NCBI GenBank assembly: GCA_964036665.1
Contig: OZ038526.1
Span: 14,570,001 to 14,634,000, forward strand
Origin: Gordius sp. MW1
Taxonomy: Eukaryota > Nematomorpha > Gordioida > Gordea > Gordiidae
Direction of reading: 5' to 3'
DNA: 64,000 nucleotides
Part shown: in pieces, positions 1-64,000 of the stretch
How positions within the stretch are numbered: position 1 is the stretch's first letter
Layout: each line of letters begins with the position of its first letter
Notes under the pieces: generated by a model
Seen by the model: the letters and a program-made list of their open reading frames with translations, nothing else
Databases searched by the model: none
Told to the model about the DNA's origin: nothing
Program-made: the position numbers and the translations under genes

Positions 1-2060
1 TGCGATTAGTTTGTTGTATCGCAACGTGAGTGCTTAATTTTTGAAAACTGCTCTATGCGATCATGATTTCAAAGTAATAGTTTTTAGATTCTGATAAATT
101 TTTACTTGGGATCATAGAAACCACGTCTGAAAACGACAACTTTCATCGGATGAATCGGGTTCAAAGAAAAATATGTGAAAATTTTTGAGGCAAAAATATT
201 TATTTTTTTCGATTCTATGTGAAAGAGCATATAAAAATATATAAGAGTAAGCCAATTTGAGAATCCTATTATCCTCGATTGACTTCCGAAAAGAGGTTTT
301 AAGCTGCGAGAACTATCATTTTGACAAAAGACAACGTTTTATTGTTGCGATTAGTTTGTTGTATCGCAACGTGAGTGCTTAATTTTTGAAAACTGCTCTA
401 TGCAATCATGATTTCAAAGTAATAGTTTTTAGATTTTGATAAATTTTTACTTGGGATCATAGAAACCACGTCTGAAAACGACAACTTTCATCGGATGAAT
501 ACGGTTCAAAGAAAAATATGTGAAAAATTTTGAGGTAAAATTTTTTATTTTTTTCGATTCTATGTGAAAGAGCATAAAAAAATATATAAAAGTAAGCCAA
601 TTTGAGAATCCTATTATCCTCGATTGACTTCCGAAAAGAGGTTTTAAGCTGCGAGAACTATCATTTTGACAAAAGACAACGTTTTATTGTTGCGATTAGT
701 ATGTTGTATCGCAACGTGAGTGCTTAATGTTTGAAAACTGCTCTTTGCTATCATGATTTCAAAGTAATTGTTTTCTGATTCTGATAAATTTTTACTTGGG
801 ATCATAGAAACCACGTCTGAAAACGACAACTTTCATCGGATGAATACGGTTGAAAGGAAAAATGTGAAAATTTTTGAGGCAAAAATATTTATTTTTTTCG
901 ATTCTATGTGAAAGAGCATATAAAAATATATAAGAGTAAGCCAATTTGAGAATCCTATTATCCTCGATTGACTTCCGAAAAGAGGTTTTAAGCTGCGAGA
1001 ACTATCATTTTGACAAAAGACAACGTTTTATTGTTGCGATTAGTTTGTTGTATCGCAACGTGAATGCTTAATTTTTGAAAACTGCTCTATGCAATCATGA
1101 TTTCAAAGTAATAGTTTTTAGATTTTGATAAATTTTTACTTGGGATCATAGAAACCACGTCTGAAAACGACAACTTTCATCGGATGAATACGGTTCAAAG
1201 AAAAATATGTGAAAAATTTTGAGGCAAAAATATTTATTTTTTTTGATTCTATGTGAAAGAGCATGAAAAAATATATAAAACTAAGCCAATTTGAGAATCC
1301 TATTATCCTCGATTGACTTCCGAAAAGAGGTTTTAAGCTGCGAGAACTATCATTTTACAAAAGACAACGTTTTATTGTTGCGATTAGTTTGTTGTATCGC
1401 AACGTGAGTGCTTAATTTTTGAAAACTGCTCTATGCGATCATGATTTCAAAGTAATAGTTTTTCAATTCTGATTAATTTTTACTTGGGATCATAGAAACC
1501 ACGTCTGAAAACGACAACTTTCATCGGATGAATACGGTTCAAAGAAAAATATGTGAAAATTTTGAGGTAAAATTTTTTATTTTTTTCGATTCTATGTGAA
1601 AGAGCATAAAAAATATATAAAAGTAAGCCAATTTGAGAATCCTATTATCCTCGATTGACTTCCGAAAAGAGGTTTTAAGCTGCGAGAACTATCATTTTGA
1701 CAAAAGACAACGTTTTATTGTTGCGATTAGTATGTTGTATCGCAACGTGAGTGCTTAATGTTTGAAAACTGCTCTTTGCTATCATGATTTCAAAGTAATT
1801 GTTTTCTGATTCTGATAAAATTTTACTTTTTATCATGGAAATCACGTCTTAAAACGACAACTTTCATCGGATGAATACGGTTGAAAGGAAAAATGTGAAA
1901 ATTTTGAGGTAAAAAAATTTCTTTTTTGTTATTTTCTGTGAAAGAGCTTAAAAATATATGTAAAAAAGCCAATTTGAGAATCCTATTATCCTCGATTCGC
2001 TCCCGAAAAGAAGTTTTAAGCTGCGAAAATTATCATTTTGACAAAAGAGAACGTTTTATT
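1..2060 (+). repeat. Trimeric higher-order repeat, ~1031 bp period
   Basis: A distinctive monomer with GTATGTTGTATCG, TTAATGTTTGAAAAC, TTTGCTATCATG, AATTGTTTTCTGATTC and GGTTGAAAGGAAAAATG occurs at about 698-865 and again at about 1729-1896, 1031 bp later. Intervening monomers correspond in order (TAAAATTTTTTATTT near 537 and 1570). This is two copies of a three-monomer unit, with the left copy cut by the window edge. Confidence 0.75.
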
Positions 2061-2075
2061 GGTGCGATTAGTTTG
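1820..2075 (+). repeat. Most divergent monomer in the array
   Basis: This stretch differs from neighbours at many sites: TTTTTATCATGGAAATCACG, CTTAAAACG, GGTTGAAAGG, an altered A/T tract with TTTTTTGTTATTTTCTG, AGAGCTTAAAAATATATG, TTCGCTCCCG, AGAAGTTTTAAGCTGCGAAAATT and ATTGGTGCG. It shares diagnostic bases with the older lineage found from 5941 onward but is more degenerate. It looks like an early form that escaped homogenisation. Confidence 0.7.
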
Positions 2076-2662
2076 TTGTATCGCAACGTGAGTGCTTAAT
2101 TTTTGAAAACTGCTCTATGCGATCATGATTTCAAAGTAATAGTTTTTAGATTCTGATAAATTTTTACTTGGGATCATAGAAACCACGTCTGAAAACGACA
2201 ATTTTCATCGGATGAATACGGTTCAAAGAAAAATATGTGAAAAATTTTGAGGTAAAAATATTTATTTTTTTCGATTCTATGTGAAAGAGCATGAAAAACT
2301 ATATAAAAGTAAGCCAATTTGAGAATCCTATTATGCTCGATTGACTTCCGAAAAGAGGTTTTAAGCTGCGAGAACTATCATTTGACAAAAGACAACGATT
2401 TATTGTTGCGATTAGTTTGTTGTATCGCAACGTGAGTGCTTAATTTTTGAAAACTGCTCTATGCGATCATGATTTCAAAGTAATAGTTTTTAGATTCTGA
2501 TAAATATTTACTTGGGATCATAGAAACCACGTCTGAAAACGACAACTTTCATCGGATGAATACGGTTCAAAGAAAAATATGTGAAAAATTTTGAGGCAAA
2601 AATATTTATTTTTTTCGATTCTATGTGAAAGAGCATGAAAAAATATATAAAAGTAAGCCAAT

Positions 2663-2880
2663 TTGAGAATCCTATTATCCTCGATTGATTTCCGAAAAGA
2701 GGTTTTAAGCTGCGAGAACTATCATTTTGACAAAAGACAACGTTTTATTGTTGCGATTAGTTTGTTGTATCGCAACGTGAGTGCTGAATTTTTGCACACT
2801 GCTCTTTGCGATCATGATTTCAAAGTAATAGTTTTTAGATTCTGATAAATTTTTACTTTATCATGGAAATCACGTCTTAA
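2663..2880 (+). repeat. Variant monomer with GCTGAATTTTTGCACAC signature
   Basis: GCTGAATTTTTGCACAC followed by CTCTTTGCGATC replaces the usual GCTTAATTTTTGAAAAC...CTCTATGCGATC. The change removes an in-frame TAA and opens a 60-codon frame, which I regard as non-coding. Other copies begin near 7474, 9195, 9883, 16607, 19019, 21431, 23500, 27123, 29192, 30225, 35570 and 37289. From 7474 onward almost every one continues directly into the older-lineage half-monomer (CATTTTATCATGG or CATTTTATTATGG); here the follow-on is only partly of that type (TTTATCATGGAAATCACG), and the 23500 copy is the clear exception. Confidence 0.8.
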
Positions 2881-3759
2881 AACGACAACTTTCATCGGAT
2901 GAATACGGTTCAAAGAAAAATATGTGAAAAATTTTGAGGTAAAAATATTTATTTTTTTCGATTCTATGTGAAAGAGCATAAAAAAATATATAAAAGTAAG
3001 CCATTTTGAGAATCCTATTATCCTCGATTGATTTCCGAAAAGACGTTTTAAGCTGCGAGAACTATCATTTTGACAAAAGACAACGTTTTATTGTTGCGGT
3101 TTGTTGTATCGCAACGTGAGTGCTTAATTTTTTAAAACTGCTCTATGCGATCATGATTTCAAAGTAATAGTTTTTAGATTCTGATAAATTTTTACTTGGG
3201 ATCATAGAAACCACGTCTGAAAACGACAACTTTCATCGGATGAATACGGTTAAAAGAAAAATATGTGAAAAATTTTGAGGTAAAAATATTTATTTTTTTC
3301 GATTCTATGTGAAAGAGCATAAAAAATATATAAAAGTAAGCCAATTTGAGAATCCTATTATCCTCGATTGACTTCCGAAAAGAGGTTTTAAGCTGCGAGA
3401 ACTATCATTTTGACAAAAGACAACGTTTTATTGTTGCGATTAGTTTGTTGTATCGCAACGTGAGTGCTTAATTTTTGAAAACTGCTCTATGCGATCATGA
3501 TTTCAAGTAATAGTTTTTAGATTCTGATAAATTTTTACTTGGGATCATAGAAACCACGTCTGAAAACGACAACTTTCATCGGATGAATACGGTTCAAAGA
3601 AAAATATGTGAACATTTTTGAGGTAAAAATATTTATTTTTTTCGATTCTATGTGAAAGAGCATGAAAAAATATATAAAAGTAAGCCAATTTGAGAATCCT
3701 ATTATCCTCGATTGACTTCCGAAAAGAGGTTTTAAGCTGCGAGAACTATCAAAAGACAA

Positions 3760-5950
3760 CGTGTTATTGTTGCGATTAGTTTGTTGTATCGCAACGTGAT
3801 TGCTTAATTTTTGAAAACTGCTCTATGCGATCATGATTTCAAAGTAGTAGTTTTTAGATTCTGATAAATTTTTACTTGGGATCATAGAAACCACGTCTGA
3901 AAACGACAACTTTCATCGGATGAATACGGTTCAAAGAAAAATATGTGAAAAATTTTGAGGTAAAAATATTTATTTTTTTCGATTCTATGTGAAAGAGCAT
4001 GAAAAAATATATAAAAATAAGCCAATTTGAGAATCCTATTATCCTCGATTGACTTCCGAAAAGAGGTTTTAAGCTGCGAGAACTATCATTTTGACAAAAG
4101 ACAACTTTTTATTGTTGCGATTAGTTTGTTGTATCGCAACGTGAGTGCTTAATTTTTGAAAACTGCTCTATGCGATCAAGATTTTAAAGTAATAATTTTT
4201 AGATTCAGATAAATTTTTACTTGGGATCATAGAAACCACGTCTGAAAACGACAACTTTCATCGGATGAATACGGTTCAAAGAAAAATATGTGAAGAATTT
4301 TGAGGTATAAATATTTATTTTTTTCGATTCTATGTGAAAGAGCATGAAAAAATATATAAAAGTAAGCCAATTTGAGAATCCTATTATCCTCGATTGATTT
4401 CCGAAAAGAGGTTTTAAGCTGCGAGAACTATCATTTTGACAAAAGACAACGTTTTATTGTTGCGATTAGTTTGTTGTATCGCAACGTGAGTGCTTAATTT
4501 TTTAAAACTGCTCTATGCGATCATGATTTCAAAGTAATAGTTTTTAGATTCTGATAAATTTTTACTTGGGATCATAGAAACCACGTCTGAAAACGACAAC
4601 TTTCATCGGATGAATCCGGTTCAAAGAAAAATATGTGAAGAATTTTGAGGTAAAAATATTTATTTTTTTCGATTCTATGTGAAAGAGCATGAAAAAATAT
4701 ATAAAAGTAAGCCAATTTGAGAATCCTATTATCCTCGATTGACTTCCGAAAAGAGGTTTTAAGCTGCGAGAACTATCATTTTGACAAAAGACAACGTTTT
4801 ATTGTTGCGATTAGTTTGTTGTATCGCAACGTGAGTGCTTAATTTTTGAAAACTGCTCTATGCGATCATGATTTCAAAGTAATAGTTTTTAGATTCTGAT
4901 AAATTTTTACTTGGGATCATAGAAACCACGTCTGAAAACGACAACTTTCATCGGATGAATCCGGTTCAAAGAAAAATGTGTGAAAATTTTTGAGGTAAAA
5001 ATATTTATTTTTTTCGATTCTATGTGAAAGAGCATGAAAAAATATATAAAAGTAAGCCAATTTGAGAATCCTATTATTCTCGATTGACTTCCGAAAAGAG
5101 GTTTTAAGCTGCGAGAACTATCATTTTGACAAAAGACAACTTATTGTTGCGATTAGTTTGTTGTATCGCAACGTGATTGCTTAATTTTTGAAAACTGCTC
5201 TATGCGATCATGATTTCAAAGTAGTAGTTTTTAGATTCTGATAAATTTTTACTTGGGATCATAGAAACCACGTCTGAAAACGACAACTTTCATCGGATGA
5301 ATACGGTTCAAAGAAAAATATGTGAAAAATTTTGAGGTAAAAATATTTATTTTTTTCGATTCTATGTGAAAGAGCATGAAAAAATATATAAAAATAAGCC
5401 AATTTGAGAATCCTATTATCCTCGATTGACTTCCGAAAAGAGGTTTTAAGCTGCGAGAACTATCATTTTGACAAAAGACAACTTTTTATTGTTGCGATTA
5501 GTTTGTTGTATCGCAACGTGAGTGCTTAATTTTTGAAAACTGCTCTATGCGATCATGATTTCAAAGTAATAGTTTTTAGATTCTGATAAATTTTTACTTG
5601 GGATCATAGAAACCACGTCTGAAAACGACAACTTTCATCGGATGAATCCGGTTCAAAGAAAAATATGTGAAGAATTTTGAGGTAAAAATATTTATTTTTT
5701 TCGATTCTATGTGAAAGAGCATGAAAAAATATATAAAAGTAAGCTAATTTGAGAATCCTATTATCCTCGATTGACTTCCGAAAAGAGGTTTTAAGCTGCG
5801 AGAACTATCATTTTGACAAAAGACAACGTTTTATTGTTGCGATTAGTTTGTTGTATCGCAACATGAGTGCTTAATTTTTGAAAACTGCTCTATGCGATCA
5901 TGATTTCAAAGTAATAGTTTTTAGATTCTGATAAATTTTTACATTTTATC
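3760..5950 (+). repeat. Tetrameric higher-order repeat, ~1377 bp period
   Basis: Paired variants lie 1377 bp apart: GTGATTGCTTAATT with AAGTAGTAG (about 3789 and 5166), AAAATAAGCC (4014 and 5391) and GACAACTTTTTATT (about 4102 and 5479). The second copy diverges after about 5.6 kb, where the older-lineage half-monomer begins at 5941. It is a roughly 1.6-copy four-monomer unit. Confidence 0.7.
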
Positions 5951-6090
5951 ATGGAAATCACGTCTTAAAACGACAACTTTCATCGGATGAATACAGTTGA
6001 AAGAAAAAATGCGAAAAATTTTTAGGTAAAAAAAATTATTTTTTGTTATTTAATGTGAAAGAGCCTGAAAAAATATATAAAAGAAAGCCG
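5941..6090 (+). repeat. Older-lineage half-monomer (first clear copy of a recurrent subfamily)
   Basis: Diagnostic bases are CATTTTATCATGGAAATCACG, CTTAAAACG, ACAGTTGAAAGAAAAAATGCG, TTTTTAGGTAAAAAAAATT, TTTTTTGTTATTT, AGAGCCTG and AAAGAAAGCC. Approximate other copies: 7670-7815, 9388-9535, 10075-10222, 15418-15565, 16799-16947, 19211-19359, 21623-21771, 27315-27463, 29384-29532, 30417-30565, 35762-35910, 37481-37629. Only the 3' part is present near 14431-14535, 33737-33841 and 34080-34183. Monomers near 9847, 18990, 21402 and 27094 carry only the terminal AGAGCCTG...AAAGAAAGCC. Divergence from the main type is far above that among main-type monomers. Confidence 0.85.
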
Positions 6091-9000
6091 ATTTGAGAAT
6101 CCTATTATCCTCGATTGACTTCCGAAAAGAGGTTTTAAGCTGCGAGAATTATCATTTGACAAAAGACAACGTTTTATTGTTGCGATTAGTTTGTTGTATC
6201 GCAACGTGAGTGCTTAATTTTTGAAAACTGCTCTATGCGATCATGATTTCAAAGTAATAGTTTTTAAATTCTGATAAATTTTTACTTGGGATCATAGAAA
6301 CCACGTCTGAAAACGACAACTTTCATCGGATGAATACGGTTCAAAGAAAAATATGGGAAAAATTTTGAGGTAAAATTTTTATTTTTTTCGATTCTATGTG
6401 AAAGAGCATGAAAAAATATATAAAAGTAAGCCAAATTGACAATCCTATTATCCTCGATTGACTTCCGAAAAGAGGTTTTAAGCTGCGAGAACTATCATTT
6501 TGACAAAAGACAACGTTTTATTGTTGCGATTAGTTTGTTGTATCGCAACGTGAGTGCTTAATTTTTGAAAACTGCTCTATGCGATCATGATTTCAAAGTA
6601 ATAGTTTTTAGATTCTGATAAATTTTTACTTGGGATCATAGAAACCACGTCTGAAAACGACAACTTTCATCGGATGAATACGGTTCAAAGAAAAATATGT
6701 GAAAATTTTGAGGTAAAAATATTTATTTTTTTCGATTCTATGTGAAAGAGCATAAAAAAATATATAAAAGTAGGCCAATTTGAGAATCCTATTATCCTCG
6801 ATTGACTTCCGAAAAGAGGTTTTAAGCTGCGAGAACTATCATTTTGACAAAAGACAACGTTTTATTGTTGCGATTAGTTTGTTGTATGTATCGCAACGTG
6901 AGTGCTTAATTTTTGAAAACTGCTCTATGCGATCATGATTTCAAAGTAATAGTTTTTAGATTCTGATAAATTTTTACTTGGGATCATAGAAACCACGTCT
7001 GAAAACGACAACTTTCATCGGATGAATACGGTTCAAAGAAAAATATGTGAAAAATTTTGAGGTAAAATTTTTTATTTTTTTCGATTCTATGTGAAAGAGC
7101 ATGAAAAAATATATAAAAGTAAGCCAATTTGACAATCCTTATATCCTCGATTGACTTCCGAAAAGAGGTTTTAAGCTGCGAGAACTATCATTTTGACAAA
7201 AGACAACGTTTTATTGTTGCGATTAGTTTGTTGTATCGCAACGTGAGTGCTTAATTTTTGAAAACTGCTCTATGCGATCATGATTTCAAAGTAATAGTTT
7301 TTAGATTCTGATAAATTTTTACTTGGGATCATAGAAACCACGTCTGAAAACGACAACTTTCATCGGATGAATACGGTTCAAAGAAAAATATGTGAAAAAT
7401 TTTGAGGTAAAAATATTAATTTTTTTTGATTCTATGTGAAAGAGCATGAAAAAATATATAAAAGTAAGCCAATTTGAGAATCCTATTATCCTCGATTGAC
7501 TTCCGAAAAGAGGTTTTAAGCTGCGAGAACTATCATTTTGACAAAAGACAACGTTTTATTGTTGCGATTAGTTTGTTGTATCGCAACGTGAGTGCTGAAT
7601 TTTTGCACACTGCTCTTTGCGATCATGATTTCAAAGTAATAGTTTTTAGATTCTGATAAATTTTTACATTTTATCATGGAAATCACGTCTTAAAACGACA
7701 ACTTTCATCGGATGAATACAGTTGAAAGAAAAAATGCGAAAAATTTTTAGGTAAAAAAAATTATTTTTTGTTATTTTATGTGAAAGAGCCTGAAAAAATA
7801 TATAAAAGAAAGCCAATTTGAGAATCCTATTATCCTCGATTGACTTCCGAAAAGAGGTTTTAAGCTGCGAGAACTATCATTTGACAAAAGACAACGTTTT
7901 ATTGTTGCGATTAGTTTGTTGTATCGCAACGTGAGTGCTTAATTTTTGAAAACTGCTCTATGCGATCATGATTTCAAAGTAATAGTTTTTAAATTCTGAT
8001 AAATTTTTACTTGGGATCATAGAAACCACGTCTGAAAACGACAACTTTCATCGGATGAATACGGTTCAAAGAAAAATATGTGAAAAATTTTGAGGGAAAA
8101 TTTTTTATTTTTTTCGATTCTATGTGAAAGAGCATGAAAAAATATATAAAAGTAAGCCAATTTGACAATCCTTATATCCTCGATTGACTTCCGAAAAGAG
8201 GTTTTAAGTTGCGAGAACTATCATTTTGACAAAAGACAACGTTTTATTGTTGCGATTAGTTTGTTGTATCGCAACGTGAGTGCTTAATTTTTGAAAACTG
8301 CTCTATGCGATCATGATTTCAAAGTAATAGTTTTTAGATTCTGATAAATTTTTACTTGGGATCATAGAAACCACTACTGAAAACGACAACTTTCATCGGA
8401 TGAATACGGTTCAAAGAAAAATATGTGAAAAATTTTGAGGTACATCATATTTATTTTTTTTGATTCTATGTGAAAGAGCATGAAAAAATATATAAAAGTA
8501 AGCCAATTTGAGAATTCTATTATCCCCGATTGACTTCCGAAAAGAGGTTTTAAGCTGCGAGAACTATCATTTTGACAAAAGACAACGTTTTATTGTTGCG
8601 ATTAGTTTGTTGTATCGCAACGTGAGTGCTTAATTTTTGAAAACTGCTCTATGCGATCATGATTTCAAAGTAATAGTTTTTAGATTCTGATAAATTTTTA
8701 CTTGGGATCATAGAAACCACGTCTTAAAACGACATTTCATCGGATGAATACGGTTCAAAGAAAAATATGTGAAAAATTTTGAGGTAAAAATATTTATTTT
8801 TTTCGATTCTATGTGAAAGAGCATAAAAAAATATATAAAAGTAAGCCATTTTGAGAATCCTATTATCCTCGATTGACTTCCGAAAAGAGGTTTTAAGCTG
8901 CGAGAACTATCATTTTGACAAATACAACGTTTTATTGTTGCGATTAGTTTGTTGTATCGCAACGTGAGTGCTTAATTTTTGAAAACTGCTCTATGCGATC

Positions 9001-9700
9001 ATGATTTCCAAGTAATAGTTTTTAGATTCTGATAAATTTTTACTTGGGCTCATAGAAACCACGTCTGAAAACGACAACTTTCATCGGATGAATACGGTTC
9101 AAAGAAAAATATGTGAAAAATTTTGAGGTAAAAATATTTATTTTTATTGATTCTATGTGAAAGAGCATGAAAAAATATATAAAAGTAAGCCAATTTGAGA
9201 ATCCTATTATCCTCGATTGACTTCCGAAAGGAGGTTTTAAGCTGCGAGAACTATCATTTTGACAAAAGACAACGTTTTATTGTTGCGATTAGTTTGTTGT
9301 ATCGCAACGTGAGTGCTGAATTATTGCACACTGCTCTTTGCGATCATGATTTCAAAGTAATAGTTTTTAGATTCTGATAAATTTTTACATTTTATCATGG
9401 AAATCACGTCTTAAAACGACAACTTTCATCGGATGAATACAGTTGAAAGAAAAAATGCGAAAAATTTTTAGGTAAAAAAAATTATTTTTTGTTATTTTAT
9501 GTGAAAGAGCCTGAAAAAATATATAAAAGAAAGCCAATTTGAGAATCCTATTATCCTCGATTGACTTCCGAAAAGAGGTTTTAAGCTGCGAGAACTATCA
9601 TTTGACAAAAGACAACGTTTTATTCTTGCGATTAGTTTGTTGTATCGCAACGTGAGTGCTTAATTTTTGAAAACTGCTCTATGCGATCATGATTTCAAAG
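5990..9700 (+). repeat. 3.7 kb duplicated block, copy 1 (mate near 34.09-37.79 kb)
   Basis: Markers recur at an offset of 28095-28096 bp: TGTATGTATCGC (6881 and 34977), the GCACAC variant frame (7474 and 35570), GAGGGAAAATTTT (8092 and 36188) and AAGTTGCGAG (8206 and 36302). The order of about ten monomer variants is the same in both. Correspondence is lost after about 9.7 kb. The left end (about 5.6-7.2 kb) is also copied at 15.1-16.7 kb (offset ~9478 bp). Confidence 0.8.
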
Positions 9701-12506
9701 TAATAGTTTTTAGATTCTGATAAATTTTTACTTGGGATCATAGAAACCACGTCTGAAAACGACAACTTTCATTGGATGAATACGGTTCAAAGAAAAATAT
9801 GTGAAAAATTTTGAGGCAAAAATATTTATTTTTTTCGATTCTATGTGAAAGAGCCTGAAAAAATATATAAAAGAAAGCCAATTTGAGAATCCTATTATCC
9901 TTGATTGACTTCCGAAAAGAGGTTTTAAGCTGCGAGAACTATCATTTTGACAAAAGACAACGTTTTATTGTTGCGATTAGTTTGTTGTATCGCAACGTGA
10001 GTGCTGAATTTTTGCACACTGCTCTTTGCGATCATGATTTCAAAGTAATAGTTTTTAGATTCTGATAAATTTTTACATTTTATTATGGAAATCACGTCTT
10101 AAAACGACAACTTTCATCGGATGAATACAGTTGAAAGAAAAAATGCGAAAAATTTTTAGGTAAAAAAAATTATTTTTTGTTATTTTATGTGAAAGAGCCT
10201 GAAAAAATATATAAAAGAAAGCCAATTTGAGAATCCTATTATCCTCGATTGACTTCCGAAAAGAGGTTTTAAGCTGCGAGAACTATCATTTGACAAAAGA
10301 CAACGTTTTATTGTTGCGATTAGTTTGTTGTATCGCAACGTGAGTGCTTAATTTTTGAAAACTGCTCTATGCGATCATGATTTCAAAGTAATAGTTTTTA
10401 AATTCTGATAAATTTTTACTTGGGATCATAGAAACCACGTCTGAAAACGACAACTTTCATCGGATGAATACGGTTCAAAGAAAAATATGTGAAAAATTTT
10501 GAGGTAAAATTTTTTATTTTTTTCGATTCTATGTGAAAGAGCATGAAAAAATATATAAAAGTAAGCCAATTTGACAATCCTTATATCCTCGATTGACTTC
10601 CGAAAAGAGGTTTTAAGCTGCGAGAACTATCATTTTGACAAAAGACAACGTTTTATTGTTGCGATTAGTTTGTTGTATCGCAACGTGAGTGCTTAATTTT
10701 TGAAAACTGCTCTATGCGATCATTATTTCAAAGTAATAGTTTTTAGATTCTGATAAATTTTTACTTGGGATCATAGAAACCACGTCTGAAAACGACAACT
10801 TTCATCGGATGAATACGGTTCAAAGAAAAATATGTGAAAAATTTTGAAGTACAAAATATTTATTTTTTTTGATTCTATGTGAAAGAGCATGAAAAAATAT
10901 ATAAAAGTAAGCCAATTTGAGAATCCTATTATCCCCGATTGACTTCCGAAAAGAGGTTTTAACCTGCGAGAACTATCATTTTGACAAAAGACAACGTTTT
11001 ATTGTTGCGATTAGTTTGTTGTATCGCAACGTGAGTGCTTAATTTTTGAAAACTGCTCTATGCGATCATGATTTCAAAGTAATAGTTTTTAGATTCTGAT
11101 AAATTTTTACTTGGGATCATAGAAACCACGTCTGAAAACGACAACTTTCATTGGATGAATACGGTTCAAAGAAAAATATGTGAAAAATTTTGAGGCAAAA
11201 ATATTTATTTTTTTCGATTCTATGTGAAAGAGCATGAAAAAATATATAAAAGTAAGCCAATTTGAGAATCCTATTATCCTCGATTGATTTACGAAAAGAG
11301 GTTTTAAGCTGCGAGAACTATCATTTTGACAAAAGACAACGTTTTATTGTTGCGATTAGTTTGTTGTATCGCAACGTGAGTGCTTAATTTTTGAAAACTG
11401 CTCTATGCGATCATGATTTCAAAGTAATAGTTTTTAGATTCTGATAAATTTTTACTTGGGCTCATAGAAACCACGTCTGAAAACGACAACTTTCATCGGA
11501 TGAATACGGTTCAAAGAAAAATATGTGAAAAATTTTGAGGTAAAATTTTTTATTTTTTTCGATTCTATGTGAAATAGCATGAAAAAATATATAAAAGTAA
11601 GCCAATTTGACAATCCTTATATCCTCGATTGACTTCCGAAAAGAGGTTTTAAGCTGCGAGAACTATCATTTTGACAAAAGACAACGTTTTATTGTTGCGA
11701 TTAGTTTGTTGTATCGCAACGTGAGTGCTTAATTTTTGAAAACTGCTCTATGCGATCATGATTTCAAAGTAATAGTTTTTAGATTCTGATAAATTTTTAC
11801 TTGGGATCATAGAAACCACGTCTTAAAACGACAACTTTCATCGGATGAATACGGTTCAAAGAAAAATATGTGAAAAATTTTGAGGTAAAAATATTTATTT
11901 TTTTCGATTCTATGTGAAAGAGCATAAAAAAATATATAAAAGTAAGCCATTTTATGAATCCTATTATCCTCGATTGACTTCCGAAAAGAGGTTTTAAGCT
12001 GCGAGAACTATCATTTTGACAAAATACAACGTTTTATTGTTGCGATTAGTTTGTTGTATCGCAACGTGAGTGCTTAATTTTTGAAAACTGCTCTATGCGA
12101 TCATGATTTCAAAGTAATAGTTTTTAGATTCTGATAATTTTTTACTTGGGCTCATAGAAACCACGTCTGAAAACGACAACTTTCATCGGATGAATACGGT
12201 TCAAAGAAAAATATGTTAAAAATTTTGAGGTAAAAATATTTATTTTTTTCGATTCTATGTGAAAGAGCATGAAAAAATATATAAAAGTAAGCCAATTTGA
12301 GAATCCTATTATCCTCGATTGACTTCCGAAAAGAGGTTTTGAGCTGCGAGAAGTATCATTTTGACAAAAGACAACTTTTTATTGTTGCGATTAGTTTGTT
12401 GTATCGCAACGTGAGTGCTTAATTTTGGAAAACTGCTCTATGCGTGATTTCAAAGTAATAGTTTTTAGATTCTGATAAATTTTTACTTGGGATCATAGAA
12501 ACCACG

Positions 12507-12530
12507 AGAGGTTTTAAGCTGGGAGAACTA
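12507..12530 (+). repeat. Internally deleted monomer (~179 bp), recurrent junction
   Basis: ACCACG joins directly to AGAGGTTTTAAGCTGGG, removing 166 bp that normally separate CCACG from AGAGG. Last base before the junction in each copy: 12506, 25089, 31812, 38876, 47330, 47854, 48377, 51313, 51837, 54773, 55297, 56510, 57034, 58937 and 59806. All use the same join and nearly all share the linked change GCTGGGAGAAC (GCTAGGAGAAC at 54787). In 47854, 48377, 51837, 55297 and 57034 one further G is lost (AGAGTTTTAAG). The shared junction argues for a single founding deletion. Confidence 0.92.
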
Positions 12531-12949
12531 TCATTTTGACAAAAGACAACGTTTTATTGTTGCGATTAGTTTGTTGTATCGCAACGTGAGTGCTTAATTT
12601 TTGAAAACTGCTCTATGCGATCATGATTTCAAAGTAATAGTCTTTAGATTCTGATAAATTTTTACTTGGGATCATAAAAACCACGTCTGAATACGACAAC
12701 TTTCATCGGATGAATACGGTTCAAAGAAAAATATGTGAAAAATTTTGAGGTAAAAATATTTATTTTTTTCGATTCTATGTGAAAGAGCATAAAAAAATAT
12801 ATAAAAGTAAGCCAATTTGAGAATCCTAATATCCTCGATTGACTTCCGAAAAGAGGTTTTAAGCTGCGAGAACTATCATTTGACAAAAGACAACGTTTTA
12901 TTGTTGCGATTAGTTTGTTGTATCGCAACGTGAGTGCTTAATTTTTGAA

Positions 12950-14330
12950 AACTGCTCTATGCGATCATGATTTACAAGTAATAGTTTTTAAATTCTGATA
13001 AATTTTTACTTGGGATCATAGAAACCACGTCTGAAAACGACAACTTTCATCGGATGAATACGGTTCAAAAAAAAATATGTGAAAAATTTTGAGGTAAAAT
13101 TTTTTATTTTTTTCGATTCTATGTGAAAGAGCATGAAAAAATATATAAAAGTAAGCCAATTTGACAATCCTTATATCCTCGATTGACTTCCGAAAAGAGG
13201 TTTTAAGCTGCAAGAACTATCATTTTGACAAAAGACAACGTTTTATTGTTGCGATTAGTTTGTTGTATCGCAACGTGAGTGCTTAATTTTTGAAAACTGC
13301 TCTATGCGATCATGATTTCAAAGTAATAGTTTTTAGATTCTGATAAATTTTTACTTGGGATCATAGAAACCACGTCTGAAAACGACAACTTTCATTGGAT
13401 GAATACGGTTCAAAGAAAAATATGTGAAAAATTTTGAGGTACAAAATATTTATTTTTTTTTAACCTATGTGAAAGAGCATGAAAAAATATATAAAAGTAA
13501 GCCAATTTGAGAATCCTATTATCCCCGATTGACTTCCGAAAAGAGGTTTTAAGCTGCGAGAACTATCATTTTGACAAAAGACAACGTTTTATCGTTGCGA
13601 TTAGTTTGTTGTATCGCAACGTGAGTGCTTAATTTTTGAAAACTGCTCTATGCGATCATGATTTCAAAGTAATAGTTTTTAGATTCTGATAAATTTTTAC
13701 TTGGGATCATAGAAACCACGTCTGAAAACGACAACTTTCATTGGATGAATACGGTTCAAAGAAAAATATGTGAAAAATTTTGAGGCAAAAATATTTATTT
13801 TTTTCGATTCTATGTGAAAGAGCATGAAAAAATATATAAAAGTAAGCCAATTTGAGAATCCTATTATCCTCGATTGATTTACGAAAAGAGGTTTTAAGCT
13901 GCGAGAACTATCATTTTGACAAAAGACAACGTTTTATTGTTGCGATTAGTTTGTTGTATCGCAACGTGAGTGCTTAATTTTTGAAAACTGCTCTATGCGA
14001 TCATGATTTCAAAGTAATAGTTTTTAGATTCTGATAAATTTTTACTTGGGATCATAAAAACCACGTCTGAATACGACAACTTTCATCGGATGAATACGGT
14101 TCAAAGAAAAATATGTGAAAAATTTTGAGGTAAAAATATTTATTTTTTTCGATTCTATGTGAAAGAGCATAAAAAAATATATAAAAGTAAGCCATTTTGA
14201 GAATCCTATTATCCTCGATTGACTTCCGAAAAGAGGTTTTAAGCTGCGAGAACTATCATTTTGACAAAATACAACGTTTTATTGTTGCGATTAGTTTGTT
14301 ATATCGCAACGTGAGTGCTTAATTTTTGAA
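12950..14330 (+). repeat. Dispersed copy of the 1380 bp tetramer
   Basis: Four monomers in the order seen later at 38.9-43.05 kb: one with TTCAAAAAAAAATATG and TTGACAATCC; one with TTGGATG and TTTTTTTTAACCTATG; one with GAGGCAAAAATATT and GATTTACG; and one with ATAAAAACCACGTCTGAATACG. A further copy lies at about 32.26-33.64 kb. Confidence 0.8.
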
Positions 14331-16699
14331 AACTGCTCTATGCGATCATGATTTCAAGTAATAGTTTTTAGATTCTGATAAATTTTTACTTGGGATCATA
14401 GAAACCACGTCTGAAAACGACAACTTTCATCGGGTGAATACAGTTGAAAGAAAAAATGCGAAAAATTTTTAGGTAAAAAAAATTATTTTTTGTTATTTTA
14501 TGTGAAAGAGCCTGAAAAAATATATAAAAGAAAGCCAATTTGAGAATCCTATTATCCTCGATTGACTTCCGAAAAGAGGTTTTAAGCTGCGAGAACTATC
14601 ATTTGACAAAAGACAACGTTTTATTGTTGCGATTAGTTTGTTGTATCGCAACGTGAGTGCTTAATTTTTGAAAACTGCTCTATGCGATCATGATTTCAAA
14701 GTAATAGTTTTTAGATTCTGATAAATTTTTACTTGGGATCATAGAAACCACGTCTGAAAACGACCTTTCATCGGATGAATACGGTTCAAAGAAAAATATG
14801 TGAAAATTTTTGAGGTAAAAATATTTATTTTTTTCGATTCTATATGAAAGAGCATGAAAAAATATATAAAAGTAAGCCAATTTGAGAATTCTATTATCCT
14901 TGATTGACTTCCGAAAAGAGGTTTTAAGCTGCGAGAACTATCATTTTGACAAAAGACAACGTTTTATTGTTGCGATTAGTTTGTTGTATCGCAACGTGAT
15001 TTCTTAATTTTTGAAAACTGCTCTATGCGATCATGATTTCAAAGTAGTAGTTTTTAAATTCTGATAAATTTTCACTTGGGATCATAGAAACCACGTCTGA
15101 AAACGACAACTTTCATCGGATGAATCCGGTTCAAAGAAAAATATGTGAAGAATTTTGAGGTAAAAATATTTATTTTTTTCGATTCTATGTGAAAGAGCAT
15201 GAAAAATATATAAAAGTAAGCTAATTTGAGAATCCTATTATCCTCGATTGACTTCCGAAAAGAGGTTTTAAGCTGCGAGAACTATCATTTTGACAAAAGA
15301 CAACGTTTTATTGTTGCGATTTGTTTGTTGTATCGCAACGTGAGTGCTTAATTTTTGAAAACTGCTCTATGCGATCATGATTTCAAAGTAATAGTTTTTA
15401 GATTCTGATAAATTTTTACATTTTATCATGGAAATCACGTCTTAAAACGACAACTTTCATCGGATGAATACAGTTGAAAGAAAAAATGCGAAAAATTTTT
15501 AGGTAAAAAAAATTATTTTTTGTTATTTAATGTGAAAGAGCCTGAAAAAATATATAAAAGAAAGCCGATTTGAGAATCCTATTATCCTCGATTGACTTCC
15601 GAAAAGAGGTTTTAAGCTGCGAGAATTATCATTTGACAAAAGACAACGTTTTATTGTTGCGATTAGTTTGTTGTATCGCAACGTGAGTGCTTAATTTTTG
15701 AAAACTGCTCTATGCGATCATGATTTCAAAGTAATAGTTTTTAAATTCTGATAAATTTTTACTTGGGATCATAGAAACCACGTCTGAAAACGACAACTTT
15801 CATCGGATGAATACGGTTCAAAGAAAAATATGGGAAAAATTTTGAGGTAAAATTTTTTATTTTTTTCGATTTTATGTGAAAGAGCATGAAAAAATATATA
15901 AAAGTAAGCCAAATTGACAATCCTATTATCCTCGATTGACTTCCGAAAAGAGGTTTTAAGCTGCGAGAACTATCATTTTGACAAAAGACAACGTTTTATT
16001 GTTGCGATTAGTTTGTTGTATCTCAACGTGAGTGCTTAATTTTTGAAAACTGCTCTATGCGATCATGATTTCAAAGTAATAGTTTTTAGATTCTGATAAA
16101 TTTTTACTTGGGATCATAGAAACCACGTCTGAAAACGACAACTTTCATCGGATGAATACGGTTCAAAGAAAAATATGTGAAAATTTTGAGGTAAAAATAT
16201 TTATTTTTTTCGATTCTATGTGAAAGAGCATAAAAAAATATATAAAAGTAGGCCAATTTGAGAATCCTATTATCCTCGATTGACTTCCGAAAAGAGGTTT
16301 TAAGCTGCGAGAACTATCATTTTGACAAAAGACAACGTTTTATTGTTGCGATTAGTTTGTTGTATGTATCGCAACGTGAGTGCTTAATTTTTGAAAACTG
16401 CTCTATGCGATCATGATTTCAAAGTAATAGTTTTTAGATTCTGATAAATTTTTACTTGGGATCATAGAAACCACGTCTGAAAACGACAACTTTCATCGGA
16501 TGAATACGGTTCAAAGAAAAATATGTGAAAAATTTTGAGGTAAAATTTTTTATTTTTTTCGATTCTATGTGAAAGAGCATGAAAAAATATATAAAAGTAA
16601 GCCAATTTGACAATCCTTATATCCTCGATTGACTTCCGAAAAGAGGTTTTAAGCTGCGAGAACTATCATTTTGACAAAAGACAACGTTTTATTGTTGCG

Positions 16700-19600
16700 A
16701 TTAGTTTGTTGTATCGCAACGTGAGTGCTGAATTTTTGCACACTGCTCTTTGCGATCATGATTTCAAAGTAATAGTTTTTAGATTCTGATAAATTTTTAC
16801 ATTTTATTATGGAAATCACGTCTTAAAACGACAACTTTCATCGGATGAATACAGTTGAAAGAAAAAATGCGAAAAATTTTTAGGTAAAAAAAATTATTTT
16901 TTGTTATTTTATGTGAAAGAGCCTGAAAAAATATATAAAAGAAAGCCAATTTGAGAATCCTATTATCCTCGATTGACTTCCGAAAAGAGGTTTTAAGCTG
17001 CGAGAACTATCATTTGACAAAAGACAACGTTTTATTGTTGCGATTAGTTTGTTGTATCGCAACGTGAGTGCTTAATTTTTGAAAACTGCTCTATGCGATC
17101 ATGATTTCAAAGTAATAGTTTTTAAATTCTGATAAATTTTTACTTGGGATCATAGCAACCACGTCTGAAAACGACAACTTTCATCGGATGAATACGGTTC
17201 AAAGAAAAATATGTGAAAAATTTTGAGGTAAAATTTTTTATTTTTTTCGATTCTATGTGAAAGAGCATGAAAAAATATATAAAAGTAAGCCAATTTGACA
17301 ATCCTTATATCCTCGATTGACTTCCGAAAAGAGGTTTTAAGCTGCGAGAACTATCATTTTGACAAAAGACAACGTTTTATTGTTGCGATTAGTTTGTTGT
17401 ATCGCAACGTGAGTGCTTAATTTTTGAAAACTGCTCTATGCGATCATGATTTCAAAGTAATAGTTTTTAGATTCTGATAAATTTTTACTTGGGATCATAG
17501 AAACCACGTCTGAAAACGACAACTTTCATCGGATGAATACGGTTCAAAGAAAAATATGTGAAAAATTTTGAGGGAAAATTTTTTATTTTTTTCGATTCTA
17601 TGTGAAAGAGCATGAAAAAATATATAAAAGTAAGCCAATTTGACAATCCTTATATCCTCGATTGACTTCCGAAAAGAGGTTTTAAGTTGCGAGAACTATC
17701 ATTTTGACAAAAGACAACGTTTTATTGTTGCGATTAGTTTGTTGTATCGCAACGTGAGTGCTTAATTTTTGAAAACTGCTCTATGCGATCATGATTTCAA
17801 AGTAATAGTTTTTAGATTCTGATAAATTTTTACTTGGGATCATAGAAACCACGTCTGAAAACGACAACTTTCATCGGATGAATACGGTTCAAAGAAAAAT
17901 ATGTGAAAAATTTTGAGGTACAAAATATTTATTTTTTTTGATTCTATGTGAAAGAGCATGAAAAAATATATAAAAGTAAGCCAATTTGAGAATCCTATTA
18001 TCCCCGATTGACTTCCGAAAAGAGGTTTTAAGCTGCGAGAACTATCATTTTGACAAAAGACAACGTTTTATTGTTGCGATTAGTTTGTTGTATCGCAACG
18101 TGAGTGCTTAATTTTTGAAAACTGCTCTATGCGATCATGATTTCAAAGTAATAGTTTTTAGATTCTGATAAATTTTTACTTGGGATCATAGAAACCACGT
18201 CTTAAAACGACAACTTTCATCGGATGAATACGGTTCAAAGAAAAATATGTGAAAAATTTTGAGGTAAAAATATTTATTTTTTTCGATTCTATGTGAAAGA
18301 GCATAAAAAAATATATAAAAGTAAGCCATTTTGAGAATCCTATTATCCTCGATTGACTTCCGAAAAGAGGTTTTAAGCTGCGAGAACTATCATTTTGACA
18401 AATACAACGTTTTATTGTTGCGATTAGTTTATTGTATCGCAACGTGAGTGCTTAATTTTTGAAAACTGCTCTATGCGATCATGATTTCCAAGTAATAGTT
18501 TTTAGATTCTGATAAATTTTTACATGGGCTCATAGAAACCACGTCTGAAAACGACAACTTTCATCGGATGAATACGGTTCAAAGAAAAATATGTGAAAAA
18601 TTTTGAGGTAAAAATATTTATTTTTATTGATTCTATGTGAAAGAGCATGAAAAAATATATAAAAGTAAGCCAATTTGAGAATCCTATTATCCTCGATTGA
18701 CTTCCGAAAAGAGGTTTTAAGCTGCGAGAACTATCATTTGACAAAAGACAACGTTTTATTCTTGCGATTAGTTTGTTGTATCGCAACGTGAGTGCTTAAT
18801 ATTTGAAAACTGCTCTATGCGATCATGATTTCAAAGTAATAGTTTTTAGATTCTGATAAATTTTTACTTGGGATCATAGAAACCACGTCTGAAAACGACA
18901 ACTTTCATTGGATGAATACGGTTCAAAGAAAAATATGTGAAAAATTTTGAGGCAAAAATATTTATTTTTTTCGATTCTATGTGAAAGAGCCTGAAAAAAT
19001 ATATAAAAGAAAGCCAATTTGAGAATCCTATTATCCTTGATTGACTTCCGAAAAGAGGTTTTAAGCTGCGAGAACTATCATTTTGACAAAAGACAACGTT
19101 TTATTGTTGCGATTAGTTTGTTGTATCGCAACGTGAGTGCTGAATTTTTGCACACTGCTCTTTGCGATCATGATTTCAAAGTAATAGTTTTTAGATTCTG
19201 ATAAATTTTTACATTTTATTATGGAAATCACGTCTTAAAACGACAACTTTCATCGGATGAATACAGTTGAAAGAAAAAATGCGAAAAATTTTTAGGTAAA
19301 AAAAATTATTTTTTGTTATTTTATGTGAAAGAGCCTGAAAAAATATATAAAAGAAAGCCAATTTGAGAATCCTATTATCCTCGATTGACTTCCGAAAAGA
19401 GGTTTTAAGCTGCGAGAACTATCATTTGACAAAAGACAACGTTTTATTGTTGCGATTAGTTTGTTGTATCGCAACGTGAGTGCTTAATTTTTGAAAACTG
19501 CTCTATGCGATCATGATTTCAAAGTAATAGTTTTTAAATTCTGATAAATTTTTACTTGGGATCATAGCAACCACGTCTGAAAACGACAACTTTCATCGGA

Positions 19601-22350
19601 TGAATACGGTTCAAAGAAAAATATGTGAAAAATTTTGAGGTAAAATTTTTTATTTTTTTCGATTCTATGTGAAAGAGCATGAAAAAATATATAAAAGTAA
19701 GCCAATTTGACAATCCTTATATCCTCGATTGACTTCCGAAAAGAGGTTTTAAGCTGCGAGAACTATCATTTTGACAAAAGACAACGTTTTATTGTTGCGA
19801 TTAGTTTGTTGTATCGCAACGTGAGTGCTTAATTTTTGAAAACTGCTCTATGCGATCATGATTTCAAAGTAATAGTTTTTAGATTCTGATAAATTTTTAC
19901 TTGGGATCATAGAAACCACGTCTGAAAACGACAACTTTCATCGGATGAATACGGTTCAAAGAAAAATATGTGAAAAATTTTGAGGGAAAATTTTTTATTT
20001 TTTTCGATTCTATGTGAAAGAGCATGAAAAAATATATAAAAGTAAGCCAATTTGACAATCCTTATATCCTCGATTGACTTCCGAAAAGAGGTTTTAAGTT
20101 GCGAGAACTATCATTTTGACAAAAGACAACGTTTTATTGTTGCGATTAGTTTGTTGTATCGCAACGTGAGTGCTTAATTTTTGAAAACTGCTCTATGCGA
20201 TCATGATTTCAAAGTAATAGTTTTTAGATTCTGATAAATTTTTACTTGGGATCATAGAAACCACGTCTGAAAACGACAACTTTCATCGGATGAATACGGT
20301 TCAAAGAAAAATATGTGAAAAATTTTGAGGTACAAAATATTTATTTTTTTTGATTCTATGTGAAAGAGCATGAAAAAATATATAAAAGTAAGCCAATTTG
20401 AGAATCCTATTATCCCCGATTGACTTCCGAAAAGAGGTTTTAAGCTGCGAGAACTATCATTTTGACAAAAGACAACGTTTTATTGTTGCGATTAGTTTGT
20501 TGTATCGCAACGTGAGTGCTTAATTTTTGAAAACTGCTCTATGCGATCATGATTTCAAAGTAATAGTTTTTAGATTCTGATAAATTTTTACTTGGGATCA
20601 TAGAAACCACGTCTTAAAACGACAACTTTCATCGGATGAATACGGTTCAAAGAAAAATATGTGAAAAATTTTGAGGTAAAAATATTTATTTTTTTCGATT
20701 CTATGTGAAAGAGCATAAAAAAATATATAAAAGTAAGCCATTTTGAGAATCCTATTATCCTCGATTGACTTCCGAAAAGAGGTTTTAAGCTGCGAGAACT
20801 ATCATTTTGACAAATACAACGTTTTATTGTTGCGATTAGTTTATTGTATCGCAACGTGAGTGCTTAATTTTTGAAAACTGCTCTATGCGATCATGATTTC
20901 CAAGTAATAGTTTTTAGATTCTGATAAATTTTTACATGGGCTCATAGAAACCACGTCTGAAAACGACAACTTTCATCGGATGAATACGGTTCAAAGAAAA
21001 ATATGTGAAAAATTTTGAGGTAAAAATATTTATTTTTATTGATTCTATGTGAAAGAGCATGAAAAAATATATAAAAGTAAGCCAATTTGAGAATCCTATT
21101 ATCCTCGATTGACTTCCGAAAAGAGGTTTTAAGCTGCGAGAACTATCATTTGACAAAAGACAACGTTTTATTCTTGCGATTAGTTTGTTGTATCGCAACG
21201 TGAGTGCTTAATATTTGAAAACTGCTCTATGCGATCATGATTTCAAAGTAATAGTTTTTAGATTCTGATAAATTTTTACTTGGGATCATAGAAACCACGT
21301 CTGAAAACGACAACTTTCATTGGATGAATACGGTTCAAAGAAAAATATGTGAAAAATTTTGAGGCAAAAATATTTATTTTTTTCGATTCTATGTGAAAGA
21401 GCCTGAAAAAATATATAAAAGAAAGCCAATTTGAGAATCCTATTATCCTTGATTGACTTCCGAAAAGAGGTTTTAAGCTGCGAGAACTATCATTTTGACA
21501 AAAGACAACGTTTTATTGTTGCGATTAGTTTGTTGTATCGCAACGTGAGTGCTGAATTTTTGCACACTGCTCTTTGCGATCATGATTTCAAAGTAATAGT
21601 TTTTAGATTCTGATAAATTTTTACATTTTATTATGGAAATCACGTCTTAAAACGACAACTTTCATCGGATGAATACAGTTGAAAGAAAAAATGCGAAAAA
21701 TTTTTAGGTAAAAAAAATTATTTTTTGTTATTTTATGTGAAAGAGCCTGAAAAAATATATAAAAGAAAGCCAATTTGAGAATCCTATTATCCTCGATTGA
21801 CTTCCGAAAAGAGGTTTTAAGCTGCGAGAACTATCATTTGACAAAAGACAACGTTTTATTGTTGCGATTAGTTTGTTGTATCGCAACGTGAGTGCTTAAT
21901 TTTTGAAAACTGCTCTATGCGATCATGATTTCAAAGTAATAGTTTTTAAATTCTGATAAATTTTTACTTGGGATCATAGCAACCACGTCTGAAAACGACA
22001 ACTTTCATCGGATGAATACGGTTCAAAGAAAAATATGTGAAAAATTTTGAGGTAAAATTTTTTATTTTTTTCGATTCTATGTGAAAGAGCATGAAAAAAT
22101 ATATAAAAGTAAGCCAATTTGACAATCCTTATATCCTCGATTGACTTCCGAAAAGAGGTTTTAAGCTGCGAGAACTATCATTTTGACAAAAGACAACGTT
22201 TTATTGTTGCGATTAGTTTGTTGTATCGCAACGTGAGTGCTTAATTTTTGAAAACTGCTCTATGCGATCATGATTTCAAAGTAATAGTTTTTAGATTCTG
22301 ATAAATTTTTACTTGGGATCATAGAAACCACGTCTGAAAACGACAACTTT
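16700..22350 (+). repeat. Heptameric higher-order repeat, 2412 bp period, ~2.3 copies
   Basis: Seven monomers (7 x ~344.6 bp) repeat with near identity. Markers: CATAGCAACCACG near 17153, 19565 and 21977; GAGGGAAAATTTT near 17570 and 19982; TACATGGGCTCATAG near 18522 and 20934; the GCACAC variant near 19019 and 21431. Copy 1 runs about 16.7-19.1 kb, copy 2 about 19.1-21.5 kb, and a partial third ends near 22.3 kb. Confidence 0.85.
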
Positions 22351-23690
22351 CATCGGATGAATACGGTTCAAAGAAAAATATGTGAAAAATTTTGAGGTAC
22401 AAAATATTTATTTTTTTTGATTCTATGTGAAAGAGCATGAAAAAATATATAAAAGTAAGCCAATTTGAGAATCCTATTATCCCCGATTGACTTCCGAAAA
22501 GAGGTTTTAACCTGCGAGAACTATCATTTTGACAAAAGACAACGTTTTATTGTTGCGATTAGTTTGTTGTATCGCAACGTGAGTGCTTAATTTTTGAAAA
22601 CTGCTCTATGCGATCATGATTTCAAAGTAATAGTTTTTAGATTCTGATAAATTTTTACTTGGGATCATAGAAACCACGTCTGAAAACGACAACTTTCATT
22701 GGATGAATACGGTTCAAAGAAAAATATGTGAAAAATTTTGAGGCAAAAATATTTATTTTTTTCGATTCTATGTGAAAGAGCATGAAAAAATATATAAAAG
22801 TAAGCCAATTTGAGAATCCTATTATCCTCGATTGATTTACGAAAAGAGGTTTTAAGCTGCGAGAACTATCATTTTGACAAAAGACAACGTTTTATTGTTG
22901 CGATTAGTTTGTTGTATCGCAACGTGAGTGCTTAATTTTTGAAAACTGCTCTATGCGATCATGATTTCAAAGTAATAGTTTTTAGATTCTGATAAATTTT
23001 TACTTGGGATCATAGAAACCACGTCTTAAAACGACAACTTTCATCGGATGAATACGGTTCAAAGAAAAATATGTGAAAAATTTTGAGGTAAAAATATTTA
23101 TTTTTTTCGATTCTATGTGAAAGAGCATAAAAAAATATATAAAAGTAAGCCATTTTGAGAATCCTATTATCCTCGATTGACTTCCGAAAAGAGGTTTTAA
23201 GCTGCGAGAACTATCATTTTGACAAAATACAACGTTTTATTGTTGCGATTAGTTTGTTGTATCGCAACGTGAGTGCTTAATTTTTGAAAACTGCTCTATG
23301 CGATCATGATTTCAAAGTAATAGTTTTTAGATTCTGATAAATTTTTACTTGGGCTCATAGAAACCACGTCTGAAAACGACAACTTTCATCGGATGAATAC
23401 GGTTCAAAGAAAAATATGTGAAAAATTTTGAGGTAAAAATATTTATTTTTTTTGATTCTATGTGAAAGAGCATGAAAAAATATATAAAAGTAAGCCAATT
23501 TGAGAATCCTATTATCCTCGATTGACTTCCGAAAAAAGGTTTTAAGCTGCGAGAACTATCATTTTGACAAAAGACAACGTTTTATTGTTGCGATTAGTTT
23601 GTTGTATCGCAACGTGAGTGCTGAATTTTTGCACACTGCTCTTTGCAATCATGATTTCAAAGTAATAGTTTTTAGATTCTGATAAATTTT
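19950..23690 (+). repeat. 3.7 kb duplicated block, copy 1 (mate near 25.64-29.38 kb)
   Basis: Offset is 5692 bp: AAGTTGCGAG (20096 and 25788), the CTTAAAACG monomer (20588 and 26280), TTGACAATCC (about 22121 and 27813), AACCTGCGAG (22509 and 28201) and the GAAAAAAGG GCACAC variant (23500 and 29192). It overlaps the second 2412 bp heptamer, so heptamer amplification predates at least one of the block copies. Within it, 21.9-23.3 kb also resembles 10.4-11.8 kb (offset ~11548). Confidence 0.82.
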
Positions 23691-23880
23691 TACTTGGGCT
23701 CATAGAAACCACGTCTGAAAACGACAACTTTCATCGGATGAATACGGTTCAAAGAAAAATATGTGAAAAATTTTGAGGTAAAAATATTTATTTTTTTTGA
23801 TTCTATGTGAAAGAGCATGAAAAAATATATAAAAGTAAGCCAATTTGAGAATCCTATTATCCTCGATTGACTTCCGAAAA
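23500..23880 (+). repeat. Chimeric monomer join
   Basis: The GCACAC variant here is followed at 23694 by TTGGGCTCATAG of the main type, not by the older-lineage half-monomer that follows its counterparts at 29192 and 30225. The next monomer repeats the rare GAAAAAAGG variant (23532 and 23877), exactly 345 bp on. This fits unequal exchange one monomer out of register. Confidence 0.65.
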
Positions 23881-24099
23881 AAGGTTTTAAGCTGCGAGAA
23901 CTATCATTTTGACAAAAGACAACGTTTTATTGTTGCGATTAGTTTGTTGTATCGCAACGTGAGTGCTTAATTTTTGAAAACTGCTCTATGCGATCATGAT
24001 TTCAAAGTAATAGTTCTTAAATTCTGATTAATTTTTACTTGGGATCATAGAAACCACGTCTGAAAACGACAACTTTCATCGGATGAATACGGTTCAAAG

Positions 24100-25440
24100 A
24101 AAAATATGTGAAAAATTTTGAGGTAAAATTTTTTATTTTTTTCGATTCTATGTGAAATAGCATGAAAAAATATATAAAAGTAAGCCAATTTGACAATCCT
24201 TATATCCTCGATTGACTTCCGAAAAGAGGTTTTAAGCTGCGAGAACTATCATTTTGACAAAAGACAACGTTTTATTGTTGCGATTAGTTTGTTGTATCGC
24301 AACGTGAGTGCTTAATTTTTGAAAACTGCTCTATGCGATCATGATTTCAAAGTAATAGTTTTTAGATTCTGATAAATTTTTACTTGGGATCATAGATACC
24401 ACGTCTTAAAACGACAACTTTCATCGGATGAATACGGTTCAAAGAAAAATATGTGAAAAATTTTGAGGTAAAAATATTTATTTTTTTCGATTCTATGTGA
24501 AAGAGCATAAAAAAATATATAAAAGTAAGCCATTTTATGAATCCTATTATCCTCGATTGACTTCCGAAAAGAGGTTTTAAGCTGCGAGAACTATCATTTT
24601 GACAAAATACAACGTTTTATTGTTGCGATTAGTTTGTTGTATCGCAACGTGAGTGCTTAATTTTTGAAAACTGCTCTATGCGATCATGATTTCAAAGTAA
24701 TAGTTTTTAGATTCTGATAAATTTTTACTTGGGCTCATAGAAACCACGTCTGAAAACGACAACTTTCATCGGATGAATACGGTTCAAAGAAAAATATGTT
24801 AAAAATTTTGAGGTAAAAATATTTATTTTTTTCGATTCTATGTGAAAGAGCATGAAAAAATATATAAAAGTAAGCCAATTTGAGAATCCTATTATCCTCG
24901 ATTGACTTCCGAAAAGAGGTTTTGAGCTGCGAGAAGTATCATTTTGACAAAAGACAACTTTTTATTGTTGCGATTAGTTTGTTGTATCGCAACGTGAGTG
25001 CTTAATTTTGGAAAACTGCTCTATGCGTGATTTCAAAGTAATAGTTTTTAGATTCTGATAAATTTTTACTTGGGATCATAGAAACCACGAGAGGTTTTAA
25101 GCTGGGAGAACTATCATTTTGACAAAAGACAACGTTTTATTGTTGCGATTAGTTTGTTGTATCGCAACGTGAGTGCTTAATTTTTGAAAACTGCTCTATG
25201 CGATCATGATTTCAAAGTAATAGTCTTTAGATTCTGATAAATTTTTACTTGGGATCATAAAAACCACGTCTGAATACGACAACTTTCATCGGATGAATAC
25301 GGTTCAAAGAAAAATATGTGAAAAATTTTGAGGTAAAAATATTTATTTTTTTCGATTCTATGTGAAAGAGCATAAAAAAATATATAAAAGTAAGCCAATT
25401 TGAGAATCCTATTATCCTCGTTTGACTTCCGAAAAGAGGT
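24100..25440 (+). repeat. Third copy of the GAAATAGCAT-to-deleted-monomer block
   Basis: Matches 11.57-12.86 kb (offset ~12583) and 30.87-32.16 kb (offset ~6723). It contains GAAATAGCATG near 24153, AGCCATTTTATGAATCC near 24530, TATGCGTGATTTC near 25023 and the deleted-monomer junction at 25089. A fourth copy lies at about 37.8-38.9 kb. Private changes include CATAGATACCACG near 24394 (shared with the 31.1 kb copy) and CCTCGTTTGAC near 25416. Confidence 0.78.
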
Positions 25441-25639
25441 TTTAAGCTGCGAGAACTATCATTTGACAAAAGACAACGTTTTATTGTTGCGATTAGTTTG
25501 TTGTATCGCAACGTGAGTGCTTAATTTTTGAAAACTGCTCTATGCGATCATGATTTCAAAGTAATAGTTTTTAAATTCTGATAAATTTTTACTTGGGATC
25601 ATAGAAACCACGTCTGAAAACGACAACTTTCATCGGATG

Positions 25640-28600
25640 AATACGGTTCAAAGAAAAATATGTGAAAAATTTTGAGGGGAAATTTTTTATTTTTTTCGAT
25701 TCTATGTGAAAGAGCATGAAAAAATATATAAAAGTAAGCCAATTTGACAATCCTTATATCCTCGATTGACTTCCGAAAAGAGGTTTTAAGTTGCGAGAAC
25801 TATCATTTTGACAAAAGACAACGTTTTATTGTTGCGATTAGTTTGTTGTATCGCAACGTGAGTGCTTAATTTTTGAAAACTGCTCTATGCGATCATGATT
25901 TCAAAGTAATAGTTTTTAGATTCTGATAAATTTTTACTTGGGATCATAGAAACCACGTCTGAAAACGACAACTTTCATCGGATGAATACGGTTCAAAGAA
26001 AAATATGCGAAAAATTTTGAGGTACAAAATATTTATTTTTTTTGATTCTATGTGAAAGAGCATGAAAAAATATATAAAAGTAAGCCAATTTGAGAATCCT
26101 ATTATCCCCGATTGACTTCCGAAAAGAGGTTTTAAGCTGCGAGAACTATCATTTAGACAAAAGACAACGTTTTATTGTTGCGATTAGTTTGTTGTATCGC
26201 AACGTGAGTGCTTAATTTTTGAAAACTGCTCTATGCGATCATGATTTCAAAGTAATAGTTTTTAGATTCTGATAAATTTTTACTTGGGATCATAGAAACC
26301 ACGTCTTAAAACGACAACTTTCATCGGATGAATACGGTTCAAAGAAAAATATGTGAAAAATTTTGAGGTAAAAATATTTATTTTTTTCGATTCTATGTGA
26401 AAGAGCATAAAAAAATATATAAAAGTAAGCCATTTTGAGAATCCTATTATCCTCGATTGACTTCCGAAAAGAGGTTTTAAGCTGCGAGAACTATCATTTT
26501 GACAAATACAACGTTTTATTGTTGCGATTAGTTTGTTGTATCGCAACGTGAGTGCTTAATTTTTGAAAACTGCTCTATGCGATCATGATTTCCAAGTAAT
26601 AGTTTTTAGATTCTGATAAATTTTTACTTGGGCTCATAGAAACCACGTCTGAAAACGACAACTTTCATCGGATGAATACGGTTCAAAGAAAAATATGTGA
26701 AAAATTTTGAGGTAAAAATATTTATTTTTATTGATTCTATGTGAAAGAGCATGAAAAAATATATAAAAGTAAGCCAATTTGAGAATCCTATTATCCTCGA
26801 TTGACTTCCGAAAAGAGGTTTTAAGCTGCGAGAACTATCATTTGACAAAAGACAACGTTTTATTCTTGCGATTAGTTTGTTGTATCGCAACGTGAGTGCT
26901 TAATATTTGAAAACTGCTCTATGCGATCATGATTTCAAAGTAATAGTTTTTAGATTCTGATAAATTTTTACTTGGGATCATAGAAACCACGTCTGAAAAC
27001 GACAACTTTCATTGGATGAATACGGTTCAAAGAAAAATATGTGAAAAATTTTGAGGCAAAAATATTTATTTTTTTCGATTCTATGTGAAAGAGCCTGAAA
27101 AAATATATAAAAGAAAGCCAATTTGAGAATCCTATTATCCTTGATTGACTTCCGAAAAGAGGTTTTAAGCTGCGAGAACTATCATTTTGACAAAAGACAA
27201 CGTTTTATTGTTGCGATTAGTTTGTTGTATCGCAACGTGAGTGCTGAATTTTTGCACACTGCTCTTTGCGATCATGATTTCAAAGTAATAGTTTTTAGAT
27301 TCTGATAAATTTTTACATTTTATTATGGAAATCACGTCTTAAAACGACAACTTTCATCGGATGAATACAGTTGAAAGAAAAAATGCGAAAAATTTTTAGG
27401 TAAAAAAAATTATTTTTTGTTATTTTATGTGAAAGAGCCTGAAAAAATATATAAAAGAAAGCCAATTTGAGAATCCTATTATCCTCGATTGACTTCCGAA
27501 AAGAGGTTTTAAGCTGCGAGAACTATCATTTGACAAAAGACAACGTTTTATTGTTGCGATTAGTTTGTTGTATCGCAACGTGAGTGCTTAATTTTTGAAA
27601 ACTGCTCTATGCGATCATGATTTCAAAGTAATAGTTTTTAAATTCTGATAAATTTTTACTTGGGATCATAGAAACCACGTCTGAAAACGACAACTTTCAT
27701 CGGATGAATACGGTTCAAAGAAAAATATGTGAAAAATTTTGAGGTAAAATTTTTTATTTTTTTCGATTCTATGTAAAAGAGCATGAAAAAATATATAAAA
27801 GTAAGCCAATTTGACAATCCTTATATCCTCGATTGACTTCCGAAAAGAGGTTTTAAGCTGCGAGAACTATCATTTTGACAAAAGACAACGTTTTATTGTT
27901 GCGATTAGTTTGTTGTATCGCAACGTGAGTGCTTAATTTTTGAAAACTGCTCTATGCGATCATGATTTCAAAGTAATAGTTTTTAGATTCTGATAAATTT
28001 TTACTTGGGATCATAGAAACCACGTCTGAAAACGACATTTTTCATCGGATGAATACGGTTCAAAGAAAAATATGTGAAAAATTTTGAGGTACAAAATATT
28101 TATTTTTTTTGATTCTATGTGAAAGAGCATGAAAAAATATATAAAAGTAAGCCAATTTGAGAATCCTATTATCCCCGATTGACTTCCGAAAAGAGGTTTT
28201 AACCTGCGAGAACTATCATTTTGACAAAAGACAACGTTTTATTGTTGCGATTAGTTTGTTGTATCGCAACGTGAGTGCTTAATTTTTGAAAACTGCTCTA
28301 TGCGATCATGATTTCAAAGTAATAGTTTTTAGATTCTGATAAATTTTTACTTGGGATCATAGAAACCACGTCTGAAAACGACAACTTTCATTGGATGAAT
28401 ACGGTTCAAAGAAAAATATGTGAAAAATTTTGAGGCAAAAATATTTATTTTTTTCGATTCTATGTGAAAGAGCATGAAAAAATATATAAAAGTAAGCCAA
28501 TTTGAGAATCCTATTATCCTCGATTGATTTACGAAAAGAGGTTTTAAGCTGCGAGAACTATCATTTTGACAAAAGACAACGTTTTATTGTTGCGATTAGT

Positions 28601-29380
28601 TTGTTGTATCGCAACGTGAGTGCTTAATTTTTGAAAACTGCTCTATGCGATCATGATTTCAAAGTAATAGTTTTTAGATTCTGATAAATTTTTACTTGGG
28701 ATCATAGAAACCACGTCTTAAAACGACAACTTTCATCGGATGAATACGGTTCAAAGAAAAATATGTGAAAAATTTTGAGGTAAAAATATTTATTTTTTTC
28801 GATTCTATGTGAAAGAGCATAAAAAAATATATAAAAGTAAGCCATTTTGAGAATCCTATTATCCTCGATTGACTTCCGAAAAGAGGTTTTAAGCTGCGAG
28901 AACTATCATTTTGACAAAATACAACGTTTTATTGTTGCGATTAGTTTGTTGTATCGCAACGTGAGTGCTTAATTTTTGAAAACTGCTCTATGCGATCATG
29001 ATTTCAAAGTAATAGTTTTTAGATTCTGATAAATTTTTACTTGGGCTCATAGAAACCACGTCTGAAAACGACAACTTTCATCGGATGAATACGGTTCAAA
29101 GAAAAATATGTGAAAAATTTTGAGGTAAAAATATTTATTTTTTTTGATTCTATGTGAAAGAGCATGAAAAAATATATAAAAGTAAGCCAATTTGAGAATC
29201 CTATTATCCTCGATTGACTTCCGAAAAAAGGTTTTAAGCTGCGAGAACTATCATTTTGACAAAAGACAACGTTTTATTGTTGCGATTAGTTTGTTGTATC
29301 GCAACGTGAGTGCTGAATTTTTGCACACTGCTCTTTGCAATCATGATTTCAAAGTAATAGTTTTTAGATTCTGATAAATT
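25640..29380 (+). repeat. 3.7 kb duplicated block, copy 2 (mate near 19.95-23.69 kb)
   Basis: Same unit order as the first copy. Differences include GAGGGGAAATTTT near 25675, ATATGCGAAAAATT near 26005, ACTTGGGCTCATAG near 26629 where copy 1 has ACATGGGCTC, and GACATTTTTCATCGG near 28036. The two copies part at about 29384, where this one enters the older-lineage half-monomer and the other stays main-type. Confidence 0.8.
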
Positions 29381-31066
29381 TTTACATTTTATCATGGAAA
29401 TCACGTCTTAAAACGACAACTTTCATCGGATGAATACAGTTGCAAGAAAAAATGCGAAAAATTTTTAGGTAAAAAAAATTATTTTTTGTTATTTTATGTG
29501 AAAGAGCCTGAAAAAATATATAAAAGAAAGCCAATTTGAGAATCCTATTATCCTCGATTGACTTCCGAAAAGAGGTTTTAAGCTGCGAGAACTATCATTT
29601 GACAAAAGACAACGTTTTATTGTTGCGATTAGTTTGTTGTATCGCAACGTGAGTGCTTAATTTTTGAAAACTGCTCTATGCGATCATGATTTCAAAGTAA
29701 TAGTTCTTAAATTCTGATTAATTTTTACTTGGGATCATAGAAACCACGTCTGAAAACGACAACTTTCATCGGATGAATACGGTTCAAAGAAAAATATGTG
29801 AAAAATTTTGAGGTAAAATTTTTTATTTTTTTCGATTCTATGTGAAATAGCATGAAAAAATATATAAAAGTAAGCCAATTTGACAATCCTTATATCCTCG
29901 ATTGACTTCCGAAAAGAGGTTTTAAGCTGCGAGAACTATCATTTTGACAAAAGACAACGTTTTATTGTTGCGATTAGTTTGTTGTATCGCAACGTGAGTG
30001 CTTAATTTTTGAAAACTGCTCTATGCGATCATGATTTCAAAGTAATAGTTTTTAGATTCTGATAAATTTTTACTTGGGCTCATAGAAACCACGTCTGAAA
30101 ACGACAACTTTCATCGGATGAATACGGTTCAAAGAAAAATATGTGAAAAATTTTGAGGTAAAAATATTTATTTTTTTTGATTCTATGTGAAAGAGCATGA
30201 AAAAATATATAAAAGTAAGCCAATTTGAGAATCCTATTATCCTCGATTGACTTCCGAAAAAAGGTTTTAAGCTGCGAGAACTATCATTTTGACAAAAGAC
30301 AACGTTTTATTGTTGCGATTAGTTTGTTGTATCGCAACGTGAGTGCTGAATTTTTGCACACTGCTCTTTGCAATCATGATTTCAAAGTAATAGTTTTTAG
30401 ATTCTGATAAATTTTTACATTTTATCATGGAAATCACGTCTTAAAACGACAACTTTCATCGGATGAATACAGTTGAAAGAAAAAATGCGAAAAATTTTTA
30501 GGTAAAAAAAATTATTTTTTGTTATTTTATGTGAAAGAGCCTGAAAAAATATATAAAAGAAAGCCAATTTGAGAATCCTATTATCCTCGATTGACTTCCG
30601 AAAAGAGGTTTTAAGCTGCGAGAACTATCATTTGACAAAAGACAACGTTTTATTGTTGCGATTAGTTTGTTGTATCGCAACGTGAGTGCTTAATTTTTGA
30701 AAACTGCTCTATGCGATCATGATTTCAAAGTAATAGTTCTTAAATTCTGATTAATTTTTACTTGGGATCATAGAAACCACGTCTGAAAACGACAACTTTC
30801 ATCGGATGAATACGGTTCAAAGAAAAATATGTGAAAAATTTTGAGGTAAAATTTTTTATTTTTTTCGATTCTATGTGAAATAGCATGAAAAAATATATAA
30901 AAGTAAGCCAATTTGACAATCCTTATATCCTCGATTGACTTCCGAAAAGAGGTTTTAAGCTGCGAGAACTATCATTTTGACAAAAGACAACGTTTTATTG
31001 TTGCGATTAGTTTGTTGTATCGCAACGTTAGTGCTTAATTTTTGAAAACTGCTCTATGCGATCATG
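29000..31066 (+). repeat. Trimeric higher-order repeat, 1033 bp period, two copies
   Basis: TTGGGCTCATAG at 29041 and 30074, the GAAAAAAGG GCACAC variant at 29192 and 30225, the older-lineage half-monomer near 29384 and 30417, and TAGTTCTTAAATTCTG at 29701 and 30734 are all 1033 bp apart. The only difference I noticed is GTTGCAAG versus GTTGAAAG in the older-lineage halves. This is a recent tandem duplication of three monomers. Confidence 0.85.
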
Positions 31067-33840
31067 ATTTCAAAGTAATAGTTTTTAGATTCTGATAAAT
31101 TTTTACTTGGGATCATAGATACCACGTCTTAAAACGACAACTTTCATCGGATGAATACGGTTCAAAGAAAAATATGTGAAAAATTTTGAGGTAAAAATAT
31201 TTATTTTTTTCGATTCTATGTGAAAGAGCATAAAAAAATATATAAAAGTAAGCCATTTTATGAATCCTATTATCCTCGATTGACTTCCGAAAAGAGGTTT
31301 TAAGCTGCGAGAACTATCATTTTGACAAAATACAACGTTTTATTGTTGCGATTAGTTTGTTGTATCGCAACGTGAGTGCTTAATTTTTGAAAACTGCTCT
31401 ATGCGATCATGATTTCAAAGTAATAGTTTTTAGATTCTGATAAATTTTTACTTGGGCTCATAGAAACCACGTCTGAAAACGACAACTTTCATCGGATGAA
31501 TACGGTTCAAAGAAAAATATGTTAAAAATTTTGAGGTAAAAATATTTATTGTTTTCGATTCTATGTGAAAGAGCATGAAAAAATATATAAAAGTAAGCCA
31601 ATTTGAGAATCCTATTATCCTCGATTGACTTCCGAAAAGAGGTTTTGAGCTGCGAGAAGTATCATTTTGACAAAAGACAACTTTTTATTGTTGCGATTAG
31701 TTTGTTGTATCGCAACGTGAGTGCTTAATTTTGGAAAACTGCTCTATGCGTGATTTCAAAGTAATAGTTTTTAGATTCTGATAAATTTTTACTTGGGATC
31801 ATAGAAACCACGAGAGGTTTTAAGCTGGGAGAACTATCATTTTGACAAAAGACAACGTTTTATTGTTGCGATTAGTTTGTTGTATCGCAACGTGAGTGCT
31901 TAATTTTTGAAAACTGCTCTATGCGATCATGATTTCAAAGTAATAGTCTTTAGATTCTGATAAATTTTTACTTGGGATCATAAAAACCACGTCTGAATAC
32001 GACAACTTTCATCGGATGAATACGGTTCAAAGAAAAATATGTGAAAAATTTTGAGGTGCAAATATTTATTTTTTTCGATTCTATGTGAAAGAGCATAAAA
32101 AAATATATAAAAGTAAGCCAATTTGAGAATCCTATTATCCTCGATTGACTTCCGAAAAGAGGTTTTAAGCTGCGAGAACTATCATTTGACAAAAGACAAC
32201 GTTTTATTGTTGCGATTAGTTTGTTGTATCGCAACGTGAGTGCTTAATTTTTGAAAACTGCTCTATGCGATCATGATTTACAAGTAATAGTTTTTAAATT
32301 CTGATAAATTTTTACTTGGGATCATAGAAACCACGTCTGAAAACGACAACTTTCATCGGATGAATACGGTTCAAAAAAAAATATGTGAAAAATTTTGAGG
32401 TAAAATTTTTTATTTTTTTCGATTCTATGTGAAAGAGCATGAAAAAATATATAAAAGTAAGCCAATTTGACAATCCTTATATCCTCGATTGACTTCCGAA
32501 AAGAGGTTTTAAGCTGCAAGAACTATCATTTTGACAAAAGACAACGTTTTATTGTTGCGATTAGTTTGTTGTATCGCAACGTGAGTGCTTAATTTTTGAA
32601 AACTGCTCTATGCGATCATGATTTCAAAGTAATAGTTTTTAGATTCTGATAAATTTTTACTTGGGATCATAGAAACCACGTCTGAAAACGACAACTTTCA
32701 TTGGATGAATACGGTTCAAAGAAAAATATGTGAAAAATTTTGAGGTACAAAATATTTATTTTTTTTTAACCTATGTGAAAGAGCATGAAAAAATATATAA
32801 AAGTAAGCCAATTTGAGAATCCTATTATCCCCGATTGACTTCCGAAAAGAGGTTTTAAGCTGCGAGAACTATCATTTTGACAAAAGACAACGTTTTATCG
32901 TTGCGATTAGTTTGTTGTATCGCAACGTGAGTGCTTAATTTTTGAAAACTGCTCTATGCGATCATGATTTCAAAGTAATAGTTTTTAGATTCTGATAAAT
33001 TTTTACTTGGGATCATAGAAACCACGTCTGAAAACGACAACTTTCATTGGATGAATACGGTTCAAAGAAAAATATGTGAAAAATTTTGAGGCAAAAATAT
33101 TTATTTTTTTCGATTCTATGTGAAAGAGCATGAAAAAATATATAAAAGTAAGCCAATTTGAGAATCCTATTATCCTCGATTGATTTACGAAAAGAGGTTT
33201 TAAGCTGCGAGAACTATCATTTTGACAAAAGACAACGTTTTATTGTTGCGATTAGTTTGTTGTATCGCAACGTGAGTGCTTAATTTTTGAAAACTGCTCT
33301 ATGCGATCATGATTTCAAAGTAATAGTTTTTAGATTCTGATAAATTTTTACTTGGGATCATAAAAACCACGTCTGAATACGACAACTTTCATCGGATGAA
33401 TACGGTTCAAAGAAAAATATGTGAAAAATTTTGAGGTAAAAATATTTATTTTTTTCGATTCTATGTGAAAGAGCATAAAAAAATATATAAAAGTAAGCCA
33501 TTTTGAGAATCCTATTATCCTCGATTGACTTCCGAAAAGAGGTTTTAAGCTGCGAGAACTATCATTTTGACAAAATACAACGTTTTATTGTTGCGATTAG
33601 TTTGTTGTATCGCAACGTGAGTGCTTAATTTTTGAAAACTGCTATATGCGATCATGATTTCAAGTAATAGTTTTTAGATTCTGATAAATTTTTACTTGGG
33701 ATCATAGAAACCACGTCTGAAAACGACAACTTTCATCGGGTGAATACAGTTGAAAGAAAAAATGCGAAAAATTTTTAGGTAAAAAAAATTATTTTTTGTT
33801 ATTTTATGTGAAAGAGCCTGAAAAAATATATAAAAGAAAG
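30760..33840 (+). repeat. 3.1 kb duplicated block, copy 2 (mate near 11.45-14.54 kb)
   Basis: Reproduces the first copy unit by unit, including the internally deleted monomer, a 4 bp deletion giving TATGCGTGATTTC, the AAAAACCACGTCTGAATACG variant and the TTTTTTTTAACCTATG variant. Private differences include GAGGTGCAAATATT near 32055 and CTGCTATATGCG near 33640. Confidence 0.78.
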
Positions 33841-34088
33841 CCAATTTGAGAATCCTATTATCCTCGATTGACTTCCGAAAAGAGGTTTTAAGCTGCGAGA
33901 ACTATCATTTGACAAAAGACAACGTTTTATTGTTGCGATTAGTTTGTTGTATCGCAACGTGAGTGCTTAATTTTTGAAAACTGCTCTATGCGATCATGAT
34001 TTCAAGTAATAGTTTTTAGATTCTGATAAATTTTTACTTGGGATCATAGAAACCACGTCTGAAAACGACAACTTTCATCGGGTGAATA

Positions 34089-37000
34089 CAGTTGAAAGAA
34101 AAAATGCGAAAAATTTTTAGGTAAAAAAAATTATTTTTTGTTATTTAATGTGAAAGAGCCTGAAAAAATATATAAAAGAAAGCCGATTTGAGAATCCTAT
34201 TATCCTCGATTGACTTCCGAAAAGAGGTTTTAAGCTGCGAGAATTATCATTTGACAAAAGACAACGTTTTATTGTTGCGATTAGTTTGTTGTATCGCAAC
34301 GTGAGTGCTTAATTTTTGAAAACTGCTCTATGCGATCATGATTTCAAAGTAATAGTTTTTAAATTCTGATAAATTTTTACTTGGGATCATAGAAACCACG
34401 TCTGAAAACGACAACTTTCATCGGATGAATACGGTTCAAAGAAAAATATGGGAAAAATTTTGAGGTAAAATTTTTTATTTTTTTCGATTTTATGTGAAAG
34501 AGCATGAAAAAATATATAAAAGTAAGCCAAATTGACAATCCTATTATCCTCGATTGACTTCCGAAAAGAGGTTTTAAGCTGCGAGAACTATCATTTTGAC
34601 AAAAGACAACGTTTTATTGTTGCGATTAGTTTGTTGTATCTCAACGTGAGTGCTTAATTTTTGAAAACTGCTCTATGCGATCATGATTTCAAAGTAATAG
34701 TTTTTAGATTCTGATAAATTTTTACTTGGGATCATAGAAACCACGTCTGAAAACGACAACTTTCATCGGATGAATACGGTTCAAAGAAAAATATGTGAAA
34801 ATTTTGAGGTAAAAATATTTATTTTTTTCGATTCTATGTGAAAGAGCATAAAAAAATATATAAAAGTAGGCCAATTTGAGAATCCTATTATCCTCGATTG
34901 ACTTCCGAAAAGAGGTTTTAAGCTGCGAGAACTATCATTTTGACAAAAGACAACGTTTTATTGTTGCGATTAGTTTGTTGTATGTATCGCAACGTGAGTG
35001 CTTAATTTTTGAAAACTGCTCTATGCGATCATGATTTCAAAGTAATAGTTTTTAGATTCTGATAAATTTTTACTTGGGATCATAGAAACCACGTCTGAAA
35101 ACGACAACTTTCATCGGATGAATACGGTTCAAAGAAAAATATGTGAAAAATTTTGAGGTAAAATTTTTTATTTTTTTCGATTCTATGTGAAAGAGCATGA
35201 AAAAATATATAAAAGTAAGCCAATTTGACAATCCTTATATCCTCGATTGACTTCCGAAAAGAGGTTTTAAGCTGCGAGAACTATCATTTTGACAAAAGAC
35301 AACGTTTTATTGTTGCGATTAGTTTGTTGTATCGCAACGTGAGTGCTTAATTTTTGAAAACTGCTCTATGCGATCATGAATTCAAAGTAATAGTTTTTAG
35401 ATTCTGATAAATTTTTACTTGGGATCATAGAAACCACGTCTGAAAACGACAACTTTCATCGGATGAATACGGTTCAAAGAAAAATATGTGAAAAATTTTG
35501 AGGTAAAAATATTAATTTTTTTTGATTCTATGTGAAAGAGCATGAAAAAATATATAAAAGTAAGCCAATTTGAGAATCCTATTATCCTCGATTGACTTCC
35601 GAAAAGAGGTTTTAAGCTGCGAGAACTATCATTTTGACAAAAGACAACGTTTTATTGTTGCGATTAGTTTGTTGTATCGCAACGTGAGTGCTGAATTTTT
35701 GCACACTGCTCTTTGCGATCATGATTTCAAAGTAATAGTTTTTAGATTCTGATAAATTTTTACATTTTATCATGGAAATCACGTCTTAAAACGACAACTT
35801 TCATCGGATGAATAAAGTTGAAAGAAAAAATGCGAAAAATTTTTAGGTAAAAAAAATTATTTTTTGTTATTTTATGTGAAAGAGCCTGAAAAAATATATA
35901 AAAGAAAGCCAATTTGAGAATCCTATTATCCTCGATTGACTTGCGAAAAGAGGTTTTAAGCTGCGAGAACTATCATTTGACAAAAGACAACGTTTTATTG
36001 TTGCGATTAGTTTGTTGTATCGCAACGTGAGTGCTTAATTTTTGAAAACTGCTCTATGCGATCATGATTTCAAAGTAATAGTTTTTAAATTCTGATAAAT
36101 TTTTACTTGGGATCATAGAAACCACGTCTGAAAACGACAACTTTCATCGGATGAATACGGTTCAAAGAAAAATATGTGAAAAATTTTGAGGGAAAATTTT
36201 TTATTTTTTTCGATTCTATGTGAAAGAGCATGAAAAAATATATAAAAGTAAGCCAATTTGACAATCCTTATATCCTCGATTGACTTCCGAAAAGAGGTTT
36301 TAAGTTGCGAGAACTATCATTTTGACAAAAGACAACGTTTTATTGTTGCGATTAGTTTGTTGTATCGCAACGTGAGTGCTTAATTTTTGAAAACTGCTCT
36401 ATGCGATCATGATTTCAAAGTAATAGTTTTTAGATTCTGATAAATTTTTACTTGGGATCATAGAAACCACGTCTGAAAACGACAACTTTCATCGGATGAA
36501 TACGGTTCAAAGAAAAATATGTGAAAAATTTTGAGGTACAAAATATTTATTTTTTTTGATTCTATGTGAAAGAGCATGAAAAAATATATAAAAGTAAGCC
36601 AATTTGAGAATCCTATTATCCCCGATTGACTTCCGAAAAGAGGTTTTAAGCTGCGAGAACTATCATTTTGACAAAAGACAACGTTTTATTGTTGCGATTA
36701 GTTTGTTGTATCGCAACGTGAGTGCTTAATTTTTGAAAACTGCTCTATGCGATCATGATTTCAAAGTAATAGTTTTTAGATTCTGATAAATTTTTACTTG
36801 GGATCATAGAAACCACGTCTTAAAACGACAACTTTCATCGGATGAATACGGTTCAAAGAAAAATATGTGAAAAATTTTGAGGTAAAAATATTTATTTTTT
36901 TCGATTCTATGTGAAAGAGCATAAAAAAATATATAAAAGTAAGCCATTTTGAGAATCCTATTATCCTCGATTGACTTCCGAAAAGAGGTTTTAAGCTGCG

Positions 37001-37790
37001 AGAACTATCATTTTGACAAATACAACGTTTTATTGTTGCGATTAGTTTGTTGTATCGCAACGTGAGTGCTTAATTTTTGAAAACTGCTCTATGCGATCAT
37101 GATTTCCAATAGTTTTTAGATTCTGATAAATTTTTACTTGGGCTCATAGAAACCACGTCTGAAAACGACAACTTTCATCGGATGAATACGGTTCAAAGAA
37201 AAATATGTGAAAAATTTTGAGGTAAAAATATTTGTTTTTATTGATTCTATGTGAAAGAGCATGAAAAAATATATAAAAGTAAGCCAATTTGAGAATCCTA
37301 TTATCCTCGATTGACTTCCGAAAGGAGGTTTTAAGCTGCGAGAACTATCATTTTGACAAAAGACAACGTTTTATTGTTGCGATTAGTTTGTTGTATCGCA
37401 ACGTGAGTGCTGAATTTTTGCACACTGCTCTTTGCGATCATGATTTCAAAGTAATAGTTTTTAGATTCTGATAAATTTTTACATTTTATCATGGAAATCA
37501 CGTCTTAAAACGACAACTTTCATCGGATGAATACAGTTGAAAGAAAAAATGCGAAAAATTTTTAGGTAAAAAAAATTATTTTTTGTTATTTTATGTGAAA
37601 GAGCCTGAAAAAATATATAAAAGAAAGCCAATTTGAGAATCCTATTATCCTCGATTGACTTCCGAAAAGAGGTTTTAAGCTGCGAGAACTATCATTTGAC
37701 AAAAGACAACGTTTTATTGTTGCGATTAGTTTGTTGTATCGCAACGTGAGTGCTTAATTTTTGAAAACTGCTCTATGCGATCATGATTTC
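34089..37790 (+). repeat. 3.7 kb duplicated block, copy 2 (mate near 5.99-9.70 kb)
   Basis: Same marker order as the first copy, with a few point differences (CATGAATTC near 35378, AATAAAGTTG near 35815, GACTTGCG near 35941). At its left edge CGGGTGAATACAG replaces CGGATGAATACAG, a variant taken from the adjacent 33.7 kb monomer, which marks a recombination join. The 15.4-16.6 kb segment matches this copy at an offset of 18618 bp. Confidence 0.78.
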
Positions 37791-37799
37791 AAAGTAATA

Positions 37800-38911
37800 G
37801 TTTTTAGATTCTGATAAATTTTTACTTGGGATTATAGAAACCACGTCTGAAAACGACAACTTTCATCGGATGAATACGGTTCAAAGAAAAATATGTGAAA
37901 AATTTTGAGGTAAAATTTTTTATTTTTTTCGATTCTATGTGAAATAGCATGAAAAAATATATAAAAGTAAGCCAATTTGACAATCCTTATATCCTCGATT
38001 GACTTCCGAAAAGAGGTTTTAAGCTGCGAGAACTATCATTTTGACAAAAGACAACGTTTTATTGTTGCGATTAGTTTGTTGTATCGCAACGTGAGTGCTT
38101 AATTTTTGAAAACTGCTCTATGCGATCATGATTTCAAAGTAATAGTTTTTAGATTCTGATAAATTTTTACTTGGGATCATAGAAACCACGTCTTAAAACG
38201 ACAACTTTCATCGGATGAATACGGTTCAAAGAAAAATATGTGAAAAATTTTGAGGTAAAAATATTTATTTTTTTCGATTCTATGTGAAAGAGCATAAAAA
38301 AATATATAAAAGTAAGCCATTTTATGAATCCTATTATCCTCGATTGACTTCCGAAAAGAGGTTTTAAGCTGCGAGAACTATCATTTTGACAAAATACAAC
38401 GTTTTATTGTTGCGATTAGTTTGTTGTATCGCAACGTGAGTGCTTAATTTTTGAAAACTGCTCTATGCGATCATGATTTCAAAGTAATAGTTTTTAGATT
38501 CTGATAAATTTTTACTTGGGCTCATAGAAACCACGTCTGAAAACGACAACTTTCATCGGATGAATACGGTTCAAAGAAAAATATGTTAAAAATTTTGAGG
38601 TAAAAATATTTATTTTTTTCGATTCTATGTGAAAGAGCATGAAAAAATATATAAAAGTAAGCCAATTTGAGAATCCTATTATCCTCGATTGACTTCCGAA
38701 AAGAGGTTTTGAGCTGCGAGAACCATCATTTTGACAAAAGACAACTTTTTATTTTTGCGATTAGTTTGTTGTATCGCAACGTGAGTGCTTAATGTTGGAA
38801 AACTGCTCTATGCGTGATTTCAAAGTAATAGTTTTTAGATTCTGATAAATTTTTACTTGGGATCATAGAAACCACGAGAGGTTTTAAGCTGGGAGAACTA
38901 TCATTTTGACA
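37800..38911 (+). repeat. Fourth copy of the GAAATAGCAT-to-deleted-monomer block
   Basis: Corresponds to 30.74-31.85 kb at an offset of 7064 bp (TTGACAATCC 37977; junction 38876). Private changes are GAGAACCATC near 38719, TATTTTTGCG near 38751 and TTAATGTTGG near 38790. Unlike the copies at 12.5 and 31.8 kb, the deleted monomer is joined directly to the TTCAAAAAAAAATATG monomer, skipping the AAAAACCACGTCTGAATACG unit. Confidence 0.75.
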
Positions 38912-41900
38912 AAAGACAACGTTTTATTGTTGCGATTAGTTTGTTGTATCGCAACGTGAGTGCTTAATTTTTGAAAACTGCTCTATGCGATCATGATTTC
39001 AAAGTAATAGTTTTTAAATTCTGATATATTTTTACTTGGGATCATAGAAACCACGTCTGAAAACGACAACTTTCATCGGATGAATACGGTTCAAAAAAAA
39101 ATATGTGAAAAATTTTGAGGTAAAATTTTTTATTTTTTTCGATTCTATGTGAAAGAGCATGAAAAAATATATAAAAGTAAGCCAATTTGACAATCCTTAT
39201 ATCCTCGATTGACTTCCGAAAAGAGGTTTTAAGCTGCAAGAACTATCATTTTGACAAAAGACAACGTTTTATTGTTGCGATTAGTTTGTTGTATCGCAAC
39301 GTGAGTGCTTAATTTTTGAAAACTGCTCTATGCGATCATGATTTCAAAGTAATAGTTTTTAGATTCTGATAAATTTTTACTTGGGATCATAGAAACCACG
39401 TCTGAAAACGACAACTTTCATTGGATGAATACGGTTCAAAGAAAAATATGTGAAAAATTTTGAGGTACAAAATATTTATTTTTTTTTAACCTATGTGAAA
39501 GAGCATGAAAAAATATATAAAAGTAAGCCAATTTGAGAATCCTATTATCCCCGATTGACTTCCGAAAAGAGGTTTTAAGCTGCGAGAACTATCATTTTGA
39601 CAAAAGACAACGTTTTATCGTTGCGATTAGTTTGTTGTATTGCAACGTGAGTGCTTAATTTTTGAAAACTGCTCTATGCGATCATGATTTCAAAGTAATA
39701 GTTTTTAGATTCTGATAAATTTTTACTTGGGATCATAGAAACCACGTCTGAAAACGACAACTTTCATTGGATGAATACGGTTCAAAGAAAAATATGTGAA
39801 AAATTTTGAGGCAAAAATATTTATTTTTTTCGATTCTATGTGAAAGAGCATGAAAAAATATATAAAAGTAAGCCAATTTGAGAATCCTATTATCCTCGAT
39901 TGATTTACGAAAAGAGGTTTTAAGCTGCGAGAACTATCATTTTGACAAAAGACAACGTTTTATTGTTGCGATTAGTTTGTTGTATCGCAACGTGAGTGCT
40001 TAATTTTTGAAAACTGCTCTATGCGATCATGATTTCAAAGTAATAGTCTTTAGATTCTGATAAATTTTTACTTGGGATCATAAAAACCACGTCTGAATAC
40101 GACAACTTTCATCGGATGAATACGGTTCAAAGAAAAATATGTGAAAAATTTTGAGGTAAAAATATTTATTTTTTTCGATTCTATGTGAAAGAGCATAAAA
40201 AAATATATAAAAGTAAGCCAATTTGAGAATCCTATTATCCTCGATTGACTTCCGAAAAGAGGTTTTAAGCTGCGAGAACTATCATTTGACAAAAGACAAC
40301 GTTTTATTGTTGCGATTAGTTTGTTGTATCGCAACGTGAGTGCTTAATTTTTGAAAACTGCTCTATGCGATCATGATTTCAAAGTAATAGTTTTTAAATT
40401 CTGATATATTTTTACTTGGGATCATAGAAACCACGTCTGAAAACGACAACTTTCATCGGATGAATACGGTTCAAAAAAAAATATGTGAAAAATTTTGAGG
40501 TAAAATTTTTTATTTTTTTCGATTCTATGTGAAAGAGCATGAAAAAATATATAAAAGTAAGCCAATTTGACAATCCTTATATCCTCGATTGACTTCCGAA
40601 AAGAGGTTTTAAGCTGCAAGAACTATCATTTTGACAAAAGACAACGTTTTATTGTTGCGATTAGTTTGTTGTATCGCAACGTGAGTGCTTAATTTTTGAA
40701 AACTGCTCTATGCGATCATGATTTCAAAGTAATAGTTTTTAGATTCTGATAAATTTTTACTTGGGATCATAGAAACCACGTCTGAAAACGACAACTTTCA
40801 TTGGATGAATACGGTTCAAAGAAAAATATGTGAAAAATTTTGAGGTACAAAATATTTATTTTTTTTTAACCTATGTGAAAGAGCATGAAAAAATATATAA
40901 AAGTAAGCCAATTTGAGAATCCTATTATCCCCGATTGACTTCCGAAAAGAGGTTTTAAGCTGCGAGAACTATCATTTTGACAAAAGACAACGTTTTATCG
41001 TTGCGATTAGTTTGTTGTATTGCAACGTGAGTGCTTAATTTTTGAAAACTGCTCTATGCGATCATGATTTCAAAGTAATAGTTTTTAGATTCTGATAAAT
41101 TTTTACTTGGGATCATAGAAACCACGTCTGAAAACGACAACTTTCATTGGATGAATACGGTTCAAAGAAAAATATGTGAAAAATTTTGAGGCAAAAATAT
41201 TTATTTTTTTCGATTCTATGTGAAAGAGCATGAAAAAATATATAAAAGTAAGCCAATTTGAGAATCCTATTATCCTCGATTGATTTACGAAAAGAGGTTT
41301 TAAGCTGCGAGAACTATCATTTTGACAAAAGACAACGTTTTATTGTTGCGATTAGTTTGTTGTATCGCAACGTGAGTGCTTAATTTTTGAAAACTGCTCT
41401 ATGCGATCATGATTTCAAAGTAATAGTCTTTAGATTCTGATAAATTTTTACTTGGGATCATAAAAACCACGTCTGAATACGACAACTTTCATCGGATGAA
41501 TACGGTTCAAAGAAAAATATGTGAAAAATTTTGAGGTAAAAATATTTATTTTTTTCGATTCTATGTGAAAGAGCATAAAAAAATATATAAAAGTAAGCCA
41601 ATTTGAGAATCCTATTATCCTCGATTGACTTCCGAAAAGAGGTTTTAAGCTGCGAGAACTATCATTTGACAAAAGACAACGTTTTATTGTTGCGATTAGT
41701 TTGTTGTATCGCAACGTGAGTGCTTAATTTTTGAAAACTGCTCTATGCGATCATGATTTCAAAGTAATAGTTTTTAAATTCTGATATATTTTTACTTGGG
41801 ATCATAGAAACCACGTCTGAAAACGACAACTTTCATCGGATGAATACGGTTCAAAAAAAAATATGTGAAAAATTTTGAGGTAAAATTTTTTATTTTTTTC

Positions 41901-43051
41901 GATTCTATGTGAAAGAGCATGAAAAAATATATAAAAGTAAGCCAATTTGACAATCCTTATATCCTCGATTGACTTCCGAAAAGAGGTTTTAAGCTGCGAG
42001 AACTATCATTTTGACAAAAGACAACGTTTTATTGTTGCGATTAGTTTGTTGTATCGCAACGTGAGTGCTTAATTTTTGAAAACTGCTCTATGCGATCATG
42101 ATTTCAAAGTAATAGTTTTTAGATTCTGATAAATTTTTACTTGGGATCATAGAAACCACGTCTGAAAACGACAACTTTCATTGGATGAATACGGTTCAAA
42201 GAAAAATATGTGAAAAATTTTGAGGTACAAAATATTTATTTTTTTTTAACCTATGTGAAAGAGCATGAAAAAATATATAAAAGTAAGCCAATTTGAGAAT
42301 CCTATTATCCCCGATTGACTTCCGAAAAGAGGTTTTAAGCTGCGAGAACTATCATTTTGACAAAAGACAACGTTTTATCGTTGCGATTAGTTTGTTGTAT
42401 TGCAACGTGAGTGCTTAATTTTTGAAAACTGCTCTATGCGATCATGATTTCAAAGTAATAGTTTTTAGATTCTGATAAATTTTTACTTGGGATCATAGAA
42501 ACCACGTCTGAAAACGACAACTTTCATTGGATGAATACGGTTCAAAGAAAAATATGTGAAAAATTTTGAGGCAAAAATATTTATTTTTTTCGATTCTATG
42601 TGAAAGAGCATGAAAAAATATATAAAAGTAAGCCAATTTGAGAATCCTATTATCCTCGATTGATTTACGAAAAGAGGTTTTAAGCTGCGAGAACTATCAT
42701 TTTGACAAAAGACAACGTTTTATTGTTGCGATTAGTTTGTTGTATCGCAACGTGAGTGCTTAATTTTTGAAAACTGCTCTATGCGATCATGATTTCAAAG
42801 TAATAGTTTTTAGATTCTGATAAATTTTTACTTGGGATCATAAAAACCACGTCTGAATACGACAACTTTCATCGGATGAATACGGTTCAAAGAAAAATAT
42901 GTGAAAAATTTTGAGGTAAAAATATTTTTTTTTTTCGATTCTATGTGAAAGAGCATAAAAAAATATATAAAAGTAAGCCAATTTGAGAATCCTATTATCC
43001 TCGATTGACTTCCGAAAAGAGGTTTTAATTTGCGAGAACTATCATTTGACA
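38912..43051 (+). repeat. Tetrameric higher-order repeat, exactly 1380 bp, three copies
   Basis: Copies at about 38912-40291, 40292-41671 and 41672-43051 align without gaps. The first two look identical by eye. The third differs at a handful of sites (GCGAG for GCAAG near 41998, TTTTTAG for TCTTTAG near 42808, an extra T in the A/T tract near 42928, and TTTGCGAG for GCTGCGAG near 43029). Rare variants recur at exactly 1380 bp: CTGATATATT (39021, 40401, 41781), TTTTTTTTAACC and TATTGCAACG. A degraded fourth copy follows. Confidence 0.92.
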
Positions 43052-43199
43052 AAAGACAACGTTTTATTGTTGCGATTAGTTTGTTGTATCGCAACGTGAG
43101 TGCTTAATTTTTGAAAACTGCTCTATGCGATCATGATTTCAAAGTAATAGTTTTTAAATTCTGATAAATTTTTACTTGGGATCATAGAAACCACGTCTG

Positions 43200-44760
43200 A
43201 AAACGACAACTTTCATCGGATGAATACGGTTCAAAGAAAAATATGTGAAAAATTTTGAGGTAAAATTTTTTATTTTTTTCGATTCTATGTGAAAGAGCAT
43301 GAAAAAATATATAAAAGTAAGCCAATTTGACAATCCTTATATCCTCGATTGACTTCCGAAAAGAGGTTTTAAGCTGCGAGAACTATCATTTTGACAAAAG
43401 ACAACGTTTTATTGTTGCGATTAGTTTGTTGTATCGCAACGTGAGTGCTTAATTTTTGAAAACTGCTCTATGCGATCATGATTTCAAAGTAATAGTTTTT
43501 AGATTCTGATAAATTTTTACTTGGGATCATAGAAACCACGTCTGAAAACGACAACTTTCATCGGATGAATACGGTTCAAAGAAAAATATGTGAAAAATTT
43601 TGAGGTACAAAATATTTATTTTTTTTGATTCTATGTGAAAGAGCATGAAAAAATATATAAAAGTAAGCCAATTTGAGAATCCTATTATCCCCGATTGACT
43701 TCCGAAAAGAGGTTTTAAGCTGCGAGAACTATCATTTTGACAAAAGACAACGTTTTATTGTTGCGATTAGTTTGTTGTATCGCAAAGTGAGTGCTTAATT
43801 TTTGAAAACTGCTCTATGCGATCATGATTTCAAAGTAATAGTTTTTAGATTCTGATAAATTTTTACTTGGGATCATAGAAACCACGTCTGAAAACGACAA
43901 CTTTCATCGGATGAATACGGTTCAAAGAAAAATATGTGAAAAATTTTGAGGTAAAATTTTTTATTTTTTTCGATTCTATGTGAAAGAGCATGAAAAAATA
44001 TATAAAAGTAAGCCAATTTGACAATCCTTATATCCTCGATTGACTTCCGAAAAGAGGTTTTAAGCTGCGAGAACTATCATTTTGACAAAAGACAACGTTT
44101 TATTGTTGCGATTAGTTTGTTGTATCGCAACGTGAGTGCTTAATTTTTGAAAACTGCTCTATGCGATCATGATTTCAAAGTAATAGTTTTTAGATTCTGA
44201 TAAATTTTTACTTGGGATCATAGAAACCACGTCTGAAAACGACAACTTTCATCGGATGAATACGGTTCAAAGAAAAATATGTGAAAAATTTTGAGGTACA
44301 AAATATTTATTTTTTTTGATTCTATGTGAAAGAGCATGAAAAAATATATAAAAGTAAGCCAATTTGAGAATCCTATTATCCCCGATTGACTTCCGAAAAG
44401 AGGTTTTAAGCTGCGAGAACTATCATTTTGACAAAAGACAACGTTTTATTGTTGCGATTAGTTTGTTGTATCGCAAAGTGAGTGCTTAATTTTTGAAAAC
44501 TGCTCTATGCGATCATGATTTCAAAGTAATAGTTTTTAGATTCTGATAAATTTTTACTTGGGATCATAGAAACCACGTCTGAAAACGACAACTTTCATCG
44601 GATGAATACGGTTCAAAGAAAAATATGTGAAAAATTTTGAGGTAAAATTTTTTATTTTTTTCGATTCTATGTGAAAGAGCATGAAAAAATATATAAAAGT
44701 AAGCCAATTTGACAATCCTTATATCCTCGATTGACTTCCGAAAAGAGGTTTTAAGCTGCG
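43200..44760 (+). repeat. Dimeric higher-order repeat, 691 bp period
   Basis: TTGACAATCC recurs at 43327, 44018 and 44709, and the rare ATCGCAAAGTG at about 43781 and 44472, both at 691 bp spacing. Within a dimer a TAAAATTTTTTATTT monomer alternates with a TACAAAATATTT/CCCCGATT monomer. About two copies are present. Confidence 0.8.
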
Positions 44761-45949
44761 AGAACTATCATTTGACAAAAGACAACGTTTTATTGTTGCG
44801 ATTAGTTTGTTGTATCGCAACGTGAGTGCTTAATTTTTGAAAACTGCTCTATGCGATCATGATTTCAAAGTAATAGTTTTTAGATTCTGATAAATTTTTA
44901 CTTGGGATCATAAAAACCACGTCTGAATACGACAACTTTCATCGGATGAATACGGTTCAAAGAAAAATATGTGAAAAATTTCGAGGTAAAATATTTATTT
45001 TTTTCGATTCTATGTGAAAGAGCATGAAAAAATATATAAAAGTAAGCCAATTTGAGAATCCTATTATCCTCGATTGATTTACGAAAAGAGGTTTTAAGCT
45101 GCGAGAACTATCATTTTGACAAAAGACAACGTTTTATTGTTGCGATTAGTTTGTTGTATCGCAACGTGAGTGCTTAATTTTTGAAAACTGCTCTATGCGA
45201 TCATGATTTCAAAGTAATAGTTTTTAGATTCTGATAAATTTTTACTTGGGATCATAAAAACCACGTCTGAATACGACAACTTTCATCGGATGAATACTTC
45301 AAAGAAAAATATGTGAAAAATTTTGAGGTAAAAATATTTATTTTTTTCGATTCTATGTGAAAGAGCATAAAAAAATATATAAAAGTAAGCCAATTTGAGA
45401 ATCCTATTATCCTAGATTGACTTCCGAAAAGAGGTTTTAAGCTGCGAGAACTATCATTTGACAAAAGACAACGTTTTATTGTTGCGATTAGTTTGTTGTA
45501 TCGCAACGTGAGTGCTTAATTTTTGAAAACTGCTCTATGCGATCATGATTTCAAAGTAATAGTTTTTAAATTCTGATAAATTTCTACTTTGGATCATAGA
45601 AACCACGTCTGAAAACGACAACTTTCATCGGATGAATACGGTTCAAAGAAAAATATGTGAAAAATTTTGAGGTAAAATTTTTTATTTTTTTCGATTCTAT
45701 GTGAAAGAGCATGAAAAAATATATAAAAGTAAGCCAATTTGACAATCCTTATATCCTCGATTGACTTCCGAAAAGAGGTTTTAAGCTGCGAGAACTATCA
45801 TTTTGACAAAAGACAACGTTTTATTGTTGCGATTAGTTTGTTGTATCGCAACGTGAGTGCTTAATTTTTGAAAACTGCTCTATGCGATCATGATTTCAAA
45901 GTAATAGTTTTTAGATTCTGATAAATTTTTACTTGGGATCATAGAAACC

Positions 45950-48380
45950 ACGTCTGAAAACGACAACTTTCATCGGATGAATACGGTTCAAAGAAAAATA
46001 TGTGAAAAATTTTGAGGTAAAATTTTTTATTTTTTTCGATTCTATGTGAAAGAGCATGAAAAAATATATAAAAGTAAGCCAATTTGACAATCCTTATATC
46101 CTCGATTGACTTCCGAAAAGAGGTTTTAAGCTGCGAGAACTATCATTTGTCAAAAGACAACGTTTTATTGTTGCGATTAGTTTGTTGTATCGCAACGTGA
46201 GTGCTTAATTTTTGAAAACTGCTCTATGCGATCATGATTTCAAAGTAATAGTTTTTAGATTCTGATAAATTTTTACTTGGGATCATAAAAACCACGTCTG
46301 AATACGACAACTTTCATCGGATGAATACGGTTCAAAGAAAAATATGTGAAAAATTTCGAGGTAAAATATTTATTTTTTTCGATTCTATGTGAAAGAGCAT
46401 GAAAAAATATATAAAAGTAAGCCAATTTGAGAATCCTATTATCCTCGATTGATTTACGAAAAGAGGTTTTAAGCTGCGAGAACTATCATTTTGACAAAAG
46501 ACAACGTTTTATTGTTGCGATTAGTTTGTTGTATCGCAACGTGAGTGCTTAATTTTTGAAAACTGCTCTATGCGATCATGATTTCAAAGTAATAGTTTTT
46601 AGATTCTGATAAATTTTTACTTGGGATCATAGAAACCACGTCTTAAAACGACAACTTTCATCGGATGAATACGGTTCAAAGAAAAATATGTGAAAAATTT
46701 TGAGTTAAAAATATTTATTTTTTTCGATTGTATGTGAAAGAGCATAAAAAAATATATAAAAGTAAGCCATTTTGAGAATCCTATTATCCTCGATTGACTT
46801 CCGAAAAGAGGTTTTAAGCTGCGAGAACTATCATTTTGACAAAATACAACGTTTTATTGTTGCGATTAGTTTGTTGTATCGCAACTTGAGTGCTTAATTT
46901 TTGAAAACTGCTCTATGCGATCATCATTTCAAAGTAATAGTTTTTAGATTCTGATAAATTTTTACTTGGGCTCATAGAAACCACGTCTGAAAACGACAAC
47001 TTTCATCGGATGAATACGGTTCAAAGAAAAATATGTTAAAAATTTTGAGGTAAAAATATTTATTTTTTTCGATTCTATGTGAAAGAGCATGAAAAAATAT
47101 ATAAAAGTAAGCCAATTTGAGAATCCTATTATCCTCGATTGACTTCCGAAAAGAGGTTTTGAGCTGCGAGAACTATCATTTTGACAAAAGACAACTTTTT
47201 ATTGTTGCGATTAGTTTGTTGTATCGCAACGTGAGTGCTTAATTTTTGAAAACTGCTCTATGCGATCATGATTTCAAAGTAATAGTTTTTAGATTCTGAT
47301 AAATTTTTACTTGGGATCATAGAAACCACGAGAGGTTTTAAGCTGGGAGAACTATCATTTTGACAAAAGACAACGTTTTATTGTTGCGATTAGTTTGTTG
47401 TATCGCAACGTGAGTGCTTAATTTTTGAAAACTGCTCTATGCGATCATGATTTCAAAGTAATAGTTTTTAGATTCTGATAAATTTTTACTTGGGCTCATA
47501 GAAACCACGTCTGAAAACGAAAACTTTCATCGGATGAATACGGTTCAAAGAAAAATATGTGAAAAATTTTGAGGTAAAAATATTTATTTTTTTCGATTCT
47601 ATGTGAAAGAGCATGAAAAAATATATAAAAGTAAGCCAATTTGAGAATCCTATTATCCTCGATTGACTTCCGAAAAGAGGATTTGAGCTGCGAGAACTAT
47701 CATTTTGACAAAAGACAACGTTTTATTGTTGCGATTAGTTTGTTGTATCTCAACGTGAGTGCTTAATTTTTGAAAACTGCTCTATGCGATCATGATTTCA
47801 AAGTAATAGTTTTTAGATTCTGATAAATTTTTACTTGGGATCATAGAAACCACGAGAGTTTTAAGCTGGGAGAACTATCATTTTGACAAAAGACAACGTT
47901 TTATTGTTGCGATTAGTTTGTTGTATCGCAACGTGAGTGCTTAATTTTTGAAAACTGCTCTATGCGATCATGATTTCAAAGTAATAGTTTTTAGATTCTG
48001 ATAAATTTTTACTTGGGCTCATAGAAACCACGTCTGAAAACGAAAACTTTCATCGGATGAATACGGTTCAAAGAAAAATATGTGAAAAATTTTGAGGTAA
48101 AAATATTTATTTTTTTCGATTCTATGTGAAAGAGCATGAAAAAATATATAAAAGTAAGCCAATTTGAGAATCCTATTATCCTCGATTGACTTCCGAAAAG
48201 AGGATTTGAGCTGCGAGAACTATCATTTTGACAAAAGACAACGTTTTATTGTTGCGATTAGTTTGTTGTATCTCAACGTGAGTGCTTAATTTTTGAAAAC
48301 TGCTCTATGCGATCATGATTTCAAAGTAATAGTTTTTAGATTCTGATAAATTTTTACTTGGGATCATAGAAACCACGAGA
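45950..48380 (+). repeat. 2.4 kb duplicated block, copy 1 (mate near 49.93-52.36 kb)
   Basis: Offset is 3983 bp: TTGACAATCC (46084 and 50067), AAATTTCGAGG (46352 and 50335) and the deleted-monomer junction (47330 and 51313). Private differences include GAGTTAAAAAT and GATTGTATG near 46705-46735 and ATCATCATTTC near 46922. Both blocks end in full+deleted monomer pairs. Confidence 0.78.
47331..48377 (+). repeat. 524 bp full+deleted monomer pair, tandem
   Basis: The deleted-monomer junction recurs at 47330, 47854 and 48377. Each interval is one full 345 bp unit (carrying TTGGGCTCATAG, CGAAAACTTTC, GAGGATTTGAGC and TATCTCAACG) plus one ~179 bp deleted unit. The same pair occurs once at 51314-51837 and within the 1737 bp repeat at 54.8-57.0 kb. 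Confidence 0.88.
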
Positions 48381-49929
48381 GTTTTAAGCTGGGAGAACTA
48401 TCATTTTGACAAAAGACAACGTTTTATTGTTGCGATTAGTTTGTTGTATCGCAACGTGAGTGCTTAATTTTTGAAAACTGCTCTATGCGATCATGATTTC
48501 AAAGTAATAGTTTTTAGATTCTGATAAATTTTTACTTGGGATCATAGAAACCACGTCTGAAAACGACAACTTTCATTGGATGAATACGGTTCAAAGAAAA
48601 ATATGTGAAAAATTTTGAGGCAAAAATATTTATTTTTTTCGATTCTATGTGAAAGAGCATGAAAAAATATATAAAAGTAAGCCAATTTGAGAATCCTATT
48701 ATCCTCGATTGATTTACGAAAAGAGGTTTTAAGCTGCGAGAACTATCATTTTGACAAAAGACAACGTTTTATTGTTGCGATTAGTTTGTTGTATCGCAAC
48801 GTGAGTGCTTAATTTTTGAAAACTGCTCTATGCGATCATGATTTCAAAGTAATAGTTTTTAGATTCTGATAAATTTTTACTTGGGATCATAAAAACCACG
48901 TCTGAATACGACAACTTTCATCGGATGAATACGGTTCAAAGAAAAATATGTGAAAAATTTTGAGGTAAAAATATTTATTTTTTTCGATTCTATGTGAAAG
49001 AGCATAAAAAAATATATAAAAGTAAGCCAATTTGAGAATCCTATTATCCTCGATTGACTTTCGAAAAGAGGTTTTAAGCTGCGAGAACTATCATTTGACA
49101 AAAGACAACGTTTTATTGTTGCGATTAGTTTGTTGTATCGCAACGTGAGTGCTTAATTTTTGAAAACTGCTCTATGCGATCATGATTTCAAAGTAATAGT
49201 TTTTAAATTCTGATAAATTTTTACTTGGGATCATAGAAACCACGTCTGAAAACGACAACTTTCATCGGATGAATACGGTTCAAAGAAAAATATGTGAAAA
49301 ATTTTGAGGTAAAATTTTTTATTTTTTTCGATTCTATGTGAAAGAGCATGAAAAAATATATAAAAGTAAGCCAATTTGACAATCCTTATATCCTCGATTG
49401 ACTTCCGAAAAGAGGTTTTAAGCTGCGAGAACTATCATTTTGACAAAAGACAACGTTTTATTGTTGCGATTAGTTTGTTGTATCGCAACGTGAGTGCTTA
49501 ATTTTTGAAAACTGCTCTATGCAATCATGATTTCAAAGTAATAGTTTTTAGATTCTGATAAATTTTTACTTGGGATCATAGAAACCACGTCTGAAAACGA
49601 CAACTTTCATCGGATGAATACGGTTCAAAGAAAAATATGTGAAAAATTTTGAGGTACAAAATATTTATTTTTTTTGATTCTATGTGAAAGAGCATGAAAA
49701 AATATATAAAAGTAAGCCAATTTGAGAATCCTATTATCCCCGATTGACTTCCGAAAAGAGGTTTTAAGCTGCGAGAACTATCATTTTGACAAAAGACAAC
49801 GTTTTATTGTTGCGATTAGTTTGTTGTATCGCAACGTGAGTGCTTAATTTTTGAAAACTGCTCTATGCGATCATGATTTCAAAGTAATAGTTTTTAGATT
49901 CTGATAAATTTTTACTTGGGATCATAGAA

Positions 49930-52360
49930 ACCACGTCTGAAAACGACAACTTTCATCGGATGAATACGGTTCAAAGAAAAATATGTGAAAAATTTTGAGG
50001 TAAAATTTTTTATTTTTTTCGATTCTATGTGAAAGAGCATGAAAAAATATATAAAAGTAAGCCAATTTGACAATCCTTATATCCTCGATTGACTTCCGAA
50101 AAGAGGTTTTAAGCTGCGAGAACTATCATTTGACAAAAGACAACGTTTTATTGTTGCGATTAGTTTGTTGTATCGCAACGTGAGTGCTTAATTTTTGAAA
50201 ACTGCTCTATGCGATCATGATTTCAAAGTAATAGTTTTTAGATTCTGATAAATTTTTACTTGGGATCATAAAAACCACGTCTGAATACGACAACTTTCAT
50301 CGGATGAATACGGTTAAAAGAAAAATATGTGAAAAATTTCGAGGTAAAATATTTATTTTTTTCGATTCTATGTGAAAGAGCATGAAAAAATATATAAAAG
50401 TAAGCCAATTTGAGAATCCTATTATCCTCGATTGATTTACGAAAAGAGGTTTTAAGCTGCGAGAACTATCATTTTGACAAAAGACAACGTTTTATTGTTG
50501 CGATTAGTTTGTTGTATCGCAACGTGAGCGCTTAATTTTTGAAAACTGCTCTATGCGATCATGATTTCAAAGTAATAGTTTTTAGATTCTGATAAATTTT
50601 TACTTGGGATCATAGAAACCACGTCTTAAAACGACAACTTTCATCGGATGAATACGGTTCAAAGAAAAATATGTGAAAAATTTTGAGGTAAAAATATTTA
50701 TTTTTTTCGATTCTATGTGAAAGAGCATAAAAAAATATATAAAAGTAAGCCATTTTGAGAATCCTATTATCCTCGATTGACTTCCGAAAAGAGGTTTTAA
50801 GCTGCGAGAACTATCATTTTGACAAAATACAACGTTTTATTGTTGCGATTAGTTTGTTGTATCGCAACGTGAGTGCTTAATTTTTGAAAACTGCTCTATG
50901 CGATCATGATTTCAAAGTAATAGTTGTTAGATTCTGATAAATTTTTACTTGGGCTCATAGAAACCACGTCTGAAAACGACAACTTTCATCGGATGAATAC
51001 GGTTCAAAGAAAAATATGTTAAAAATTTTGAGGTAAAAATATTTATTTTTTTCGATTCTATGTGAAAGAGCATGAAAAAATATATAAAAGTAAGCCAATT
51101 TGAGAATCCTATTATCCTCGATTGACTTCCGAAAAGAGGTTTTGAGCTGCGAGAACTATCATTTTGACAAAAGACAACTTTTTATTGTTGCGATTAGTTT
51201 GTTGTATCGCAACGTGAGTGCTTAATTTTTGAAAACTGCTCTATGCGATCATGATTTCAAAGTAATAGTTTTTAGATTCTGATAAATTTTTACTTGGGAT
51301 CATAGAAACCACGAGAGGTTTTAAGCTGGGAGAACTATCATTTTGACAAAAGACAACGTTTTATTGTTGCGATTAGTTTGTTGTATCGCAACGTGAGTGC
51401 TTAATTTTTGAAAACTGCTCTATGCGATCATGATTTCAAAGTAATAGTTTTTAGATTCTGATAAATTTTTACTTGGGCTCATAGAAACCACGTCTGAAAA
51501 CGAAAACTTTCATCGGATGAATACGGTTCAAAGAAAAATATGTGAAAAATTTTGAGGTAAAAATATTTATTTTTGTCGATTCTATGTGAAAGAGCATGAA
51601 AAAATATATAAAAGTAAGCCAATTTGAGAATCCTATTATCCTCGATTGACTTCCGAAAAGAGGATTTGAGCTGCGAGAACTATCATTTTGACAAAAGACA
51701 ACGTTTTATTGTTGCGATTAGTTTGTTGTATCTCAACGTGAGTGCTTAATTTTTGAAAACTGCTCTATGCGATCATGATTTCAAAGTAATAGTTTTTAGA
51801 TTCTGATAAATTTTTACTTGGGATCATAGAAACCACGAGAGTTTTAAGCTGGGAGAACTATCATTTTGACAAAAGACAACGTTTTATTGTTGCGATTAGT
51901 TTGTTGTATCGCAACGTGAGTGCTTAATTTTTGAAAACTGCTCTATGCGATCATGATTTCAAAGTAATAGTTTTTAGATTCTGATAAATTTTTACTTGGG
52001 CTCATAGAAACCACGTCTGAAAACGAAAACTTTCATCGGATGAATACGGTTCAAAGAAAAATATGTGAAAAATTTTGAGGTAAAAATATTTATTTTTTTC
52101 GATTCTATGTGAAAGAGCATGAAAAAATATATAAAAGTAAGCCAATTTGAGAATCCTATTATCCTCGATTGACTTCCGAAAAGAGGATTTGAGCTGCGAG
52201 AACTATCATTTTGACAAAAGACAACGTTTTATTGTTGCGATTAGTTTGTTGTATCGCAACGTGAGTGCTTAATTTTTGAAAACTGCTCTATGCGATCATG
52301 ATTTCAAAGTAATAGTTTTTAGATTCTGATAAATTTTTACTTGGGCTCATAGAAACCACG
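49930..52360 (+). repeat. 2.4 kb duplicated block, copy 2 (mate near 45.95-48.38 kb)
   Basis: Same unit order as copy 1. Private changes include GGTTAAAAG near 50315, GTGAGCGC near 50524, TAGTTGTTAG near 50923 and TTTTTGTCGATTC near 51573. The block departs from its mate near 52360, where a small deletion gives CTGAAAACAACTTTC. Confidence 0.76.
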
Positions 52361-52575
52361 TCTGAAAACAACTTTCATCGGATGAATACGGTTCAAAGAA
52401 AAATATGTGAAAAATTTTGAGGTAAAAATATTTATTTTTTTCGATTCTATGTGAAAGAGCATGAAAAAATATATAAAAGTAAGCCAATTTGAGAATCCTA
52501 TTATCCCCGATTGACTTCCGAAAAGAGGTTTTAAGCTGCGAGAACTATCATTTTGACAAAAGACAACGTTTTATT

Positions 52576-52602
52576 GTTGCGATTAGTTTGTTGTATCGCA
52601 AC
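52576..52602. other. Conserved dyad in the satellite monomer (example copy)
   Basis: A perfect 8 bp inverted repeat, GTTGCGAT and ATCGCAAC, flanks an 11 nt T/G-rich loop. It could form a hairpin or cruciform, or bind a dimeric protein. It is present in nearly every monomer. Exceptions carry a changed arm (TATCTCAACG near 16020, 34638, 47747, 48271, 51730 and 58830; TATCTCTACG near 55191 and 56928; GCAAAGTG near 43783 and 44473; GTTGTGAT near 59860), a lost left arm (near 3097), or a loop lengthened by four bases (6881, 16359, 34977). Function is not shown. Confidence 0.7.
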
Positions 52603-52814
52603 GTGAGTGCTTAATTTTTGAAAACTGCTCTATGCGATCATGATTTCAAAGTAATAGTTTTTAGATTCTGATAAATTTTTACTTGGGATCATAGAAACCA
52701 CGTCTGAAAACGACAACTTTCATCGGATGAATACGGTTCAAAGAAAAATATGTGAAAAATTTTGAGGTAAAATTTTTTATTTTTTTCGATTCTATGTGAA
52801 AGAGCATAAAAAAA

Positions 52815-52824
52815 TATATAAAAG
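52815..52824 (+). promoter_or_regulatory. TATA-like box in the satellite monomer (example copy)
   Basis: TATATAAAAG matches the eukaryotic TATA-box consensus and recurs once per monomer at the same phase, on the plus strand, just before AAGCC. Transcription initiating about 30 bp downstream would yield satellite RNA. In such an AT-rich repeat a TATA match may be fortuitous, and no initiator or other promoter element was identified. The older lineage keeps it as TATATAAAAGAAAGCC. Confidence 0.25.
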
Positions 52825-54063
52825 TAAGCCAATTTGACAATCCTTATATCCTCGATTGACTTCCGAAAAGAGGTTTTAAGCTGCGAGAACTATCATTTTG
52901 ACAAAAGACAACGTTTTATTGTTGCGATTAGTTTGTTGTATCGCAACGTGAGTGCTTAATTTTTGAAAACTGCTCTATGCGATCATGATTTCAAAGTAAC
53001 AGTTTTTAGATTCTGATAAATTTTTACTTGGGATCATAGAAACCACGTCTGAAAACGACAACTTTCATCGGATGAATACGGTTCAAAGAAAAATATGTGA
53101 AAAATTTTGAGGTACAAAATATTTATTTTTTTTGATTCTATGTGAAAGAGCATGAAAAAATATATAAAAGTAAGCCAATTTGAGAATCCTATTATCCCCG
53201 ATTGACTTCCGAAAAGAGGTTTTAAGCTGCGAGAACTATCATTTTGACAAAAGACAACGTTTTATTGTTGCGATTAGTTTGTTGTATCGCAACGTGAGTG
53301 CTTAATTTTTGAAAACTGCTCTATGCGATCATGATTTCAAAGTAATAGTTTTTAGATTCTGATAAATTTTTACTTGGGATCATAAAAACCACGTCTGAAT
53401 ACGACAACTTTCATCGGATGAATACGGTTCAAAGAAAAATATGTGAAAAATTTCGAGGTAAAAATATTTATTTTTTTCGATTCTATGTGAAAGAGCATGA
53501 AAAAATATATAAAAGTAAGCCAATTTGAGAATCCTATTATCCTCGATTGATTTACGAAAAGAGGTTTTAAGCTGCGAGAACTATCATTTTGACAAAAGAC
53601 AACGTTTTATTGTTGCGATTAGTTTGTTGTATCGCAACGTGAGTGCTTAATTTTTGAAAACTGCTCTATGCGATCATGATTTCAAAGTAATAGTTTTTAG
53701 ATTCTGATAAATTTTTACTTGGGATCATAGAAACCACGTCTTAAAACGACAACTTTCATCGGATGAATACGGTTCAAAGAAAAATATGTGAAAAATTTTG
53801 AGGTAAAAATATTTATTTTTTTCGATTCTATGTGAAAGAGCATAAAAAAATATATAAAAGTAAGCCATTTTGAGAATCCTATTATCCTCGATTGACTTCC
53901 GAAAAGAGGTTTTAAGCTGCGAGAACTATCATTTTGACAAAATACAACGTTTTATTGTTGCGATTAGTTTGTTGTATCGCAACGTGAGTGCTTAATTTTT
54001 GAAAACTGCTCTATGCGATCATGATTTCAAAGTAATAGTTTTTAGATTCTGATAAATTTTTAC

Positions 54064-57000
54064 TTGGGCTCATAGAAACCACGTCTTAAAACGACAACTT
54101 TCATCGGATGAATACGGTTCAAAGAAAAATATGTGAAAAATTTTGAGGTAAAAATATTTATTTTTTTCGATTCTATGTGAAAGAGCATAAAAAAATATAT
54201 AAAAGTAAGCTATTTTGAGAATCCTATTATCCTCGATTGACTTCCGAAAAGAGGTTTTAAGCTGCGAGAACTATCATTTTGACAAAATACAACGTTTTAT
54301 TGTTGCGATTAGTTTGTTGTATCGCAACGTGAGTGCTTAATTTTTGAAAACTGCTCTATGCGATCATGATTTCAAAGTAATAGTTTTTAGATTCTGATAA
54401 ATTTTTACTTGGGCTCATAGAAACCACATCTGAAAACGACAACTTTCATCGGATGAATACGGTTCAAAGAAAAATATGTTAAAAATTTTGAGGTAAAAAT
54501 ATTTATTTTTTTCGATTCTATGTGAAAGAGCATGAAAAAATATATAAAAGTAAGCCAATTTGAGAATCCTATTATCCTCGATTGACTTCCGAAAAGAGGT
54601 TTTGAGCTGCGAGAACTATCATTTTGACAAAAGACAACTTTTTATTGTTGCGATTAGTTTGTTGTATCGCAACGTGAGTGCTTAATTTTTGAAAACTGCT
54701 CTATGCGATCATGATTTCAAAGTAATAGTTTTTAGATTCTGATAAATTTTTACTTGGGATCATAGAAACCACGAGAGGTTTTAAGCTAGGAGAACTATCA
54801 TTTTGACAAAAGACAACGTTTTATTATTGCGATTAGTTTGTTGTATCGCAACGTGAGTGCTTAATTTTTGAAAACTGCTCTATGCGATCATGATTTCAAA
54901 GTAATAGTTTTTAGATTCTGATAAATTTTTACTTGGGCTCATAGAAACCACGTCTGAAAACGAAAACTTTCATCGGATGAATACGGTTCAAAGAAAAATA
55001 TGTGAAAAATTTTGAGGTAAAAATATTTATTTTTTTCGATTCTATGTGAAAGAGCATGAAAAAATATATAAAAGTAAGCCAATTTGAGAATCCTATTATC
55101 CTCGATTGACTTCCGAAAAGAGGATTTGAGCTGCGAGAACTATCATTTTGACAAAAGACAACGTTTTATTGTTGCGATTAGTTTGTTGTATCTCTACGTG
55201 AGTGCTTAATTTTTGAAAACTGCTCTATGCGATCATGATTTCAAAGTAATAGTTTTTAGATTCTGATAAATTTTTACTTGGGATCATAGAAACCACGAGA
55301 GTTTTAAGCTGGGAGAACTATCATTTTGACAAAAGACAACGTTTTATTGTTGCGATTAGTTTGTTGTATCGCAACGTGAGTGCTTAATTTTTGAAAACTG
55401 CTCTATGCGATCATGATTTCAAAGTAATAGTTTTTAGATTCTGATAAATTTTTACTTGGGATCATAAAAACCACGTCTGAATACGACAACTTTCATCGGA
55501 TGAATACGGTTCAAAGAAAAATATGTGAAAAATTTTGAGGTAAAAATATTTATTTTTTTCGATTCTATGTGAAAGAGCATAAAAAAATATATAAAAGTAA
55601 GCCATTTTGAGAATCCTATTATCCTCGATTGACTTCCGAAAAGAGGTTTTAAGCTGCGAGAACTATCATTTTGACAAAAGACAACGTTTTATTGTTGCGA
55701 TTAGTTTGTTGTATCGCAACGTGAGTGCTTAATTTTTGAAAACTGCTCTATGCGATCATGATTTCAAAGTAATAGTTTTTAGATTCTGATAAATTTTTAC
55801 TTGGGCTCATAGAAACCACGTCTTAAAACGACAACTTTCATCGGATGAATACGGTTCAAAGAAAAATATGTGAAAAATTTTGAGGTAAAAATATTTATTT
55901 TTTTCGATTCTATGTGAAAGAGCATAAAAAAATATATAAAAGTAAGCTATTTTGAGAATCCTATTATCCTCGATTGACTTCCGAAAAGAGGTTTTAAGCT
56001 GCGAGAACTATCATTTTGACAAAATACAACGTTTTATTGTTGCGATTAGTTTGTTGTATCGCAACGTGAGTGCTTAATTTTTGAAAACTGCTCTATGCGA
56101 TCATGATTTCAAAGTAATAGTTTTTAGATTCTGATAAATTTTTACTTGGGCTCATAGAAACCACATCTGAAAACGACAACTTTCATCGGATGAATACGGT
56201 TCAAAGAAAAATATGTGAAAAATTTTGAGGTAAAAATATTTATTTTTTTCGATTCTATGTGAAAGAGCATGAAAAAATATATAAAAGTAAGCCAATTTGA
56301 GAATCCTATTATCCTCGATTGACTTCCGAAAAGAGGTTTTGAGCTGCGAGAACTATCATTTTGACAAAAGACAACTTTTTATTGTTGCGATTAGTTTGTT
56401 GTATCGCAACGTGAGTGCTTAATTTTTGAAAACTGCTCTATGCGATCATGATTTCAAAGTAATAGTTTTTAGATTCTGATAAATTTTTACTTGGGATCAT
56501 AGAAACCACGAGAGGTTTTAAGCTGGGAGAACTATCATTTTGACAAAAGACAACGTTTTATTATTGCGATTAGTTTGTTGTATCGCAACGTGAGTGCTTA
56601 ATTTTTGAAAACTGCTCTATGCGATCATGATTTCAAAGTAATAGTTTTTAGATTCTGATAAATTTTTACTTGGGCTCATAGAAACCACGTCTGAAAACGA
56701 AAACTTTCATCGGATGAATACGGTTCAAAGAAAAATATGTGAAAAATTTTGAGGTAAAAATATTTATTTTTTTCGATTCTATGTGAAAGAGCATGAAAAA
56801 ATATATAAAAGTAAGCCAATTTGAGAATCCTATTATCCTCGATTGACTTCCGAAAAGAGGATTTGAGCTGCGAGAACTATCATTTTGACAAAAGACAACG
56901 TTTTATTGTTGCGATTAGTTTGTTGTATCTCTACGTGAGTGCTTAATTTTTGAAAACTGCTCTATGCGATCATGATTTCAAAGTAATAGTTTTTAGATTC

Positions 57001-57537
57001 TGATAAATTTTTACTTGGGATCATAGAAACCACGAGAGTTTTAAGCTGGGAGAACTATCATTTTGACAAAAGACAACGTTTTATTGTTGCGATTAGTTTG
57101 TTGTATCGCAACGTGAGTGCTTAATTTTTGAAAACTGCTCTATGCGATCATGATTTCAAAGTAATAGTTTTTAGATTCTGATAAATTTTTACTTGGGATC
57201 ATAAAAACCACGTCTGAATACGACAACTTTCATCGGATGAATACGGTTCAAAGAAAAATATGTGAAAAATTTTGAGGTAAAAATATTTATTTTTTTCGAT
57301 TCTATGTGAAAGAGCATAAAAAAATATATAAAAGTAAGCCAATTTGAGAATCCTATTATCCTCGATTGACTTCCGAAAAGAGGTTTTAACCTGCGAGAAC
57401 TATCATTTTGACAAAAGACAACGTTTTATTGTTGCGATTAGTTTGTTGTATCGCAACGTGAGTGCTTAATTTTTGAAAACTGCTCTATGCGATCATGATT
57501 TCAAAGTAATAGTTTTCAGATTCTGATAAATTTTTAC
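54064..57537 (+). repeat. Six-unit 1737 bp higher-order repeat, two copies
   Basis: Spacing between successive TTGGG landmarks is 345, 345, 179, 345, 178 and 345, summing to 1737: four full and two deleted monomers. Rare variants recur 1737 bp apart: AAGCTATTTTGAG (54208 and 55945), CCACATCTG (about 54424 and 56161), TTATTATTGCG (about 54828 and 56565) and TATCTCTACG (about 55191 and 56928). Few differences are visible, for example GCTAGGAG versus GCTGGGAG and ATATGTTAAAA versus ATATGTGAAAA. Confidence 0.88.
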
Positions 57538-60102
57538 TTGGGATCATAGAAACCACGTCTGAAAACGACAACTTTCATCGGATGAACACGGTTCAAAGAA
57601 AAATATGTGAAATATTTTGAGGTAAAAATATTTATTTTTTTCGATTCTATGTGAAAGAGCATGAAAAAATATATAAAAGTAAGCCAATTTGAGAATCCTA
57701 TTATCCTCGATTGACTTCCGAAAAGAGGTTTTAAGCTGCGAGAACTATCATTTTGACAAAAGACAACGTTTGATTGTTGCGACTAGTTTGTTGTATCGCA
57801 ACGTGAGTGCTTAATTTTTGAAAACTGCTCTATGCGATCATGATTTCAAAGTAATAGTTTTTAGATTCTGATAAATTTTTACTTGGGATCATAGAAACCA
57901 CGTCTTAAAACGACAACTTTCATCGGATGAATACGGTTCAAAGAAAAATATGTGAAAAATTTTGAGGTAAAAATATTTATTTTTTTCGATTCTATGTGAA
58001 AGAGCATAAAAAAATATATAAAAGTAAGCCATTTTGAGAATCCTATTATCCTCGATTGACTTCCGAAAAGAGGTTTTAAGCTGCGAGAACTATCATTTTG
58101 ACAAAATACAACGTTTTATTGTTGCGATTAGTTTGTTGTATCGCAACGTGAGTGCTTAATTTTTGAAAACTGCTCTATGCGATCATGAATTCAAAGTAAT
58201 AGTTTTTAGATTCTGATAAATTTTTACTTGGGATCATAGAAACCACGTCTTAAAACGACAACTTTCATCGGATGAATACGGTTCAAAGAAAAATATGTGA
58301 AAAATTTTGAGGTAAAAATATTTATTTTTTTCGATTCTATGTGAAAGAGCATAAAAAAATATATAAAAGTAAGCCATTTTGAGAATCCTATTATCCTCGA
58401 TTGACTTCCGAAAAGAGGTTTTAAGCTGCGAGAACTATCATTTTGACAAAATACAACGTTTTATTGTTGCGATTAGTTTGTTGTATCGCAACGTGAGTGC
58501 TTAATTTTTGAAAACTGCTCTATGCGATCATGAATTCAAAGTAATAGTTTTTAGATTCTGATAAATTTTTACTTGGGCTCATAGAAACCACGTCTGAAAA
58601 CGACAACTTTCATCGGATGAATACGGTTCAAAGAAAAATATGTGAAAAATTTTGAGGTAAAAATATTTATTTTTTTCGATTCTATGTGAAAGAGCATGAA
58701 AAAATATATAAAAGTAAGCCAATTTGAGAATCCTATTATCCTCGATTGACTTCCGAAAAGAGGATTTGAGCTGCGAGAACTATCATTTTGACAAAAGACA
58801 ACGTTTTATTGTTGCGATTAGTTTGTTGTATCTCAACGTGAGTGCTTAATTTTTGAAAACTGCTCTATGCGATCATGATTTCAAAGTAATAGTTTTTAGA
58901 TTCTGATAAATTTTTACTTGGGATCATAGAAACCACGAGAGGTTTTAAGCTGGGAGAACTATCATTTTGACAAAAGACAACGTTTTATTGTTGCGATTAG
59001 TTTGTTGTATCGCAACGTGAGTGCTTAATTTTTGAAAACTGCTCTATGCGATCATGATTTCAAAGTAATAGTTCTTAGATTCTGATAAATTTTTACTTGG
59101 GATCATAAAAACCACGTCTGAATACGATAACTTTCATCGGATGAATACGGTTCAAAGAAAAATATGTGAAAAATTTTGAGGTAAAAATATTTATTTTTTT
59201 CGATTCTATGTGAAAGAGCATGAAAAAATATATAAAAGTAAGCCAATTTGAGAATCCTATTATCCTCGATTGACTTCCGAAAAGAGGTTTTAAGCTGCGA
59301 GAACTATCATTTTGACAAAAGACAACGTTTTATTGTTGCGATTAGTTTGTTGTATCGCAACGTGAGTGCTTAATTTTTGAAAACTGCTCTATGCGATCAT
59401 GATTTCAAAGTAATAGTTTTCAGATTCTGATAAATAATTACTTGGGATCATAGAAACCACGTCTGAAAACGACAACTTTCATCGGATGAACACGGTTCAA
59501 AGAAAAATATGTGAAAAATTTTGAGGTAAAAATATTTATTTTTTTCAATTCTATGTGAAAGAGCATGAAAAAATATATAAAAGTAAGCCAATTTGAGAAT
59601 CCTATTATCCTCGATTGACTTCCGAAAAGAGGTTTTAAGCTGCGAGAACTATCATTTTGACAAAAGACAACGTTTTATTGTTGCGATTAGTTTGTTGTAT
59701 CGCAACGTGAGTGCTTAATTTTTGAAAACTGCTCTATGCGATCATGATTTCAAAGTAATAGTTTTTAGATTCTGATAAATTTTTACTTGGGATCATAGAA
59801 ACCACGAGAGGTTTTAAGCTGGGAGAACTATCATTTTGACAAAAGACAACGTTTTATTGTTGTGATTAGTTTGTTGTATCGCAACGTGAGTGCTTAATTT
59901 TTGAAAACTGCTCTATGCGATCATGATTTCAAAGTAATAGTTTTTAGATTCTGATAAATTTTTACTTGGGATCATAAAAACCACGTCTGAATACGACAAC
60001 TTTCATCGGATGAATACGGTTCAAAGAAAAATATGTGAAAAATTTTGAGGTAAAAATATTTATTTTTTTCGATTCTATGTGAAAGAGCATGTATATATAA
60101 AA
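57538..60102 (+). repeat. Right end of the main satellite block
   Basis: Main-type monomers with two deleted units (junctions 58937 and 59806). Two adjacent monomers share an EcoRI-creating CATGAATTC change (about 58186 and 58531), so they arose by single-monomer duplication. Units with TTTTCAGATTCTG and GATGAACACGG (about 57510 and 59417) resemble the first unit to the right of the interruption (63190-63270). The last monomer is intact to AGAGCATG at 60091, then reads TATATATAAAA in place of AAAAAATATATAAAA. Confidence 0.85.
60098..60102. repeat. Candidate target-site duplication, left
   Basis: TAAAA immediately left of the interruption matches 63007-63011 on the right and corresponds to the normal TATATAAAAG box of the monomer. 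It is low-complexity, so coincidence is possible. Confidence 0.35.
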
Positions 60103-60105
60103 CTC

Positions 60106-60118
60106 GGGCCTTCGGCCC
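60106..60118. other. GC-rich hairpin at the left edge of the interruption
   Basis: GGGCC-TTC-GGCCC is a perfect 5 bp stem with a 3 nt loop, four bases inside the boundary. It is strikingly GC-rich for this window. It may be part of an element terminus, but no known family was assigned. Confidence 0.5.
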
Positions 60119-60122
60119 TCGT

Positions 60123-60168
60123 GGGAATGGGGAGAAGGGAAGGGGAAGGAGGGGAAGGGAAGGGGGGA
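60123..60168 (+). repeat. Polypurine, G-quadruplex-prone tract
   Basis: A G/A run with only one pyrimidine (T at 60128) holds many runs of three or more G separated by 1-4 bases, enough for an intramolecular G-quadruplex on the plus strand, and is nearly mirror-symmetric (possible triplex). Bases 60129-60168 are purely purine. It has no counterpart elsewhere in the window; a weaker G-rich patch follows at about 60220-60260. Confidence 0.8.
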
Positions 60169-60320
60169 CGACTCATCTATACTCCGTATAAATATATCAT
60201 ATTTGCTATGCAATTTATGGGCGAGAAAGGTGGGAAGGGGCGAAAATGCCCTAGGGGGTATTAAATGCCTAATGATTAATTAATTATTTATACAAGTTTT
60301 TCATTTAATTAAAAAAAATT

Positions 60321-60447
60321 GCCCTCTCCGTGATTCGAATTCGAACCCACATCAGTAGATGTAGCCTTTGTAGGGGCACAGGGAACCATATAAGTAGAAG
60401 TATAGGCCTTTGTAGGGGAGGGCATAGGGTAATTATCGTAATTAACC
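60321..60447 (-). repeat. tRNA-B-box-like module, copy 1 (possible SINE remnant)
   Basis: CTCTCCGTGATTCGAA and TTCGAACCCACATCAGTAG are followed by TAGGGGCACAGGGA and GGGAGGGCATAGGGTAATT. On the minus strand GGGTTCGAATTC resembles the RNA polymerase III B box (GGTTCGANTCC). Related copies lie at 62099-62222 and, in two parts, at 62490-62507 and 62715-62791. I saw no matching A box and no intact cloverleaf, so a tRNA-derived SINE is only one reading. Confidence 0.4.
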
Positions 60448-60885
60448 AATTGAATTATTCATTACTAATTCTTTTTTAGGGGAAAAGGTCATACTTTGGT
60501 TTTTTTTAACTAATGGGTGTCAAAGGTTGTTAATATGAGAAAAGCGAAAATACCCTAAAGAAGAGGAAATTATAAGAAAATTAAATATAAAACGATATTC
60601 TTGATAAGTGAATATTTTTTTAATTTATAACTATAACGAGCTTATTAAATTAGAGGCAAACTTGAGATTTAAGTGTTTTAAATTAATTTTAACAATGCTT
60701 TGTTAATTGCTATTATAACATTTATGGTTAATTCGCCCATTTTATTTTATTATTCCTTTTAAATTATATTTCTAACCCTCCTCCCTCAATTAATAACTTC
60801 TGTTCAATACATCTACCACCCCCCACTCCGATATTAATAATTAAAAATAATACGCGTAGTATTAATTTTGGCTTTGATATTTAAT
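60448..60885. other. AT-rich sequence, nothing recognised
   Basis: Low-complexity AT-rich DNA with short pyrimidine runs (TCTAACCCTCCTCCCTC near 60770, CACCCCCCACTCC near 60816). No open frame of note, no repeat shared with the rest of the window, and no motif I can name. Confidence 0.5.
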
Positions 60886-60990
60886 AATGACTAGTTGTGC
60901 CCGGCCAAGCGTTGCTTTGGCGTAGTTCTTAATTAGCTAAATAATTACTATGAATTAATAAAACATTTATGAAAAATTTTGGGTCAATCG
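60886..60990. other. Degenerate transposon-end-like segment
   Basis: CTAGTTGTGCCCGGCC is followed by a short hairpin, GCCAA (60904-60908) and TTGGC (60917-60921), then AT-rich sequence. GTGCCCGGC with a hairpin next to a CTAG-type sequence recalls termini of some eukaryotic DNA elements, but neither a Helitron nor a MITE can be established from this fragment. Confidence 0.2.
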
Positions 60991-61278
60991 TTTATGATGT
61001 AAAAAAATATAGGAAAAGGCATAAAGGCCTGCAAAGTCACTTTTTTTCAACCCGAACCCGAAAGCGTTTTTAAATTTTCAACCCGATTCACCACTTGTTC
61101 CAGGATCCTCTCTTCCTTATTTTTAAAATAACATATGGATGTATGTATGTACGTATTGTGTCTAGTCACGTGTTTAGTAAGGCTTTTTTTAATACAATAA
61201 AATATTTAAAATATTAGGCATAAAAAATTATAAATAGAGAGTAATGAAAAGAAAATTGAATTATAATGGACTTGCGGC
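60991..61278. other. AT-rich intergenic-like sequence
   Basis: Contains CAACCCGAACCCGAAAGCG (about 61049) and an imperfect GTAT microsatellite (61141-61156). No gene or longer repeat seen. Confidence 0.4.
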
Positions 61279-61321
61279 GTAACAAGTAGCGACATGCAAT
61301 AGCTCGGCTATTGCCTGTTAC
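61279..61321. other. Nested inverted repeat
   Basis: Inner arms GCAATAGC (61296-61303) and GCTATTGC (61307-61314) enclose a TCG loop. Outer arms GTAACA (61279-61284) and TGTTAC (61316-61321) pair around them with an 11 nt bulge on one side. It may be a structured RNA segment or a relic of an element; nothing else assigns it. Confidence 0.55.
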
Positions 61322-61400
61322 AACCGCGCATTTAAAAATGTCACAGGTATCATAATGATATCTTAAATAATTTACAGGTGCTAAATTAAAACTTTTTTAA

Positions 61401-62077
61401 CCACATTTTATCCAATGGTCATTTTTTTCCATTGGTCAGCAGCCAGCGGACAGTCTATAAATACATAAGAGTCAAAAAAAACGAAAAAAAAAATTTCAAA
61501 TCACATTTTGGCCAATGGTCATTTTTTTCCATTGGTCAGCAGCCAGGACACGGTAAAAGTGGATATTAATTCATAAGAGTCAAATAAAAAACAAAAAAAC
61601 AAATTTCGAATCACATTTTGGCCACTGGTCATTTTTTTCCATTGGTCAGCAGTCAGGACACGGTAAAAGTGGATATAAATTCTTAAGAGTCAAAAAAACG
61701 AAAAAAAAATTTTCGAATCACATTTTGGCCAATGGTCATTTTTTTCCATTGGTCAGCAGCCAACGGACGGCCAAAAAGACATATTATCTGGTATTAACAA
61801 GAACAATCATAATAGTCAAAAAAAACGAAAAAAATAATTGCAATTCCCATTTTGGCCAATGGTCATTTTTTCCCATTGGTCAGCAGCCAACGGACGGCCA
61901 AAAAGCCATATTATCAATGGTATTAACAAGAACAATCATAATAGTCAAAAAAACGAAAAAAATAATTGCGATTCATATTTTGGCCAATGGTCATTTTTTC
62001 CATTGGTCAGCAGCCAACGGACGGCCAAAAAGTCTTATTATCAACGGTATTAACAAGAACAATATATAAATTTAAAC
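61401..62077 (+). repeat. ~105-128 bp minisatellite with internal hairpin, six copies
   Basis: Copies start near 61401, 61502, 61612, 61719, 61846 and 61973. Each has CACATTTTGGCCAATGGTC, an oligo-T loop, CCATTGGTCAGCAGCC and an A-rich tail with AAAAAACGAAAAAA. CCAATGG and CCATTGG form a stem (for example 61984-61990 with 62000-62006). Copies 2-3 share GGACACGGTAAAAGTGG, while copies 4-6 share AACGGACGGCCAAAAAG and ATTAACAAGAACAAT, so two subtypes are present. Open frames across it read the same repeat in three different frames, which argues against coding. Confidence 0.88.
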
Positions 62078-62098
62078 AAAAAAATAAAAAATAAATTT

Positions 62099-62222
62099 GG
62101 CCTCTCCGGAATTCGAACCCACATCAAGAGAGGCATAGGCTTTTGTGGGGGGGGCATAGGGACCCATATCAGTAGAGGCATAGGCTCTACTAGGGGAGGG
62201 CATAGGGTAATTGTCAATGTTA
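62099..62222 (-). repeat. tRNA-B-box-like module, copy 2
   Basis: CTCTCCGGAATTCGAACCC, then AGAGGCATAGGC, GGGACCCATATCAGTAG and GGGAGGGCATAGGGTAATT. The minus strand reads GGGTTCGAATTCCGGAGAG, the closest B-box match of the copies. It sits between minisatellite copies six and seven, as though inserted into the tandem array. Confidence 0.42.
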
Positions 62223-62489
62223 GTCAAAAAAACGAAAAAAATAATTTTCGAATCATACTTTGGCCAGTGGTCATTTCATTCCATTGGTCAGCAGGCAACG
62301 GACGGCCAAAAAGTTATAATAGCAATGGTAGTAACAGGAATAATCATAATAGTAAAAAAAAACGAAAAAAAAACTTGGATTCATATTTTGGCCAATGGTC
62401 ATTTTTTCCATTGGTCAGCACCCAACGGACGGCCAAAAAGTCTTATTATCAATGGTAGTAACAAGAACAATCATAAGAGTCAAAAAAAA
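62223..62489 (+). repeat. Minisatellite, copies seven and eight
   Basis: The array resumes after the B-box-like module with the A-rich tail of a preceding unit, then copies starting near 62254 and 62381. Copy seven has CCAGTGG opposite CCATTGG, which keeps a G-T wobble pair in the stem. Copy eight ends at AAAAAAACTCCGGGATTCG, entering another B-box-like fragment. Confidence 0.8.
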
Positions 62490-62507
62490 CTCCGGGATTC
62501 GAACCCA
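62490..62507 (-). repeat. B-box-like fragment
   Basis: CTCCGGGATTCGAACCC: on the minus strand GGGTTCGAATCCCGGAG, an excellent match to a tRNA T-arm with a self-complementary stem. It is only the 3' end of a tRNA-like sequence, with no D-arm or anticodon arm beside it. Confidence 0.45.
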
Positions 62508-62552
62508 AAAACTAGAGAAATTAACAAAAATTAAGAGTAAAGAACGAGACAA

Positions 62553-62650
62553 GACATTCTGTGCAAGACAAGACATTCGGTGCAAGACAAGACATTCGGT
62601 GCAAGACATCAAGACATTCGGTGCAAGACAAGACATTCAATGCAAGACAA
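62553..62650 (+). repeat. 19 bp minisatellite, five copies
   Basis: Unit GACATTCGGTGCAAGACAA at 62553, 62572, 62591, 62613 and 62632. The third unit is 22 bp through a TCA insertion, the first has TCTG and the last TCAATG. It is followed by a short GACAAGACA tail to about 62660. Confidence 0.9.
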
Positions 62651-62682
62651 GACAAGACACCGAACAGCGTTACAAACAAAAG

Positions 62683-62704
62683 CGAGCGCATAAATTGCAT
62701 AGCA
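62683..62704 (+). repeat. Short direct repeat, left copy (partner 62983-63004)
   Basis: CGAGCGCATAAATTGCATAG at 62683 and CGAGCCCATAAATTGCATAG at 62983 are exactly 300 bp apart, with one difference over 22 bp. The right copy abuts the resumption of satellite DNA. Confidence 0.7.
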
Positions 62705-62714
62705 TTTAATTAAA

Positions 62715-62791
62715 TAGGGGCACAGGGACCCATATCAGTAGATGCATAGGCCCTTGTAGTGGAGGGCATAGGGTAATTATCAATGTTAACC
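62715..62791 (-). repeat. tRNA-B-box-like module, 5' part of a further copy
   Basis: TAGGGGCACAGGGACCC, ATCAGTAGATGCATAGGCCC and GGAGGGCATAGGGTAATTATC match the non-B-box portion of the modules at 60373-60447 and 62140-62222. The B-box part lies about 210 bp upstream at 62490, separated by the 19 bp minisatellite, suggesting a module split by tandem-repeat expansion. Confidence 0.5.
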
Positions 62792-62817
62792 TATTTAAAA
62801 ACGAAAAAAAAATTTCG

Positions 62818-62905
62818 ATTTATTTGGCCAATGGTCATTTTTTTCAATGGTCAGTAGCCTGCGGATGGTCAAAAAGTCATATTATCAATGGTATTAACAA
62901 GAACA
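62818..62905 (+). repeat. Minisatellite, degenerate ninth copy
   Basis: TTTGGCCAATGGTC, an oligo-T loop, TCAATGGTCAGTAGCC, GGATGGTCAAAAAGTC and ATTAACAAGAACAA. The second stem arm has lost a base, so the hairpin is weakened. Confidence 0.75.
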
Positions 62906-62950
62906 AAATATTAATTTAATTAAATATATGCATTGGAGGGTAAACGGACG

Positions 62951-62975
62951 GACATCAACGGACATCAACGGACAA
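62951..62975 (+). repeat. 10 bp tandem repeat
   Basis: GACATCAACG occurs twice exactly and then partly (GACAACC). The same CGGAC/ACGGACGG motif appears in the minisatellite. Confidence 0.7.
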
Positions 62976-62982
62976 CCAAAAA

Positions 62983-63004
62983 CGAGCCCATAAATTGCAT
63001 AGCA
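62983..63004 (+). repeat. Short direct repeat, right copy (partner 62683-62704)
   Basis: Matches 62683-62704 with one substitution and ends two bases before the candidate right-hand TAAAA. Its position suggests it marks the right end of the inserted sequence. Confidence 0.65.
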
Positions 63005-63006
63005 AT

Positions 63007-63011
63007 TAAAA
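63007..63011. repeat. Candidate target-site duplication, right
   Basis: TAAAA immediately before satellite GTAAGCC. It pairs with 60098-60102. Confidence 0.35.
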
Positions 63012-64000
63012 GTAAGCCAATTTGAGAATCCTATTATCCTCGATTGACTTCCGAAAAGAGGTTTTAAGCTGCGAGAACTATCATTTTGACAAAAGACAAC
63101 GTTTTATTGTTGCGATTAGTTTGTTGTATCGCAACGTGAGTGCTTAATTTTTGAAAACTGCTCTATGCGATCATGATTTCAAAGTAATAGTTTTCAGATT
63201 CTGATAAATTTTTACTTGGGATCATAGAAACCACGTCTGAAAACGACAACTTTCATCGGATGAACACGGTTCAAAGAAAAATATGTGAAAAATTTTGAGG
63301 TAAAAATATTTATTTTTTTCGATTCTATGTGAAAGAGCATGAAAAAATATATAAAAGTAAGCCAATTTGAGAATCCTATTATCCTCGATTGACTTCCGAA
63401 AAGAGGTTTTAAGCTGCGAGAACTATCATTTTGACAAAAGACAACGTTTTATTGTTGCGATTAGTTTGTTGTATCGCAACGTGACTTCTTAATTTTTGAA
63501 AACTGCTCTATGCGATCGTGATTTCAAAGTAATAGTTTTTAGATTCTGATAAATTTTTACTTGGGATCATAGAAACCACGTCTGAAAACGACAACTTTTA
63601 TCGGATGAATACGGTTCAAAGAAAAATATGTGAAAAATTTTGAGGTAAAAATATTTATTTTTTTCGATTCTATGTGAAAGAGCATGAAAAAATATATAAA
63701 AGTAAGCCAATTTGAAAATCCTATTATCCTCGGACTTCCGAAAAGAGGTTTTAAGCTGCGAACTATCATTTGACAAAAGACAACGTTTTATTGTTGCGAT
63801 TAGTTTGTTGTATCGCAACGTGAGTGCTTAATTTTTGAAAACTGCTCTATGCGATCATGATTTCAAAGTAATAGTTTTTAAATTCTGGTAAATTTTTACT
63901 TGGGATCATAGAAACCACGTCTGAAAACGACAACTTTCATCGGATGAATACGGTTCAAAGAAAAATATGTGAAAAATTTTGAGGTAAAATTTTTTATTTT
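63012..64000 (+). repeat. Satellite array resumes (continues past window)
   Basis: About 2.9 monomers in the same orientation and phase as the main block. The first shares TTTTCAGATTCTG and GATGAACACGG with monomers at about 57.5 and 59.4 kb. The second has GTGACTTCTTAATT and GCGATCGTGATT; the third carries small deletions (CCTCGGACTTCCG near 63729 and GCTGCGAACTATC near 63755). The array is therefore interrupted, not terminated, at 60102. Confidence 0.95.

Follow-up and report, generated by a model that had tools for sequence, protein, structure and literature searches.

The 15 shortened monomers scattered through a 64-kb window (the whole stretch of DNA analysed here) very probably descend from a single 166-bp deletion in a 345-bp satellite, a descent that is well supported by their sequence, and we put at about 0.85 the probability that this one deletion was followed by passive multiplication in multi-monomer blocks, without the short unit needing any role of its own. 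Block copying is demonstrated for most of the copies by their common flanks, and the evidence favours duplication of blocks rather than conversion of single units. The window copies form the left edge of a larger short-unit family.

The satellite array

The window lies in the 345-bp satellite on contig C8, a contig of 37.4 Mb in a genome of 212 Mb. The array runs head to tail on the forward strand from 1 to 60090, with no left edge seen, resumes at about 63007 and continues past the right end of the window. Between these two parts stands a non-satellite insertion (60093..63006), for which an Rfam search gave no match at E up to 0.1; a second copy, found 176 kb away together with flanking short units, differs from it by 27 substitutions over 3233 aligned bases (0.84%, flanking satellite counted in). 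A contiguous 284 kb of C8 comprises 849 monomers, 105 short and 744 full, with a consensus of 345 bp and a mean pairwise difference of 3.0%. By its head-to-tail order, near-constant monomer length and high identity, the array is a tandem satellite with local, non-uniform higher-order duplication. In the 284 kb, 56 blocks of at least six monomers, the longest of 49, are more alike than neighbouring monomers, and a regular higher-order repeat (HOR) of the alpha-satellite type was not seen over lags 1 to 59, where no lag dominates and the mean difference is near flat at 2.76-3.02% (smallest at lag 47, 2.76%, and lag 12, 2.77%).

The satellite gave 6764 exact 65-mer matches genome-wide, and a genome search placed a variant of it on C1, C3, C5, C6, C7 and C8, between about 8 and 17 Mb. 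Judged by sequence, this occurrence inside several chromosomes would be as expected for a centromeric satellite; among 345-bp centromeric satellites in the literature, going by their listings alone, none was recognised as the present one. A dimeric origin of the 345-bp monomer, from two 179-bp-like units, was rejected, its halves being not detectably related (local score 19, shuffled 95th percentile 24), and the short unit is unlikely to be the ancestral form, because among the matches listed its junctions occur on C8 only. Elsewhere in this genome, tandem histone clusters and a histone H3 that looks animal-like suggest an animal, perhaps an insect. No RuBisCO small chain was detected, and no member of a cuticle protein family either, in a search that also missed all its controls. 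Of short tandem motifs, four copies of TTTAGGG and five of TCAGG occurred nowhere, and five of TTAGG at two places.

Origin of the short unit

The deletion covers consensus positions 113-278, in agreement with the 166 bp given in the first-pass annotation, and leaves a unit of 179 bp. Ten of the 15 window junctions read CCACGAGAGG (starting at 12502, 25085, 31808, 38872, 47326, 51309, 54769, 56506, 58933 and 59802) and five read CCACGAGAGT, with a further loss of a single G (47850, 48373, 51833, 55293 and 57030); the exact junction 10-mer has a chance expectation of 0.01. In 14 of the 15 units the junction is followed by GCTGGGAG. The exception, the unit at 54662, keeps the linked G and does not read GCTGGGAG owing to an extra change one base away (G293A), so that the linkage, earlier described as holding for nearly all units, is complete in the window.

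The claim of descent from one event was borne out over the 284 kb, where all 105 short monomers have the same base-exact junction, none has a different breakpoint that would point to independent deletions, and no junction lies outside a short monomer. The linked site is derived in all 105 (103 G, 2 A). The same G is found in 85 full-length monomers at other places in the genome and is thus not unique to the deletion lineage. The alternative that the same 166 bp was lost many times at a hot spot is compatible with exact breakpoints in every copy if the hot spot was strict, and yet we consider it extremely unlikely: the linked G, kept or further mutated in every short unit, is present in none of the 744 nearby full monomers, every listed junction is on C8 although the satellite occupies at least six contigs, and the satellite consensus offers no microhomology at the junction to guide repeat events. 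This lack of microhomology makes an end-joining type of break repair the likely origin of the deletion.

A tree of the monomers, suggested earlier as a check on monophyly, gave a mixed answer. With the retained bases, short and full monomers clustered apart (seven label changes, where none of 100 shuffles had fewer than 37) and 38 of 44 distinct short sequences fell in a clade free of full ones, the support of which was only 0.18. When the linked site was removed, 31 label changes were needed (random mean 41, minimum 37) and the short units were scattered, since the founder haplotype differs little from the consensus of the array.

Searched by pattern, the genome gave 107 junction matches, 102 of the first type and 5 with the G loss. 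The 105 of these that were listed (100 of the 102, and all 5) are all on C8 at 14.58-14.85 Mb; an exact 20-base search, with 95 of 95 matches on C8, adds two junctions at 14.88 and 14.91 Mb. The 15 copies over 47 kb reported at first are therefore present, at the positions given and identical at the junction apart from the G loss in five, while the family does not end there: it extends to 105 units in 284 kb and 107 matches genome-wide. All five single-G-loss copies of the genome are inside the window.

Nested changes among the copies

All window short units are on the forward strand, and their later changes form the internal phylogeny that had been proposed from the single-G loss. The commonest (founder) type, of 179 bp, is found at 47219..47397 and 51202..51380. 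On it a nested series G8T, single-G loss, A10T can be followed: the 179-bp unit at 58826..59004 has G8T alone and is basal to the single-G-loss group, the 178-bp units at 47743..47920, 48266..48443 and 51726..51903 have G8T and the G loss, and those at 55186..55363 and 56923..57100, also of 178 bp, have A10T in addition. Other derived groups are marked by T29G with a 4-bp loss and by G331A. To the former belong four 175-bp units, 12399..12573 (junction at 12506/12507), 24982..25156, 31705..31879 and 38769..38943, the last with T26G as well; to the latter the 179-bp units 54662..54840, which also has G293A, and 56399..56577. The last unit (59695..59873, 179 bp) carries C335T, and 176 kb farther right both its left flank and the insertion beside it are found again.

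Several changes of the window short units fall in the arms of an inverted repeat that the short unit retains; 75 of 105 short monomers and 665 of 744 full ones have it intact. Only in short units are the arms more diverse than the rest of the unit (3.3% vs 1.0%; full monomers 1.5% vs 2.9%). A relaxed constraint on the repeat was considered and rejected, as no significant excess of arm changes remains once each distinct change is counted a single time (5 of 47, p 0.61; 4 of 22 among changes in at least two copies, p 0.13; 2 of 6 in at least four copies, p 0.09).

Spread of the short units with their flanks

The irregular spacing of the short units is real and goes with duplicated multi-monomer blocks of varying size. 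As had been anticipated, flanks track these blocks: each of the 15 window units lies in a block of 4-10 monomers common to another short unit. Thus 47219 and 51202 are in an eight-monomer block 3983 bp apart, which also includes 47743 and 51726, and 54662 and 56399 are in a seven-monomer tandem block 1737 bp apart, which includes 55186 and 56923. Over the 284 kb, a block of at least five monomers with less than 1.2% difference is common to another copy for 72 of 105 short units (none in each of five shuffles) and one of at least three monomers for 91 (19-35 in the five shuffles), leaving 14 without; at less than 0.6% the counts are 51 and 72, respectively. The largest tandem block spans 49 monomers, six of them short in each copy, and its copies differ by 0.07%. 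Blocks free of short units have also been duplicated recently, as at 16709..22220 on the forward strand, where nine monomers recur with a 2412-bp shift and a mean monomer difference of 0.0. No directional spread was apparent from the common flanks, which hardly differ in mean length between left and right (5.9 vs 5.4 monomers); among the 103 of 105 short units with a partner, the left flank is longer in 46 and the right in 41.

Most blocks of at least four monomers (144 of 164) are dispersed and not abutting, which makes plain adjacent unequal exchange a less direct explanation. A different route would be gene conversion, by which the short monomer is pasted one at a time into full monomers. 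Averaged over pairs at least 25 monomers apart, and likewise over all copies, flank differences reach nearly background level about one monomer out. The block can thus no longer be recognised around the older copies, and old single-unit moves may be among them. Requiring a single matched monomer per side, 10, 116 and 590 pairs combine a short with a full middle unit at 0.9%, 1.2% and 1.5%, respectively, and none does at 0.3% or 0.6%; with two matched monomers per side, 8 such pairs appear at 1.5%. Against conversion, no short-full pair is seen at any threshold from 0.3% to 1.2% once two or three monomers are matched on each side, compared with 16-33 unordered short-short pairs with two per side (at less than 0.9%, 60 ordered short-short pairs). 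Matching two monomers on each side also gives 246 full-full pairs, of which the middle unit differs by at least 0.9% in 12 and by more than 2% in none. In two alignments, which probably reflect one event, a single short unit has been gained or lost, inside runs of adjacent short units. We therefore regard single-unit spread as unlikely, and the short unit proves to be, as suggested at first, a workable tracer of satellite movement.

The near-identity of some blocks, one 15-kb tandem duplication being 99.93% identical, could be read as mis-assembled or collapsed repeats. Such an artefact is hardly credible for the short units as a whole, whose junction is base-exact in 105 copies with 45 distinct sequences and many flanks, and the insertion copied along with short units differs between its copies by the 27 substitutions given above.

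Passive block copying has also to be set against the reading that the short unit is itself favoured. By arithmetic on the size of the nucleosome repeat, 345 bp comes to roughly two repeats and 179 bp to roughly one, and the short unit could have spread by drive or selection. Its diversity is low (short-short 1.15%, full-full 2.66% over the same bases) and 32 of the 105 short units are identical to each other. When 20 standing SNPs are compared with the deletion (within-class diversity 0.7-4.0% vs 1.2%), 4 are lower and 16 higher. On the other side, the deletion ranks only about eighth in frequency among 643 variants, and recent tandem blocks contain no excess of short units (41 of 350 monomers, 11.7%, vs 105 of 849 overall, 12.4%). 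The deletion does exclude nearby standing SNPs (2 occurrences, against 97.7 expected), yet of the 20 ordinary SNPs 9 also have less than half their expected company; the remaining 11 travel in linked groups. A favoured short unit thus seems very improbable, and there is no sign that it is special in any way. Similarly small is the chance that the 179-bp unit represents a centromeric monomer of half size, fitted to one nucleosome, that outpaces full units in this array, for instance by better phasing of centromeric nucleosomes; if it did, the window would capture a new centromeric repeat at an early stage of its rise.

Discussion

As far as the sequence goes, the deletion would have arisen once in a 345-bp monomer on C8, likely through end joining of a break. 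The short unit would then have been multiplied passively with its neighbours, in in-register blocks of several to tens of monomers placed adjacent or farther off in the same array, while later single mutations left a nested record of the spread. The engine was likely unequal sister exchange or break-induced replication. Both break-induced replication and unequal exchange have been proposed as routes by which satellite arrays change in length, and in-register copying of multi-monomer blocks may be expected from either (PMC11034957).

The Arabidopsis repeat CEN159 derived from CEN178 by deletion. Like the short units here, it is a minority family of shorter repeats next to the main centromeric repeat (PMC10199239). 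Human alpha-satellite HOR variants are described as having a single origin, some by deletion, and as spreading through the array amid older units; they have been used for estimating array turnover (PMC11062924). The mixture of single-origin deletion variants with older array units is common to both systems, whereas the human variants described there lose whole monomers of a higher-order repeat (PMC11062924) and the present one about half of one monomer, in an array that has no dominant higher-order lag and is known from one assembly. In maize CEN10, adjacent duplication of a block of ten CentC monomers is reported to have produced a local higher-order repeat, and a repair deletion in the array a new CentC variant (PMC4806543). 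That deletion used homology between CentC units (PMC4806543); here the junction is inside one monomer, shows no microhomology and has been multiplied to about 107 copies.

The process is thus of a known kind, and current views on satellite turnover are not overturned by it. What the array offers is a good marker: a deletion of single origin is nearly unambiguous, and its copies can be traced where SNPs recur or are exchanged. It provides a direct test of block copying versus single-unit conversion in a non-model satellite, in which blocks are favoured, and a clean, if ordinary, example of array growth in agreement with those views.

The satellite array and its genomic setting

The genome comprises 211.8 Mb in 12 contigs, and the window lies on contig C8 (OZ038526.1) at 14570001-14634000. 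Tandem Repeats Finder placed the 345-bp satellite between window position 1 and about 59.8 kb, with breaks at several junctions; the satellite resumes at 63.0 kb and runs to the window end. In order to sample more of the family, the window was joined with the 220 kb to its right, giving a 284-kb stretch of 849 monomers (744 full, 105 short of 171-181 bp). An exact 65-base monomer piece matched 437 times within this stretch and 6764 times genome-wide, which would correspond to some 13,000 monomers (4.5 Mb), provided that the 437-per-849 ratio applies elsewhere. A satellite variant was found on C1, C3, C5, C6, C7 and C8 at about 8-17 Mb, a distribution suggesting that the satellite is probably centromeric or pericentromeric. 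Elsewhere, C2 carries large tandem histone gene clusters at 12.99-13.21 Mb, with orientation switches within, and 15.18-15.28 Mb (units about 5.2 and 6.3 kb). Runs of TTAGG, TTTAGGG and TCAGG are almost lacking in the whole genome, and therefore telomeres are either absent from the assembly or of a different kind.

The satellite carries an 8-bp inverted repeat, GTTGCGAT...ATCGCAAC, with arms at consensus 331-338 and 5-12 and an 11-base loop (for instance at window 12384-12410); both the consensus and the commonest short unit retain it. As single-stranded DNA it folds better than shuffles (z -3.6), and it may bind protein or form a cruciform. The repeat is intact in 665/744 full vs. 75/105 short monomers; with the changes scored as distinct events, short units show no significant excess of them.

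One junction and a linked site

All 15 window junctions (CCACG/AGAGG) reported by the first-pass annotation were present at the positions claimed, five of them with the additional single-G loss. The deletion spans consensus positions 113-278 (166 bp), and the exact junction occurred in 105 of 105 short monomers of the 284-kb stretch and nowhere outside them. The remaining anchor intervals there measured 333-350 bp or carried one of three insertions, with the exception of one 317-bp interval; thus, the 166-bp loss is the sole large monomer deletion in this stretch. Genome-wide, the 20-base junction sequence had 95 exact matches, all on C8 at 14.582-14.906 Mb. A 31-base pattern allowing up to three mismatches had 102, of which the 100 listed were each on C8 and the other two are probably the exact 20-base matches at 14.884 and 14.906 Mb. 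The single-G-loss form matched five times, always inside the window, bringing the junctions to at least 107 (102 + 5); such repeat counts are lower bounds, and copies with other indels at the junction would escape the patterns.

Position 294, which lies 16 bp to the right of the junction, is G in 103 short units, A in 2 and G in none of the 744 full monomers of the stretch. The claimed linkage held even for the window unit without GCTGGGAG, which still has the G plus a second change adjoining. Elsewhere in the genome, 85 full monomers also have this G, 81 of them on other contigs and 4 on C8 beyond the 14.57-14.91 Mb region, and so it may be older than the deletion or of multiple origin. The monophyly expected of the short units was examined with a tree built from the 179 bases that these units keep, including 44 distinct short sequences. 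With position 294, the classes clustered (7 label changes vs. at least 37 in 100 shuffles), 38 of the 44 falling in one pure clade, though with support of 0.18. Without it 31 changes were needed (random mean 41, minimum 37), and no pure clade of short units exceeded 6 sequences. Monophyly in the tree therefore depends on position 294.

Nested changes among the window units yield a small internal phylogeny, in agreement with the annotation. G8T is alone in 58826 (units are named by window start), accompanied by the G loss in 47743, 48266 and 51726, and by the G loss and A10T in 55186 and 56923. T29G with a 4-bp loss marks 12399, 24982 and 31705, with T26G added in 38769; G331A marks 54662 and 56399.

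Duplicated blocks and tests of single-unit replacement

Duplicated blocks occur throughout the array, 56 of them with at least six monomers; the longest covers 49 monomers at a 15.2-kb shift, with 0.07% difference and six short units per copy. Flanks track these duplications as claimed, all 15 window units having a 4-10-monomer block in common with another short unit. Over the 284-kb stretch, 72/105 short units share blocks of at least five monomers at <1.2% difference (none in 5/5 shuffles) and 51/105 at <0.6%; full monomers are similar (523/744). Among blocks of at least four monomers (n = 164), 20 are tandem and 144 dispersed. Many dispersed blocks may be fragments of older tandem copies; copying across distance is a possible source.

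Replacement was tested most sharply by comparing short and full units at matching places between alike flanking monomers. With two matched monomers per side at <0.9%, we found 60 ordered short-short pairs, from 38/105 short units, and no short-full pairs in the 284-kb stretch. Short-full pairs with two or three per side were likewise 0 across 0.3-1.2% thresholds, reaching 8 with two at 1.5%. With one monomer per side they numbered 0, 0, 10, 116 and 590 at 0.3, 0.6, 0.9, 1.2 and 1.5%; where such pairs appear, the settings are loose enough for flanks to match commonly by chance. Two alignments show a single short unit gained or lost within runs of adjacent short units, probably one event. Such runs, of two and three, lie at 64844-65201 and 67101-67637 of the stretch, showing that 179-bp units can build a tandem sub-array.

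Relative age of the short unit

A non-satellite insertion, with internal repeats of roughly 110 and 127 bp, breaks the array at window 60093-63006. Its second copy, 98.4% identical with matching flanks, lies 176 kb away at 235656 of the 284-kb stretch, also flanked by short units; a different insertion lies at 169755. Aligned together with a little satellite on each side, the copies show 8 gaps and 27 substitutions over 3233 bases (0.84%), vs. 1.1% for each of two matched short pairs flanking them, which suggests that the short variant probably predates the copying event.

The short unit is seemingly not special. Its frequency (12.4%) ranks about eighth among 643 variants, and tandem blocks are not enriched for it (41/350 vs. 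105/849 overall). Standing variants within 60 bp accompany the short unit in 2 cases vs. 97.7 expected; 9 of 20 ordinary SNPs also have less than half their expected company (e.g., 0 vs. 29.4 and 10 vs. 81.9), and the other 11 move in linked groups. Diversity within deletion carriers is 1.2%, below 16 of the 20 SNPs. From this low company and diversity, we infer that distinct monomer haplotypes make up the array, the short unit being among the younger. Relative to full monomers, diversity is 0.1-0.6 in the ~50 bp around the junction, a mixed ~0.3-2.5 in adjoining monomers, and 1.8 at the short unit's far left end, exceeding background owing to changes such as A11T.

Published accounts describe single-origin variants, some deletion-derived, scattered amid older units in human centromeres (PMC11062924), adjacent duplications of blocks, together with a new variant created by a monomer deletion, in maize CEN10 (PMC4806543), and break-induced replication as a proposed engine of satellite array growth (PMC11034957). 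The Gordius sp. MW1 array is a clear new example of already known satellite behaviour.
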